Below are positions 1-50,453 of a stretch of DNA of 50,453 nucleotides, in pieces. The stretch's first letter is position 1, and each line of letters opens with the position of its first letter. This DNA is from Verrucomicrobiota bacterium (GTDB lineage: Bacteria > Verrucomicrobiota > Verrucomicrobiia > Limisphaerales > UBA1096). A model generated the notes under the pieces. That model saw nothing but the letters and a program-made list of their open reading frames with translations, was not told where the DNA came from and did not search any database. A program made the translations under genes and the position numbers. The stretch spans positions 17,364-67,816 of the forward strand of contig JACNJE010000109.1 of NCBI GenBank assembly GCA_014382705.1, read 5' to 3'.

Positions 1-3000
1 ACGGGGCGGGCCGTGTGGAGTCGGAGTCGATCACCGTGACCGTGGCGCAGCCGGCAAGCATCGTGTCGCAGCCGGAAGGGGGCCAAGCGGCCTTGGGTGA
101 CGCGTTCGTGTTGACAGTGGCCGCCACGGGCACCGAGCCGTTGAGTTACCAGTGGTATCATGACGGGGAACTTATCTTTGGCGCGGGCTTGGCCAATTTG
201 ACGTTGGCCGACTTGGGCGCGGTCGACTCAGGAACGTATCAGGTTGTGATCCAGAACCTGGCCGGAACAGCCACGAGCGACACGGTGACCTTGAGCGTGG
301 AGTCGCCGCCGGAAATCACCCAGCAACCGGCGAGCCGGGATGCAGCCGTCGGGAGCGATATCGTGCTGAACGTCTTGGCGATTGGCAGTGAGCCGCTGGC
401 CTATCAGTGGAGCAGGGACGGCGTGGTGCTCCCGGGGGCGACCGGCGCGGAATTGACGCTCACCGGCATTGTGCCTTCCGATGCGGGCAGCTACACGGTG
501 TCGATCAGCAACTTTGCCGGGCTGTTGGCAAGCGATGTGGCGGTGATCAATGTCATCCATCCGATCGCCATTGCCGAACAGCCCAGCGGGGGTTCCAAGG
601 TTTTGGGCGAGACCGTCACCGTGGCTGTGGCCGTGACCGGGTCCGAGCCGATCACCTATCAATGGATGCGCAACGGAACCGTTTTGGCAGGGGCAAATGA
701 CGCTTCCATCGTGCTGGAAAACCTGTCCGCCGCAGATGCCGGTGAATACACGGTACGCGTGTCCAACCCGGCGGGTGAAGTGCTGAGTGATGTCGCCGTG
801 GTCTCGGTGGATTCGCCGCCGGAGATGGTCGAACTTTCGGGGGATCAGTCCGCGCCGGTCGGTGGGAATGTGGAACTTGCGGTTGTGGCGGCAGGCAACG
901 AGCCGCTGTCGTATCAGTGGGTGAAAGACGGTGTGTTGATGGAGGGAGCCACGAGCGCCAGTCTGATCCTGGCGAATTTGGACACCACCGACTCCGGTTC
1001 GTACACGGTTGTGGTCACTAATTCCGCCGGTCGCTTGGAGAGTGATCCGATTGTTGTCAGTGTCATCCAGCCGGTTTCCATCGTCCTGCAACCGGAATCG
1101 GCCACGGCGGCCATCGGGGGCAAGGCGGTGTTTGAGGTGGCGGTTACCGGATCCGCCCCGGTCAGCTACCAGTGGAAACTCAACGGGGAGTCGTTGCCCA
1201 GTCAAACGGCCGCCAAGCTGGTCATAGAGGAAGTGGCGGCTGTTGACGGTGGAACCTACACGGTCACGGCCAGCAACGCCTCGAACAGCGTGGAAAGTGA
1301 CGGGGCTGAATTGACGATTCAAACGCCGCCGATCATCACGAAAATCGCCGGGAACCAGCAGGCGGCCGTCGGTGACACAGTGACCCTCTGGGTGACGGCC
1401 GTGGGGACGCCGCCGTTGAGCTACCAATGGAAACGGGAAGGCGTGGTGATTCCCGGTGGCACCGGCGCCACCCTCGAGCTGGCTGATTTGGTCAGCCTCG
1501 ACGCCGGGCAGTACACGGTTGAGATCAGCAACTCTGCCGGGAGTACGGTCAGTGATCCGATCGAGGTCAGCGTGGCGGCGGCACCCCAGATCGTCAGCCA
1601 ACCCGCATCAAGGAACATCGGCCTCAATGCCCGGCTAATCCTGACCGTTTCAGCCACAGGCAGCGGGCTGGGATACCAGTGGTACCGGGATGGCCAGGTC
1701 ATCGAGGGTGCGATCGAGGCGGTGATGACCGTCCCGAATGCCGGGTCGGCGGACAGCGGGATTTACCATGTCACTGTGAGCAACACAGTCGGCAGCGCCA
1801 CGAGTGAAACCGCCGAGGTGGTGGTGGTCGCCGCGCCGGATATTTTGGCGCAGCCGGAGGGCGGCTTCGCCCCGCTCGGCGGCGAGTTCGTGATGAGTGT
1901 CGAGGCCAAGGGGGCGGGCGAGGTGGCCTACCAGTGGCGCGTGGACGGCGTGGTCCTAGAGGGCCGGACTCAAAACGTCCTGAACCTGACTGAGTTAAAG
2001 CTCTCCGATGCGGGCGTGTACGCGGTGGAAGTTGTCAATGCAGCCGGGATCACCAAGAGTGAAGAAGCCGAGGTGCAGGTGCTGATTCCGGTGTCGGTGA
2101 TTGAGCATCCGCAGGACCAGTCGGTGGTCGCCGGGAGCCTGGTGTTGTTCGAGGCCGTCATCGCCGGCTCGAACCCAATTGCGTACCAGTGGTATTTCAA
2201 TGGCAATCCGGTCGAGGCGGCCATCGAGGCTTCCCTTCGGGTTGAGAACGCGAGCAACGAGCATCTGGGCGGCTATCACGTGGTCGCCAGCAACCCGGTC
2301 AGCACGGTCACCAGTGAGGCGGGCACCCTTGTGGTCAACCTGCCGCCCGCAGTGGCCAGCCATCCTGCGGGAGGCACGGTGACCAAGGGGGATGACACCA
2401 CGTTCGTCGTGGAAGCCACCGGCACCGGGCCGTTCACCTACAAGTGGCAGAGGGACGGCGAGGAGATTGCCGGGGCCACCGGGCCAGTCCTGACCTTGAC
2501 GAAGGTGGATGCCGGGGACGACGCCCTTTACACCGTGCTGATTGAGAATCCGTACGGAATTGTCGTCAGCGATCCAGCCGAGCTGGAGGTCATCCTGCCG
2601 GTGAGCATCACGGGTCAGCCGGTGGATACCCACGTGGCGCTGGACGGGATGCTCGCCCTCAGTGTGACGGCAACGGGTACCGGCCCGTTTGAGTATCAAT
2701 GGTATCGGGGCGACGACAAGATCGAGGGCGCAGTCGAGGCCGAGATGCAGATTCCCAACATGACACGGAAGAAGGACGGGCTTTACCGGGTGGAGGTGAA
2801 GAACCTGCTTGGTGCCATGTTCAGCCGCGAGGCGGAGGTGGTGGTCGATGAGCCGGTCTCGATCACGGTGCAGCCAAGCGGGGCGACCTTGTTGCAGGGG
2901 GAGGAAGCGGTGATGTGGGTGTTGGCGAAAGGGAGCGAACCGTTGAGCTATCAATGGCAAAAAGACGGTGTTGCCTTGGAAGGCCAAACTGAAACCTCGC

Positions 3001-4940
3001 TGACCCTGTCCGACGCCGTGGAGGCCGACGAGGGCAATTACTCGGTGATTATCACCAACCCGGTCGGGTTCGAGGTCAGCGCCGAGGCGCTGGTGAAAGT
3101 GAACTCTCCGCCCACTATCGAGCCGATTGATCCTGTGATCGTCTCGGCGGGGGATGCCCTGCAGGTCCAGGTCGTTGCCGATGATGCTGACGGCGACATC
3201 TCTAAGCTGAGATACGTGCTTCGCAACCAGCCGGCCGGCATGAAGATTTCGCCAAGCGGCTTGGTTGAGTGGAGTGTAGGCAGCGAAGCCGAGGCCAAGG
3301 CCCACACGGTCAGCATTATCGTGATCGACCAGAGCATGCTGGCGGCCAGTGGCAAATTGACAATCCGGGTCAACGCGACACCCGGTTGGCTGGACATCGC
3401 ACCGCAAACCGTGGTGGCGGGCCGGGAGCTTCTGTTCAAGCCGGTTCTCGTTGATCCGGATGACACGGAGTGGAGTTACTCCACCGGCGAACTGCCCGTG
3501 GGCGCGTCGTACGATCCCGAGCAGGGCTTCAACTGGACACCCGGCCTGGCACAGGTTGGGACTCACGAGGTGGCGTTGACCGCCACCGATTCCCATGGAG
3601 CCAGTGGCACTGCGTTGGTCAACATCGACGTGAAGGCCAACGCAGCCCCGGCGATCACGCCACTGGATCCGGTTGTCGTGTCGAGGGGCGGCCAGCTCTC
3701 GGTGCGGGTGTCCGCCGACGACCCGGACGGGGATAACGCCAACCTGAAGTACGAACTGCAGGACGCCCCGGTCGGCATGACGATCTCGGCCGAAGGCCTG
3801 ATTGAGTGGACCGTGTCCGCCAATGCGCCCGGCGGCAGCCTGGAGGTTAAGGTTGTTGCGCTGGATGAATTGTCGCCCAGCCCGGCCGCCATCCTGGCCG
3901 TGACCGTCAACCTGCCGCCGGTGTTGACCGCTGTCGCCCCGCAAACCGTGCAGGCTGGCCAAGCGCTCGTGATCAAGACAAGCGCCGTCGATCCTGAGGG
4001 TGCCGAGGTCGTTTTCTCGGCCCGGGATTTGCCGGACGGGGCCGGGTTTGATGCCTCGTCCGGATTCAACTGGACGCCCACCACGGAACAACTGGGCGTT
4101 CACGAGGTGGTGTTTGCCGTGAAAGATCCGCATGGCGCGTCGGATGAAGAAACCGTGATCATCACCGTGACCCTCAAGCCGAACGCCGCACCGACCCTCG
4201 AAGCACTCGAGCCGGCCGTGGTGACCCGGGGCGACACGTTGTCCGTGCAAGTGGTTGCGGATGACCCGGACGGCGACAACGCCAAGCTGAAGTACCAGTT
4301 GCAGGATGCCCCGGCCGGGATGACCGTTTCCGGCACCGGCCTGATCGAGTGGCCAACCGGCCCGGAGACCGCCGCCGGAACCACGGAGGTGGCCGTCATC
4401 GTGGTGGATGAACTGGAGTCCCGGGCCAGCGGCACGCTTGCCGTGACGGTCAACCTGCCGCCGGTGCTGGACGCCATCGGTCCGCAGACCGTTGAGGCTG
4501 GCCAAGCGCTGGCCATCAAGCCAAGCGCGACCGATCCCAACGACACCGATCTCGTGTACACCGCCACCGATCTGCCTGCCGGGGCTGTATTCGATGCCGA
4601 AACCGGCTTCCGCTGGACTCCAGCGGAGGATCAGGTCGGGGTGCACGAGGTCACGTTTGCCGTGAGCGACCCGCACGGGGCCAAGGTGTCCGTGACGGTT
4701 GCCATCACCGTCACCAAGGCACCGGCGTTCGTGCTGCTCTCCTCGGCCACGGTGGTGGGCGAGTTCGCGGAGGAATCCGGCGCGACGCTGGATGAGGACA
4801 GCAAAACCTTCACCGTGAAACGATCCGGCGGCATGCGCTTTTACCGGCTGCGAACCACCGGCGAGGCCAAGCCGAGGATCACCTCCATCCGGCTGGAGGA
4901 CGACAACGCCGTGATCGCCTACGAAGTTGGCGAAGAATAA
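1..4940 (+). CDS. Giant Ig-like / cadherin-like repeat surface protein, 3' part
   Basis: The reading frame is open from the first bases and continues an Ig repeat, so the gene starts upstream; the GTG at 15 is not its start. About 12 Ig-like repeats of roughly 85 residues follow, each with a conserved Y-Q-W core and a D-[AS]-G-x-Y-x-V strand. From about nt 3110 there are six repeats of a cadherin-like/He_PIG type, of two alternating kinds, with PxGM or PxGA and x-W-T/W-S strands. The last 70 residues form a distinct tail (V-x-G-x-F-x-E-E... M-R-F-Y-R-L) of a kind I associate with verrucomicrobial repeat proteins. No enzymatic motif is visible. Inference: an exported adhesin or surface-layer-like protein. 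Its Ig repeats resemble those of the second giant gene at 36491. Confidence 0.85.
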   Translation, partial: GAGRVESESITVTVAQPASIVSQPEGGQAALGDAFVLTVAATGTEPLSYQWYHDGELIFGAGLANLTLADLGAVDSGTYQVVIQNLAGTATSDTVTLSVESPPEITQQPASRDAAVGSDIVLNVLAIGSEPLAYQWSRDGVVLPGATGAELTLTGIVPSDAGSYTVSISNFAGLLASDVAVINVIHPIAIAEQPSGGSKVLGETVTVAVAVTGSEPITYQWMRNGTVLAGANDASIVLENLSAADAGEYTVRVSNPAGEVLSDVAVVSVDSPPEMVELSGDQSAPVGGNVELAVVAAGNEPLSYQWVKDGVLMEGATSASLILANLDTTDSGSYTVVVTNSAGRLESDPIVVSVIQPVSIVLQPESATAAIGGKAVFEVAVTGSAPVSYQWKLNGESLPSQTAAKLVIEEVAAVDGGTYTVTASNASNSVESDGAELTIQTPPIITKIAGNQQAAVGDTVTLWVTAVGTPPLSYQWKREGVVIPGGTGATLELADLVSLDAGQYTVEISNSAGSTVSDPIEVSVAAAPQIVSQPASRNIGLNARLILTVSATGSGLGYQWYRDGQVIEGAIEAVMTVPNAGSADSGIYHVTVSNTVGSATSETAEVVVVAAPDILAQPEGGFAPLGGEFVMSVEAKGAGEVAYQWRVDGVVLEGRTQNVLNLTELKLSDAGVYAVEVVNAAGITKSEEAEVQVLIPVSVIEHPQDQSVVAGSLVLFEAVIAGSNPIAYQWYFNGNPVEAAIEASLRVENASNEHLGGYHVVASNPVSTVTSEAGTLVVNLPPAVASHPAGGTVTKGDDTTFVVEATGTGPFTYKWQRDGEEIAGATGPVLTLTKVDAGDDALYTVLIENPYGIVVSDPAELEVILPVSITGQPVDTHVALDGMLALSVTATGTGPFEYQWYRGDDKIEGAVEAEMQIPNMTRKKDGLYRVEVKNLLGAMFSREAEVVVDEPVSITVQPSGATLLQGEEAVMWVLAKGSEPLSYQWQKDGVALEGQTETSLTLSDAVEADEGNYSVIITNPVGFEVSAEALVKVNSPPTIEPIDPVIVSAGDALQVQVVADDADGDISKLRYVLRNQPAGMKISPSGLVEWSVGSEAEAKAHTVSIIVIDQSMLAASGKLTIRVNATPGWLDIAPQTVVAGRELLFKPVLVDPDDTEWSYSTGELPVGASYDPEQGFNWTPGLAQVGTHEVALTATDSHGASGTALVNIDVKANAAPAITPLDPVVVSRGGQLSVRVSADDPDGDNANLKYELQDAPVGMTISAEGLIEWTVSANAPGGSLEVKVVALDELSPSPAAILAVTVNLPPVLTAVAPQTVQAGQALVIKTSAVDPEGAEVVFSARDLPDGAGFDASSGFNWTPTTEQLGVHEVVFAVKDPHGASDEETVIITVTLKPNAAPTLEALEPAVVTRGDTLSVQVVADDPDGDNAKLKYQLQDAPAGMTVSGTGLIEWPTGPETAAGTTEVAVIVVDELESRASGTLAVTVNLPPVLDAIGPQTVEAGQALAIKPSATDPNDTDLVYTATDLPAGAVFDAETGFRWTPAEDQVGVHEVTFAVSDPHGAKVSVTVAITVTKAPAFVLLSSATVVGEFAEESGATLDEDSKTFTVKRSGGMRFYRLRTTGEAKPRITSIRLEDDNAVIAYEVGEE

Positions 4941-4944
4941 AACG

Positions 4945-4958
4945 CGCTTGGCCAAGCG
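4945..4958. repeat. Perfect CGCTTGGCCAAGCG palindrome after giant gene
   Basis: The motif begins five bases after the TAA stop of the giant gene and precedes the sulfatase gene. It is directly followed by the hairpin at 4962-4982. Confidence 0.9.
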
Positions 4959-4961
4959 GCA

Positions 4962-4982
4962 CCCTCTTCCGGCGGGAGAGGG
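4962..4982. repeat. CCCTCT...AGAGGG hairpin repeat, copy 1
   Basis: A nine-base stem with one mismatch (CCCTCTTCC against GGGAGAGGG) is separated by three bases. A closely related, perfect version lies at 34047-34069. There is no T-run, so it is not a classical intrinsic terminator; it looks like a dispersed intergenic repeat. Confidence 0.6.
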
Positions 4983-5019
4983 CAGGAGAAAGCGAAGGTT
5001 CAATTGGTATGCTGGGCAT

Positions 5020-6423
5020 ATGATGAATCCAAGGTTGCAAGCTGCGCGCCACCTGCTTGGGGCCGCCCTGCTGCTTGGGCTGGCCTCGGCCGCCTTGGCC
5101 AAGCCGCCCAACATCATCCTCATCCTCACCGACGACCAGGGGTGGAACAACAGCGAGGTGCCGATGATCCCGTCGCGCACCGACACCCGCTCCGACTATT
5201 ACCTCACGCCGAATTTCAAGCGGCTCGCCGACTCGGGGATGACTTTCTCGCAGGCGTACGCGCCCCACCCGGTCTGCTCGCCGTCGCGCCATTCCATCCA
5301 GTTCGGCATGACGCCGGCCAAGCTCAAGAAAACCAGCAACCGCGCTGTCAACTACCCGGAGCCGTTCCCCGTCCGCTCCCTCCCGCAGGTGCTCAAGTCG
5401 ATCGATCCCGCGTACCGCGCGGCGCACTTCGGCAAGTGGCATATGCACCGCCATCCCGCCGAGCTGGGCTACGACGCCTCCGACGGCCGCACCGGCAACC
5501 ACACTGCGCGGCAGTTGACCACAGACCAGACCAAGCATTTTCCGCACGACGACCCCAAGCGCTCCGTCTCCCTCACCGACAACGCCGTGCAGTTCGTCCG
5601 GCACCAGGCCCACGCCGGCGCGCCGTTTTACCTGCAGGTGTCGCACTACGCCATCCACCTCTCGGCTGAGGCCAAGCCGGCCACGCTGGCCAAGCACAAG
5701 GCCCGCACGCCGGGCAAGGTGCACACTGCCTACTGGTACGCGGCGATGATTGACGATCTCGACCACGCCGTGGGCCGCATTCTTGACGTGCTCGACGAAC
5801 TCAAGCTCACCGACAGCACCTACGTGTTCCTCACCTCCGACAATGGCGGCACCGCGAGGCAGTATCCGCACTTCAACAAGCCGCTCCGCGCCGGCAAGGG
5901 CACCTATTACGAGGGCGGCCTGCGCGTGCCGTTCTTCGCCGCCGGCCCCGGCATCAAGGCGGGCACCTACTCGGCCGTGCCGGTCGTCGGCTACGATTTT
6001 CTCGCGACCTTCGCCGACCTGGCCGGTTCGCCGGAGAAACTGCGGGAGGGACGAGTTCCACCTCGTCCCCAATCCTTGGCCGGATCGGCAGCGGGATTAC
6101 CCGAAGGCATCGAGGGCGGTTCCATAAAACAAGTTTTGCTCAACGGCGGTGAGGGCGTCGTTCGCCGGCCCCGGCCCGGGCTTTATTTTTATCGGCCGCT
6201 CGACTCGGTGCTGATTCGGGACGGCCACAAGCTCCGCCGCACACACCGCACCGGGGGGATTGAGCTTTACGATCTCTCCGGGGATCTCTCCGAGACCGCC
6301 AACCTCGCCGCCGCCGCCCCCCACTTGGCCAAGCGCATGCAAGTCGCGCTCGAGGAGTGGATCGAGGAGATCGACGCCACCACCCCGTCGCCGCTCGATC
6401 GCCGGGTTCGTCGCCGGCCTTAG
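5020..6423 (+). CDS. Sulfatase (Cys-type, secreted)
   Basis: An arylsulfatase-family enzyme that hydrolyses sulfate esters, probably of polysaccharides. The start is one of two adjacent ATGs (5020 or 5023), because a typical signal peptide follows and ends in A-L-A before KPPN. The family landmarks are in order: LTDDQG metal-binding Asp pair near residue 40, the C-S-P-S-R formylglycine signature with Cys at residue 86, the FGKWH segment, and LTSDNGG in the second metal site. At about 467 aa it has normal length. Activity would need a formylglycine-generating enzyme, not seen here. A TTGGCCAA motif (5095) encodes the signal-peptide cleavage site and another lies at 6325. Its stop codon overlaps the stop codon of the convergent gene. 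The substrate cannot be told. Confidence 0.92.
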   Translation: MMNPRLQAARHLLGAALLLGLASAALAKPPNIILILTDDQGWNNSEVPMIPSRTDTRSDYYLTPNFKRLADSGMTFSQAYAPHPVCSPSRHSIQFGMTPAKLKKTSNRAVNYPEPFPVRSLPQVLKSIDPAYRAAHFGKWHMHRHPAELGYDASDGRTGNHTARQLTTDQTKHFPHDDPKRSVSLTDNAVQFVRHQAHAGAPFYLQVSHYAIHLSAEAKPATLAKHKARTPGKVHTAYWYAAMIDDLDHAVGRILDVLDELKLTDSTYVFLTSDNGGTARQYPHFNKPLRAGKGTYYEGGLRVPFFAAGPGIKAGTYSAVPVVGYDFLATFADLAGSPEKLREGRVPPRPQSLAGSAAGLPEGIEGGSIKQVLLNGGEGVVRRPRPGLYFYRPLDSVLIRDGHKLRRTHRTGGIELYDLSGDLSETANLAAAAPHLAKRMQVALEEWIEEIDATTPSPLDRRVRRRP

Positions 6424-7586
6424 CGCATCGGCACGGCCGCGCCCGGCTTGAGGGCGCGCTTTGGCATCTCCGCGAGCGTGTCGAAGGTGCGCATCGTGTC
6501 CACCATCTCGATGGTGTTACGGCTCTCGTCGAACGTGCCGCTCTTTGTGTCCAGCACGCCGCCCGCGTCGAGGCCGAGGTGCTTGACCATGAACGGATAC
6601 ATTGCCTGCCGCTTCGAGGCCTGATAGCCGTGTCCTTCGTCGGCAAAGTGCGTGTTCTCCGCCTTGGCCTCCGCGCCGTAGTATTTGTAGATCGACCGGA
6701 TGAACGGGTACTCGACCTCCGGCGTGTTTTTCGTCCAGTCGCCCCCGACGGAGATGAGCTTGAGCGGGCGCGGCGCGGCCAGCGCGGCAAACTCCGCGTT
6801 GTTCGTCTCCAGCTTGGGCGTCTTGTGGATCGGCATGCCGCTCTCGCAATTGCAGCCTCCGAAGAAATTCGCCGACACCATCACCACCGGAACGCTCACC
6901 GTCACGCGCTCGTCCACCATCGTCAGCAGAAATGTCTGCGTGCCGCCGCCGGAACAGCCGGTGACACCGATGCGCTTGGAATCCACCTGCGGAAGGGTCT
7001 CGAGAAAATCCACTGCGCGGATGCTGCTCCACGTTTGCAGAGTGAGAGCCTGTGAATGGTTATGATCCCAGCCGAGATGCTTCGAGTCGCCAAAGCCGAT
7101 CATGTCGTACGAGAACACCACCGCTCCCATTCGCGCGAGCGTGGCGCAGCGGTGTTGCTGGTCGGGCCGCTGCCGTCCGCCCTCCGGCCCCCGGTAGTGG
7201 CCGTGCGGACAAAGCACGCCGGGCCTTTTTCCCTTATGCCCAAGCGGCCGGTACAGGTTGCCGTAGACGAAAAAACCGGGCCGCGCCTCGAAGGCCGCCG
7301 ACTCCACCGTGTAGCCGTCGTACCGACGCTTGTTCTTGATGAGCGGGTTGAGCGGCGTGCGCTTGGGCAGCGGGTCGAGCTTGGCTCCGGTCAGGAACTG
7401 CTGCCGCACCGCTGCGGCGCGCGTCTTCCACTCGGCGAGGTTCGAGTGCGTCGCGGCCATGCGCTTGAGCTGCGCCACCGCCTCGGCCTCGGAGTGGTAG
7501 TTGCCCTGGCAGAGGGTTGGCTTGTCGTTGGATTCCGCTTGGCCAAATGGCGCAGCGATACAAAGGAAAAATAACAGGCGTTTCAC
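6420..7586 (-). CDS. Secreted alpha/beta hydrolase (acetyl-esterase-like)
   Basis: The start is taken as GTG at 7586, because the sequence there begins a short signal peptide ending in P-F-G-Q-A before ESND; the longer open frame upstream runs through intergenic DNA. The 388-residue product has the alpha/beta-hydrolase nucleophile elbow G-C-S-G-G-G (Ser near 212), a preceding DMIGFGDS segment, and a late D-E-G-H-G-Y that supplies the likely catalytic His. This is the type often annotated as acetylxylan esterase or dienelactone-hydrolase-like in Planctomycetes and Verrucomicrobia. It overlaps the sulfatase tail to tail by four bases, with both stops in the overlap. The cleavage site is encoded by a copy of the palindromic motif (7539). 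Substrate unknown; an ester of a plant or algal glycan is an inference. Confidence 0.8.
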   Translation of the reverse strand: MKRLLFFLCIAAPFGQAESNDKPTLCQGNYHSEAEAVAQLKRMAATHSNLAEWKTRAAAVRQQFLTGAKLDPLPKRTPLNPLIKNKRRYDGYTVESAAFEARPGFFVYGNLYRPLGHKGKRPGVLCPHGHYRGPEGGRQRPDQQHRCATLARMGAVVFSYDMIGFGDSKHLGWDHNHSQALTLQTWSSIRAVDFLETLPQVDSKRIGVTGCSGGGTQTFLLTMVDERVTVSVPVVMVSANFFGGCNCESGMPIHKTPKLETNNAEFAALAAPRPLKLISVGGDWTKNTPEVEYPFIRSIYKYYGAEAKAENTHFADEGHGYQASKRQAMYPFMVKHLGLDAGGVLDTKSGTFDESRNTIEMVDTMRTFDTLAEMPKRALKPGAAVPMR

Positions 7587-7632
7587 GCCGCGACAGTTGC
7601 AGATCACTCCGACGCCCGCAATCCAAAATCCT

Positions 7633-7646
7633 CGCTTGGCCAAGCG
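7633..7646. repeat. Perfect CGCTTGGCCAAGCG palindrome after PQQ gene
   Basis: It abuts the stop codon of the minus-strand PQQ-propeller gene (one base away) and lies 46 bases upstream of the hydrolase start. Confidence 0.9.
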
Positions 7647-7647
7647 G

Positions 7648-9168
7648 TCAATCGTTGAGGTTTCCGGTATTCCGGGCGTTGCGCCCGAACATCGGCCAAG
7701 GCGAATTCGCCGGGCCGCTCGCATCGGTTCCGACGCAATACAGTTTTTTGTCCAATGCGCCGAAGAAGAGAGTGCCGCTCGCGTTCATCACGATTCCCCC
7801 CTCGATGCCATGGATCATCATGCCCCCTCCACCGGTTGGAATCTCCCAGAGTTTCACGCCGTCCTTGCCATCAAATGCGTATAGCTTGGCGGCGTCTTCA
7901 TTTATGCTAGTGGCCCCAATATAGATTTTGCCATTATCTCCCACGATGGGCGTTCCGTTGAATTGTGTGAACGAGAGCATGCCCAAACTGAAAGACCATT
8001 TCCTCTTTCCGGTTTGGCCGTCGAGCGCAACGAGTCCATTTGATCCGACCCCAACGTAAAGGATGCCATCGGGGCCAATCACCGGAGAGGAATCGACTTC
8101 GGAACCGGCGTTATACTCCCAAACTTTGTTCCCAGTTTTCCCATCTAGGGCGTAAACTTTTTCGTCTTCGGATCCAAAGTAAACGATGCCACCTTTTCCG
8201 ATGGCGGGAGAGGAATTGATGCCTGGAAAAATGGTGCCTTCGCCCGTTTTGAACTCCCATTTCTTTTGCCCACTTTTACCGTCGAGGGCATAAAAAACCG
8301 CATCGCCGCCGCCGAAAAATACGATCCCATCTGAACTGACAGCCGGACTGGACTTAATTCCGTCAACACCTTCAACCTCGCCAATTTCAAATTCCCATTT
8401 GAGTTTTCCGTTTTTTGAATCCACCGCAACCAGCTTGTACTCTACCCCCAAATCGGAGTAGCCCACATACAACAGTCCGTTTGGCCCTATCGCCGGAGAG
8501 GTGGAATATTTTGCTCCAAAATCAAACTCTCCTCCACCTTCCGTTTCCCATAACTTGGTTCCCGTTTTTCCATCGATCGCGAACAACTTTTTAGAGGAGA
8601 AAAACACAACACCGTTCTTATCCAAAGCTGGAGCACCGTTGATGGGGTTGCCGGCATCGAACTCCCAAATTTTCTCTCCACTCGATTCAGCCACGGCATA
8701 TAATTTCCCGTCATTGGCCACAACATATACGACCCCGTTGCCGCCAATCGCCGGAGACGTGTCAATGCCTGCGGTCATCTTCCCCATTGGGCCTTCGCCC
8801 GTCTCGAACGTCCATGCGACTTTACCTGCGGGCGGTTTGAATTTCAAAACCGGCAGGCCTCCCGAAAACATAAAGACAACTCCGGCGATCAGCAGAATGG
8901 CAATCCCTCCGGCAATGGCGAAAACGGTAGTCTTGTTCGTCTTAGCGGATTGGGGTGCTTTGCGAGGCGTCGCCGGGTTCTGCGCTTGGCCTGACACGGG
9001 AGCTGCTGCCGCTTGAGGCTGTTGCAAAGGAGGTGCGACCACTTGCGGTGTGGGCTTGGCAAATGGAATGGACAGGTTCGTGTTGCAGGACGGGCACGGT
9101 AGCGTCTGGCCGAAGACTTCCTCCGGTGCATCCAAGCATTGACTACATTTCGGGCAAGTAATTTTCAT
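7648..9168 (-). CDS. Zinc-ribbon membrane protein with PQQ-like beta-propeller
   Basis: The 506-residue product starts with a small zinc ribbon (C-P-K-C at residues 5-8 and C-P-S-C near 26-29). A proline/alanine-rich linker and one hydrophobic segment (about residues 85-108) follow, then a PQQ-like beta-propeller of seven or so repeats with recurrent W-E-F/W-x-F, S-S-P-A-I-G and V-Y-A-L-D-G-K-T-G motifs. The topology implied is a cytoplasmic zinc ribbon, one membrane span and an extracytoplasmic propeller. It lies 28 bases downstream of the ankyrin gene, which begins with the same kind of zinc ribbon, so the two are probably one operon. Codon use is less GC-rich than its neighbours and it contains no TTGGCCAA. 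The function is unknown; the propeller could be a binding scaffold rather than an enzyme. Confidence 0.85.
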   Translation of the reverse strand: MKITCPKCSQCLDAPEEVFGQTLPCPSCNTNLSIPFAKPTPQVVAPPLQQPQAAAAPVSGQAQNPATPRKAPQSAKTNKTTVFAIAGGIAILLIAGVVFMFSGGLPVLKFKPPAGKVAWTFETGEGPMGKMTAGIDTSPAIGGNGVVYVVANDGKLYAVAESSGEKIWEFDAGNPINGAPALDKNGVVFFSSKKLFAIDGKTGTKLWETEGGGEFDFGAKYSTSPAIGPNGLLYVGYSDLGVEYKLVAVDSKNGKLKWEFEIGEVEGVDGIKSSPAVSSDGIVFFGGGDAVFYALDGKSGQKKWEFKTGEGTIFPGINSSPAIGKGGIVYFGSEDEKVYALDGKTGNKVWEYNAGSEVDSSPVIGPDGILYVGVGSNGLVALDGQTGKRKWSFSLGMLSFTQFNGTPIVGDNGKIYIGATSINEDAAKLYAFDGKDGVKLWEIPTGGGGMMIHGIEGGIVMNASGTLFFGALDKKLYCVGTDASGPANSPWPMFGRNARNTGNLND

Positions 9169-9196
9169 TATAAATCTGTTTTTTAATGATTATCTT

Positions 9197-9874
9197 CTAC
9201 CTGCCGCCACGGTCTATAATCATCTCAGCCACTTCAGGCATTGTTAATGATACATCCAAGGCGGTACTCCCATGAATATTTTTGATATTCAAATTAGCCC
9301 CTTTTTCGATCAGCAGAATTGCGATTTCTTTATTACCAAAGGTGACAGCTTGGTGTAAAGGGGTGTTGCCGTAAATGTTCGTTGTATTGATATCCGCCCC
9401 CTTGTTAATCAGTAACAAAGCGAGTGATTTTTCACTGACAACATGCATTGCTGTATCGCCGTCTTCGTCTGTCATTCGGATATCCGCACCGTTATCGAGC
9501 ATTTTTAAAACAGCGGCTTTATCACTATATGAAATCGCGCCGATAATATCCTTATAGACGAAAAACCACGGGCCGGTGCTGATGCGGATGATCGAAGTGA
9601 TGATAACAATGGGCAAGACAATCTTCATCCACAGCGGCACCACAGGTTTCCTCTTTTCTGGTGCAGGCTTGGGGTCGACAGATGCCGCCGCAGTCGCCAC
9701 GGGCTCCGGCTCCGGTGCGGCCGGTAGTTGCGCGACGGCAGTCGCTTCACTGTCGATAAACGGCATCGTGATGTCCGCCGAGCAAGACGGACATTGGATC
9801 ATTTGACCGAGGTGTTCCTCAGATAGTTCCAGGTGTTGCTGGCAGCCGGGACACGATATTTTTACGTCTGACAT
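9197..9874 (-). CDS. Zinc-ribbon membrane protein with ankyrin repeats
   Basis: The start is the ATG at 9874, because the zinc ribbon (C-P-G-C, then C-P-S-C) begins four residues later as in the downstream gene; the longer frame adds AT-rich upstream DNA. The 225-residue product has the zinc ribbon (about 1-38), an Ala/Pro-rich linker, one hydrophobic segment with little flanking charge (about 90-110), and about four ankyrin repeats to the C-terminus, with the G-x-T-x-L-H/A-x consensus (GNTPLHQAV, GSTALDVSL). It would place ankyrin repeats outside the cytoplasm, probably for protein binding. The gene is visibly AT-richer than the surrounding DNA, which suggests a different history. First gene of a two-gene operon with the PQQ protein. 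Confidence 0.82.
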   Translation of the reverse strand: MSDVKISCPGCQQHLELSEEHLGQMIQCPSCSADITMPFIDSEATAVAQLPAAPEPEPVATAAASVDPKPAPEKRKPVVPLWMKIVLPIVIITSIIRISTGPWFFVYKDIIGAISYSDKAAVLKMLDNGADIRMTDEDGDTAMHVVSEKSLALLLINKGADINTTNIYGNTPLHQAVTFGNKEIAILLIEKGANLNIKNIHGSTALDVSLTMPEVAEMIIDRGGR

Positions 9875-10045
9875 GGCAATATTTGGATTGAATCGATTTA
9901 ACGACACTTCAGTTGAAGTCGAGAAAGTTTGCATAAGTAATGAAATAAATCAAGTAAAATAAAAAATTAAATATACACGTTCTATAAAACAGTCGTTTGC
10001 TGACAGGTTCGCCTATTCGTTCGGTTAATCGGGTTAACTGCTGAG
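9875..10045. promoter_or_regulatory. AT-rich upstream region of the zinc-ribbon operon
   Basis: This stretch is much AT-richer than the rest of the window and precedes the minus-strand ankyrin/PQQ operon. It contains a palindrome ACTTCA-GT-TGAAGT at 9906-9919, a possible operator about 32 bases upstream of the ATG. I could not fix a convincing -35/-10 pair. Confidence 0.35.
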
Positions 10046-10306
10046 GTGTCGCTTGGCCAAGGTTATGGTCGCCATTGGCTGAATGGATTCTTTTGGCTAA
10101 CAAAGGGGCAAGTGCACGGTTCAACTCCAACGACGGGGCAGCGATTTGATCGGCGACAGTTTTTACTGAAAGCCGCCGGCGGGCTTGGCGGCGCGGCTTT
10201 GGCGGGCCTGATGCAGCAGGAGGCGCGGGCTGCACGACCGGGCGCGGACGATCCGCTCGCACCGTGATGGCCGCACTTCGATCGACGGGTCGAGCCACAT
10301 GGACGC
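10046..10306 (+). pseudogene. Truncated 5' duplicate of a DUF1501 gene
   Basis: The DNA here is a diverged copy of the start of the DUF1501 gene at 10695. The reading frame gives S-T-P-T, then D-R-R-Q-F-L-L-K-A with a Tat-like hydrophobic stretch and M-Q-Q-E-A-R-A, and a TGA at 10265. Past the stop, similarity returns for a few bases (CGAGCCACATGGAC, matching the P-S-H-M-D codons of the intact gene) after a deletion of about 35 bases, and then ends. The upstream region with GGCTAACAA is also duplicated (about 10062 onward against 10632 onward). It retains no catalytic or C-terminal part and is judged a decayed fragment. Confidence 0.7.
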
Positions 10307-10518
10307 CGTAACTCAAAAATAGGTGTTACCGAAGGAGGAGGCGAACCGGGGGTTCGTTGACTCTAAAAGGGGTTACCCAATGGCCCCCATTTGAGAACGA
10401 AGGAAGCCGGCCGAATCCACGCGGCCTGCGCCTCCCTCGCTCCCGTTTCTGGGGAGGCTTTTTCTCTCTCCTGACGCGCCGTTTGTCAAGACGCCGTCCA
10501 GCCTATCAAAGCTCTTTT

Positions 10519-10626
10519 AAAATGTCCTCATTTGGACTCGCTTAAAATGTCCTCATGGCTGGGGGCGGCGGTAGCCGCCTTTGCAGGCATGAAGGCATTA
10601 ACGATGAGTCAAAATGAGGACATTTT
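10519..10626. mobile_element. Relic of transposon ends (AAAATGTCCTCAT repeats)
   Basis: Two direct copies of AAAATGTCCTCAT (10519-10531 and 10544-10556) face one inverted copy, ATGAGGACATTTT (10614-10626), across about 60 bases of GC-rich DNA. Repeated, inwardly facing ends of this kind are usual at IS21/IS481-type elements, but no transposase remains. It may be a MITE or a decayed insertion sequence. The rest of 10307-10694 shows no gene; the only other item is a weak inverted repeat, GCGGCGGTAGCCGCC, at 10565-10579. Confidence 0.45.
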
Positions 10627-10694
10627 CATAGAGTTATGACAGGGGAAATACCCGGCATTGCCTGAAACGAATCTTTGGGCTAACAAGGGCGCAA

Positions 10695-12149
10695 GTGAGC
10701 AGGTCAACTCCAACGGTGCCGCTTGGCCAAGCGCACTTCCCGCAGCGCCACGATCGACGGCAGTTTTTGCTCAAGGCGGGCGGCGGTGTCGGCGGCTTGG
10801 CCTTGGCTGGTTTGCTGCAACAGGAGGCACAGGCGGCGCAGCCAAGCGCAGGCAACCCGTTGGCATCCCGGAACCCTCACTTCGCGCCCAAGGCCAAGCG
10901 CGTTATCTGGCTGTTTATGCACGGCGGGCCAAGCCACATGGACCTGTTCGACCCCAAGCCGGACTTGGCCAAGTACGCCGGCCAACCGTTGCCGGGCAGT
11001 TTCGGCGAGGTGATGACCCGCCGCAAAGTCGCGAAGAATCCCCTGCTTGGCCCGGTCAAACCGTTTCGGCCGCACGGCCAATCGGGGCTCGAGATCAGCG
11101 AGTTTCTCCCGCACACGGCCCGGCATGCGGACGACCTCTGTGTGCTGCGCAGTTGCCACGGCGACAGCGTCAACCATCCGCAGTCGGTTTACCAAATGAA
11201 TACCGGCTCGATCCTGATGGGCAAACCGAGCCTCGGCGCCTGGGTGGCTTACGGTCTGGGAACGGAGAATCGCGACATGCCGGCGTTTGTCGTGCTGCCG
11301 GATCCGGGCGGCGGATTGAAGGGCGGCCCTCCGGCCTGGGGCAGCGGGTTTCTCCCGGGCAGTTTTCAGGGCACGACGCTGCGGCCCGGGGCCAATCCCA
11401 TATTGAATTTAAAACCGCCGCCCGGCATCAGCGGGCGCAGCCAGCGCCAGATGCTCGACCTCATCGGCGAGCTGAATCGCGACCACTTGGCGGCGCGGGA
11501 TTTCGACGATCGACTCGCCGCCCGCGTGAATGCCTACGAGTTGGCATTCCGTATGCAGTCGGCCGCGCCGGATATTGTGGACATCTCCCGCGAAACTGAA
11601 GCCACGCGACGCCTCTACGGCATCGGCCAAAAAGAGACGACCGAGTTCGGCACGCGCTGCCTGCTGGCGCGCCGGATGATCGAGAAGGGCGTCCGCTTCG
11701 TGCAGCTCTACTCCGGCGACACCGGTGGCTGGGATGCCCACTCCAACGTCCTCGACAATCACACAAAATATTGCCGGCGCACCGACCTGCCGATCGCCGG
11801 GTTGTTGACCGACCTGAAGGCGCGCGGGCTGCTCAACGACACACTCGTCATCTGGGGCGGCGAGTTTGGCCGCATGCCGATGAGCGAACAGGGCACCGGC
11901 CGCGATCACAATCCGTGGGGCTACTCTGTCTGGATGACGGGAGCCGGCGTGCGCGGCGGCATGGCCTATGGCGCGACTGATCCGGTGGGGCTGCGCGCGG
12001 AACAAAACAAGGTGCACGTTCACGACCTGCACGCGACCATCCTGCACGCGCTCGGCATCCAACACGAGCACCTCACCTACTTTCACAACGGCCGGGACGA
12101 ACGCCTCACCGACGTCGGCGGCCGCGTGGTGACGGAGATCTTTGCGTGA
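10695..12149 (+). CDS. DUF1501 family protein, Tat-type signal
   Basis: A member of the DUF1501 family, which has an alkaline-phosphatase/sulfatase-like fold and is usually encoded next to DUF1549/DUF1553 cytochromes in PVC bacteria; its reaction is not established. The GTG at 10695 is the only plausible start before the twin-arginine-like D-R-R-Q-F-L-L-K-A motif and hydrophobic stretch. Typical features follow: K-R-V-I-W-L-F-M-H-G-G-P-S-H-M-D-L-F near residue 70, L-R-S-C-H-G-D-S, W-G-G-E-F-G-R-M-P, G-R-D-H-N-P-W-G and V-H-D-L-H-A-T-I-L-H near the C-terminus. Its TGA overlaps the next ATG (TGATG), so translation is probably coupled. Compared with the truncated copy upstream it has seven extra residues, which include L-G-Q-A encoded by the palindrome. 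Confidence 0.9.
   Translation: MSRSTPTVPLGQAHFPQRHDRRQFLLKAGGGVGGLALAGLLQQEAQAAQPSAGNPLASRNPHFAPKAKRVIWLFMHGGPSHMDLFDPKPDLAKYAGQPLPGSFGEVMTRRKVAKNPLLGPVKPFRPHGQSGLEISEFLPHTARHADDLCVLRSCHGDSVNHPQSVYQMNTGSILMGKPSLGAWVAYGLGTENRDMPAFVVLPDPGGGLKGGPPAWGSGFLPGSFQGTTLRPGANPILNLKPPPGISGRSQRQMLDLIGELNRDHLAARDFDDRLAARVNAYELAFRMQSAAPDIVDISRETEATRRLYGIGQKETTEFGTRCLLARRMIEKGVRFVQLYSGDTGGWDAHSNVLDNHTKYCRRTDLPIAGLLTDLKARGLLNDTLVIWGGEFGRMPMSEQGTGRDHNPWGYSVWMTGAGVRGGMAYGATDPVGLRAEQNKVHVHDLHATILHALGIQHEHLTYFHNGRDERLTDVGGRVVTEIFA
10720..10733. repeat. Perfect palindrome inside the DUF1501 leader
   Basis: Read as P-L-G-Q-A between the start and the Tat motif. The paralogous fragment at 10046-10306 lacks it together with seven adjacent bases. 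Confidence 0.9.
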
Positions 12150-13975
12150 TGCGCTCGGTTGGGTCGATCCTCCTGCTGACCGGGTTGGCGCTTGGCCAAG
12201 CGGAGGAAACGGTTCCCATCGTCGAGCGCCCGATCACGCGGAAAGATCGAGACCACTGGGCATGGCGTCCGCTTGGCCAAGCGGCGATTCCGCAGGCACC
12301 ACAGGCCAAGCGCTTGGCCAACCCGGTCGACCACTTCATCGCCGCCCGGCTGCAACCGCACCAACTCAGCCTCGCTCCGAAGGCCGATCGCCGGACATTG
12401 ATGCGCCGACTGCACTTCGACCTGCTCGGCCTGCCACCAAGCGCGGAGGCTGTTGCCGCGTTTGAGACGGATCAACGACCCGACGCCTATGAACGGCGGC
12501 TCGACACCCTGCTCGCTTCTCCGGCCTATGGCGAACGCTGGGCACAGCACTGGCTCGACCTCGCGCGCTTCGCCGAGACGGACGGCTTCGAGCACGACAA
12601 GGTGCGCCCCAACGCATGGCGCTATCGCGACTGGCTCATCGCCGCGCTCAACGCCGACCTGCCGTACGACCGGTTTGTGCTGCATCAACTCGCCGGCGAC
12701 ACCGTCTCCGCCGAGGCGGCGTTGGCCACCGGCTTTTTGCTCGCCGGACAGGACATGCCGGACATCAATCTCAACGCCGAGCGCCGGCACATGGTGCTCA
12801 ACGAGATGACCGCCACGGTCGGCTCGGTGTTCCTCGGGCTGAGCATCGGCTGCGCACAGTGCCACGACCACAAGGCCGACCCGATCAGTCAGGCCGATTT
12901 TTACCGGCTACGCGCTTTTTTCGAGAGCGGCCTCACGTTCAAGGAACAGGAATTGGGCAAAAACAAGGTCAAGGGCCGCGTGATGGCGGCGAGCAGCAAA
13001 CCGACGCCAACGAAACTTGCGGTTCGCGGAGACTTTCGCCGCCCGGGGCCAACTGTCCGTCCGGCCATTCCGCGCATCGCACTCGGCACAGCACCGGCCG
13101 AGTCAGCCACCGACCGCGCCGGGCTGGCCCGATGGATGACTGGTCGATCGAACCCGCTTTTCCAACGCTCGATCGCCAACCGGCTTTGGCAGTTTCACTT
13201 CGGCCAACCGCTGGTGGCGACGCCGAACGACTTCGGCAATACCGGCGAGCGCCCCACCCATCCGCAGTTGCTCGATTGGTTGGCGGCCGAACTGCCCAAG
13301 CGCGGCTGGAGCCTCAAGTCGATGCACCGGCTGCTGCTCACATCGGCCACGTACCGACAGGCCAGCCGCGGTGCCGGTGAGTCGTGGGAAAAACGTTTGG
13401 CTGCCGATCCCGCAAACCGATTGCTCTCCCGGATGAACCGGCGGCGCCTCGACGGCGAAACGCTGCGCGACACGATGCTCGCCGTGAGCGGCCAAACCAC
13501 CCAACGCGCCGGTGGCCCCGGTGTCCGCCCGCCGCTCCCACGCGAGATCACCAGCACGCTGTTGAACAACCAGTGGCCGGTCAGCAAATCCGCTGAGGAT
13601 CACCACCGCCGAAGTGTTTACCTGTTCGCCCGCCGAAACCTCCGTTACCCGCTGTTCGAGCTGTTCGATCGGCCGGACGGCACGGTGTCCTGCGCGCGCC
13701 GAAAGGAATCGACCACCGCGCCGCAGTCGCTGATATTGCTGAACTCAGAATTTTCCCTCGCCAGTGCAAGGGCCTTGGCTAAGCGTTTGGCCAAGCTGGA
13801 TCAGCCCACAGCCGTTCACGAACTGTACAGCCGTTTGTTTCAGCGGCGGCTGAGCGAGAGCGACCTGCGCTTGGCGAAGCGATTCCTAGTTGAACAAAAA
13901 CCGAACGGCATCGATCCAATAGCCCGGCTTGCCTTAGCGTTGTTAAATCTCAACGAATTCCTATTTCTGGATTAA
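12149..13975 (+). CDS. DUF1549/DUF1553 (PSCyt2-PSD1) cytochrome, short form
   Basis: The family is found almost only in Planctomycetes/Verrucomicrobia, always close to DUF1501. The start is the ATG at 12149, within TGATG at the end of the previous gene; a GTG at 12146 is also possible. A signal peptide ends in L-A-L-G-Q-A before EETVP. DUF1549 spans about residues 40-250, with L-H-F-D-L-L-G-L-P-P, Y-W/H-W-L-D-L-A-R-F-A-E-T-D and one haem site C-A-Q-C-H (Cys near 235). DUF1553 follows to residue 600 (T-G-E-R-P-T-H-P-Q-L-L-D-W-L and Y-R-Q). The N-terminal PSCyt1 haem domain of the homologue at 26079 is missing, so it is a short form. Role inferred: periplasmic electron transfer with its partners. 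Confidence 0.9.
   Translation: MRSVGSILLLTGLALGQAEETVPIVERPITRKDRDHWAWRPLGQAAIPQAPQAKRLANPVDHFIAARLQPHQLSLAPKADRRTLMRRLHFDLLGLPPSAEAVAAFETDQRPDAYERRLDTLLASPAYGERWAQHWLDLARFAETDGFEHDKVRPNAWRYRDWLIAALNADLPYDRFVLHQLAGDTVSAEAALATGFLLAGQDMPDINLNAERRHMVLNEMTATVGSVFLGLSIGCAQCHDHKADPISQADFYRLRAFFESGLTFKEQELGKNKVKGRVMAASSKPTPTKLAVRGDFRRPGPTVRPAIPRIALGTAPAESATDRAGLARWMTGRSNPLFQRSIANRLWQFHFGQPLVATPNDFGNTGERPTHPQLLDWLAAELPKRGWSLKSMHRLLLTSATYRQASRGAGESWEKRLAADPANRLLSRMNRRRLDGETLRDTMLAVSGQTTQRAGGPGVRPPLPREITSTLLNNQWPVSKSAEDHHRRSVYLFARRNLRYPLFELFDRPDGTVSCARRKESTTAPQSLILLNSEFSLASARALAKRLAKLDQPTAVHELYSRLFQRRLSESDLRLAKRFLVEQKPNGIDPIARLALALLNLNEFLFLD
12189..12202. repeat. Perfect palindrome at a signal-peptide cleavage site
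   Basis: Encodes the L-G-Q-A that ends the signal peptide of the DUF1549/1553 protein. Confidence 0.9.
12270..12283. repeat. Perfect palindrome in mature DUF1549/1553 protein
   Basis: Read as P-L-G-Q-A-A in the linker before DUF1549; a third core with one arm changed follows 41 bases later (12314, read R-L-A-N). Confidence 0.9.
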
Positions 13976-14051
13976 CATCGGGGTGCTTAAATCCGGCATG
14001 TCAGCGTTGTTGGCAGGGCCTTTTTTGCGTATTTTCTCTTCTTTCAAGAGT

Positions 14052-15419
14052 ATGAAAAACTGGATTCCTTACATCATTGTTGCATCTTCCACGGTTTGGG
14101 GAGGTCAGGCTGCTGAGAAGCCCAACATCGTGCTGATCATGGCGGACGACATGGGCTACGAGGCCTTGTCGGCCAACGGCAGCGAGTCCTGCAAGTCGCC
14201 CAATCTCGACAAACTTGCCGCGAAAGGCGTCCGCTTCACCAACTGTTTTTCCAACCCCATTTGCACACCGTCGCGTGTGAAGCTCATGACGGGCCAGTAC
14301 AATGTCCGAAACTACGTGAAGTTCGGCTGGCTGGACCGTGAGCAGACGACCTTCGCTCATCAGCTCAAGGCTGCCGGTTATGCGACCGCCATCGCCGGCA
14401 AGTGGCAACTCGGAAAGGACAAGGATTCACCGCAGCATTTCGGCTTCGAGCAATCCTGCCTCTGGCAACACACCCGCAGTGGCCGCTCCAACGAGGGTGG
14501 CAAAAAAATCGACCGACGCTTCGTCAATCCTCAACTGGAAATCAACGGTCTTGAGAAGGATTTTACCAACGGTGAATATGGCCCGCAGGTCTGTACCGAC
14601 TTCCTTTGTGACTTCATTGACCAAAACAAGAAGAAGCCCTTCCTCGTTTACTATCCGATGATTCTCACCCACTGTCCCTTCGACCCCACGCCGGATTCCA
14701 CCGACTGGGATCCCAAGCGGCTTGGCTCCACCACCTACAAGGGCGATCGCAACGATCCGCAACGCCACTTCCGCGACATGGTCGCCTACGCCGACAAGGC
14801 CGTCGGACAGATCGTGGCGCAGTTGGAAAAGTCCGGCGTGCGAGATAACACCTTGATTATATTCACGGGGGACAACGGCACGGACACGCCGATCGTCACC
14901 CCATGGAACGGCACCCAGGTCGTGGGAGGCAAGGGCACCATGAGCGACACCGGCACGCGAGTACCGCTCATCGTCAACTGGCCGGCCGGCATCCAAAAGC
15001 CCGGGCGCGTGGTCGATGATCTGGTCGAGTTCACCGACATATTTCCGACCCTCAGCGATGTTACCGGCGCCAAGCTCCCCAAGGATCATCCCGCCGATGG
15101 CACCAGCATCTTCCCCGTGCTGCAGAACAAAGCCGATACCCGCAAGAAGGATTGGATTTACATCTGGTATCGCAAGCAGGTCATGGTTCGTGACAAGCGG
15201 TACTCCCTGTTGGCTAATCAAGATGGTAGCCGTGCCGCTTTGACCCGCTATCGTGGTCCCTTCGACGGCAAACAGTTGAAGGACAACGAACTCACCAAAT
15301 CCGAACGCGCCCTGAAGGAACAGTTTGAGGCCACGATCGCCGGCTTGGCCAAGACCCGCCTCTCCACCGCGAGCAAAGAAGGCCGTATCCAAGGGTTGAA
15401 GAACAAGAACAACCGATAA
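14052..15419 (+). CDS. Sulfatase (Cys-type, secreted)
   Basis: Second sulfatase of the window. The ATG at 14052 is chosen because a clean signal peptide follows (M-K-N-W... G-G-Q-A-A before EKPN). Key elements are I-M-A-D-D-M-G near residue 30, the formylglycine signature C-T-P-S-R with Cys at 71, A-G-K-W-Q-L-G-K near 115-122, and F-T-G-D-N-G-T-D for the second metal ligands. The product is about 455 aa. It sits 76 bases after the cytochrome gene and only six bases before the dehydrogenase gene, so it belongs to the same operon and presumably acts on the same substrate pathway. It is clearly different from the sulfatase at 5020. One motif copy (15345) reads G-L-A-K. Substrate unknown. Confidence 0.92.
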   Translation: MKNWIPYIIVASSTVWGGQAAEKPNIVLIMADDMGYEALSANGSESCKSPNLDKLAAKGVRFTNCFSNPICTPSRVKLMTGQYNVRNYVKFGWLDREQTTFAHQLKAAGYATAIAGKWQLGKDKDSPQHFGFEQSCLWQHTRSGRSNEGGKKIDRRFVNPQLEINGLEKDFTNGEYGPQVCTDFLCDFIDQNKKKPFLVYYPMILTHCPFDPTPDSTDWDPKRLGSTTYKGDRNDPQRHFRDMVAYADKAVGQIVAQLEKSGVRDNTLIIFTGDNGTDTPIVTPWNGTQVVGGKGTMSDTGTRVPLIVNWPAGIQKPGRVVDDLVEFTDIFPTLSDVTGAKLPKDHPADGTSIFPVLQNKADTRKKDWIYIWYRKQVMVRDKRYSLLANQDGSRAALTRYRGPFDGKQLKDNELTKSERALKEQFEATIAGLAKTRLSTASKEGRIQGLKNKNNR

Positions 15420-15425
15420 ATCCGA

Positions 15426-18400
15426 ATGTTCCGAGTTTTTATGTTGCTGCTGGTCGGGGTGGCGCTTGGCTTGGGGCAGGCAGTTGCCGCTGATCCCTAT
15501 AGCGGGCCGGACTTCAACGCATTGGTGCGTAAGGTTGACCCGCTCACGCCTGCGGAGAGCTTGAAGGCTTTTGCCGTTGCCGACGGCTTCGAGATGGAAC
15601 TGGTCGCCGCCAGCCCGGACATCGGCCAGCCGATGAACCTCGCATTCGATGAGCGCGGGCGGTTGTGGGTCACGAGCACGCTGGAATATCCGTACGCCGC
15701 GCCGCTTGGCCAAGCCGGCCGCGACACGATCAAGATTCTCGAAGACTCCAACGGCGACGGCGTGTACGACACAATCAGCCTGTTTGCCGGCGGCCTTAAC
15801 ATCCCCACCGGGATTTATCCTTACAGGGACGGCGTGATCGCGTGGAGCATTCCCAACATCTGGTTTCTGCGCGACACCGACGGCGACGGCCGGGCTGACA
15901 CGCGCGAGAAACTGTATGGGCCGCTGGGCTACGAGCGGGACACGCACGGCATGCATTCATCGTTCACGCGCGGGCTCGACGGCTGGCTGCACCTCACGCA
16001 CGGCTTCAACAACACGACCACCGTCCGCGCCGCTGACGGCACGAGCATCACGATGCACTCCGGCAACACGTATCGCGTTCAACTGGACGGCTCAAGCGTG
16101 CAGCAGTTCACCTTCGGTCAGGTGAATCCGTTCGGCATGTGCCTCGACTCGTTCGGCAACTTTTACACGGCGGACTGCCACAGCTCGCCGATTTATCAGC
16201 TCATCCGCGATGCCTATTACCCGAGCTTCGGCAAGCCGCACGACGGCATGGGTTTTGCGCCGCTGGTCATCCGGCACAACCACGACTCCACCGGCCTGTG
16301 CGGCATTGTGTTCAACCAGTCCACCCACTGGCCGGAGGAATTTCACGACAACATTTTCATCGGCAACGTGATCACCAGCCGGGTGAACCGAGACAAGATC
16401 AACTGGCACGGCAGCAGCCCCAAGGGCGTCGAGAGGCCGGATCTGATCCGCACGGCCGACCCGTGGTTTCGCCCGGTCGACCTGCAGTTTGGCCCGGACG
16501 GCGCGCTGTACATCGCCGATTTTTACAACCGCATCATCGGCCACTACGAGGTGCGGCTCGACCATCCCGGGCGCGACCGCGAGATGGGCCGCATTTGGCG
16601 CTTGGTTTACGGCGGCCCACAGGGCGAGCGCTTGGCCAAGCCGGTCAACCTGCCCGCCGCGCCGCTTGACCGGGCGATCGCTGAGCTCGCCAGCCCGCTG
16701 CTGGCCCGGCGGATGACCGCCACCGACTACCTCGCCGATGACATCGGCCAACCCGCCGCCAACCCGCTTGGCCAAGCGATGGCCAAGGCCGATGCCAAGC
16801 CGGAGTTGAAGGCGCACGGCGCGTGGGTGCTCTACCGCCTTGGCCAACTGGACGAGGCCACCCAGTTGCGCTTGGCCAGCGACGAGGCGGAATTGGTCCG
16901 GGTGCATGCCCGCCGCATCGCCGCTGCGCAAAAAAACTGGTCGCCGCCCATTTCGGAAATGGTGCTCACCGGCCTGCGCGACGACTCGCCGCAAGTCCGC
17001 CGCGCCGCCGCCGATGCCGTCGCGCGCCGTTCGCGTGCCGAACACGTCCGCCCGCTGCTGGCCGCGCTGCGCCAACTGCCGACGACCGACGAGCATCTGC
17101 GCCACGCGCTGCGGATCGCGCTGCGCAACAATCTCCGCGCCGTCGACGATCCGGCCGGGTTTGCCGACCTCAAGAATAATCCCGCCGATCTTCGCGAGTT
17201 GATGAGCGTGGCGCTCGGGGTCAACTCGCCGTTTGCCGGCTCGCTGCTGTTGGCCAGCCTGGATGATGCCAAGCTTGGCCGCGGGCAATTGACCGATTAC
17301 CTCCGGCACATCGCCCGCAACGCGCCACTGGAGGGGCTCGATCAACTGGCCGCCGTGGTGCAAAAACGATTTCCCGGCAACCTCGATTTTCAGGCGGAAC
17401 TGCTGCTCGCCATCAATGAGGGCATCGTGCAGCGTGGCATCGTTCCCGGGCCGGGCTTGATCGATTGGGCGGGAAACCTGGTTGCCGAGTTGCTCGCCGC
17501 CGCCGGGGCGGTCGAGCTGCACTGGGTCGCCGAGCCGGCCAACGGCGTGCCGCCGTCCGACATCCCGTGGATCGTGCAGACGCGCAGTGTTCCGGGCAGG
17601 ACACCCAACTGGAAAAACCACCCGCACCCCAAGCACCCAACCGACAGCCCGTGGATCCCGCAACGACGCGACTCGAGCGACGGTGTTACCGGCGTTCGCT
17701 ACATCACCAGCCTGCTGCCCGGCGGCGAGTCGCTCACCGGCGTGCTGCGCTCGGTGCCGTTCGCGATGCCGGACGAGCTGACGTTTTTCGTCAATGGCCA
17801 CCGCGGCTTCCCCAACGATCCCGCCCATGAGAAGAACTTCGTGCGTCTTGTCGATGCCGGGATCGGCGACGAGCTGCGCCGCGTCTACCCGCCGCGCCAC
17901 GACACCGGCGTGCCGGTGCGCTGGAAACTTGACCAGCCCCGCGAAGTGTATCTCGAGGTCGTGGATGGCGACACCGGCGCGGCCTTTGCCTGGCTCGGCG
18001 TGGCACGTTTCAATATCGGTTTGGAGATGTTTCAGGAGGCCGTGTTTCTCAGCAGCGCCGCCCCGGATGGCGACCGGCTGACCGGCGTGCTGCGTTCGCG
18101 GGAGTTTGTCGTGCCGCAGCAGCTGCACTTCCTGCTGGCCGGACACAGCGGCCGGTCGGGCCAAGTGGGGAACCGGAAAAAATACGTGCAACTCGTCGAG
18201 GCCGGGAGCGGCCGAATCCTGCAAAAAACCGGGTGCTCCAGCGGTGTGACTGCGGAGGAGGTTGTTTGGGACTTGTCGGCGTTCGCGGGTCGGCGGGCAC
18301 GGTTCGAGATTGTCGATCGTGACACTGCGGGAAGGCTTGCCTGGGTGGCGGCGGGTGGATTTGATCCGGACATCGCCCCGCTGCCCGCGATTGCGCCACG

Positions 18401-19337
18401 CGCCTTGGCCAAGCGCCGGATCGCCGCCGCGCAGATCGCCCGCGATTTGAAATTGACGCCGGTACCCGATGCCGTCACGGGTTTGGCCACCGATCCGTTC
18501 GCCGCACCGACGGTGAGGGAAGTGGCGGCAGCAGCCGTCCTTGGCCAAGGCGATGAAGCCCAGCGAGCCACCGTCGCCGCGCTCATCGAGGACGGTGGCC
18601 AGCCGGAGTCGCTGCGCCTGGCCGTGGCCAACGGCGGGGCGCATTTGGCGGCCGTTCGTATTCACTTGGCCAAGGCGCTTGGCCAAGCGCCGGCCGATCT
18701 TCAACGGCAGTTTGCCCGTGCGCTGGCTAGGAATCAGCACGGGGCCAAGGCGCTGCTCGGCGCGGTGGAAAGCGGGTTGGCACCGGCCGGGCTGCTGCTG
18801 GATCCGCAGATAAAAGGCAGTTTCCCGAAGGCCGCCGCCAAGCGAGCGGTCGCACTTGCCACCGATCTGCCGAAGCCGAACGCCGATCGCGAACGGCTTA
18901 TCGCCGAGCGCGTGGCAGCGTATCGCGAGACGGGCGGCGACGCGGCGGCCGGCCGGGCGACGTTCGCCACCTACTGCGCGGTCTGCCACCAAAAGGGCGG
19001 GGAGGGTGGAGACATCGGCCCGCAACTCGACGGCGCCGGCAACCGGGGCGTCGAGCGGTTGGTGGAGGACATCCTCGACCCAAACCGCAACGTCGATGTG
19101 GCGTTCCGCTACTCGATCGTGAAACTGAAAAACGGGCAGACCGTGCTTGGCCTCAAGCGGCGCGAAGTCGGCGAGTCGATCGTGTTCGCCGACCTGGCCG
19201 GCGCGGAGAGCAGCATCGCGAAGGCTGACATCGCGTCACGCGAACAAACCACGCACTCCCTCATGCCGGAGCCGCTTGGCCAAGCCATCCCCCCCGCCGA
19301 CTTCAGCGACATGCTGGAATACCTGCTGGCGAAGTAA
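15426..19337 (+). CDS. TIGR02604-type membrane-bound dehydrogenase with HEAT repeats and C-terminal haem domain
   Basis: A large (1303 aa) secreted protein of the PVC-specific family annotated as putative membrane-bound dehydrogenase. Signal peptide to about A-V-A at residue 21. A beta-propeller dehydrogenase domain (about 30-400) has D-E-R-G-R-L-W-V, D-S-N-G-D-G, D-T-H-G-M-H-S-S-F and A-D-F-Y-N-R-I-I-G-H-Y-E. Helical HEAT-like repeats run to about 640. Two tandem beta-sandwich modules (about 740-865 and 868-985), each with S-L-T/D-R-L-T-G-V-L-R-S and ending in a D-x-D-T-x-x-x-A-W strand, are an uncommon insertion. HEAT-like repeats and a cytochrome c domain with C-A-V-C-H (Cys near 1184) finish the protein. 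Last gene of the operon starting at 10695. Likely role: oxidation of a sugar-like substrate with electrons passed to haem. Nine motif cores lie within it. Confidence 0.88.
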   Translation: MFRVFMLLLVGVALGLGQAVAADPYSGPDFNALVRKVDPLTPAESLKAFAVADGFEMELVAASPDIGQPMNLAFDERGRLWVTSTLEYPYAAPLGQAGRDTIKILEDSNGDGVYDTISLFAGGLNIPTGIYPYRDGVIAWSIPNIWFLRDTDGDGRADTREKLYGPLGYERDTHGMHSSFTRGLDGWLHLTHGFNNTTTVRAADGTSITMHSGNTYRVQLDGSSVQQFTFGQVNPFGMCLDSFGNFYTADCHSSPIYQLIRDAYYPSFGKPHDGMGFAPLVIRHNHDSTGLCGIVFNQSTHWPEEFHDNIFIGNVITSRVNRDKINWHGSSPKGVERPDLIRTADPWFRPVDLQFGPDGALYIADFYNRIIGHYEVRLDHPGRDREMGRIWRLVYGGPQGERLAKPVNLPAAPLDRAIAELASPLLARRMTATDYLADDIGQPAANPLGQAMAKADAKPELKAHGAWVLYRLGQLDEATQLRLASDEAELVRVHARRIAAAQKNWSPPISEMVLTGLRDDSPQVRRAAADAVARRSRAEHVRPLLAALRQLPTTDEHLRHALRIALRNNLRAVDDPAGFADLKNNPADLRELMSVALGVNSPFAGSLLLASLDDAKLGRGQLTDYLRHIARNAPLEGLDQLAAVVQKRFPGNLDFQAELLLAINEGIVQRGIVPGPGLIDWAGNLVAELLAAAGAVELHWVAEPANGVPPSDIPWIVQTRSVPGRTPNWKNHPHPKHPTDSPWIPQRRDSSDGVTGVRYITSLLPGGESLTGVLRSVPFAMPDELTFFVNGHRGFPNDPAHEKNFVRLVDAGIGDELRRVYPPRHDTGVPVRWKLDQPREVYLEVVDGDTGAAFAWLGVARFNIGLEMFQEAVFLSSAAPDGDRLTGVLRSREFVVPQQLHFLLAGHSGRSGQVGNRKKYVQLVEAGSGRILQKTGCSSGVTAEEVVWDLSAFAGRRARFEIVDRDTAGRLAWVAAGGFDPDIAPLPAIAPRALAKRRIAAAQIARDLKLTPVPDAVTGLATDPFAAPTVREVAAAAVLGQGDEAQRATVAALIEDGGQPESLRLAVANGGAHLAAVRIHLAKALGQAPADLQRQFARALARNQHGAKALLGAVESGLAPAGLLLDPQIKGSFPKAAAKRAVALATDLPKPNADRERLIAERVAAYRETGGDAAAGRATFATYCAVCHQKGGEGGDIGPQLDGAGNRGVERLVEDILDPNRNVDVAFRYSIVKLKNGQTVLGLKRREVGESIVFADLAGAESSIAKADIASREQTTHSLMPEPLGQAIPPADFSDMLEYLLAK
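16765..16778. repeat. Perfect palindrome in the dehydrogenase HEAT region
   Basis: Read N-P-L-G-Q-A. Two neighbouring cores at 16632 (R-L-A-K-P) and 16840 (R-L-G-Q-L) make this the densest coding cluster. Confidence 0.9.
18676..18689. repeat. Perfect palindrome, second HEAT region of the dehydrogenase
   Basis: Read A-L-G-Q-A-P. Another core 13 bases upstream (18666) is read H-L-A-K-A, so two adjacent copies are read in two different frames. Confidence 0.9.
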
Positions 19338-19350
19338 ACCGGATTTTTTT

Positions 19351-19419
19351 AAACCGCGAATGGACGCCAATTGACGCGAAGTTTTTTTCGTCCGCAGATG
19401 TCGTGGATGAGCGCAGATG
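19351..19419. repeat. Intergenic repeat left of HigBA
   Basis: Begins AAACCGCGAATGGACGCCAA, then a T-rich stretch and TCCGCAGATG. It matches 20147-20206 with one substitution over the first 50 bases, then has a short extra segment. A partial third copy is at 19465-19475 and a diverged one at 33964-33998. Further shared pieces (ATCTGCGGATC) are at 19434 and about 20299. Confidence 0.8.
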
Positions 19420-19521
19420 GGTTTCGTTTTTTAATCTGCGGATCACTCCCTGTTCGGCTTTCTTTTAAACCGCGAAAATCACAATGTCATTTTTGCCGGG
19501 CGGTGAACTCGGTATTTCTGT

Positions 19522-19547
19522 TTGACGGAAATAGTGATGCCTGTCAA
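19522..19547. promoter_or_regulatory. Possible HigA operator / promoter
   Basis: TTGAC at 19522-19526 and its inverted copy GTCAA at 19543-19547 lie 12 bases before the HigB start. HigA antitoxins usually bind inverted repeats at this position. The five-base arms are short and could be chance. Confidence 0.25.
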
Positions 19548-19558
19548 GGTGTGGGCCG

Positions 19559-19840
19559 GTGATTGATGGATTCAGGTGCAGGGAAACCGAACGGATTTGG
19601 AATGAGCAACGTTCGAGACGGCTGCCCCAGAGAATACAGCAGAAGGCGTTGGACAAATTGCAGCTTTTGGATGCAGCGGCCACGCTGGATGATCTGCGGG
19701 TGCCGCCAGGGAACCGGCTTGAGGCGTTAAAGGGCGATCGCGTTGGCCAGCACTCGATACGCATCAATGACCAATATCGCATCTGTTTCAATTGGCGCGA
19801 GGGTCGGGCGGAGCGGGTGGAGATTGTGGATTACCATTAG
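19559..19840 (+). CDS. higB: HigB-type toxin (RelE superfamily mRNA interferase)
   Basis: A 93-residue protein of the HigB/RelE family, ribosome-dependent endoribonucleases that cut mRNA. The start is GTG at 19559; the sequence V-I-D-G-F... E-T-E-R-I-W-N matches the usual family start, followed by R-S-R-R-L-P, K-L-x-x-L-D-A-A, L-R-V-P-P-G-N-R-L-E-A-L-K-G-D-R, Q-H-S-I-R-I-N-D-Q-Y-R-I-C-F and the final V-E-I-V-D-Y-H. Length and the downstream antitoxin with toxin-first order fit HigBA. The locus is enclosed by two direct copies of an intergenic repeat, which suggests it moved or was gained as a unit. Regulation is probably autorepression by HigA. Confidence 0.93.
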   Translation: MIDGFRCRETERIWNEQRSRRLPQRIQQKALDKLQLLDAAATLDDLRVPPGNRLEALKGDRVGQHSIRINDQYRICFNWREGRAERVEIVDYH

Positions 19841-19849
19841 GATAGGCAA

Positions 19850-20146
19850 ATGAATAAGCTGAAGTTATCACATCCGGGGCGGCTCCTGTTGCGGGAGTTC
19901 ATCAAGCCGTTTGGGTTGACGCAGTATCGCGTGGCCAAGGACGCGGGCATTGCCCATTCGTCGATGACGGCGCTGGTGAAGGGGCAGCGGGCCATCACGG
20001 TGGAGACGGCGATGCGGCTGGGGCTGTACTTTGGCACGACCCCGGAGTTTTGGCTCAACCTACAAGCGCGCTACGACCTGCGGCGCGCGCAGAAGGAACG
20101 GTTGCCGAAGTTGGTGCGCGAGGTGCAGCCGTTGGCCTTGGCTTAA
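19850..20146 (+). CDS. higA: HigA-type antitoxin (XRE helix-turn-helix)
   Basis: 98 residues, starting nine bases after HigB. It has the HigA layout: H-P-G-R-L-L-L-R-E-F-I-K-P at the N-terminus, an XRE helix-turn-helix (T-Q-Y-R-V-A-K-D-A-G-I-A-H-S-S-M-T-A-L-V-K-G-Q-R-A-I-T, about 24-52), then T-A-M-R-L-G-L-Y-F-G-T-T-P-E-F-W-L-N-L-Q-x-x-Y-D-L. It should neutralise HigB and repress the operon. Its stop codon abuts the right-hand repeat at 20147. Confidence 0.95.
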   Translation: MNKLKLSHPGRLLLREFIKPFGLTQYRVAKDAGIAHSSMTALVKGQRAITVETAMRLGLYFGTTPEFWLNLQARYDLRRAQKERLPKLVREVQPLALA

Positions 20147-20206
20147 AAACCGCGAATGGACGCCAACTGACGCGAAGTTTTTTTCGTCCGCAGATGAGCG
20201 CAGATA
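20147..20206. repeat. Intergenic repeat right of HigBA
   Basis: Direct copy of the element at 19351. The rest of the gap to 20321 carries only degenerate repeat pieces (an ACCACGAAAGGTACGAA segment near 20212 and ATCTGCGTGATCTGCGGATC near 20289) and no gene. Confidence 0.8.
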
Positions 20207-20321
20207 GGATTTACCACGAAAGGTACGAAGGGAAAGAATCCCAACGGGGTTATTCGCTCATCTAGTTTTCTCTTTTGAATATGCGGCAATCTGCGTGATC
20301 TGCGGATCGTTTTTCAACTGC

Positions 20322-21227
20322 TCACCGCTCACTTTTTTGAAAGTCGAGGCCGGTGATTTGGGTGTAGGCTTCGATGTATTTCTCGCTGGTTTTTTGGACG
20401 ATGTCCTCGGGGAGGGCGGGGCCGGGCGGGGTTTTGTCCCAGTCGAGGGTCTCGAGGTAGTCGCGGACGAATTGCTTGTCGAAGCTGGGCTGGCTTTTGC
20501 CGGGGGCGTAAAGGTCGGCCGGCCAGAACCGGGAGGAGTCGGGCGTGAGCACTTCGTCGATGAGGATGAGTTCGCCGTCGAAAATGCCGAACTCAAACTT
20601 GGTGTCGGCGATGATGATGTCGCGCCCAGCGGCGTGGTCGCGGCCGCGTTTGTACAGCTCGATGCTGAGTTCTCGGGCCTGCTCGGCGATGTCGCTGCCG
20701 ACGATTTCGACGGCTTTCTCGAAGCTGATGTTTTCGTCGTGGCCCTCTTCGGCCTTGGTGGCGGGGGTGAAAATCGGCTCGGGCAGTTTGGAGGAGTTGT
20801 CGAGGCCATCCGGCAAGGGGATGCCGCAGACGGTTTTTTGTTTTTGGTATTCCTTCCAGCCGGAGCCGGCGAGGTAGCCGCGGACGACGCACTCGATGGC
20901 GAGCGGCTGGGCCTTTTTCACAACCATGGCGCGTCGGCCGATCTGGTCGGCGTAGTCGCGGACGGCCTCCGGCAGCGGCTCGTCGGCACCGGCGAGGAGG
21001 TGGTTGGGGACGATGTCGGTGAATCTGTTGAACCAGTAGTGCGAGAACATTGTGAGCACTTCGCCCTTGCGCGGGATGCCGTTGGGCATGACGACGTCGT
21101 AGGCGCTGATGCGGTCGCTGGCGAGCATGAGGAGGCTGTCGCCGAGGTCGAACATTTCGCGGACTTTGCCGCTGCGAACCTTGGGGATGCCGGGGAGATC
21201 GAGTTGGAGCAGGGTGTTGCCTGACAT
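20322..21227 (-). CDS. purC: Phosphoribosylaminoimidazole-succinocarboxamide synthase (SAICAR synthetase)
   Basis: Purine biosynthesis enzyme that joins aspartate to CAIR using ATP. The ATG at 21227 is chosen because M-S-G-N-T starts close to the family's G-K-V-R-E-M-F-D-L; the frame upstream runs through the motif-bearing intergenic DNA. Recognisable segments are S-G-K-V-R-E, A-S-D-R-I-S-A-Y-D-V-V-M-P-N, E-C-V-V-R-G-Y-L-A-G-S-G-W, D-T-K-F-E-F-G and D-E-V-L-T-P-D-S-S-R-F-W. It has 301 residues, the usual length of the longer PurC type. It is the last of three same-strand genes after rsfS, 85 bases downstream. Confidence 0.96.
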   Translation of the reverse strand: MSGNTLLQLDLPGIPKVRSGKVREMFDLGDSLLMLASDRISAYDVVMPNGIPRKGEVLTMFSHYWFNRFTDIVPNHLLAGADEPLPEAVRDYADQIGRRAMVVKKAQPLAIECVVRGYLAGSGWKEYQKQKTVCGIPLPDGLDNSSKLPEPIFTPATKAEEGHDENISFEKAVEIVGSDIAEQARELSIELYKRGRDHAAGRDIIIADTKFEFGIFDGELILIDEVLTPDSSRFWPADLYAPGKSQPSFDKQFVRDYLETLDWDKTPPGPALPEDIVQKTSEKYIEAYTQITGLDFQKSER

Positions 21228-21295
21228 GGGCGCGGATGATGCCGGTAACCGACTGCTTTTCAAGTCGATGTTATTCACAACCGGTGCGGCGGATG

Positions 21296-21309
21296 CACTT
21301 GGCCAAGCG
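21296..21309. repeat. Near-perfect palindrome after rsfS
   Basis: CACTTGGCCAAGCG, one base off the 14-mer, three bases after the rsfS stop. Confidence 0.85.
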
Positions 21310-21312
21310 GGG

Positions 21313-21687
21313 TCAGGCTTGGGCGGCGACGGGCGGCGGTTCCGGCTCGAAGGCGATCCGCTTGGCGTCACCCCAGAGGCCCTCGAGGTCGTAGAGTTCG
21401 CGGAACGTGTCGTTCATCACGTGGACGAGGACGTCGATGAAATCGAGCACGACCCACGGGGTCACCCGTGCGCCCTCGGTGGAGAAGGGGCGGACGTTGT
21501 GGTCGAGGCGCAGTTTCTCGGTGATCTCATCGACGATGGCGCGAAGGTGCGGTTCGTTGGAGCCGGTGACGATGACAAAGTAGTCGGCCACGGAGGAGAG
21601 TTCCCGGAGATCCAGCAGGGTGATGTTCTCGGCTTTTTTGTCGTCGGCAAGCCGGGCGCAGGCGAGGGCGAGCTCTTGGGATTCCAT
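21313..21687 (-). CDS. rsfS: Ribosome silencing factor RsfS (Iojap family)
   Basis: 124 residues from the ATG at 21687. The RsfS pattern is clear: K-K-A-E-N-I-T-L-L-D-L-R, A-D-Y-F-V-I-V-T-G-S-N-x-x-H, E-G-A-R-V-T-P-W-V-V-L-D-F-I-D-V-L-V-H-V and R-E-L-Y-D-L-E-G-L-W-G-D-A. RsfS binds ribosomal protein L14 on the 50S subunit and blocks subunit joining in starvation. The open frame extends upstream only by translating motif DNA (21711-21724) as A-W-P-S, which argues for the shorter start. No nadD is next to it, unlike many bacteria. Confidence 0.95.
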   Translation of the reverse strand: MESQELALACARLADDKKAENITLLDLRELSSVADYFVIVTGSNEPHLRAIVDEITEKLRLDHNVRPFSTEGARVTPWVVLDFIDVLVHVMNDTFRELYDLEGLWGDAKRIAFEPEPPPVAAQA

Positions 21688-21710
21688 AAACGCAGGATGG
21701 CGGAGCCAAG

Positions 21711-21724
21711 CGCTTGGCCAAGCG
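21711..21724. repeat. Perfect palindrome upstream of rsfS
   Basis: In the 123-base gap between the ankyrin lipoprotein stop and rsfS. A second, variant copy (AAATTGGCCAAGCG) is at 21772-21785, so the gap holds two. Confidence 0.9.
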
Positions 21725-21810
21725 TCGCCACACGGACGAAGGCTAAACCAACGCCGGTTTTTGTAAACTGCAAATTGGCCAAGCGGCATCGCCGCCGGGC
21801 ATCTCAGGTT

Positions 21811-22374
21811 TCAGTTGCCCCCGGCTTTCAGTTCCTCGGCTGTTTTGCCGCCGTGTTGGCGGAGAAGCTCGACGATGTTCCCACTCAGCGTGACGTCCAG
21901 CGGTGTGTTGCCCCATTTGTCGCGGGTGTTGGGGTCGGCACCGTTTTCGAGCAGGAACTGGACGGTGTCTTTTTGATCGTTGTTTGAGGCCCGGTACATG
22001 GCGGTCAACCCCTCCTTGTCCGGCATCTCGATGTCCAACCCGTCGGCCAGCAGTTGCTTGATGACGTCGATCCGGCCGTTCCTCGCGGCCTCCCAGTTGC
22101 CCTGTTTCACCGCCTCCCACTTGGTCGGTGCGGCTTCCGGGGCAGCAACAGGTTCGATGGGTTCCGGTTCCGGTTGCGGTGCCGGCGGCGGGGTGGCGGG
22201 CTTGGCGGGAGCCGGAGCCGGAGACGGTTGCGCCTCGGTGGCCGGTTTTGGCGGGGCCAGTTTGAGGGCGGTTGATTCGGCGGCTTGGTCGGGCTTGGTC
22301 GTTTCCTCGACAGGTTGCGCGCCGCACCCTGCGATCAGTACCGCCGCGGCGGTTGTGGCAATGGTGGTTTTCAC
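21811..22374 (-). CDS. Ankyrin-repeat lipoprotein
   Basis: 187 residues from a GTG at 22374, chosen because a lipoprotein signal follows at once, with lipobox L-I-A-G-C near residue 17. After the Cys comes a Pro/Ala/Glu-rich linker (about 25-85), then about three ankyrin repeats (W-E-A-V-K-Q-G-N, D-V-I-K-Q-L-L-A-D-G-L-D-I, D-K-E-G-L-T-A-M-Y-R-A, V-Q-F-L-L-E-N-G-A-D-P-N-T-R-D-K-W-G-N-T-P-L-D) and the tail L-L-R-Q-H-G-G-K-T-A-E-E-L-K. The product should be anchored to a membrane with ankyrin repeats in the periplasm or at the surface. The tail closely resembles that of the partial ankyrin protein at 50305. Partner unknown. Confidence 0.87.
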   Translation of the reverse strand: MKTTIATTAAAVLIAGCGAQPVEETTKPDQAAESTALKLAPPKPATEAQPSPAPAPAKPATPPPAPQPEPEPIEPVAAPEAAPTKWEAVKQGNWEAARNGRIDVIKQLLADGLDIEMPDKEGLTAMYRASNNDQKDTVQFLLENGADPNTRDKWGNTPLDVTLSGNIVELLRQHGGKTAEELKAGGN

Positions 22375-22453
22375 GGCGCGGCTACGATTGTCCCATCGTG
22401 GGCCGGCATCAAGTTGTTTTTGCCGTGGAGATGCGAAGGAGGGCCAAGCGGGG

Positions 22454-23533
22454 TCAGTTGATTTCATCCGGCTCGACGGCGCGGTGTTCTGCGGCGCTGC
22501 GGTAGGCGGCCTCGACCAGAGCCATGGTCTTGAGGTTGTCGCGTCCCCCGATGACCGGTTCTTCGCCGGTCTCGAGGGCGATCAGCAACTGGGCCATGGT
22601 GCCGATGAAGGCATCAGGAAACCAACTCTCCGGCCAGGTCGGCGAGTGAAAACCGGAGTCGCCCTTGGCTGCGTAGGTGATTGTCGACGGCGTGGTGTAA
22701 GGGTCCCGACACCAGCCGATGTTGCCCTTGGCCAAGCCGTCGAGCCCCTCGATGCGCCACTCGATACCGATGTCGGCCGGGGCACCTTCGCGCGCGGGGC
22801 CGGTCCACGTGTCGTCGATGGCGATGGCGCGGAGGCCGCTGGCGTATTCGAGAATGTAGCTGGCAATACCGTCTGTGTGCGGGAACTGCGTGCGCGGATC
22901 GGGTCGTGTGGTGCAAAAGATGCGCTCCGGATCGCCGAACCAGTAGCGGAAGGTGTCCATGTGGTGGATGGACATGATGCGCAGCGTGACCCAGCCCTGG
23001 CGCTCTTGCCACGGCATCCAGTGGGGGATGCCGCGCATGTCGATGGTGGCCAACACCGGTTCGCCGATGGTGCCGTTGGCCAGGAGCGTTTTGCCGGCGC
23101 GCACCGACTGGTCGTACCGCATATTCTGGTTCACGGCCAACACGATGCCGGCCTGTTCGCAGGCCTCGACCGCGGCGACCGCCTCGGCGTAATTCGCGCC
23201 AAGCGGCTTCTGCGCAAGGATGCCCTTGGCCGTGCCGCGTTCGCAGGCAGCTTGGATGACGGCGAGCTGGTTGTCGGGCGGCACGGCGATGTCGAGCACC
23301 TCGATCGACTCGTCGTCGAGCAGTTGGTCAATCGAGTCGTGAACGGCCGGGATGTCGTGCTGCGCGGCACAGTTGGCGGCGTTGGCTTGGGTGCGGGAGG
23401 CGATGGCGACCGGGTTGAAGCCGGCCTTCCGGTAGGCGACCAGATGGCAGTCGTTTACGATGAACCCGCTGCCGATGCAGCCGATGCGCCAGTCCAACCG
23501 GGCCGGATGAGGTGAATGGATGTTCAGTTCCAT
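22454..23533 (-). CDS. Gfo/Idh/MocA family oxidoreductase
   Basis: 359 residues from the ATG at 23533. The N-terminal Rossmann fold is marked by I-G-C-I-G-S-G-F-I near residue 17, followed by V-A-I-A-S-R, V-L-D-I-A-V-P-P-D-N-Q and A-Q-K-P-L-G-A-N, the family's K-P-L segment with the catalytic-site Lys. The C-terminal half has N-Q-N-M-R-Y, I-H-H-M-D-T-F-R-Y-W-F-G and G-E-E-P-V-I-G-G-R-D-N-L. These enzymes oxidise or reduce sugars or cyclitols with NAD(P). It starts 14 bases after the dioxygenase gene, so the two are co-transcribed. The motif copy at 22728 reads G-L-A-K-G. Confidence 0.92.
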   Translation of the reverse strand: MELNIHSPHPARLDWRIGCIGSGFIVNDCHLVAYRKAGFNPVAIASRTQANAANCAAQHDIPAVHDSIDQLLDDESIEVLDIAVPPDNQLAVIQAACERGTAKGILAQKPLGANYAEAVAAVEACEQAGIVLAVNQNMRYDQSVRAGKTLLANGTIGEPVLATIDMRGIPHWMPWQERQGWVTLRIMSIHHMDTFRYWFGDPERIFCTTRPDPRTQFPHTDGIASYILEYASGLRAIAIDDTWTGPAREGAPADIGIEWRIEGLDGLAKGNIGWCRDPYTTPSTITYAAKGDSGFHSPTWPESWFPDAFIGTMAQLLIALETGEEPVIGGRDNLKTMALVEAAYRSAAEHRAVEPDEIN

Positions 23534-23547
23534 AGGCTTACCCTGTT

Positions 23548-24375
<828 letters not shown>

Positions 24376-24468
24376 GGGAAACTCGGTTGCGGGGAGTGTG
24401 GCAACCAAGGCCCTGCAAGTCAAAGCGGGAATGCGCGGATGGTTTGCCGGCGGTTTGCCGACGGGGCG

Positions 24469-25896
24469 TCAGTGATGGGGCTTTGTGGAGACCGGCTTTC
24501 GGTCACCCTGCTGGTAAGTTGCGGAGCTGCCGCTTGGCTTGGCCGGGGGAGTGGCCGGCTTGGTGTACAGGTATTGCAGCAGGTTCGTGACCGACTGCGG
24601 GCCGCGGTCCACGTGCACCTCTACGACCGGCCGTGGCAGTTGGCCCGTGCTCATATAGTATTCATGCAGGGCGTCGGCTTGTGAACTGCGCCGCTTGGCA
24701 TCCATCGAGTTTCGCATGTAATCCTCGAAGAACTTTTGCAGCGGATCAGGCTCTTTCGGCGCGACGGGTGTATGCTCCTCCGCGGGCGGCTTCACATAAT
24801 CCGGGAGCCGTACCGTGCCGGCGGCCACGGCTTGGTTGAACTCCGGCTCGGGGTCGCCGGTGATGGAGATGGGCGGCAGCGGGCGTATCCTCGGCTTGTG
24901 CGGGCGCGTGATGCGAAAGGCCGTGTTTCGGCTGTCCGCCATCTTGCGGATGTACTGCGTCGCGTCCGCGATCTCCCCGGCGGAAAGCTCCACCGCAGCC
25001 TGGTCCAACTCCACGATGGAGCGGTGTATGTCCCGTGTTTCGGATTTGCTCCCGGTCACCAGGATGATGTTGGCTTGTTTCACCGGCACGATCCGCACCT
25101 CGGTGCCGCCGTAGAGCGCCTGCATCTGGGTGGAAATTTCCCCGGCGTCGGCGTGGGCCAGCTTGATGGCGGTATGCCCATTCGTCACGATGGGAAGTTC
25201 GCGTTCGGTGTCGCCGCGTTTTTTTGACGGCTTCAATCGCTCACCACGGGCTTTCCGGGGAGGAGCCGACGGCTTGTTGCGCGGTTTGTCTCCGCGAAAC
25301 CAATTAAGAGGATTCGCTCGCTGTCGCCAGTTGCCCTTCCGGGTGACCGGCTCCTTACTGCTGAACCAGTTCATCGGGTTTGCCTTTTGCCGCCAGCTTG
25401 ATGGTTCTTCGCCGGCGTGTTTCTCGGCGTTCTTTCTGGCCTCGGCGTAAAAGCTGTCCGGCAGTTCGGCCTCGAGTTCCGCTTCACTCACGATCCCTTC
25501 CGGGAGGATCGTTTTGTTGGCGATTAGATAATTGCGGTCGTCCGGATCGGCCTGGGCGAGCAGTTCGCGGATGCCGTCGATTTCACTCTTGGGGCCGATC
25601 ACGATGACCCCCTTGGCCAAGCGGCTTGGCTCCACGACGCTGAAGGAGTTGTCCCGGCCGTAGGCATCGTCCAGCATCCGCTCCACATCGCCCGCTGTCA
25701 GTCGATTGAGCGGGATTACCACGCGGCCCATCGGCCCATTGGGCGCCTCCGCCACCGGTTCCACGGCTGCCGCCTTGTTGCGCTTGAAAATGCGGGGGAG
25801 ATATCCCTTCCGGGCCTCCACCCCGGTGGAAGCGCCGAGAATCAGCAACCCTGCCAGCACGGCGCGGATGGGTTTATGCCAGTTGAGCAACTTCAT
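24469..25896 (-). CDS. Exported protein with secretin N-domain-like repeats
   Basis: 475 residues. Signal peptide to about V-E-A-R (residue 29). Two regions, about 57-120 and 240-300, have the alpha/beta pattern of secretin N1/N2 (NolW-like) domains: I-x-L-x-x-A-D-A-G-E... M-Q-A-L-Y-G... V-R-I-V-P-V-x-x-A-N-I-I-L-V-T-G-S-x-x-E-T-R-D-I. Between them are two copies of a short Q-x-A-N-P-x-N-W-F segment in a basic, low-complexity linker. There is no secretin barrel domain, so it is not a full secretin. It is divergent from the cytochrome gene at 26079 with 182 bases between. Inference: a periplasmic assembly or accessory protein; function not known. A motif copy (25613) reads R-L-A-K-G in a beta-strand of the first N-like domain. 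Confidence 0.7.
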   Translation of the reverse strand: MKLLNWHKPIRAVLAGLLILGASTGVEARKGYLPRIFKRNKAAAVEPVAEAPNGPMGRVVIPLNRLTAGDVERMLDDAYGRDNSFSVVEPSRLAKGVIVIGPKSEIDGIRELLAQADPDDRNYLIANKTILPEGIVSEAELEAELPDSFYAEARKNAEKHAGEEPSSWRQKANPMNWFSSKEPVTRKGNWRQRANPLNWFRGDKPRNKPSAPPRKARGERLKPSKKRGDTERELPIVTNGHTAIKLAHADAGEISTQMQALYGGTEVRIVPVKQANIILVTGSKSETRDIHRSIVELDQAAVELSAGEIADATQYIRKMADSRNTAFRITRPHKPRIRPLPPISITGDPEPEFNQAVAAGTVRLPDYVKPPAEEHTPVAPKEPDPLQKFFEDYMRNSMDAKRRSSQADALHEYYMSTGQLPRPVVEVHVDRGPQSVTNLLQYLYTKPATPPAKPSGSSATYQQGDRKPVSTKPHH

Positions 25897-26078
25897 TTCT
25901 TGCCAAAAAGTGGTTTCAGTCTATGCCCCGGTGTCCGGTTGTCAAACCGCAGGGTCAGTTTGTTTCAGCCGTTTTCGGCCACAAAAAACCGGGTTTCCCT
26001 GAGCAAACGCCATGCCAACGCCCAACAAGCGGGAGTGTGACACGTCCCGTTTTTTTTGGCACGATCGTCCCCGCGCGA

Positions 26079-28328
26079 ATGTTCAGCATGACTTTCAAGA
26101 GGCTCCACCGACTCCTCCCGTCACTGGCAATCACTCTGACCGCATTTTTTGCGGAAGCCGGTAAGATTCAATTCAACCGGGATATTCGCCCAATCCTCTC
26201 CGACCACTGCTTCGCTTGCCACGGGCCGGACGCCAGCCACCGCAAGGCAGGACTGCGGCTGGACACCCGTGAAGGGGCAGTGGCCGACCTCGACGGCTAC
26301 TCCGCAGTGGCACCCGGTGCGCCGACCCAGAGCAAATTGATCGCCCGCATCGCCACCGACGACGAGGACGACCTGATGCCCCCGCCGGAAACCGGCAAGC
26401 CGCTAAACGACGGGGAGAAAAAACGGCTGCGCGACTGGATCGCCCAGGGAGCCGAATACGAGGCGCACTGGGCCTACCTCCCGCCCAAGCGCCCGGCGTT
26501 GCCAAGCGTCAGCGACCGCGCTTGGCCAAGCGGCGCGATCGACCGCTTCATCCTCGCGCGGCTCGAGAGCGCGAACCTCCCGCCGTCGCCCCCCGCCGAT
26601 GCGGCAACCTTGGCCAGGCGATTGCACTTCGACCTCACCGGCCTGCCGCCATCGCCGCGCTTGGCCAAGCGCCTGGCCAAGTCGCCGGAGACCTATTCGC
26701 GGGTGGCGGACGAGTTGCTGGCGTCGCCGCGATTTGGGGAGCGCTTGGCCAGTTACTGGCTCGACCTCGTCCGTTACGCCGACACCGTCGGCTATCACGG
26801 CGATCAGGATCACGCGATCACGCCGTACCGCGACTGGGTCATCAAGGCGTTCAACGACAACCTGCCGTTCGACCGGTTCACCGCCGCACAGATCGCCGGC
26901 GACCTGCTGCCCAATGCGACGGTGAACCAAAAAATCGCCAGCGGCTACAATCGCCTGCTGCAGACCTCGCACGAGGGGGGCGTGCAAAAAAAAGAGTACC
27001 TCGCCAAATACTCGGCCGACCGCGTGCGCAACCTTTCCAACGCCTGGCTTGGGGCGACGATGGCCTGCGCCGAGTGCCATGACCACAAGTATGATCCGTT
27101 CACGCAGCGGGATTTTTACAGCCTCGCGGCGTTTTTCGCCGATGTGAACGACGATCAGACTTTTAAAGGCACCAACACGCTCCCGACCAAGCGCGAGCCG
27201 GAGATGAAGGTCGTCTCGCCGTTGGCCGTGTCGTCGGCCAAACAAACTCGAACAATGGTCACCGGGCGCATCCAGCCGCGCCCGATCCGTATTTTGCCGC
27301 GCGGCAACTGGATGGACGACTCGGGCGAGATCGTTGCCCCGGCGGTGCCGCATTTCCTTCCTGCGTTGAGTGCCAAGGGCCGCGCGGACCGGCTGCACCT
27401 GGCTCGCTGGCTGTCGTCGCCCGGCAACCCGCTGACCGCGCGCGTATTTGTGAATCGCCTCTGGTACCTGTTTTTCGGTTCCGGCCTGTCGAGAACGCTG
27501 GACGACACCGGTTCGCAGGGGGAATGGCCAACGCATCCCGCGCTGCTCGACTGGCTCGCGGTCGAGTTCGTCGAGAGCGGCTGGGACATCAAGCGCCTCG
27601 TCCGGCTCATCGTCACCTCGAGCGCCTACCGCCAGTCGTCGCTCGTCACTCCGCAACAACTCGAGCTCGACCCGGACAACCGGTTGATCGCGCGGCAGGG
27701 GCGCTTCCGGTTTCCCGCCGAGACAATCCGCGACAACGCGCTGGCACTCGGTGGTCTGTTGAACGATCGCATGGGGGGCCAAGTCGCCAAGCCGTACCAG
27801 CCAGCCGGTTACTACGCGCCGCTCAACTTTCCCAAGCGCGCCTACGAGGCCGACATGAACGCCAACCAATACCGGCGCGCCGTCTACGTGCATTGGCAGC
27901 GACAGTTTCTGCACCCGATGTTCCGCGCCTTCGACGCGCCAACCCGCGAGGAGTGCACCGCGCAACGGCCGGTTAGCAACACGCCGCTGGCCGCGCTCAC
28001 GCTGATGAACGATCCCACGTTCATCGAGGCAGCCCGCGGGTTTGCGCTCCGCATTCTCAACGAAGCCGGCTCCACCGACCGGCAACGCTTGGGCTGGGCG
28101 TGGCAAACGGCACTCGGCCGCGAGCCAAGCCAAGAGGAGTTCACCGTGGCCAAGGCGTTTCTCGGAGATATTCGCCAACGCTACGAGTCTGACCCTGACG
28201 CCGCCAACGAGTTGCTTGCCGTTGGCATGCTGCGACTGCCCCCTGGCTTGGCCAAGCCGGAGGCCGCTGCGTGGACCGTCCTTGGCCAAGCGCTGCTGAA
28301 TCTCAGCGAGACCATCACGCGAAACTGA
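26079..28328 (+). CDS. PSCyt1-DUF1549-DUF1553 (PSCyt2-PSD1) cytochrome, full-length
   Basis: About 749 residues; the start is ATG 26079 or 26088, both just before a signal peptide (F-F-A-E-A before GKIQF). An N-terminal PSCyt1 domain has haem motif C-F-A-C-H (Cys near 44) and D-L-M-P-P-P-E-T-G-K-P-L. DUF1549 has L-H-F-D-L-T-G-L-P-P, Y-W-L-D-L-V-R-Y-A-D-T and a second haem site C-A-E-C-H (Cys near 330). DUF1553 (PSD1) is in the C-terminal half with G-S-G-L-S-R-T and Q-G-E-W-P-T-H-P-A-L-L-D-W-L. The DUF1501 gene follows one base after the stop, the standard PVC pair. Likely a periplasmic redox protein. One palindrome is read here as A-W-P-S, the only such case among real genes in the window. 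Confidence 0.93.
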   Translation: MFSMTFKRLHRLLPSLAITLTAFFAEAGKIQFNRDIRPILSDHCFACHGPDASHRKAGLRLDTREGAVADLDGYSAVAPGAPTQSKLIARIATDDEDDLMPPPETGKPLNDGEKKRLRDWIAQGAEYEAHWAYLPPKRPALPSVSDRAWPSGAIDRFILARLESANLPPSPPADAATLARRLHFDLTGLPPSPRLAKRLAKSPETYSRVADELLASPRFGERLASYWLDLVRYADTVGYHGDQDHAITPYRDWVIKAFNDNLPFDRFTAAQIAGDLLPNATVNQKIASGYNRLLQTSHEGGVQKKEYLAKYSADRVRNLSNAWLGATMACAECHDHKYDPFTQRDFYSLAAFFADVNDDQTFKGTNTLPTKREPEMKVVSPLAVSSAKQTRTMVTGRIQPRPIRILPRGNWMDDSGEIVAPAVPHFLPALSAKGRADRLHLARWLSSPGNPLTARVFVNRLWYLFFGSGLSRTLDDTGSQGEWPTHPALLDWLAVEFVESGWDIKRLVRLIVTSSAYRQSSLVTPQQLELDPDNRLIARQGRFRFPAETIRDNALALGGLLNDRMGGQVAKPYQPAGYYAPLNFPKRAYEADMNANQYRRAVYVHWQRQFLHPMFRAFDAPTREECTAQRPVSNTPLAALTLMNDPTFIEAARGFALRILNEAGSTDRQRLGWAWQTALGREPSQEEFTVAKAFLGDIRQRYESDPDAANELLAVGMLRLPPGLAKPEAAAWTVLGQALLNLSETITRN
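26519..26532. repeat. Perfect palindrome read in the rare A-W-P-S frame
   Basis: Lies in the linker between PSCyt1 and DUF1549 of the cytochrome. Confidence 0.9.
26658..26671. repeat. Perfect palindrome read R-L-A-K-R
   Basis: Directly followed by a partial copy (CTGGCCAAG), giving R-L-A-K-R-L-A-K in the protein. Confidence 0.9.
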
Positions 28329-28329
28329 T

Positions 28330-29769
28330 ATGCAACTCTCTCATCACCAAGTGGATACGCTCATCAACCGCCGCTCGTTCCTTAGCCGGACATCGCTGGG
28401 CATCGGGGCGACTGCCTGGGCCACCTTGGCCAAGCCCGGGCTTCTCCTCGGCCAAGGTGCCGCCGACGGATCGTCCGGGCTGCCGCACCGCGCGGCCAAG
28501 GCCAAGCGGGTGATTTTTCTCTGCATGGCCGGCGGCCCGTCGCACTTAGAGACGTTCGATCACAAGCCGGAATTGGCCAAGCTGAACGGCCAGCCGATGC
28601 CGGTGTCGTTCACCAAGGGCCAGCCGATTGCCCAGTTGCAAAACCAAAATCTCAAATGCCTTGGCCCGATGTTTCCGTTTCGGCGGCACGGCCAGTCGGG
28701 CCAGCAGATCTCAGACATCCTGCCCGGCATCGCCGGCATCGCCGACGACATCGCGATCGTGCGCTCGATGCACACCGACCAGATCAACCACGACCCGGCG
28801 CACACGGTGATGAACACCGGCACGTCCATCTCCGGCCGGCCCAGCATGGGCGCCTGGGTGACGTACGGGCTGGGCTCGATGAGCGAAGATCTCCCCGGGT
28901 TCGTGGTGCTGACCAGCGAGGGCGGCCGCAATCCGCAGCCAATCGCGTCGCGCCAATGGGGTGCCGGCTTTTTGCCGAGCCGCCATCAGGGCGTCCAGTT
29001 TTTCTCACAGGGCGACCCGGTGCACTACGTCCGATCCGCGCCCGGCGTGAACCGCCGACAGCAGCGGAGCCTTGTCAACACGATCGGCAAACTCAACCGC
29101 CTGCGCAACGAGCAGGTCGCTAACCCGGAAATCGACACGCGCATTGCACAGTACGAACTGGCGTTCCGCATGCAGACCAGTGTGCCGGAGTTGATGGACT
29201 TTTCCGGCGAACCGCGGCACGTGCTCGATGCCTACGGCGTCGACGGCATGGACGGGTCGTTTGCCGCGAACTGCCTGCTGGCCCGGCGCCTTGCCGAGCG
29301 CGGCACGCGCTTCATCCACCTCTACCACCGGGGTTGGGATCATCACGGTGACCTCGAGCGGTACATGAAGATTTGTTGCGGCCTATGCGATCACCCCAGC
29401 GCAACGCTGGTGAAGGACCTGAAGGCGCGCGGGATGCTCGACGACACGCTGGTGATCTGGGGCGGCGAGTTTGGGCGCACCCCGATGTTTCAGGGAAAAG
29501 GTTCCACCGCCGGGCGCGACCACCATATTCGGGCGTTCTCGATGTGGCTTGCGGGGGGTGGGATTAAGGGCGGGATCACCCACGGCGAGACGGATGAGTT
29601 GGGTTATCACGCCACCACGGATCGGGTTCATGTGCGTGACCTTCACGCAACCATGCTTCATCTGTTTGGCATTGATTCCCAGAGGTTTACGTATCGTTTT
29701 CAAGGGTTGGACGCCCGATTGACGGGCGTCGAGGAGGAGGCCCACGTCATCAAATCGGTCCTTGTCTAA
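28330..29769 (+). CDS. DUF1501 family protein, Tat-type signal
   Basis: 479 residues. Twin-arginine-like N-R-R-S-F-L-S-R-T-S at about 13-22 followed by a hydrophobic stretch, then K-R-V-I-F-L-C-M-A-G-G-P-S-H-L-E-T-F-D, S-M-H-T-D-Q-I-N-H-D, G-A-W-V-T-Y-G-L-G, W-G-G-E-F-G-R-T-P and V-H-V-R-D-L-H-A-T-M-L-H. A second, distinct member of the family in this window, co-transcribed with the cytochrome one base upstream. Compared with the protein at 10695 it is better conserved at the M-H-T-D-Q-I-N-H-D segment. Catalytic function in the family is not established. Confidence 0.93.
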   Translation: MQLSHHQVDTLINRRSFLSRTSLGIGATAWATLAKPGLLLGQGAADGSSGLPHRAAKAKRVIFLCMAGGPSHLETFDHKPELAKLNGQPMPVSFTKGQPIAQLQNQNLKCLGPMFPFRRHGQSGQQISDILPGIAGIADDIAIVRSMHTDQINHDPAHTVMNTGTSISGRPSMGAWVTYGLGSMSEDLPGFVVLTSEGGRNPQPIASRQWGAGFLPSRHQGVQFFSQGDPVHYVRSAPGVNRRQQRSLVNTIGKLNRLRNEQVANPEIDTRIAQYELAFRMQTSVPELMDFSGEPRHVLDAYGVDGMDGSFAANCLLARRLAERGTRFIHLYHRGWDHHGDLERYMKICCGLCDHPSATLVKDLKARGMLDDTLVIWGGEFGRTPMFQGKGSTAGRDHHIRAFSMWLAGGGIKGGITHGETDELGYHATTDRVHVRDLHATMLHLFGIDSQRFTYRFQGLDARLTGVEEEAHVIKSVLV

Positions 29770-29777
29770 CCGGAACC

Positions 29778-29800
29778 TTGGCCAAGCGCTTGGCCAAGCG
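29778..29800. repeat. Tandem palindromes forming a 20-base perfect palindrome
   Basis: TTGGCCAAGCGCTTGGCCAA (29778-29797) starts eight bases after the DUF1501 stop; the right half is the perfect 14-mer 29787-29800. A hairpin is possible in RNA, but no T-run follows. The remaining sequence to the HU-like gene holds a weak TTGACT (29845-29850) as a possible -35. Confidence 0.9.
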
Positions 29801-29911
29801 AGAGTTAGCCCTCCCTGCAAACCAAGTTTTTACCAAAAAGCGGCTTGACTCATCGCCGCCGAGGGCGTACGGCTCCCTGTTCAGCGAATCATCGGCTTAA
29901 CCCACCGACAC

Positions 29912-30295
29912 ATGAACGCGGCCGACAAATCGAAAAGCACCGTAACAAAGAGGGATTTGGCCACCCGAGTGCGACTTGCCCTCAGGCCGGGTGTCAAGAT
30001 GCATCAGGCACAGGTCGGGGATGTCATCACCCACACGCTGGATGCCATTCGTGACGCCCTCGTCAACGGCGACACGGTGGAGCTGCGCAATTTTGGCGTC
30101 TTCAAGATAGAGATTCGAAAGGAACGCATCGGTCGCAACCCCAAGGATCCAGGTGTGGATATCCGGATCCCGGCGCGGAAAGTGGTCAAGTTCCGCTCCG
30201 GCAAGGAGATGAAAAATCAGCTGGATGCTGCCGCCTCCGCCGAGGTCGAAGATCTTCCGGCCCCGGAGCCGGGTGGTCCGGGCTTCGATTCATAA
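29912..30295 (+). CDS. HU/IHF-family DNA-binding protein
   Basis: 127 residues from the ATG at 29912. It shows the family's T-K-R-D-L-A-T-R-V, L-D-A-I-R-D-A-L-V-N-G-D-T-V-E-L-R-N-F-G-V-F-K and the arm signature R-x-G-R-N-P-K-D-P-G-V-D-I-R-I-P-A-R-K-V-V-K-F-R-S-G-K. It is longer than classical HU (about 90 aa) by a polar N-terminus and an acidic, Pro-rich tail. It would bend DNA and help organise the nucleoid. The gene ends in tandem in-frame TAA codons six bases from the end of the convergent ABC-F gene. Confidence 0.93.
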   Translation: MNAADKSKSTVTKRDLATRVRLALRPGVKMHQAQVGDVITHTLDAIRDALVNGDTVELRNFGVFKIEIRKERIGRNPKDPGVDIRIPARKVVKFRSGKEMKNQLDAAASAEVEDLPAPEPGGPGFDS

Positions 30296-30301
30296 TAAGA
30301 C

Positions 30302-32203
30302 TCACGGCTTTTCGCTTGCGGCCCGTATCCCCTCAAGTTCCTCCCAGCGAGCGTAGAGCGAGGCGGTTCGCTCCCTCGCAGCCTCCAGTTCGCGGGTCAG
30401 TTTTTTGGATTGCGCACCGTGCAATGAATGAAACTCCGGGTCGGCGAACAGGCCCTCGATTCGGGCCACCTCCTCCTCGGCGCTGAGGATTGCCGTCTCC
30501 ATGCCTTCGAGTTCATCCTTTTCCTTCCAGGTCAATTTTCGCGACTTGGCCTTGGACGCTTGGCTTGGCTTGCTGCTAGTCCGTACGGCTTTTGTCGGCT
30601 TGGCCGGGCGCGTCGTCCGCTCGGCAAGTTTTTCGCGGTAATAGTCGTAGTCGCCCTCGTTGTAAACAACCCGTCCGTCACCCTCGAATGCGAGGATGCC
30701 GGTGCAGACTCGGTTGAGAAAATATCGGTCGTGACTGACCACCAGCACGCAGCCGGTGAACGCCAGCAGTGCTTCCTCCAGCAGCCGCAATGTCGGCAGG
30801 TCGAGGTCGTTGGTCGGCTCGTCCATGACCAGGAAGTTGCCGCCGTGCTTGAGAATGCGCGCCAGCAGCAGACGGCTCTTCTCGCCGCCAGACAGGCTCT
30901 TGACCCGCATGGTGATCCGCTTGGGATCAAAGCCAAACCGCTGCAGATAGGCGCGAATGGCCAGCTTGCCGTTGCCGAACGGGATCGAGTCCGCGCCCTC
31001 GGCGACCTCCTCCAGCAATGTTTTTTCCGGGTCAAGCTGCACGCGTTCCTGGTCCACGTAGTTGAACTGGGTCAGCACACCGGCCTTGCGGCTGCCGACG
31101 GTCGGGGCCAGTTGCCCCAGCACGATTTTAAGCAGGCTGGTCTTTCCGAGGCCGTTGCGGCCGCAGATGCCGATCCGCATGCCGGCCTCGAACTTGAAAT
31201 CGAATCCATCAATCAATCCGTTGCCGCCCAGTTCCAGCCCGATGTTGATCAGATCCACCACGCGATTGGCCAACTGACCCGGTGGCGGGATGATCAAGTT
31301 CATCGACAGCTCCCTGTCGGGGCTCTCCGTGTTTTTGATGGAGTGGAATTTTTCCACCCGAAATTTTGCCTTGGTCGTGCGCGCCTTGGGCCCGCGGCGA
31401 ACCCAGTCCAGCTCGCGCCGCAGGAAACGCTTCCGCTTCAACTCGAGCGCCTGCTCGTTCTCCATCCGGGCGAGGCAGGACTCGAGGTAGTCGGAGTAGT
31501 TGCCCTTGTGCCTGAAAAACCGCCCCCCCTGCAACTCGACGATGTGGTTGCAGATTGCGTTGAGGAAATACCGGTCGTGCGTGGCGACGAGAAACGCACC
31601 GCGAAACGTTTTCAGGTACCCCGTGATCCACTCGATCGACTCGGTGTCAAGATGGTTGGTCGGCTCGTCGAGAATCAGAAAATCCGGGTTGGAGACGATC
31701 GCGCGGCAAAGTTCGACCCGCCGTTTTTCGCCGCCCGACAGCGTGCCCATCAACCGGTCCGCAGCGGGCGTGTTCAGGTGTGTCATCGCCGTCTTGATGC
31801 GCGTCTCGATGTGCCACGCGTCAGAGGCGGCGATTTGTTGTTCCAGCTCGGTCTGCCGGTTCGAGTCGGCGGGCAGCGACTCGTATTCGTCGAGCAGTCT
31901 CTGTTGGTGGATCGCCCCTTCGCGGATCGCATCGATCACGGGGACGTCGGCCGGCGTGTCACTGTCTTGCGGCAGAAAACCCACCGACAAGCCGCTGCGC
32001 CGGATGACTTCGCCGTCATCGGGCTGAGTCCAGCCGGCCAGGATTTTCAGGAAGGTCGACTTGCCGCAGCCGTTGCGCCCGACCATGCCCAGGTGATCCC
32101 CGTCGCGAACCGTCAACGACGCGGCCTGAAGCACCTCATGGTCGTTGTACCGAACCTTGAGGCCGGAGGCGTCGAGAAGCGTGGTGTGCGGGACTTGGGA
32201 CAA
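30302..32203 (-). CDS. ABC-F family ATPase (Uup-like)
   Basis: 633 residues with two ATP-binding domains and no membrane segments. The first Walker A is G-R-N-G-C-G-K-S-T (42-50), with L-S-G-G-E-K-R-R and L-I-L-D-E-P-T-N-H-L-D. The second has G-R-N-G-L-G-K-T-S, L-S-G-G-E-K-S-R and L-V-M-D-E-P-T-N-D-L-D. A charged coiled-coil tail follows a K/P-rich linker, as in Uup. ABC-F proteins act on the ribosome or, for Uup, on DNA repair intermediates. The start is uncertain: an in-frame stop lies just upstream, only CTG and TTG are available near the natural start, and TTG at 32203 is chosen. The gene follows prfC by 40 bases. Confidence 0.92.
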   Translation of the reverse strand: MSQVPHTTLLDASGLKVRYNDHEVLQAASLTVRDGDHLGMVGRNGCGKSTFLKILAGWTQPDDGEVIRRSGLSVGFLPQDSDTPADVPVIDAIREGAIHQQRLLDEYESLPADSNRQTELEQQIAASDAWHIETRIKTAMTHLNTPAADRLMGTLSGGEKRRVELCRAIVSNPDFLILDEPTNHLDTESIEWITGYLKTFRGAFLVATHDRYFLNAICNHIVELQGGRFFRHKGNYSDYLESCLARMENEQALELKRKRFLRRELDWVRRGPKARTTKAKFRVEKFHSIKNTESPDRELSMNLIIPPPGQLANRVVDLINIGLELGGNGLIDGFDFKFEAGMRIGICGRNGLGKTSLLKIVLGQLAPTVGSRKAGVLTQFNYVDQERVQLDPEKTLLEEVAEGADSIPFGNGKLAIRAYLQRFGFDPKRITMRVKSLSGGEKSRLLLARILKHGGNFLVMDEPTNDLDLPTLRLLEEALLAFTGCVLVVSHDRYFLNRVCTGILAFEGDGRVVYNEGDYDYYREKLAERTTRPAKPTKAVRTSSKPSQASKAKSRKLTWKEKDELEGMETAILSAEEEVARIEGLFADPEFHSLHGAQSKKLTRELEAARERTASLYARWEELEGIRAASEKP

Positions 32204-32218
32204 AGCGGTCAGTCAGCG

Positions 32219-32232
32219 CGCTTGGCCAAGCG
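32219..32232. repeat. Perfect palindrome between prfC and the ABC-F gene
   Basis: Eleven bases after the prfC stop and 15 bases before the TTG start of the ABC-F gene on the same strand. Confidence 0.9.
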
Positions 32233-32243
32233 CAGGGCGAGGG

Positions 32244-33839
32244 TCAGCTCCCGTTCAAGGGTGGCGGCTCCTTGGCAAGGTTTAGTGATTCGTTGTTTTG
32301 CTGGAAATAGGAGGCGGCCCAATCGCTTGCGAAGAGCAGCACCGGGTTGCCGTCAGAATCCCATCCGAAACGAGAGCCGGTCGGGGGTGAAAGTTGATCC
32401 ATCTTCTCCTCGCTAAAACCATCCGGCAGCCAGCGCACCACCTGCCACGGGGCGGACTCGAGCCGCGAGCCGGCGTTGTATTCGCTCTCGAGCCGGAATT
32501 GCACCACGTCAAACTGCAGCGGCCCCACCGCCGCCAACACCGGCACTGCGACCGTGCTGCCCTTCAGGCTCAGGCACTGGATCGCGCCCTCCTGCAGCAA
32601 CTGCTCCAGGCCCTGCCGGAACTGCTTGAACTTGCCGGTGTCCGTGTTGTGCAGGTACGAGAAGCTCTCCGGCGTGAAACGCGGAATCTCGTGGAATTCG
32701 ACGCCTTTTTTTGTGGTGAGCGTGTCGCCAATCCCAAAGTCGGCGTGGCCCACCAGGCCGATGATGTCACCGGGGAATGCCTCGTTCACCGTCTCGCGCT
32801 CCTTGCCGAACAAACGATGCGAACTGGCCAGGCGCACTTTTTTTCCCGTGCGCGAATGGTACACCGTCATGTCCCGCTCAAATTTGCCGGAGCAAATGCG
32901 AATGTACGCGATGCGGTCACGGTGCTTCGGATCCATGTTCGCCTGAATTTTGAAAATGAAGCCGGAAAACTCCCCGTCGCTTGGCTCGATGAATTCGCCA
33001 TTGGACGGACGGCCCTGCGGCGGCGGCGCGTGGTGCAGAAACCCGTCAAGAATCAGCTCGACACCAAAATTATTCATCGCGCTGCCGAAGAACACCGGCG
33101 TTGTGTTCCCGGCAAGAATCTCTCCGCTGTCAAATGCCGCCCCGGCCATCTCCAGGATCTCCAGTTCCTCCGAGACCTTGGCCAAGGTGTCCCCCGGCAC
33201 ACGATCCTTCACGAAGTCGTCCGAGATGCCTCCGACCTCGACCGGGGCCATGTACGCGCCGCCGGTCGTGCGCTCGAACAAATGCACCTGCTTGGCCAAG
33301 CGATCAAACACGCCCTTGAAATCCGCTCCGTCGCCGATCGGCCAGTTTACCGGGAACGGCTTGAGCTCAAGCACACTCTCGATTTCGTCCAGCAACTCGA
33401 TCGCGCCTTTCGACGGCCGGTCGCACTTGTTGATAAACGTGAAGATTGGCACGCCGCGTTGCCGGCAGACCTCGAACAACTTCTGCGTTTGCGCCTCGAT
33501 GCCCTTGGCGGCATCGAGCACCATCACCACCGCATCGACGGCCGTGAGCACGCGGTACGTGTCCTCGGAGAAATCCTTGTGCCCCGGGGTGTCCAGCAGG
33601 TTGATTTGGTACCCCTGATAGTCGAACTGCAGCACCGTCGAGCTGACTGAGATGCCACGCTTGCGCTCCAGTTCCATCCAGTCCGACGTCGTCGCCCGCT
33701 GGTTTTTGCGTGAACGCACCGATCCGGCCAGTTGCACCGCGCCACCGTAAAGAAGCATCTTTTCGGTGAGAGTGGTTTTGCCGGCATCCGGATGGGAAAT
33801 GATGGCGAACGTGCGCCGTCGGCTGATCTCTTTCTGCAT
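32244..33839 (-). CDS. prfC: Peptide chain release factor 3
   Basis: 531 residues, normal length. A translational GTPase that recycles RF1/RF2: P-loop S-H-P-D-A-G-K-T (15-22), R-G-I-S-V-S-S switch region, D-T-P-G-H-K-D-F, N-K-C-D-R base recognition, and the RF3-specific segments F-F-G-S-A-M-N-N-F-G-V, K-I-Q-A-N-M-D-P-K-H-R-D-R and G-P-L-Q-F-D-V-V-Q-F-R-L. It runs in the same direction as the ABC-F gene downstream. Two motif cores (33178 and 33292) are read as T-L-A-K and R-L-A-K. Confidence 0.97.
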   Translation of the reverse strand: MQKEISRRRTFAIISHPDAGKTTLTEKMLLYGGAVQLAGSVRSRKNQRATTSDWMELERKRGISVSSTVLQFDYQGYQINLLDTPGHKDFSEDTYRVLTAVDAVVMVLDAAKGIEAQTQKLFEVCRQRGVPIFTFINKCDRPSKGAIELLDEIESVLELKPFPVNWPIGDGADFKGVFDRLAKQVHLFERTTGGAYMAPVEVGGISDDFVKDRVPGDTLAKVSEELEILEMAGAAFDSGEILAGNTTPVFFGSAMNNFGVELILDGFLHHAPPPQGRPSNGEFIEPSDGEFSGFIFKIQANMDPKHRDRIAYIRICSGKFERDMTVYHSRTGKKVRLASSHRLFGKERETVNEAFPGDIIGLVGHADFGIGDTLTTKKGVEFHEIPRFTPESFSYLHNTDTGKFKQFRQGLEQLLQEGAIQCLSLKGSTVAVPVLAAVGPLQFDVVQFRLESEYNAGSRLESAPWQVVRWLPDGFSEEKMDQLSPPTGSRFGWDSDGNPVLLFASDWAASYFQQNNESLNLAKEPPPLNGS

Positions 33840-34184
33840 GGTCAGAAAACCAGAAGGGCGCGGACTGTACCAAAAGCCGAAAGAGCAACAAGAACAATGC
33901 CCGTCGACATAAGGTCAACCCGACAGGGGTAGGAAGAATTTCGCTGCGAATTGGTTTTTTTGAGAAACCGCGAATGAACACAAATAGACGCCAATTTCCG
34001 AGGAACGAACGAAAAAGGACAGGAGGCGTGCGCTACCCCCTGCAACACCCTCTCCCAGCGGGAGAGGGTAGGGAGAGGGAGAAAACTGACAGCATTTGTA
34101 ATGGCAACATAAGACATTAAAAAGTATTTTATCGTATTATGTTGACTTATCATGCCAATTTATACTCTTTTCCTGTGTTGGATT
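33840..34184. other. Intergenic region with dispersed repeats
   Basis: No gene is seen. It holds a diverged copy of the AAACCGCGAATG repeat (33964-33998) and the hairpin at 34047-34069, then an AT-rich stretch (34110-34145) that probably carries the promoter of the HTH gene. Confidence 0.5.
34047..34069. repeat. ACCCTCTCCC/GGGAGAGGGT hairpin repeat, copy 2
   Basis: A perfect ten-base stem with loop AGC. Same family as 4962-4982. Confidence 0.75.
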
Positions 34185-34427
34185 ATGATTGAAGTGGATG
34201 ATTTCAAGGCGTTTGACGCGCACGAAGTGGCGGCTATGCTTTGCCTCAAATACCGGACGGTGACGCGCTACATTCAGGCTGGCAAAATCCGCGCCCGGAA
34301 AATAGGCAAAAAGTATTTCGTCACCGAACAGGACGTGAAAGCCTTCATCCTCGCCCAAGAACCCAACGTTGAAACAGCAAAAACAGAGGTAAACGACCTT
34401 TACAGCGGCGCAATCCGAGAAGATTAA
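34185..34427 (+). CDS. Excisionase-like helix-turn-helix protein
   Basis: 80 residues from the ATG at 34185; an in-frame ATG at 34152 would add 11 hydrophobic residues unlike the family. The sequence is of the AlpA/excisionase (MerR-like HTH) type: F-D-A-H-E-V-A-A-M-L... Y-R-T-V-T-R-Y-I-Q-A-G-K-I-R-A-R-K-I-G-K-K-Y-F-V-T-E-Q-D-V-K-A-F-I. Such proteins bind DNA as small regulators, in phages or as stand-alone transcription factors. No integrase is near it, so the excision role is not supported. It is AT-richer than its neighbours. Confidence 0.82.
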   Translation: MIEVDDFKAFDAHEVAAMLCLKYRTVTRYIQAGKIRARKIGKKYFVTEQDVKAFILAQEPNVETAKTEVNDLYSGAIRED

Positions 34428-34444
34428 CGATAAAGTTACTCTAC

Positions 34445-34768
34445 TTAGGTATTATCCTCGAGCCAGGCGAGGTATTTTCGGCTGCCGGCGGTTAGAGGGA
34501 GGGCGACGAAATCCGGGGTGTCGTAGGGGTGAATCTCCCGGACAGTTCGTTCCAAATTGGGCAGCAGTTCTTGGCGCGTCTTGAAAATGAGGAGCAGTTC
34601 GTCGCTTTGTTCGAGTTTACCCTCCCACCAGTAGTGCGACTCGACCGCCGGGACGATGTTGGCGCAGGCGGCGAGCTTGGCCTCCAGCGCGGCCTTGGCC
34701 AAGCGGCGGGCCATGTCCATGTCCGGCGCGGTGACCATTACGACGGCAAAATCTTCCGGAACACTCAT
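34445..34768 (-). CDS. cutA: Divalent-cation tolerance protein CutA
   Basis: 107 residues. CutA1 pattern: V-V-M-V-T-A-P, A-L-E-A-K-L-A-A-C-A-N-I-V-P-A-V-E-S-H-Y-W-W-E-G, E-L-L-L-I-F-K-T-R and H-P-Y-D-T-P-D-F-V-A-L-P-L. A small trimeric protein linked to copper tolerance; its molecular role is unclear. Its stop lies 17 bases from the end of the convergent HTH gene. One motif core (34695) reads R-R-L-A-K-A. Confidence 0.95.
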   Translation of the reverse strand: MSVPEDFAVVMVTAPDMDMARRLAKAALEAKLAACANIVPAVESHYWWEGKLEQSDELLLIFKTRQELLPNLERTVREIHPYDTPDFVALPLTAGSRKYLAWLEDNT

Positions 34769-34855
34769 GCGCCCCAGCTAACTGGGCCAAGCGGCGAAGG
34801 TCAATTTCCTTGACCCGCCAAGCGACTGGCCAAAGGCTCCCCGCGTTCAGTCCTT

Positions 34856-36190
34856 ATGAAAAAAATTGTCCATTTGTTTGCCTGCACCGTTGCGCTTGGC
34901 CAAGCGGCGGCGGAGGAGAATTGGCCGGCGTTTCGCGGGCCGGAATCGCGTGGCGTCTCTGCCAACCCCCATCTGCCACTCGAGTGGAGTGATACCAAAA
35001 ACGTGGAGTGGAAGGCCGCCGTGCCGGGGCTGGGCTGGTCGGGGCCGGTGGTTCACAGCGGGCGCGTTTACCTGACCACGGCGGTCAGCGACGGTGAGAT
35101 CGAGAAACGCAAGCCGGGCCTCTACTTTGGCGGAGACCGGAAGGAGCCGATCAAGCACATGCACCATTTTCTCGTGCTCTGTCTCGACCTCGAGAGCGGC
35201 GACTATCTGTGGCAAAAGGAGGTGCTGGCGACCCGGCCGCTGACGCCGATTCATGTGAAGAACAGCTACGCCGCCGAGACACCGGTGATGGATGGTGAGC
35301 GGGTGTACGCCTACTTTGGCAGCCACGGCCTCTATTGCCTTGCTAAAACCGGCGAGGTGCTTTGGAAGAAAATGTTCAAGCCGTACAAGATGCGAAACGC
35401 CTGGGGGACCGGCGCGTCGCCGGTTCTCGACGGGGATCAGTTGATCATCGTGAACGACAACGAGGAGGAGAGCTGGGTGGCGGCGTTTGACAAGGTCACC
35501 GGCAGGGCGTTGTGGAAGACCAAGCGCGACGAGCCGAGCAACTGGGCCACGCCGTTTGTCTGGACACACGATGGCGGCAGGGAACTGGTTCTGCCCGGCC
35601 GGCACCGCACGCGCTCGTACGATTTGTCCGGCAAGGAGCTTTGGAGTCTCAAGTGGAAAACGCGCACGTCGATCGTGATCCCGACTCCGTACGAGGCGCA
35701 TGGGTTGCTTTACATTGCGTCCGGTTACGTGGGCGACCGGGAGAAGCATGTATACGCCATCCGTCCCGGTGGCCGGGGCGACATCTCTCTGAAGGCCGGC
35801 GAACGAGGCAATGAGCACATCGCGTGGTACGACAAGCGTGCCGCGCCGTACAATCCGTCGACGCTGGTTTACGGCGACGAATTCTACACACTGTTCGACT
35901 TTGGGTTTCTCGCCTGCCGCGACGCCCGAACCGGTCAGATGCACTACGACAAGCAGCGCATCAACGCGGACAAGCCAACCGGGTTCACCGCATCGCCGTG
36001 GGCGTATCGCGGCCATCTGTTTGCGTTGAGTGAGGCCGGTGACACGTACGTTTTTGAGGCTGGCAAAAAGTACGGGTTGGTGCGCGTGAACTCGACCGGC
36101 GGCATGAGCATGGCCAATCCGGCCCTGGCCGGCGACCGGCTTCTCATTCGCAACCAAACCCACCTTTTCAGCATCCGGGAAAAGCGATAG
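34856..36190 (+). CDS. Secreted PQQ-like beta-propeller protein
   Basis: 444 residues from the ATG at 34856. The signal peptide ends in V-A-L-G-Q-A-A-A before EENWPAFRGP, the latter a usual opening (W-P-x-F-R-G-P) of this PVC family. PQQ-type repeats follow: G-L-G-W-S-G-P-V-V, V-L-C-L-D-L-E-S-G-D-Y-L-W, A-Y-F-G-S-H-G-L-Y-C-L, G-T-G-A-S-P-V-L and W-S-L-K-W-K-T. It is not a quinoprotein dehydrogenase for certain; catalytic residues were not identified. Usual annotation: outer membrane protein assembly factor BamB-like or PQQ-binding-like repeat protein. Its cleavage site is encoded by a perfect palindrome. Confidence 0.9.
   Translation: MKKIVHLFACTVALGQAAAEENWPAFRGPESRGVSANPHLPLEWSDTKNVEWKAAVPGLGWSGPVVHSGRVYLTTAVSDGEIEKRKPGLYFGGDRKEPIKHMHHFLVLCLDLESGDYLWQKEVLATRPLTPIHVKNSYAAETPVMDGERVYAYFGSHGLYCLAKTGEVLWKKMFKPYKMRNAWGTGASPVLDGDQLIIVNDNEEESWVAAFDKVTGRALWKTKRDEPSNWATPFVWTHDGGRELVLPGRHRTRSYDLSGKELWSLKWKTRTSIVIPTPYEAHGLLYIASGYVGDREKHVYAIRPGGRGDISLKAGERGNEHIAWYDKRAAPYNPSTLVYGDEFYTLFDFGFLACRDARTGQMHYDKQRINADKPTGFTASPWAYRGHLFALSEAGDTYVFEAGKKYGLVRVNSTGGMSMANPALAGDRLLIRNQTHLFSIREKR
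34893..34906. repeat. Perfect palindrome at the PQQ-protein cleavage site
   Basis: Encodes A-L-G-Q-A at the end of the signal peptide. Confidence 0.9.
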
Positions 36191-36235
36191 CGCTTGGCCA
36201 AGCGCTTGGCCACCTCCCATTCGCGTCTTGGCCAA
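36191..36235. repeat. Three palindrome copies directly after the PQQ gene
   Basis: A perfect 14-mer (36191-36204) begins on the base after the TAG. A second, overlapping copy with a changed right arm completes the perfect palindrome TGGCCAAGCGCTTGGCCA (36195-36212), and a third core is at 36228. Confidence 0.9.
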
Positions 36236-36490
36236 ACGGGTTGACTGGCAGGCATTAAAGGGCTAGTTTGATCGGCTGACGCCCAGTTCGATGAATGATA
36301 CCTTCCGCTTTAGTAACCTATTTTCGCTCAAGTTTTTAACGGTTTTGCCGATGTACACGGCGGTGGAGTGTCACCGACTGGGGCGTTTAGCGGGATCGTT
36401 TTGGTATCGGATTGAGTAGTGTTGACAGTCGAAAACCACATTCTAGGTCTGCCGAAGACCCCTGCAACACGGGACGTTGACCCGCACGGG
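36236..36490. promoter_or_regulatory. Upstream region of the giant Ig gene
   Basis: No gene is seen. A TTGACA at 36422-36427 with TAGGTC 16 bases further (36444-36449) is a weak sigma-70-like candidate 42 bases before the chosen ATG. I see no clear Shine-Dalgarno sequence. Confidence 0.25.
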
Positions 36491-39400
36491 ATGAATCTCA
36501 GGATTCATTTTTTCGTGATGGCTTTCGCGGCCGGTTGTGCCTTGTTCTGCCCCGGTGCTGTGGCCGGGCCGCATTTTGATCAAGTGGGTCTCCTGTTGCC
36601 GTTTGACGGGACTCATGGTGCCACGTCCACCACGGATGTCAGTCATAGCGCCCATTCCCCGGCCTTCCACGGGAACGCGAAGATTTCCGCAGGACGATCC
36701 AAGTTTGGCGGAACCAGTTGTTACTTCGACGGCAAGGGGGATTTTTTGACCGTTGCGGACAGCGAGGATTGGAATTTTGGGACGGGAGATTTCACGATCG
36801 AGTTTTGGGTGCTGAGAACCGGGGTGAGCAAATATGAGGGAATCCTCGGTGAGAGTGCTGCCAGTTGGAACAGTGGCGCGCCGGTGATTGTGATTTACAA
36901 CACGAAGATCCTGATCACCGAGGGGGAGTTCGCTAACAAGACGCAGGCATCGACCTCGTTCATTGCCAACACCTGGTATCACGTGGCCTTTTCCCGTGGG
37001 GGTGGGTTCATGCGGTTGTTCGTAAACGGGAAACTGGAGGGCTTTGCGGTGGACAACCATTCCTACGACTTCAACGAGATACGGATCGGGCGCTACAATG
37101 TTGGAGCGGATTATGACTTTGGGGGGTATCTTGATGACCTCAGGATCACAAAGGGCGTGGCCCGTTATCCGTCGAATTTCGCTCTCCCCGATGCGATGAG
37201 CGGTGACGCTGTGCCGACCATTACGTTGTTGACGGAGTCGATGACCGTTGCCGAGGGAGGAAGTGTGAACCTGTCCGTCACGGCGGTAGGGGCGCTTCCG
37301 CTTGCATACCAGTGGAGCAAGGGTGGGGTGGAGATGAGCGGGGCGACCCAGTCCACGCTGACCCTGGCCGACGTGGCGTTGTCTGATGCGGGGGTTTACA
37401 GCGTCGCGGTGACCAATTCCGTCGGGGCGGTGGACTCGGAAACCATCACGGTGACCGTGCTAAAGCCGGCGGGCATTGACGTGCAGCCGGAAGGGGGGAG
37501 TGCCATTCTCGGCGGTGATTTCACGTTGAAAGTGGTCGCGTCCGGCACGGAGCCGATCAGCTACCAATGGCATCATAAGGGTGCGATACTTGACGGGGAA
37601 ACAAAAAGCACGCTGAGCCTGACCCGCTTGAGGGCAGCGGACATGGGGAGTTACCATGTGGTGGTTTCCAACGAAGGCGGCGAGGAAACCAGCAACTCGG
37701 TCAACCTGTCGATGCTCCCCACGATCACAAAACTGACCGAGTCGATGACGCCGGTTAAGGGGGAGGATGTCGAGTTGTCGGTCACCGCGGCGGGCACTGC
37801 GCCGTTGACTTATCAGTGGTATCATTCAGGGACTTTGATTGAGGGGGCCACATCCACCACCCTCTTCCTGACTAATTTCCAAACAGGGGACTCGGGGGAT
37901 TACCACGTGGTGGTCACCAATGCGGAGGGATCGGTTACCAGCGACATGGTGGCGCTTTTGGTGCCTCCGACGATTACGCGGTTGACCAATGACGTGTCGG
38001 TGATCGAGGGGGACACCCTGAAATTGTCCGTCACGGCGGTCGGCACGCCGCCGATTAGTTATCAGTGGAGCAAAGACGATGAGGAGATTCCGGGGGCGAT
38101 CACGCCGGAGCTCACCCTGGCTGAGACGAAGGCATCGGACGCCGGCATTTACACGGTGGAGGTGCAGAATGCATCGGGCCGGATCGGGCCGTTCAAGGTC
38201 ACGGTCATTGTGTTGCAGCCGGCGAGAATCGTGACGCAGCCGGTTGGGGGCCGTGCGTACTTTGGTGAGGCCTTCGCCTTTGAGGTGGTTGCGGAGGGTA
38301 CCGAGCCAATCACCTACGAATGGTATCAAGGCGGAGCGTTGCTTGGGGAAAGCACGGGGAGCAGTCTGTCGTTGGCCGACCTGATTGAGTCGGATGCCGG
38401 GGAGTATCACGTGGTGGTCTCGAACGAGAGAACGACAGACACCGGTGAAACGGTGTCGTTCGGCAAGGAGACGAGCGAGACGGTCACGCTGACCGTCGTG
38501 GTTCCCCCGGAAAATGTTCAGCTCTCTGGCAGTTTGGAGAGAGGGCTTGATCAACTGTCCGCCACGGTGGAGGTGACCGGCGACGAGGAGGAGCCGAAAA
38601 CTTACTCGTGGAGTGAGAGCGGAGTCTTGGCCAAGGGGGACACCGTGGTGTTGACCGCCACCGCGACCGGCTCCGAGCCGTTTGTTTACGAGTGGTATCA
38701 CGATGGCAGTCAGTTCGATGGCGAAACGGTCAATACCCTGCGCTTGGCCAAGGTGCAGGACCTGGAGTCCGGGGAGTATCAGGTTGTGGTCGCCAACGAG
38801 GCCGGCTCGGAAACAAGTGAACCCATGACGCTCGAGGTGAAACCGGCGGGGACGATCGTCGAACTGGCCGGATCCGTGACCGTGGTCGAGGGGGAGAAGC
38901 TGGAGTTCGACGTCACGGCGGCGGGCAAAGAGCCGTTGACTTACGAGTGGACCAAGGATGGGGCAGTGATCGACGGGGCAACCACCACCGGATACATCGT
39001 GGACAATGTGACTCAGGCGGCTGTGGGTGAATACAAGTTGGCGGTGAAACGGGAAGAGGCGCTGCTCGGATTTGCCGCGATCACGGTTGCTGTTGCCGCG
39101 CCGCCGGTCATCGTAACACAGCCGTTAGGGGGCAGCGCGGATCTTGATGACACGTTTCACTTTGAAGTGGCAGTGGCAGGCGCCGAGCCGATCACCTACG
39201 AATGGTATCACGAAGGCGAGGTGGTTGGGGAGCAAAGTTTCCTGCAATTGACCGATGTGCAGGCTGAGGATGCCGGGGATTATCATGTCGTGGTAAGCAA
39301 CATAGCCGGTGAGGTGTCCAGTGACACGGTTGCCTTGGAACTGGTGTTGCCGCCGGAGATCACGCAGTTGTCCAAGTCAAGGGAGGGCCCCACCGTCGAT

Positions 39401-42400
39401 TTGTCCGCCACGGCGGAGGTGACCGGCGGCGAGGAGGAGCCGACAACCTACCAATGGGAAGTCGAGGGCGCGATATTGGAGGGAGACAATGTCGAGCTGA
39501 CCGTGTCGTTAACAGGCACCGAGCCGATCAGCTATCAATGGGTTCACGGGGAAGAGACGGTTGAGGGTGGCACGGAAAGCACCCTGCGATTAACGGATGT
39601 ACAGGGCGTGGATTCTGGGGATTATTATGTGGTGGTATCAAACAAACTCGGGACGGAATACAGTGACGTCATTACCCTTTCTGTGGTGCCGCCGCCGGCC
39701 GTCACGGAGTTGGCCGGGTCGATCACCGTGGTTGAGGGGGAAGGTGTCGAGCTGTCAGTCACGGCGGTCAGCAACGAGTCGCTGACCTACCAGTGGAGCA
39801 AGGGGGAAGAAGCGGTTGGGGGGGCAACCGCTTCGGCATTGGATTTGGGCAACGTGGAGGCGTCGGCTGAAGCCGATTACAGGTTGACGGTGAAACGCGA
39901 CGGGACGCTGGTTGGTTCCGCCGTGATCACGGTTGCTCTGGCAGTTCCGCCGGTCATCGTGGCACAGCCGCAAGGGGGCAGCGCGGATCTTGAAGACACA
40001 TTTAAGTTTGAAGTGGTTGCTGAGGGTACCGAGCCGATCACTTATGAATGGCATCACGATGGCGAGGTGGTTGGGGAGCAACGTTTCCTGCAATTGACCG
40101 ACGTACAGGCTGCGAATGCGGGGGAATATCATGTGATTGTAACCAACATCGCCGGTGAGGTGACCAGCGAGACGGTTGTCTTAACGGTGAACTCACCCCC
40201 GGTCATCACGCAGTTGACCAAGTCAAGAGAGGGTCCCGCTGTTGATTTGACCGCCACGGCGGAGGTGACCGGCGACGAGGCGGAGCCGAAAATCTTCCAG
40301 TGGAGTAAAGAGGGGGCGATATTAGAGGGAGACAACGTTGAACTGACCGTGACACTCACAGGCTCTGAGCCGATCAGTTATCAATGGTATCAGGGGGAGG
40401 AGTTAATTGAGGAAGGGAAGGCGAGCACCCTGCGATTAACTGATGTACAAGCCGAAGACTCTGGGGTTTATCGCGTGGTGGTATCGAACCAACTTGGCAC
40501 GGAAATAAGTGAAGTCATTACCCTTTCTGTGGTGCCGCCGCCGGCCGTCACGGAGTTGGCCGAAACGATAAACGTGCTTGAGGGGGAAGGTGTCGAGCTG
40601 TCGGTCACGGCGGTCAGTAACGAGTCGCCGACTTACCAGTGGAGCATGGGGGAAGAGGTGATGGTGGGGGCAACCGCTCCGACATTGGATCTGGGCGACG
40701 TGAAGGTGTCTTCTGAGGCCGATTACAGGTTGGCGATCAGCAATGCAGAGGGGCTTGTGGGCTTGGTTGTGATCACGCTTGCTATGGCCGATCCGCCGGT
40801 CATCGTGACACAGCCGCAAGGGGGCAGTGCGGACGCTGGTGAGGCGTTTACCTTTGAGGTGGTTGCGGAGGGCACCGGGCTCGAATACGAATGGCATAAG
40901 GGTGGCACTCCTGAAGTGTTGGATGAGTTTAAAGCCGACTGGGATGATGGTGAGGAGGTGGAGGGGACGTCCCTTGCCGGTGCCACGCAGATCAAGGATG
41001 GATCGCTTCATATCACCGAGGCGGCAAATGGCAAGAGCGGCGGCTTCACTGTTTCGGATTTTACCGACGGGGGAACCTTCACTGACTTTGAGATCAGTTT
41101 CCGACTTTATATGACCGACAGCACTTGCTGTGGCAATGGGGATGACACCTCGGCTTCCCATCGGCCAGCAGACGGGCTGAGCATCAGTATCGGTAATGAT
41201 CTTCCTGATACCATCAGATTGGCAGAGGAAGGCGCGGGCGAAGGGATCCGAATCTGTTTTGACACCTGGGACAGCGGGGGTGGCGAAGCCCCTGCGATTG
41301 ACGTCTGGAGAGGGCCCGACAGCGACGGCCCGACGGTTTACATCCCATTAGACGATATCGATCGTGACCGGGCTGTCGGCTTGGTTGGTAATCCAGGTTT
41401 GATCTACATCAACGGTCCTGAATTGGGCGTATCTGCCCTCAACCCCAACGGGGCCGGCACCGCCGTCCGTTTTGATGGCTCAAAGGACCAGGCTCTGAGG
41501 GTAAAGAATCACCCGGATATCAATATCACGAGGGGGCCTTGGGAGGAGCGGACATGGGAATTCTGGTTCAAGGCGGAGCAGCTGCCCGCTGCCGGTCAAC
41601 ATCAGGTGCTATACGAGGAGGGGGCCCATGTCCGGGGCATTAGCATCTACCTGACCGGTACCGGTGACGCGTCCGAGGCGGACCTTTACATGATGGCATG
41701 GAACCGGGCCGAGACCCGGTGGGGCGGCAAGTTGAACCAGAGGGGTGGCGAGGGCATATCCACCGTCAAGACCACGATCAAAGTTGATGAGGTGTACCAC
41801 CTGGCTTTTGTCATGGACGGTGATCCCAGCGGAAACATGGAGGGCACTCTGGCCGGGTATCTCAACGGCAAAAAGATCGGTGAGGTGTCCGGGGTTCATC
41901 TACTCTACAATCACAGTGGCAATATAGCCTTTGGCAACAAATGGGGAACCACCGTGACACATGAAGGCAATTCGTGGGGATCCGGGGGCATGGGTTTTAC
42001 TGGTGTCATCGACGATGCTTCATTTTACAGCGTTGCGTTGAGCGAAGAACAGATCGTGGATCACTTCGAGAATTTTGGGGTCCAGGACATATGGCCTGGG
42101 GGCATGGTGGCACGCCAGAATTTCAACGGTGTGACCTCGGCGCTGGAGGAGGCGAAATTCAAGGATGCCGACGGCGACTATGTCTGGATGTGGACACAGG
42201 GAGAGTGGGCGGACGTGAAGGTCTTGTTTCTGGACGGCAACCTGAAGGTCAACTTCAAGGGCCATGAGGTGATCAGCGAAAAGTTGCCGCCGAGTTGGAA
42301 ACCTCTGGAGGGGCCGGAATGGCTGTTTGCTGCCCGAACTGGTGGAGCCAATCAAACCCACTGGATTGATGATCTAAAGATCAAGATTTTTGCCGATGCC

Positions 42401-45400
42401 GTTTCCACGGCAAACAGTGCGCTGGTTGCGGAGGCGACGGGAAGCACCCTGCCGCTGACCGAGTTAGAGGGGGAGGACGCGGGGGATTATTATGTGGTGG
42501 TGTCGAACATTGCCGGTGAAGTGACCAGTGACACGGCAACGTTGGCGGTGGATTTGCCACCGACCGTCACGCAGTTGAGTGCGTCGTCAAACGCAGACGG
42601 GCTGGATTTGTCTGCGACGGCGGAGGTGGCGGGAGAGGAGCCGTTAACCTATGAATGGAGCCAGAACGGTTCATTCCTGGCGGGAGGCGACATCGATCTG
42701 GTTGCCACCATGAGCGGAACTGAGCCAATCAGTTATCAGTGGGTTCACAACGACCTGCCGATTGACGGCGCGGCGGGCAACACACTGCGCTTGGCCAAGG
42801 CGGGGGTCGATGCGTCGGGAGATTATCATGTCATGGCCTCCAACCGGCTGGCCACCGTGACGAGCGACACCTTGGCCATCGCCGTCGTACCGGCCACCAC
42901 GGCGACGGAGCTTGCCGGCTCGGTTTCCGTGTACGAGGGGGAGACGATCGAGTTGTCCGTCACGGCGTCCGGACTCTCCCCGCTGGCATACGAATGGAGC
43001 TTGGGCGACACGATCCTCGACGGGGCAACCAGCGCGACGTTGAGCCTAAGCAATCTCGAGGCCGAAGCCGCCGGAGACTACAAGCTGGCGATCAGACATG
43101 AAGACCGGCTCGTGGGGCAGGCGACCATTTCAGTCATCGTCCCCGCGGCAAGAGTCGTGACACAGCCGGTTGGCGGCAGTGTGGGCGTGGGGGGCTCCCA
43201 TACATTCGAGGTCGTTGCCACCGGCTCTGAGCCGATCAACTATCGATGGTTCCATGAGGGCACGCTTATCGAGGAGGCCACGGGAAGCACGCTCACCTTG
43301 GAAGGCCTGACCGGCGATGACGCGGGGGGCTATCACGTTGAAGTGACCAATGAAACATTGCCGTGGGGCGGCACCGACACCAGTGCCACGGCCAACCTGG
43401 TCGTACTGATCCCACTGGCCATCACGCACCTGACCGACTCCAAGCTGGAGGGAGAGGGCAATTGGCAATGGGCACTGCAGGGGGGGACCATCGATTTATC
43501 CGTCACCGCAGAGGGCACGCCGCCTCTAAGCTACCAGTGGACAAAGGATGGCGGGGCCATCGAGGGTGCCACCGGGCCGGGCATGACCCTTGCCAACCTT
43601 GAAGAGGATGACGCGGGACTCTACACGGTGAAGGTGAGCAACGCCACGGAGCAACTGGAGTCCGACCCGTTCAAGGTCGTGATTCTCACGGCCACGACGG
43701 CCCAGCCCGCCAAAATCGTCCTGCAACCGGAAGCTGTCAGCGCGACGCTCGGAGAGACTGCGGAATTGAGCGTGTACGCCGAGGGCTCCGAGCCGATCAG
43801 TTACCAATGGTATTTCGCGGGCGAGCCGATCGAGGATGGAACCGAACGAGTCCTGTCCATTCCCGACGTGCAGAAGGCGGACGCCGGCGAGTACCACGTC
43901 GTCGTCTCGAACGACGGCTATCCGTGGGGCGCGACAGAGACCAGCGACACGGCGGCCCTTACGATCGAGTCCCCGCCGGTGATTACGAAGTTGACGGAAT
44001 CCATGACTGTGTTGAGAGGGGATACCATCGAACTGTCCGTCACGGCGACGGGTGATGAGCCGCTGAGCTACCAGTGGAGCAAGGGGGGCACGGAAGTCGA
44101 GGGGGCCACCGGCTCGAACCTGACTTTGGCTGATGCGTCCCAGTCGGACGCGGGCGACTACACGGTCACGGTCAGCAATGCCGTGAGTGAGGTGGTTTCC
44201 AATGTCGTCTCGGTAACCATGCCCGAGCCGGTCAGGATCGTGACTCAGCCGCAGGACGTGTTTGCGGTCGCCGGCGCATCGGCGACGATGACGGTCGTCG
44301 TCGAGGGCTCCGAGCCGATCGAATATTATTGGATGCATGACGCCAAATGGGTCGACGGCGGAAGGGGGAGCACGCTGAGCCTGAGCAATCTGCAGGCCAA
44401 GGATTTCGGGGCGTATAACGTCCTGGTCAGGAACGCAACCGGCATCGTAATCAGCGAGCCAGCGATGTTGACCGTCATGTCGCCTCCGGAGATCACGCAG
44501 TTGACCGAATCGCTCACCCTCATCCAGGGGGAGAGCGTCGAGCTGACGGTCACGGCAGATGGCCACGAGCCGTTGGCTTATCAATGGAGCAAGGGCGGCG
44601 AGGCGATCGACGGGGCGACCGCCCCGACGCTGCGCTTGGCCAAGGTGGCGCCGACCGCCGCGGGGGATTACTCGGTGAGTGTGAGCAACGCCGCCGGCGA
44701 GGCGGAGTCGGGAGTCGTGACCGTCAAGGTGATCGAGCCGGTCACGATCGTGACGCAGCCGGAGGGAGCCACCGCCATCGTCGGCGACACCGTGATGCTG
44801 CAAGTGGTGGCCGAGGGCACCGAGCCGATCACTTATTATTGGTATCACGACGGCGAACGGGTTGACGGCGCCACGGAGAGCACCCTGCGCTTGGCCAAGG
44901 TGCAGGCCGCAGACTCGGGAAGTTACAATGTTATCATGCAAAACAGCGGCGGCACGGCGATCAGTGAAATCGCCGATCTGATCGTGCTGCTGCCCCCGGA
45001 GATCACACAGTTGACGGAATCGCTGACGGTGATCGAAGGGGAGAGCGTTGAGTTGACGGTCGCGGCGCTTGGCAGCGAGCCGTTGGCTTATCAATGGCGC
45101 CGGGGTGGCGAGGCGATCGACGGGGCGACCGCCCCGACGCTGCGCTTGGCCAAGGTGGCGCCGACCGCCGCAGGGGATTACTCGGTGATCGTGAGCAACG
45201 CCGCTGGCGAGGCGGAGTCAGGAGTCGTGACGGTCAAGGTGATCGAGCCGGTCACGATCGTGACGCAGCCGAAGGGAGCAACCGCAATTCTCGGCGACAC
45301 TGTGACGCTGCAGGTCGTGGCGAACGGCACGGCCCCGATCACCTACGCTTGGTATCACGACGGCGAACGGGTCGACGGTGCCACGGAGAGCACCCTGCGC

Positions 45401-48118
45401 TTGGCCAAGGTGCAGGCGGCGGACTCGGGCGTTTATCATCTTGTTGCGTCCAACTCCGGCGGCACGGCAAAAAGCAAAATCGCCGGACTGGTGGTGGTGC
45501 TGCCGCCCGAGATTACGCAGTTGACCGAATCCCTGTCCGTGATGGAGCGGGACAGCGTTGAGTTGAGTGTCGCGGCGGTCGGCAGCGAGCCGTTGGCCTA
45601 CCAGTGGAGCCGGGATGGTGTGGAGCTTGAAGGAGCAACCGCCCCGACGCTGTCCCTGATCCGGGTGGCCCCCGCCGCTGCGGGGGATTATACGGTGGTG
45701 GCACGCAACGCCGCCGGCCAGATGGAGTCGAATGCGATCACGGTGGACGTCGTTGAGCCGATCAGGATCGTGACGCAGCCGGAGGGGGCGAACGCCACTC
45801 TTGAGGACACCGTGACACTGCGCGTGGTGGCGGAGGGAACCGAGCCGATCAATTATTTCTGGCTGCACAACGGCAGGCCGGTTGAGGGCGGCAGGCAAAG
45901 CACGCTGACGTTGACTGAACTGGAGGCCGGGGATGCCGGGGAATACGTCGTCATGGTCAGCAATATTGGCGGCCAGGCAACAAGCGAGACGGCGCACCTT
46001 TCGGTGGAACTGCCCGAGGGAGCCTACTTGGTGGAGGACTTTGACGGCCTGACGCTGGGCCCGTGGAACTCGGGGGATGATCCGGTCGGGGACGGCAGCG
46101 ACTGGACTGCGACGCCCCCTGCCGGCTGGACCGCGGAGCGGGGCGCGGGCCACGAACCGGCCGCCTCTGTCGAGTTTGACGGCTGGACATTTGTGGATCC
46201 GGTTTCCTGGCAAAAGACCGCCGGCCCGGAGCGGGACCAATTCACCAAGGGCAGCGGCGTGATCGCCGTCGCCGACTCGGCCCACACCGGCGGCGAGTCG
46301 GATGCCAAGTTCAGCGCAACCATGGCAACGCCCACGATTGACATCGCCGGAGCGGAGGCCGGTTCGCTCGTCCTGACTTACGACTCCAGTTGGCGTGAGG
46401 CGCAGCGAAAGCGGGTGTTCGCCGCTTTTGAGGAGGATTTCGAGGGGGATGACGTGGGCGAAGGGGTCACCATCGCCGGCACGGCAGTCCAGGCTCTGCA
46501 ATACGTGAGAACCGGGGGCGCTTGGCCGTGGCTGAAACTCAACGGCATCCTCAAGGTGACCGACGCCGTCTATTCGCAGAGCGGCGGCATGCTGATCAAT
46601 GATTTTTCCAATGGCGCGGCGTTCAACGAGTTTGAAATCAGCTTCCGATTGTTCATGGGCAGGGGCACGCGTCGGCCGGCGGACGGCCTGAGCGTCAGCA
46701 TCGGCAACGATCTGCCAACCCTGGCCTATCCGGCAGAGGAAGGCGTTTCCGACGCGGCCTTCCGGGTCTGCTTCGACGCTTGGGACTCGGGCGGCGGCGA
46801 GGCACCCGCCATCGAGATTTTCAACGGCAAAAAATCGGTTGCCATCCAGAAGTTTCATGGGCAAACCGCCGCCGCCGATAGCGAGAAATTCGTGACGGAC
46901 GACGGGGATTTCCTGATGATGTGGCACAAGTCGGAATGGACCGACGTCAACATCCGCGTCGCCGACGGCTTGGCAACCGTCAACTTCCGGGGCCACGACG
47001 TGATCCGGGATACGCCGATCGACCTCTCCCCCATTAAAGCCGCACAGTTCCTGTTCGCCGCACGCACCGGCGGCGCCCACCAGAAACATTATATCGATGA
47101 CATCAAGATTCGGCTGTTCGACTCGTCCCGTTCCCGCGTCACCGTAGCGTATGACGACGGCGCGCCGGTCACCCTGCTCGAACTCAACTCCCGGACACCG
47201 ACCGCCTATGATGAAACGGTCTCGCTGAAGCTGAACAATCCTACGGGGGCGCAGACTGCCGTTGTGGCCTGGGATTACCAGGGCCACGACAACTGGTGGG
47301 AGGTCGACAACATCACCGTCGCCACGGACGCCGAGCCGGAGCCGACTCTCGCCGGCTTGGCCACGGACAGGGATCGCTATGTCCTCGGTGAGCCGATCAA
47401 GGTGAGTTTCAATGATGGGCCCGGCAATCAACGGGATTGGATCGGCATCTACCGTCCAGACATGGCGCCCGGCGAGCACGGCAGCCTGGCTTGGGTCTAC
47501 GTCAACGGCAGCCCCACGCCCGGCGACGCCCTCTCCGAAGGCTCCGTGATCTTCACCAACAATCTGCCGGTGGGCAGTTACGTGGCTCGGTACTTTAAAA
47601 ATGACGGATACGGCCAGCTTGCCGATGCGGCGTCGTTCACGGTGGTGATTCCCCCCGGCGTGGCCACCGACAGGCCGCACTACGCCCCGGGCGAACCCGT
47701 CACGGTGCATTTCAACAACGGCCCCGGCGACCCGGCGGACTGGATCAGTCTCATGCCCCTCGGTGAGACCAGCAGCATCGACTGGGCGTATGTCGGCGGC
47801 ACCCGAACCGTTGGCGACGGCTTGGCCAACGGCGGCGTGACCTTCGCCGACGGGCTTCCGGAAGGGGAGTATCGCGTGATATTTCTGGCCAACGACGGCT
47901 ACCGGCAGTTGGCCAAGGCCGAGTTCATCGTCGCCGGGCAGGTCGCGCCGCCCCCGCTTGGCTTCGCGAACAACGGCGACGGCACGATCACGCTGACTTT
48001 CGAGGGCCGACTGCAGACCGCGCCAACCATCAACGGCCCGTGGCAGGACATGGACGCCACAAGCCCCGTGACCCTCCCCACCGACCAGCGGCAACGATTC
48101 ACCCGCTCGGTGAAATAA
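36491..48118 (+). CDS. Giant LamG / Ig-like / lectin-like repeat protein (about 3875 aa)
   Basis: The ATG at 36491 is chosen because a signal peptide follows (M-N-L-R-I-H-F-F-V... G-A-V-A-G). A LamG/concanavalin-like domain comes first (about 29-233), then 27 Ig-like repeats of about 85 residues (to nt 46013). The fourteenth is split by an inserted lectin-like module (nt 40917-42400) that is itself split by a LamG domain. From 46018 a beta-sandwich is likewise split by a second lectin-like module (about 46420-47125). Two copies of a Ca-binding-like D-R-x-x-Y-x-x-G-E-P domain (47350-47940) and a tail ending L-Q-T-A-P-T-I-N-G-P-W... R-F-T-R complete it. Inferred role: cell-surface adhesion to glycans or partner cells. 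No enzymatic motif was seen. Repeats are so similar that slippage or misassembly is possible. Confidence 0.88.
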   Translation: MNLRIHFFVMAFAAGCALFCPGAVAGPHFDQVGLLLPFDGTHGATSTTDVSHSAHSPAFHGNAKISAGRSKFGGTSCYFDGKGDFLTVADSEDWNFGTGDFTIEFWVLRTGVSKYEGILGESAASWNSGAPVIVIYNTKILITEGEFANKTQASTSFIANTWYHVAFSRGGGFMRLFVNGKLEGFAVDNHSYDFNEIRIGRYNVGADYDFGGYLDDLRITKGVARYPSNFALPDAMSGDAVPTITLLTESMTVAEGGSVNLSVTAVGALPLAYQWSKGGVEMSGATQSTLTLADVALSDAGVYSVAVTNSVGAVDSETITVTVLKPAGIDVQPEGGSAILGGDFTLKVVASGTEPISYQWHHKGAILDGETKSTLSLTRLRAADMGSYHVVVSNEGGEETSNSVNLSMLPTITKLTESMTPVKGEDVELSVTAAGTAPLTYQWYHSGTLIEGATSTTLFLTNFQTGDSGDYHVVVTNAEGSVTSDMVALLVPPTITRLTNDVSVIEGDTLKLSVTAVGTPPISYQWSKDDEEIPGAITPELTLAETKASDAGIYTVEVQNASGRIGPFKVTVIVLQPARIVTQPVGGRAYFGEAFAFEVVAEGTEPITYEWYQGGALLGESTGSSLSLADLIESDAGEYHVVVSNERTTDTGETVSFGKETSETVTLTVVVPPENVQLSGSLERGLDQLSATVEVTGDEEEPKTYSWSESGVLAKGDTVVLTATATGSEPFVYEWYHDGSQFDGETVNTLRLAKVQDLESGEYQVVVANEAGSETSEPMTLEVKPAGTIVELAGSVTVVEGEKLEFDVTAAGKEPLTYEWTKDGAVIDGATTTGYIVDNVTQAAVGEYKLAVKREEALLGFAAITVAVAAPPVIVTQPLGGSADLDDTFHFEVAVAGAEPITYEWYHEGEVVGEQSFLQLTDVQAEDAGDYHVVVSNIAGEVSSDTVALELVLPPEITQLSKSREGPTVDLSATAEVTGGEEEPTTYQWEVEGAILEGDNVELTVSLTGTEPISYQWVHGEETVEGGTESTLRLTDVQGVDSGDYYVVVSNKLGTEYSDVITLSVVPPPAVTELAGSITVVEGEGVELSVTAVSNESLTYQWSKGEEAVGGATASALDLGNVEASAEADYRLTVKRDGTLVGSAVITVALAVPPVIVAQPQGGSADLEDTFKFEVVAEGTEPITYEWHHDGEVVGEQRFLQLTDVQAANAGEYHVIVTNIAGEVTSETVVLTVNSPPVITQLTKSREGPAVDLTATAEVTGDEAEPKIFQWSKEGAILEGDNVELTVTLTGSEPISYQWYQGEELIEEGKASTLRLTDVQAEDSGVYRVVVSNQLGTEISEVITLSVVPPPAVTELAETINVLEGEGVELSVTAVSNESPTYQWSMGEEVMVGATAPTLDLGDVKVSSEADYRLAISNAEGLVGLVVITLAMADPPVIVTQPQGGSADAGEAFTFEVVAEGTGLEYEWHKGGTPEVLDEFKADWDDGEEVEGTSLAGATQIKDGSLHITEAANGKSGGFTVSDFTDGGTFTDFEISFRLYMTDSTCCGNGDDTSASHRPADGLSISIGNDLPDTIRLAEEGAGEGIRICFDTWDSGGGEAPAIDVWRGPDSDGPTVYIPLDDIDRDRAVGLVGNPGLIYINGPELGVSALNPNGAGTAVRFDGSKDQALRVKNHPDINITRGPWEERTWEFWFKAEQLPAAGQHQVLYEEGAHVRGISIYLTGTGDASEADLYMMAWNRAETRWGGKLNQRGGEGISTVKTTIKVDEVYHLAFVMDGDPSGNMEGTLAGYLNGKKIGEVSGVHLLYNHSGNIAFGNKWGTTVTHEGNSWGSGGMGFTGVIDDASFYSVALSEEQIVDHFENFGVQDIWPGGMVARQNFNGVTSALEEAKFKDADGDYVWMWTQGEWADVKVLFLDGNLKVNFKGHEVISEKLPPSWKPLEGPEWLFAARTGGANQTHWIDDLKIKIFADAVSTANSALVAEATGSTLPLTELEGEDAGDYYVVVSNIAGEVTSDTATLAVDLPPTVTQLSASSNADGLDLSATAEVAGEEPLTYEWSQNGSFLAGGDIDLVATMSGTEPISYQWVHNDLPIDGAAGNTLRLAKAGVDASGDYHVMASNRLATVTSDTLAIAVVPATTATELAGSVSVYEGETIELSVTASGLSPLAYEWSLGDTILDGATSATLSLSNLEAEAAGDYKLAIRHEDRLVGQATISVIVPAARVVTQPVGGSVGVGGSHTFEVVATGSEPINYRWFHEGTLIEEATGSTLTLEGLTGDDAGGYHVEVTNETLPWGGTDTSATANLVVLIPLAITHLTDSKLEGEGNWQWALQGGTIDLSVTAEGTPPLSYQWTKDGGAIEGATGPGMTLANLEEDDAGLYTVKVSNATEQLESDPFKVVILTATTAQPAKIVLQPEAVSATLGETAELSVYAEGSEPISYQWYFAGEPIEDGTERVLSIPDVQKADAGEYHVVVSNDGYPWGATETSDTAALTIESPPVITKLTESMTVLRGDTIELSVTATGDEPLSYQWSKGGTEVEGATGSNLTLADASQSDAGDYTVTVSNAVSEVVSNVVSVTMPEPVRIVTQPQDVFAVAGASATMTVVVEGSEPIEYYWMHDAKWVDGGRGSTLSLSNLQAKDFGAYNVLVRNATGIVISEPAMLTVMSPPEITQLTESLTLIQGESVELTVTADGHEPLAYQWSKGGEAIDGATAPTLRLAKVAPTAAGDYSVSVSNAAGEAESGVVTVKVIEPVTIVTQPEGATAIVGDTVMLQVVAEGTEPITYYWYHDGERVDGATESTLRLAKVQAADSGSYNVIMQNSGGTAISEIADLIVLLPPEITQLTESLTVIEGESVELTVAALGSEPLAYQWRRGGEAIDGATAPTLRLAKVAPTAAGDYSVIVSNAAGEAESGVVTVKVIEPVTIVTQPKGATAILGDTVTLQVVANGTAPITYAWYHDGERVDGATESTLRLAKVQAADSGVYHLVASNSGGTAKSKIAGLVVVLPPEITQLTESLSVMERDSVELSVAAVGSEPLAYQWSRDGVELEGATAPTLSLIRVAPAAAGDYTVVARNAAGQMESNAITVDVVEPIRIVTQPEGANATLEDTVTLRVVAEGTEPINYFWLHNGRPVEGGRQSTLTLTELEAGDAGEYVVMVSNIGGQATSETAHLSVELPEGAYLVEDFDGLTLGPWNSGDDPVGDGSDWTATPPAGWTAERGAGHEPAASVEFDGWTFVDPVSWQKTAGPERDQFTKGSGVIAVADSAHTGGESDAKFSATMATPTIDIAGAEAGSLVLTYDSSWREAQRKRVFAAFEEDFEGDDVGEGVTIAGTAVQALQYVRTGGAWPWLKLNGILKVTDAVYSQSGGMLINDFSNGAAFNEFEISFRLFMGRGTRRPADGLSVSIGNDLPTLAYPAEEGVSDAAFRVCFDAWDSGGGEAPAIEIFNGKKSVAIQKFHGQTAAADSEKFVTDDGDFLMMWHKSEWTDVNIRVADGLATVNFRGHDVIRDTPIDLSPIKAAQFLFAARTGGAHQKHYIDDIKIRLFDSSRSRVTVAYDDGAPVTLLELNSRTPTAYDETVSLKLNNPTGAQTAVVAWDYQGHDNWWEVDNITVATDAEPEPTLAGLATDRDRYVLGEPIKVSFNDGPGNQRDWIGIYRPDMAPGEHGSLAWVYVNGSPTPGDALSEGSVIFTNNLPVGSYVARYFKNDGYGQLADAASFTVVIPPGVATDRPHYAPGEPVTVHFNNGPGDPADWISLMPLGETSSIDWAYVGGTRTVGDGLANGGVTFADGLPEGEYRVIFLANDGYRQLAKAEFIVAGQVAPPPLGFANNGDGTITLTFEGRLQTAPTINGPWQDMDATSPVTLPTDQRQRFTRSVK
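38219..41638 (+). repeat. Higher-order repeat of three Ig domains, 846-base period
   Basis: Units opening with P-V-I-V-x-Q-P start at 39101, 39947 and 40793, exactly 846 bases apart; a first, 882-base unit starts at about 38219. Each has a plain Ig, a doubled half-Ig unit and an x-E-L-A-x-S-I-x-V-x-E-G-E-G Ig. The fourth is interrupted by the lectin/LamG insertion, so its end here is nominal. Confidence 0.75.
44486..46013 (+). repeat. Tandem 510-base (two-Ig) duplications
   Basis: Units opening P-P-E-I-T-Q-L-T-E-S-L start at 44486, 44996 and 45506. Between about 44594-44800 and 45104-45310 the DNA is nearly identical. TTGGCCAA recurs at 44636, 44891, 45146 and 45401, exactly 255 bases apart, always read R-L-A-K-V. 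Confidence 0.85.
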
Positions 48119-48122
48119 CCCC

Positions 48123-48136
48123 CGCTTGGCCAAGCG
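48123..48136. repeat. Perfect palindrome between convergent genes
   Basis: Five bases after the giant gene and 36 bases after the stop of the minus-strand DUF1080 fusion, so it could serve both 3' ends. Confidence 0.9.
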
Positions 48137-48172
48137 CTGTTGACCCGCCCGGACATGCAAATATCTGGAGGA

Positions 48173-50308
48173 TCAAAACTCGATCGGATTGGCGTACAAC
48201 ACCCCGATCTTGACCCGTTTCACCTTCCGTGCCGGGCCGAACTCGAATGAAACCGTTTCGCCCACGGAACCAAAGTCAAATCCCCTGAATTGTCGGTTGA
48301 TCCTGAAGGTGGTGCCTGAAATGTGCTCCAGCGGAATCAGTGATTTTTTGGGGTTGGGAGTGTTCGGGTTGATCATTGCCATCGCCCCGTCGAGGAACAG
48401 GATGTGGCTGTCCTCCCACGGCATTTGATATGTGCCGACCAGAGTCTTCCATTCCGGCCGGATCGGCTGGCTCGCATCGTTTTCAGCGGCTTCGTTGATC
48501 GCCGGCACGATCCAGTCAAATATCCGGTCGGTAACGCTCCATGGAGAACCGGGATAGACGGCTGAGTCCAGCGAATTGGCAAAGACAATCACCCCGATGT
48601 TTTCCCTTGAGCTGATGTTGGTCGAGGTCCGGTAGCCGGGATAGCCTCCGCCGTGCCCGATCAGTTCGCGCGCGTCGGTGTGCGTGATGTCGAAGCCAAG
48701 GCCTCTCGCGTGCTTCCAGTCGCCGACCACCCAGTGGGGTCGTTGCATTTCCTTAAGCGTCCGTTGGGCGAGCAGTTCCCGGCCGCCAGATTTCCTCAAC
48801 CGCAACTGCCACGACACAAACTTGGCCATGTCGTTGACGGACGAAGTCACGCCCGTTGCGGCTGCCATACCCCGGGCGTCGATGAACGGGAAGGCCTCCC
48901 GGCTCCCGTCCGGCATGCGCCTGCCGTAACCGGTGGCCAGCTTGGTCTTTTGCCCGTCGGAAAACACCACCGACGAACCCGCCATGCCCAGCGGAGCCAT
49001 GATCTCGCCCTCCACATACTCGGCAAAAGTCTGGCCGGTCTTCCGCTCAATGATCTCCCCGAGCAGGGCATACGCAAGGTTCGAGTACTTGAACAGGCTG
49101 TCGCTTGGCAGGACGGTTTTCTGGCGATTCAGCCGCTCAAAAATCTCCTTCCGGTCCGGGAACTTGAAGTCGAGCCAGTAGGCCGATCCCGCCTCGCGGG
49201 GCAGCCCGGAACTGTGCGTCAGTAGGTGCCGGATCGTGATCGGGTGGGCCTCCGGGTGGGAGATCGTGATGTTGAAGTCGGACAGGTGTTGCTTGACGGG
49301 ATCGTCCAGCTTCAGCTTGCCCTGATCCCGCAACTGCAGGATGCCAATCGCCGCGAACAACTTGGAGTGCGAGGCGATGCGGTACAGAGTGTCCGGCGTG
49401 GTCGGCGTTTTTGTCTCGAGATTTGAATGACCAAATCCCTTGGCGTAAATCAGTTCCTGATTTTCAACAATCCCAATGCTCAGCCCCGGCAAACCGGCAT
49501 AGGCCATTCGGGCCTTGATCCAGATTTCCAGCAAATCCAGGTGCTGTCCGACATGGGGATGCAGGGCGATGCCTTTTCGTTCCGCCAATGCCTTCCCGGC
49601 CTTTTTCTTTTTGCCTTTCGGCAGGCCGGCCTTCTCCCAGGTGGGCGCGTTGGGGGTGGGGGGCAGGGTCTCGATGGTCACATCCTTGAACTGCACCACC
49701 GTCTTGCCGTTGCCGTGGATCTGCAGGCCGATCCGCCCGTCCTGCGGGATGTCCGGCTCCGCCTCCGTGAAGTCGAGCGCGGCCACGCCGTTGATCCACG
49801 AGCGGATGCGCTTGCCCTCGGCGCGGATGCGGTAGTCGTTCCAGCCGTCCGGCTTGACGGCGCGGCGGACCGCCTCCGCGTCGATCAATTCGCCGATCAC
49901 CTTGCGGCGGCGCGACTCGTCATACAGTTTGCCCCACCAGCCCGGGCCGGCGTCCGCTTGGTAGCCGATCATCTCGTGGCTGCCGGGAATCCGTACGCTG
50001 CGAATCTGGATGCCGGAATTGACAAAGCCCTCCGTCCCGGTGATGCGGATCTTCAGCCGCAACTCGAAATTGTGAAACGACCGAGTCGAAGCGAGGAAGG
50101 AATTGTGCGGCACCTTCTCCGTCAGCGAGCCGGCGGTGATGACGCCGTCCTCCACCCGCCAAAGCTGCCGCTCGCCCTCGAGCACCTCCCATCCCTTAAG
50201 TGATTTGCCGTCAAAAAGCGGCTTGTGCGAATCGTTGCCGCTCGCCTCCGGGGCAGCGAGCCACCCCAGTGCAAGGACTCCCATGGTTGCGGTCAGTCGT
50301 TTTTTCAT
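48173..50308 (-). CDS. DUF1080 domain fused to a serine beta-lactamase-like hydrolase
   Basis: 711 residues. Signal peptide to about 24 (P-E-A-S-G). DUF1080 (3-keto-disaccharide hydrolase fold, LamG-like) spans about 28-215: F-D-G-K-S-L-K-G-W-E, L-R-L-K-I-R... N-S-G-I-Q-I-R, W-N-D-Y-R-I. A lysine-rich linker (about 228-246) leads to a class C beta-lactamase/DD-peptidase-like domain (about 255-610) with catalytic S-H-S-K (Ser 313, S-x-x-K), Y-S-N (Tyr 408) and G-H-G-G-G (His 552). The C-terminal 100 residues form a beta-rich domain. The hydrolase domain is probably an esterase or peptidase, not an antibiotic-resistance enzyme. Its ATG overlaps the stop of the ankyrin gene (ATGA), suggesting coupled translation. 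The combination of the two domains is uncommon to my knowledge. Confidence 0.88.
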   Translation of the reverse strand: MKKRLTATMGVLALGWLAAPEASGNDSHKPLFDGKSLKGWEVLEGERQLWRVEDGVITAGSLTEKVPHNSFLASTRSFHNFELRLKIRITGTEGFVNSGIQIRSVRIPGSHEMIGYQADAGPGWWGKLYDESRRRKVIGELIDAEAVRRAVKPDGWNDYRIRAEGKRIRSWINGVAALDFTEAEPDIPQDGRIGLQIHGNGKTVVQFKDVTIETLPPTPNAPTWEKAGLPKGKKKKAGKALAERKGIALHPHVGQHLDLLEIWIKARMAYAGLPGLSIGIVENQELIYAKGFGHSNLETKTPTTPDTLYRIASHSKLFAAIGILQLRDQGKLKLDDPVKQHLSDFNITISHPEAHPITIRHLLTHSSGLPREAGSAYWLDFKFPDRKEIFERLNRQKTVLPSDSLFKYSNLAYALLGEIIERKTGQTFAEYVEGEIMAPLGMAGSSVVFSDGQKTKLATGYGRRMPDGSREAFPFIDARGMAAATGVTSSVNDMAKFVSWQLRLRKSGGRELLAQRTLKEMQRPHWVVGDWKHARGLGFDITHTDARELIGHGGGYPGYRTSTNISSRENIGVIVFANSLDSAVYPGSPWSVTDRIFDWIVPAINEAAENDASQPIRPEWKTLVGTYQMPWEDSHILFLDGAMAMINPNTPNPKKSLIPLEHISGTTFRINRQFRGFDFGSVGETVSFEFGPARKVKRVKIGVLYANPIEF

Positions 50309-50453
50309 TTGCCTATAGTTTTTAATTCCTTACCCGTTTTGGCTCCGTGTTTGCGCAGAAAAACAATAGTCTCATCATTATTTGAACTTCCATTCGAAAT
50401 AGCGAAATCAATGGGGGTTTCTCCTTTTTCATCCCTGATATTTAATTTCGCCC
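50305..50453 (-). CDS. Ankyrin-repeat protein, C-terminal end (truncated by window)
   Basis: Only the last 49 codons are present; the gene continues past the window edge. They read A-K-L-N-I-R-D-E-K-G-E-T-P-I-D-F-A-I-S-N-G, a standard ankyrin repeat, followed by F-L-R-K-H-G-A-K-T-G-K-E-L-K. The tail closely resembles the end of the ankyrin lipoprotein at 21811. The DNA is AT-rich compared with the downstream gene, with which it overlaps by four bases. Confidence 0.85.
   Translation of the reverse strand, partial: AKLNIRDEKGETPIDFAISNGSSNNDETIVFLRKHGAKTGKELKTIGK

What the first reader, a model, noticed from the sequence alone, without database searches (positions are those of the whole stretch)
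4945..48136. A dispersed palindrome, CGCTTGGCCAAGCG, pervades the window
By eye I count about 54 copies of the core TTGGCCAA, with 15 perfect 14-mers (4945, 7633, 10720, 12189, 12270, 16765, 18676, 21711, 26519, 26658, 29787, 32219, 34893, 36191, 48123). At about 60% GC, roughly 0.65 cores and 0.0005 14-mers would be expected. Copies lie in unrelated genes on both strands and between genes, so no single protein motif explains them. The behaviour is like HIP1 (GCGATCGC) of cyanobacteria or DNA uptake sequences, but the sequence is different and I know of no report. Possible roles: methylation or restriction target, DNA uptake, nucleoid or repair signal, or a mobile short palindrome.
Basis: partly seen in the sequence, partly recalled or inferred. 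Interest (0 to 1): 0.88.

Follow-up and report, generated by a model that had tools for sequence, protein, structure and literature searches.

The report
Palindromic DNA self-recognition uptake tag
A short palindromic DNA word, repeated up to about once per kilobase in most sampled species of one bacterial genus, is likely the tag by which these cells would recognise and import DNA of their own kind, because the species in which two DNA-import genes are missing carry the fewest copies of the word.

Summary
The host genome, Verrucomicrobiota-like, carries 1167 14-mers in 4.02 Mb against 1 for the reversed control. None of 287 other genomes drawn from the phylum has more than one. The repeat belongs to one genus: core 10-mer at 15 to 828 per Mb in all 21 genomes held. 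Copies arose by substitution, not insertion. They override codon and even amino-acid choice, and are 1.7 to 2.7 times as conserved as control windows among genomes with competence genes. Methyltransferase families PF00145 and PF01555 are in 1 and 0 of 21 genomes, which speaks against a HIP1-type methylation cause. The telling pattern is competence: comEC is missing from an otherwise kept locus in 4 species and dprA in 3, five species in all. These five have the five lowest densities of 21; all 13 genomes with comEC or dprA are higher. That is three independent losses, all agreeing. It is most likely a DNA uptake sequence, which would be the first palindromic one and the first outside Neisseriaceae and Pasteurellaceae. 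Uptake is untested and the receptor unknown.

The parts
4945..4958 (.). perfect 14-mer CGCTTGGCCAAGCG, between genes, just after a stop codon
7633..7646 (.). perfect 14-mer
10720..10733 (.). perfect 14-mer, in CDS, frame LGQ
12189..12202 (.). perfect 14-mer, in CDS
12270..12283 (.). perfect 14-mer, in CDS
16765..16778 (.). perfect 14-mer, in CDS
18676..18689 (.). perfect 14-mer, in CDS, 13 bases from another core
21711..21724 (.). perfect 14-mer, between genes
26519..26532 (.). perfect 14-mer, in CDS, rare third frame
26658..26671 (.). perfect 14-mer, in CDS, frame LAK
29787..29800 (.). perfect 14-mer, between genes, paired with core 29778 at 12 bases
32219..32232 (.). perfect 14-mer, between genes
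34893..34906 (.). perfect 14-mer, in CDS
36191..36204 (.). perfect 14-mer, directly after a stop codon
48123..48136 (.). perfect 14-mer, after a stop codon
189..196 (.). core TTGGCCAA
5095..5102 (.). core
6325..6332 (.). core
7539..7546 (.). core
10053..10060 (.). core, between genes
10965..10972 (.). core
12314..12321 (.). core
13787..13794 (.). core
15345..15352 (.). core
15706..15713 (.). core
16632..16639 (.). core
16840..16847 (.). core
18405..18412 (.). core
18541..18548 (.). core
18666..18673 (.). core
19276..19283 (.). core
21299..21306 (.). core, between genes
21775..21782 (.). core, between genes
22728..22735 (.). core
25613..25620 (.). core
28248..28255 (.). core
28282..28289 (.). 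core
28426..28433 (.). core
28573..28580 (.). core
29778..29785 (.). core, between genes, pair partner of 29787
31266..31273 (.). core
33178..33185 (.). core, in the RF3 (prfC) gene
33292..33299 (.). core, in the RF3 (prfC) gene
34695..34702 (.). core
36228..36235 (.). core, between genes
38627..38634 (.). core
38744..38751 (.). core
42791..42798 (.). core
44636..44643 (.). core in 255-base tandem Ig repeat
44891..44898 (.). core in 255-base tandem Ig repeat
45146..45153 (.). core in 255-base tandem Ig repeat
45401..45408 (.). core in 255-base tandem Ig repeat
47822..47829 (.). core
47909..47916 (.). core

Best explanation
CGCTTGGCCAAGCG (core CTTGGCCAAG) is likely a DNA uptake sequence: a tag that competent cells of this bacterial genus would preferentially bind and import during natural transformation. 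Inferred mechanism: a surface receptor, probably symmetric or dimeric because the tag is palindromic, would pull in tagged fragments; ComEC would pass one strand into the cell, and DprA with RecA would recombine it. Fragments that gain the tag by point mutation would be over-represented among recombining donors, so the tag would spread to about one per kilobase and override codon and even amino-acid choice. When comEC and dprA are lost the drive would stop and the copies would decay by ordinary mutation. Shown here: over-representation, restriction to one genus among the genomes searched, origin by substitution, excess conservation, and lower density in each of the three lineages where comEC or dprA is missing from an otherwise kept locus. 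Not shown: uptake itself, the receptor, and the step at which the tag acts.
For: Density: 406 cores in 385,499 bases, 1.05 per kb, 21 times a second-order Markov expectation; 1167 14-mers genome-wide against 1 reversed control. DNA-level pressure, from 245 predicted genes of the same sample: copies use two main reading frames (191, 138, 16); tripeptide LAK occurs 222 times against 49 expected and LGQ 179 against 36; 163 of 222 LAK are spelled TTGGCCAAG against 13 expected; non-coding density is 1.76 per kb against 0.98 in genes. Perfect CTTGGCCAAG copies (308) outnumber all 30 single-mismatch forms together (198, summed). Substitution, not insertion: 29 of 3531 motif windows touch an alignment gap (0.8%), against 44 of 15,636 control windows (0.3%). 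Conservation: sites of genomes with comEC or dprA are identical in other such genomes 1.7 to 2.7 times as often as control windows. Competence link: comEC (PF03772) found in 9 of 21 genomes and dprA (PF02481) in 12 of 21; in G288, G306 and G295 ffh is followed directly by vanZ without comEC, and in G307 comEC and vanZ are replaced by other frames; in G307, G295 and G292 dprA is missing between nuoN and its other neighbour. Core 10-mers per Mb in these five: G288 15, G306 20, G292 23, G307 133, G295 281. In the 13 genomes with comEC or dprA: 370 to 828 (rank test p 1.2e-4, not corrected for kinship). On the RF3 tree this is three losses, 3 of 3 independent pairs concordant. The 41%-GC low clade nests inside the clade with the highest densities, so absence there is loss. 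A nearly GC-matched contrast: in 17.5 kb of orthologous DNA, G307 (GC 0.466) has 2 cores and a contig binned as G342 (GC 0.490) has 11.
Against: Known uptake sequences are asymmetric; this is a perfect palindrome. Their spacing is described as more regular than random (PMC1626085 passage); here it is Poisson-like (CV 1.10, or 1.01 after leaving out gaps up to 60 bases; 5-kb bins variance/mean 0.95). Motif windows touch gaps somewhat more often than controls, though both rates are under 1%. Only three independent losses exist, so a kinship-corrected sign test cannot get below p = 0.25, and the 350-per-Mb line used there was set after seeing the data. Competence loss goes with lower GC (41%, 49%), so another gene lost in the same lineages could be the cause. 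G296 (705 per Mb) and G304 (581) have high density with neither gene found; they are 67% and 70% complete and the neighbours that mark the two loci were not found in them either. The step between G289 (323, neither gene found) and G300 (370, both genes) is small. G295 and G307 sites are still 1.6 times as conserved as controls, as a recent loss would give, but not clean decay. Type IV pilus genes and a receptor were not looked for.
Confidence: 0.68

Rival explanations
1. A HIP1-type palindrome: a DNA methyltransferase modifies the site, and methylation-directed repair or selection makes the site accumulate, as proposed for cyanobacteria.
For: Palindromic, about one per kb, strictest in the centre; HIP1 and its alternates go with cognate methyltransferases (PMC4390886, sections read).
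Against: C5 methyltransferase PF00145 is found in 1 of 21 genomes, only the window's own. PF01555 is found in 0 of 21. PF02384 gives 3 of 21 weak hits near 20 bits, one of them in a low-motif genome. PF02086, PF07669, PF05869 and others were not tested. It does not predict the match to comEC and dprA loss.
Confidence: 0.1
2. Binding site of a nucleoid, chromosome-organising or regulatory protein that was lost together with the competence genes in the same lineages.
For: A palindrome suits a dimeric DNA-binding protein. Copies are about 5 times denser in the first 30 bases after stop codons than inside genes. Two of the three loss lineages also dropped strongly in GC.
Against: 3274 10-mer sites in this genome, with 308 perfect against 198 single-mismatch copies in the sample, is stricter than usual for regulator sites (argument as made for USS in PMC1626085, passage). 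Copies inside codons of many unrelated genes, at a cost in amino-acid choice, are hard to explain by local regulation. No candidate gene was found, and none was searched for.
Confidence: 0.15
3. A mobile short palindrome (REP- or MITE-like element) that copies itself into many places.
For: Strong consensus, wide dispersal, and tandem pairs at 12 bases (9 pairs in the sample).
Against: Only 29 of 3531 motif windows inside aligned spans touch a gap. Of 1684 aligned windows that differ from the motif, 1130 are 1 or 2 substitutions away (both directions of each pair counted). Conservation stops at the 14-mer edge.
Confidence: 0.02
4. An RNA hairpin or terminator at gene ends.
For: 95 of 592 stop codons examined have a core within 45 bases. 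Paired copies fold well: window 29770-29810 at -13.7 kcal/mol (17 of 200 shuffles as good) and 36185-36240 at -23.2 (1 of 200).
Against: No T-run follows. Single copies fold weakly: 4939-4970 at -4.9 and 48115-48145 at -4.8 kcal/mol, 153 and 76 of 200 shuffles as good. 344 of 406 copies in the G000 sample are inside genes. The most invariant bases, GGCC, would be the hairpin loop of a single copy.
Confidence: 0.05

Closest known systems
Uptake signal sequence (USS) of Pasteurellaceae, AAGTGCGGT type
   Same: About one copy per kb, preference for non-coding DNA but many coding copies, close pairs, perfect copies outnumber single mismatches, arises by substitution, weak where competence genes are broken (H. 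ducreyi) (PMC1626085, passages read).
   Different: USS is asymmetric with AT-rich flanking segments and is described as more regularly spaced than random. Here a 14-bp palindrome with no flanking signal, spaced at random, in another phylum and with no evident sequence resemblance.
DNA uptake sequence (DUS) of Neisseriaceae, with receptor ComP
   Same: Genome-wide tag thought to keep transformation within kin; dialects by lineage (PMC12616744 passages).
   Different: About 10-12 bases, asymmetric; the receptor is a known minor pilin. No receptor is known here.
HIP1 (GCGATCGC) and alternate HIPs of cyanobacteria
   Same: Palindromic, highly iterated at about one per kb, with deviations biased to the outer bases (PMC4390886).
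   Different: HIPs go with cognate methyltransferases (PMC4390886). Here two major methyltransferase families are essentially missing, and density follows competence genes instead.
Methylated RAATTY of Campylobacter jejuni
   Same: A symmetric DNA sign that decides which DNA is taken up (PMC10046745 passages).
   Different: There the CtsM methyl mark is the sign. Here the sequence itself is strongly over-represented and no shared methyltransferase was found among the three families tested.

Membership tests
DNA uptake sequences (USS/DUS) | Short sequence over-represented genome-wide at about one per kb | tested here: met
   1.05 cores per kb in the G000 sample, 21-fold over Markov; 1167 14-mers in 4.02 Mb
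DNA uptake sequences (USS/DUS) | In coding and non-coding DNA, with non-coding preference | tested here: met
   0.98 against 1.76 per kb
DNA uptake sequences (USS/DUS) | Perfect copies outnumber single-mismatch copies | tested here: met
   308 against 198 for CTTGGCCAAG (counts, summed)
DNA uptake sequences (USS/DUS) | Copies arise by substitution, not insertion | tested here: met
   29 of 3531 windows touch gaps, control 44 of 15,636
DNA uptake sequences (USS/DUS) | Carrier has transformation genes; motif decays where they are lost | tested here: met
   comEC or dprA in 13 of 21 genomes, all at 370 per Mb or more; five species with a locus-level loss at 15 to 281. Three losses only; three further genomes (G289, G296, G304) undecided
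DNA uptake sequences (USS/DUS) | Motif promotes uptake of DNA by competent cells | not testable with these tools
   needs an uptake assay
DNA uptake sequences (USS/DUS) | Specific surface receptor (e.g. ComP) | not tested
DNA uptake sequences (USS/DUS) | Asymmetric core (true of both known families, not part of the definition) | tested here: not met
   perfect palindrome; hence called a variant, not a member of USS or DUS proper
DNA uptake sequences (USS/DUS) | Spacing more regular than random (described, not defining) | tested here: not met
   CV 1.10, 1.01 after leaving out gaps up to 60 bases; variance/mean 0.95 in 72 bins of 5 kb
HIP (highly iterated palindromes) | Over-represented palindrome | tested here: met
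HIP (highly iterated palindromes) | Cognate DNA methyltransferase in carrier genomes | tested here: not met
   PF00145 1 of 21, PF01555 0 of 21, PF02384 3 of 21 weak; other families not tested
REP/MITE-like mobile palindromes | Insertion leaves empty sites in relatives | tested here: not met

The most novel reading that the evidence does not exclude
A third independent invention of sequence-tagged natural transformation, and the first with a palindromic code, in a Verrucomicrobiota genus. The drive is strong enough to raise the tripeptides LAK and LGQ four- to five-fold in the sampled tenth of the proteome, and it has faded three times where comEC and dprA were deleted. Iterated palindromes such as HIP1 might then be uptake codes as well.
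Probability: 0.6. Interest if true: 0.9.

Novelty: new variant of a known kind. Interest (0 to 1): 0.82.

Why it matters
[quoted passage not shown] A third case in another phylum, with a palindromic word and natural losses of comEC and dprA within one genus, would show that kin-tagged DNA import evolved repeatedly. It gives a comparative test (density against competence genes) that can be run on any iterated palindrome, including HIP1. It also shows a DNA-level drive that bends protein sequence across many unrelated genes.

Tried and rejected
Rejected: (1) chance or composition; (2) codon usage or a protein motif, since both non-coding DNA and two frames carry it and LAK is spelled TTGGCCAAG in 163 of 222 cases against 13 expected; (3) mobile palindrome; (4) intrinsic terminator: no T-run, single copies fold weakly, although the two paired sites tried fold well; (5) C5 methyltransferase as genus-wide cause.

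Led nowhere: the first paper search for TTGGCCAA returned 690 papers, of which the 30 listed look like unrelated studies (listing only). So no virus rich in the motif was seen, but the first scan was incomplete. PF02384 gave only weak hits.

Not done: other methyltransferase families, type IV pilus genes, receptor search, density in mobile against core genes.

Full report
OBSERVATION. Among all 256 palindromic 8-mers the next most frequent has 9 copies. I sampled 385,499 bases of the same genome (window plus 19 stretches, 9.6% of 4.02 Mb). There TTGGCCAA occurs 406 times against 19.4 expected from a second-order Markov model. The whole genome holds 1167 14-mers and 1 copy of the reversed 14-mer, and 3274 CTTGGCCAAG against 19 reversed.

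ANATOMY. Aligning 812 flanks (406 copies, both strands) gives the consensus CGC TTGGCCAA GCG. The outer C/G is kept at 87%, the next at 66%, the next at 62%, with almost nothing beyond; substitutions in GGCC are the rarest. Perfect CTTGGCCAAG copies number 308; all 30 single-mismatch forms together number 198 (summed). Inside predicted genes (245 in the sample) the core falls in two main frames, Leu-Ala-Lys (191) and Leu-Gly-Gln (138), with 16 in the third. LAK occurs 222 times against 49 expected and LGQ 179 against 36. 163 of 222 LAK are spelled TTGGCCAAG, where codon usage predicts 13. So a DNA-level pressure overrides codon choice and even amino-acid choice. Density is 0.98 per kb in genes and 1.76 between them. 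Spacing is Poisson-like apart from close pairs, of which 9 are 12 bases apart. A peak of 5.15 per kb lies in the first 30 bases after stop codons. That count pools held stretches of 17 of the 21 genus genomes, leaving out G288, G292, G306 and G307; gene calls are my own simple predictor.

DISTRIBUTION. Of 288 genomes drawn evenly from the phylum, 10 have the 14-mer: the window's own with 1167 and nine with one each. Among 58 relatives, all 21 genomes of the genus have it (1 to 1174 copies; G288 1, G306 2, G292 7). Of 37 other genomes of the order, 34 have none, two have one and G342 has eight. Six of the eight in G342 sit on contigs C191 and C240. The first 20 kb of C191 match a held G307 stretch at 68-75% identity, while the rest of C191 and C240 match nothing among the partial genus sequences held. 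So C191 is probably a misbinned or transferred piece. The phylum is inferred from Pfam content and from the best-matching named record of a capped list, 'Verrucomicrobiales bacterium isolate ARS81', whose 35,401-base contig has the same length as G299:C41.

ORIGIN AND LOSS. An RF3 protein tree of 19 of the 21 genus genomes with six outgroup sequences (two genus genomes gave no RF3) places the three 41%-GC species almost without the motif (G288, G292, G306; support 99) inside a clade of seven (support 99) with the dense G290, G298, G302 and G296, so they lost it. G307 (GC 0.49 to 0.495 in held stretches) and the pair G289/G295 are separate. In 2338 ortholog pairs, 29 of 3531 motif windows inside aligned spans touch a gap (0.8%) against 44 of 15,636 control windows (0.3%). 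The motif rate is the higher one, but both are tiny, so nearly all copies arise by substitution. One search, which also counts unaligned ends, gives 335 windows with gaps or ends beside 3502 without. Copies present in a genome with comEC or dprA are identical in another such genome 1.7 to 2.7 times as often as matched control windows. The ratio is 1.58 in G295, 1.59 in G307, 0.98 in G289 (30 sites), 0 in G288 and G292, and 1.33 in G306 on a single site. In the undecided G296 and G304 it is 4.4 and 2.6, as in competent species.

THE COMPETENCE LINK. comEC (PF03772) is found in 9 of 21 genus genomes and dprA (PF02481) in 12 of 21. The genomes are 61 to 93% complete, so I looked at the loci. In the nine species with comEC the order, as far as contigs reach, is ffh, comEC, vanZ, a 735-residue gene, alaS; my predictor did not call vanZ in G300 and G305. 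In G288, G306 and G295 ffh is followed directly by vanZ. In G307 two unrelated reading frames replace comEC and vanZ. tblastn with comEC at E up to 10 gives nothing in these four loci except a 19-residue match at E 5.8 in G307. In nine species with dprA whose stretches I fetched, dprA lies beside a 327-residue aldolase-like gene in all nine and beside nuoN in eight; the contig of G293 ends in dprA. In G307, G295 and G292 nuoN and the 327-residue gene are neighbours, and tblastn at E up to 1 finds no dprA there. In G295 the other genes of both loci reached by the stretches are kept.

DENSITY. Core 10-mers per Mb, with genome sizes rounded to 0.1 Mb except for G000: G288 15, G306 20, G292 23, G307 133, G295 281. 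Next comes G289 at 323: neither gene found, 68% complete, neither marker neighbour found. All 13 genomes with comEC or dprA lie at 370 to 828. G304 (581) and G296 (705) lie among them with neither gene found; they are 70% and 67% complete and the marker neighbours were not found either. Exact rank test 13 against 5: p 1.2e-4, uncorrected for kinship. Counted as events: three losses, 3 of 3 independent pairs agree among 16 tree rows, sign-test p 0.25, with a 350-per-Mb line that I set after seeing the values. Scaling by the reversed control instead of by bases gives the same six lowest genomes, though control counts are only 1 to 19. GC alone does not explain it. TTGGCCAA is half GC. In samples of GC 0.556 (G295, 12 kb) and 0.559 (G290, 48 kb) genome-wide densities differ threefold. 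In a 17.5-kb orthologous stretch the G342-binned contig has 11 cores where G307 has 2.

MECHANISM. Most likely this is a DNA uptake sequence. Shown: over-representation, DNA-level action, origin by substitution, excess conservation, and lower density in all three lineages where transformation genes are lost. Inferred: preferential uptake, a receptor, and the molecular drive through biased import. The palindrome suggests a symmetric receptor, which is speculation.

ALTERNATIVES. A HIP1-type methylation cause is disfavoured: PF00145 in 1 of 21 genomes, PF01555 in 0 of 21, PF02384 in 3 of 21 at about 20 bits; other families remain untested. A DNA-binding protein lost alongside the competence genes cannot be excluded. 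The mobile-element reading fails. A terminator reading lacks T-runs, and single copies fold no better than shuffles, though two paired sites fold well.

LITERATURE. PMC4390886 (abstract and outline, sections 2.3 and 2.5.3, part 1 of 2 of 3.4) on HIPs. PMC1626085 (passages) on USS: about one per kb, non-coding preference, perfect over mismatched copies, not insertions, weak USS with broken competence genes in H. ducreyi. PMC12616744 (passages): only two families known. PMC10046745 (passages): C. jejuni RAATTY. I saw no report of this motif or of uptake sequences in Verrucomicrobiota (motif strings; listings; zero papers; listings). Of (167 papers, 12 listed) I looked at passages of the two listed papers that name Verrucomicrobia; PMC7305173 ties ComEC loci to high recombination in soil bacteria, PMC10219603 only touches the words, and neither passage set names a motif. 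The library lacks most subscription journals.

VERDICT. A real signal found across one genus, best read as a palindromic uptake sequence; new variant of a known kind; confidence 0.68.

Noticed in passing
genus genomes, first 30 bases after stop codons (e.g. window 4945, 36191, 48123): Motif density peaks at 5.15 per kb right after stop codons against about 1 per kb in genes; no T-run follows. Cause unexplained.
   Followed up: partly
G288, G292, G306 (GC 0.41) and G307 (GC 0.49): Four of the five species with comEC or dprA loss are also the AT-richest of a genus that is otherwise about 54-62% GC in held stretches. Loss of transformation may have removed GC-biased recombination; or both have another cause.
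   Followed up: no
G000:C53:508-1560 (L121): The window's genome alone among 21 carries a C5 DNA methyltransferase (PF00145, E 3.8e-59), on a 5.7-kb contig; possibly a restriction-modification or mobile piece.
   Followed up: no
G342 contigs C191 and C240 (L351-L353): A bin of another family in the order holds motif-rich contigs; the first 20 kb of C191 resemble a G307 stretch at 68-75% identity, the rest and C240 matched nothing held. Likely contamination or transfer.
   Followed up: partly
window 36560-48118 and 15-4940: Giant genes of about 3850 and 1640 residues made of many Ig-like domains; the larger has motif copies at an exact 255-base period, 44636-45401.
   Followed up: no
G000 sample, 385 kb: Other over-represented 8-mers CACCTACA, GGATTACA, GGGATTAC (24-25 counts each, both strands pooled), and strong CTAG depletion (0.19 of expected).
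   Followed up: no
G307:C40, L372:8131-9576: A 481-residue frame with a weak DNase I-family match (33.8 bits, cut-off 372) sits where comEC should be in G307.
   Followed up: no
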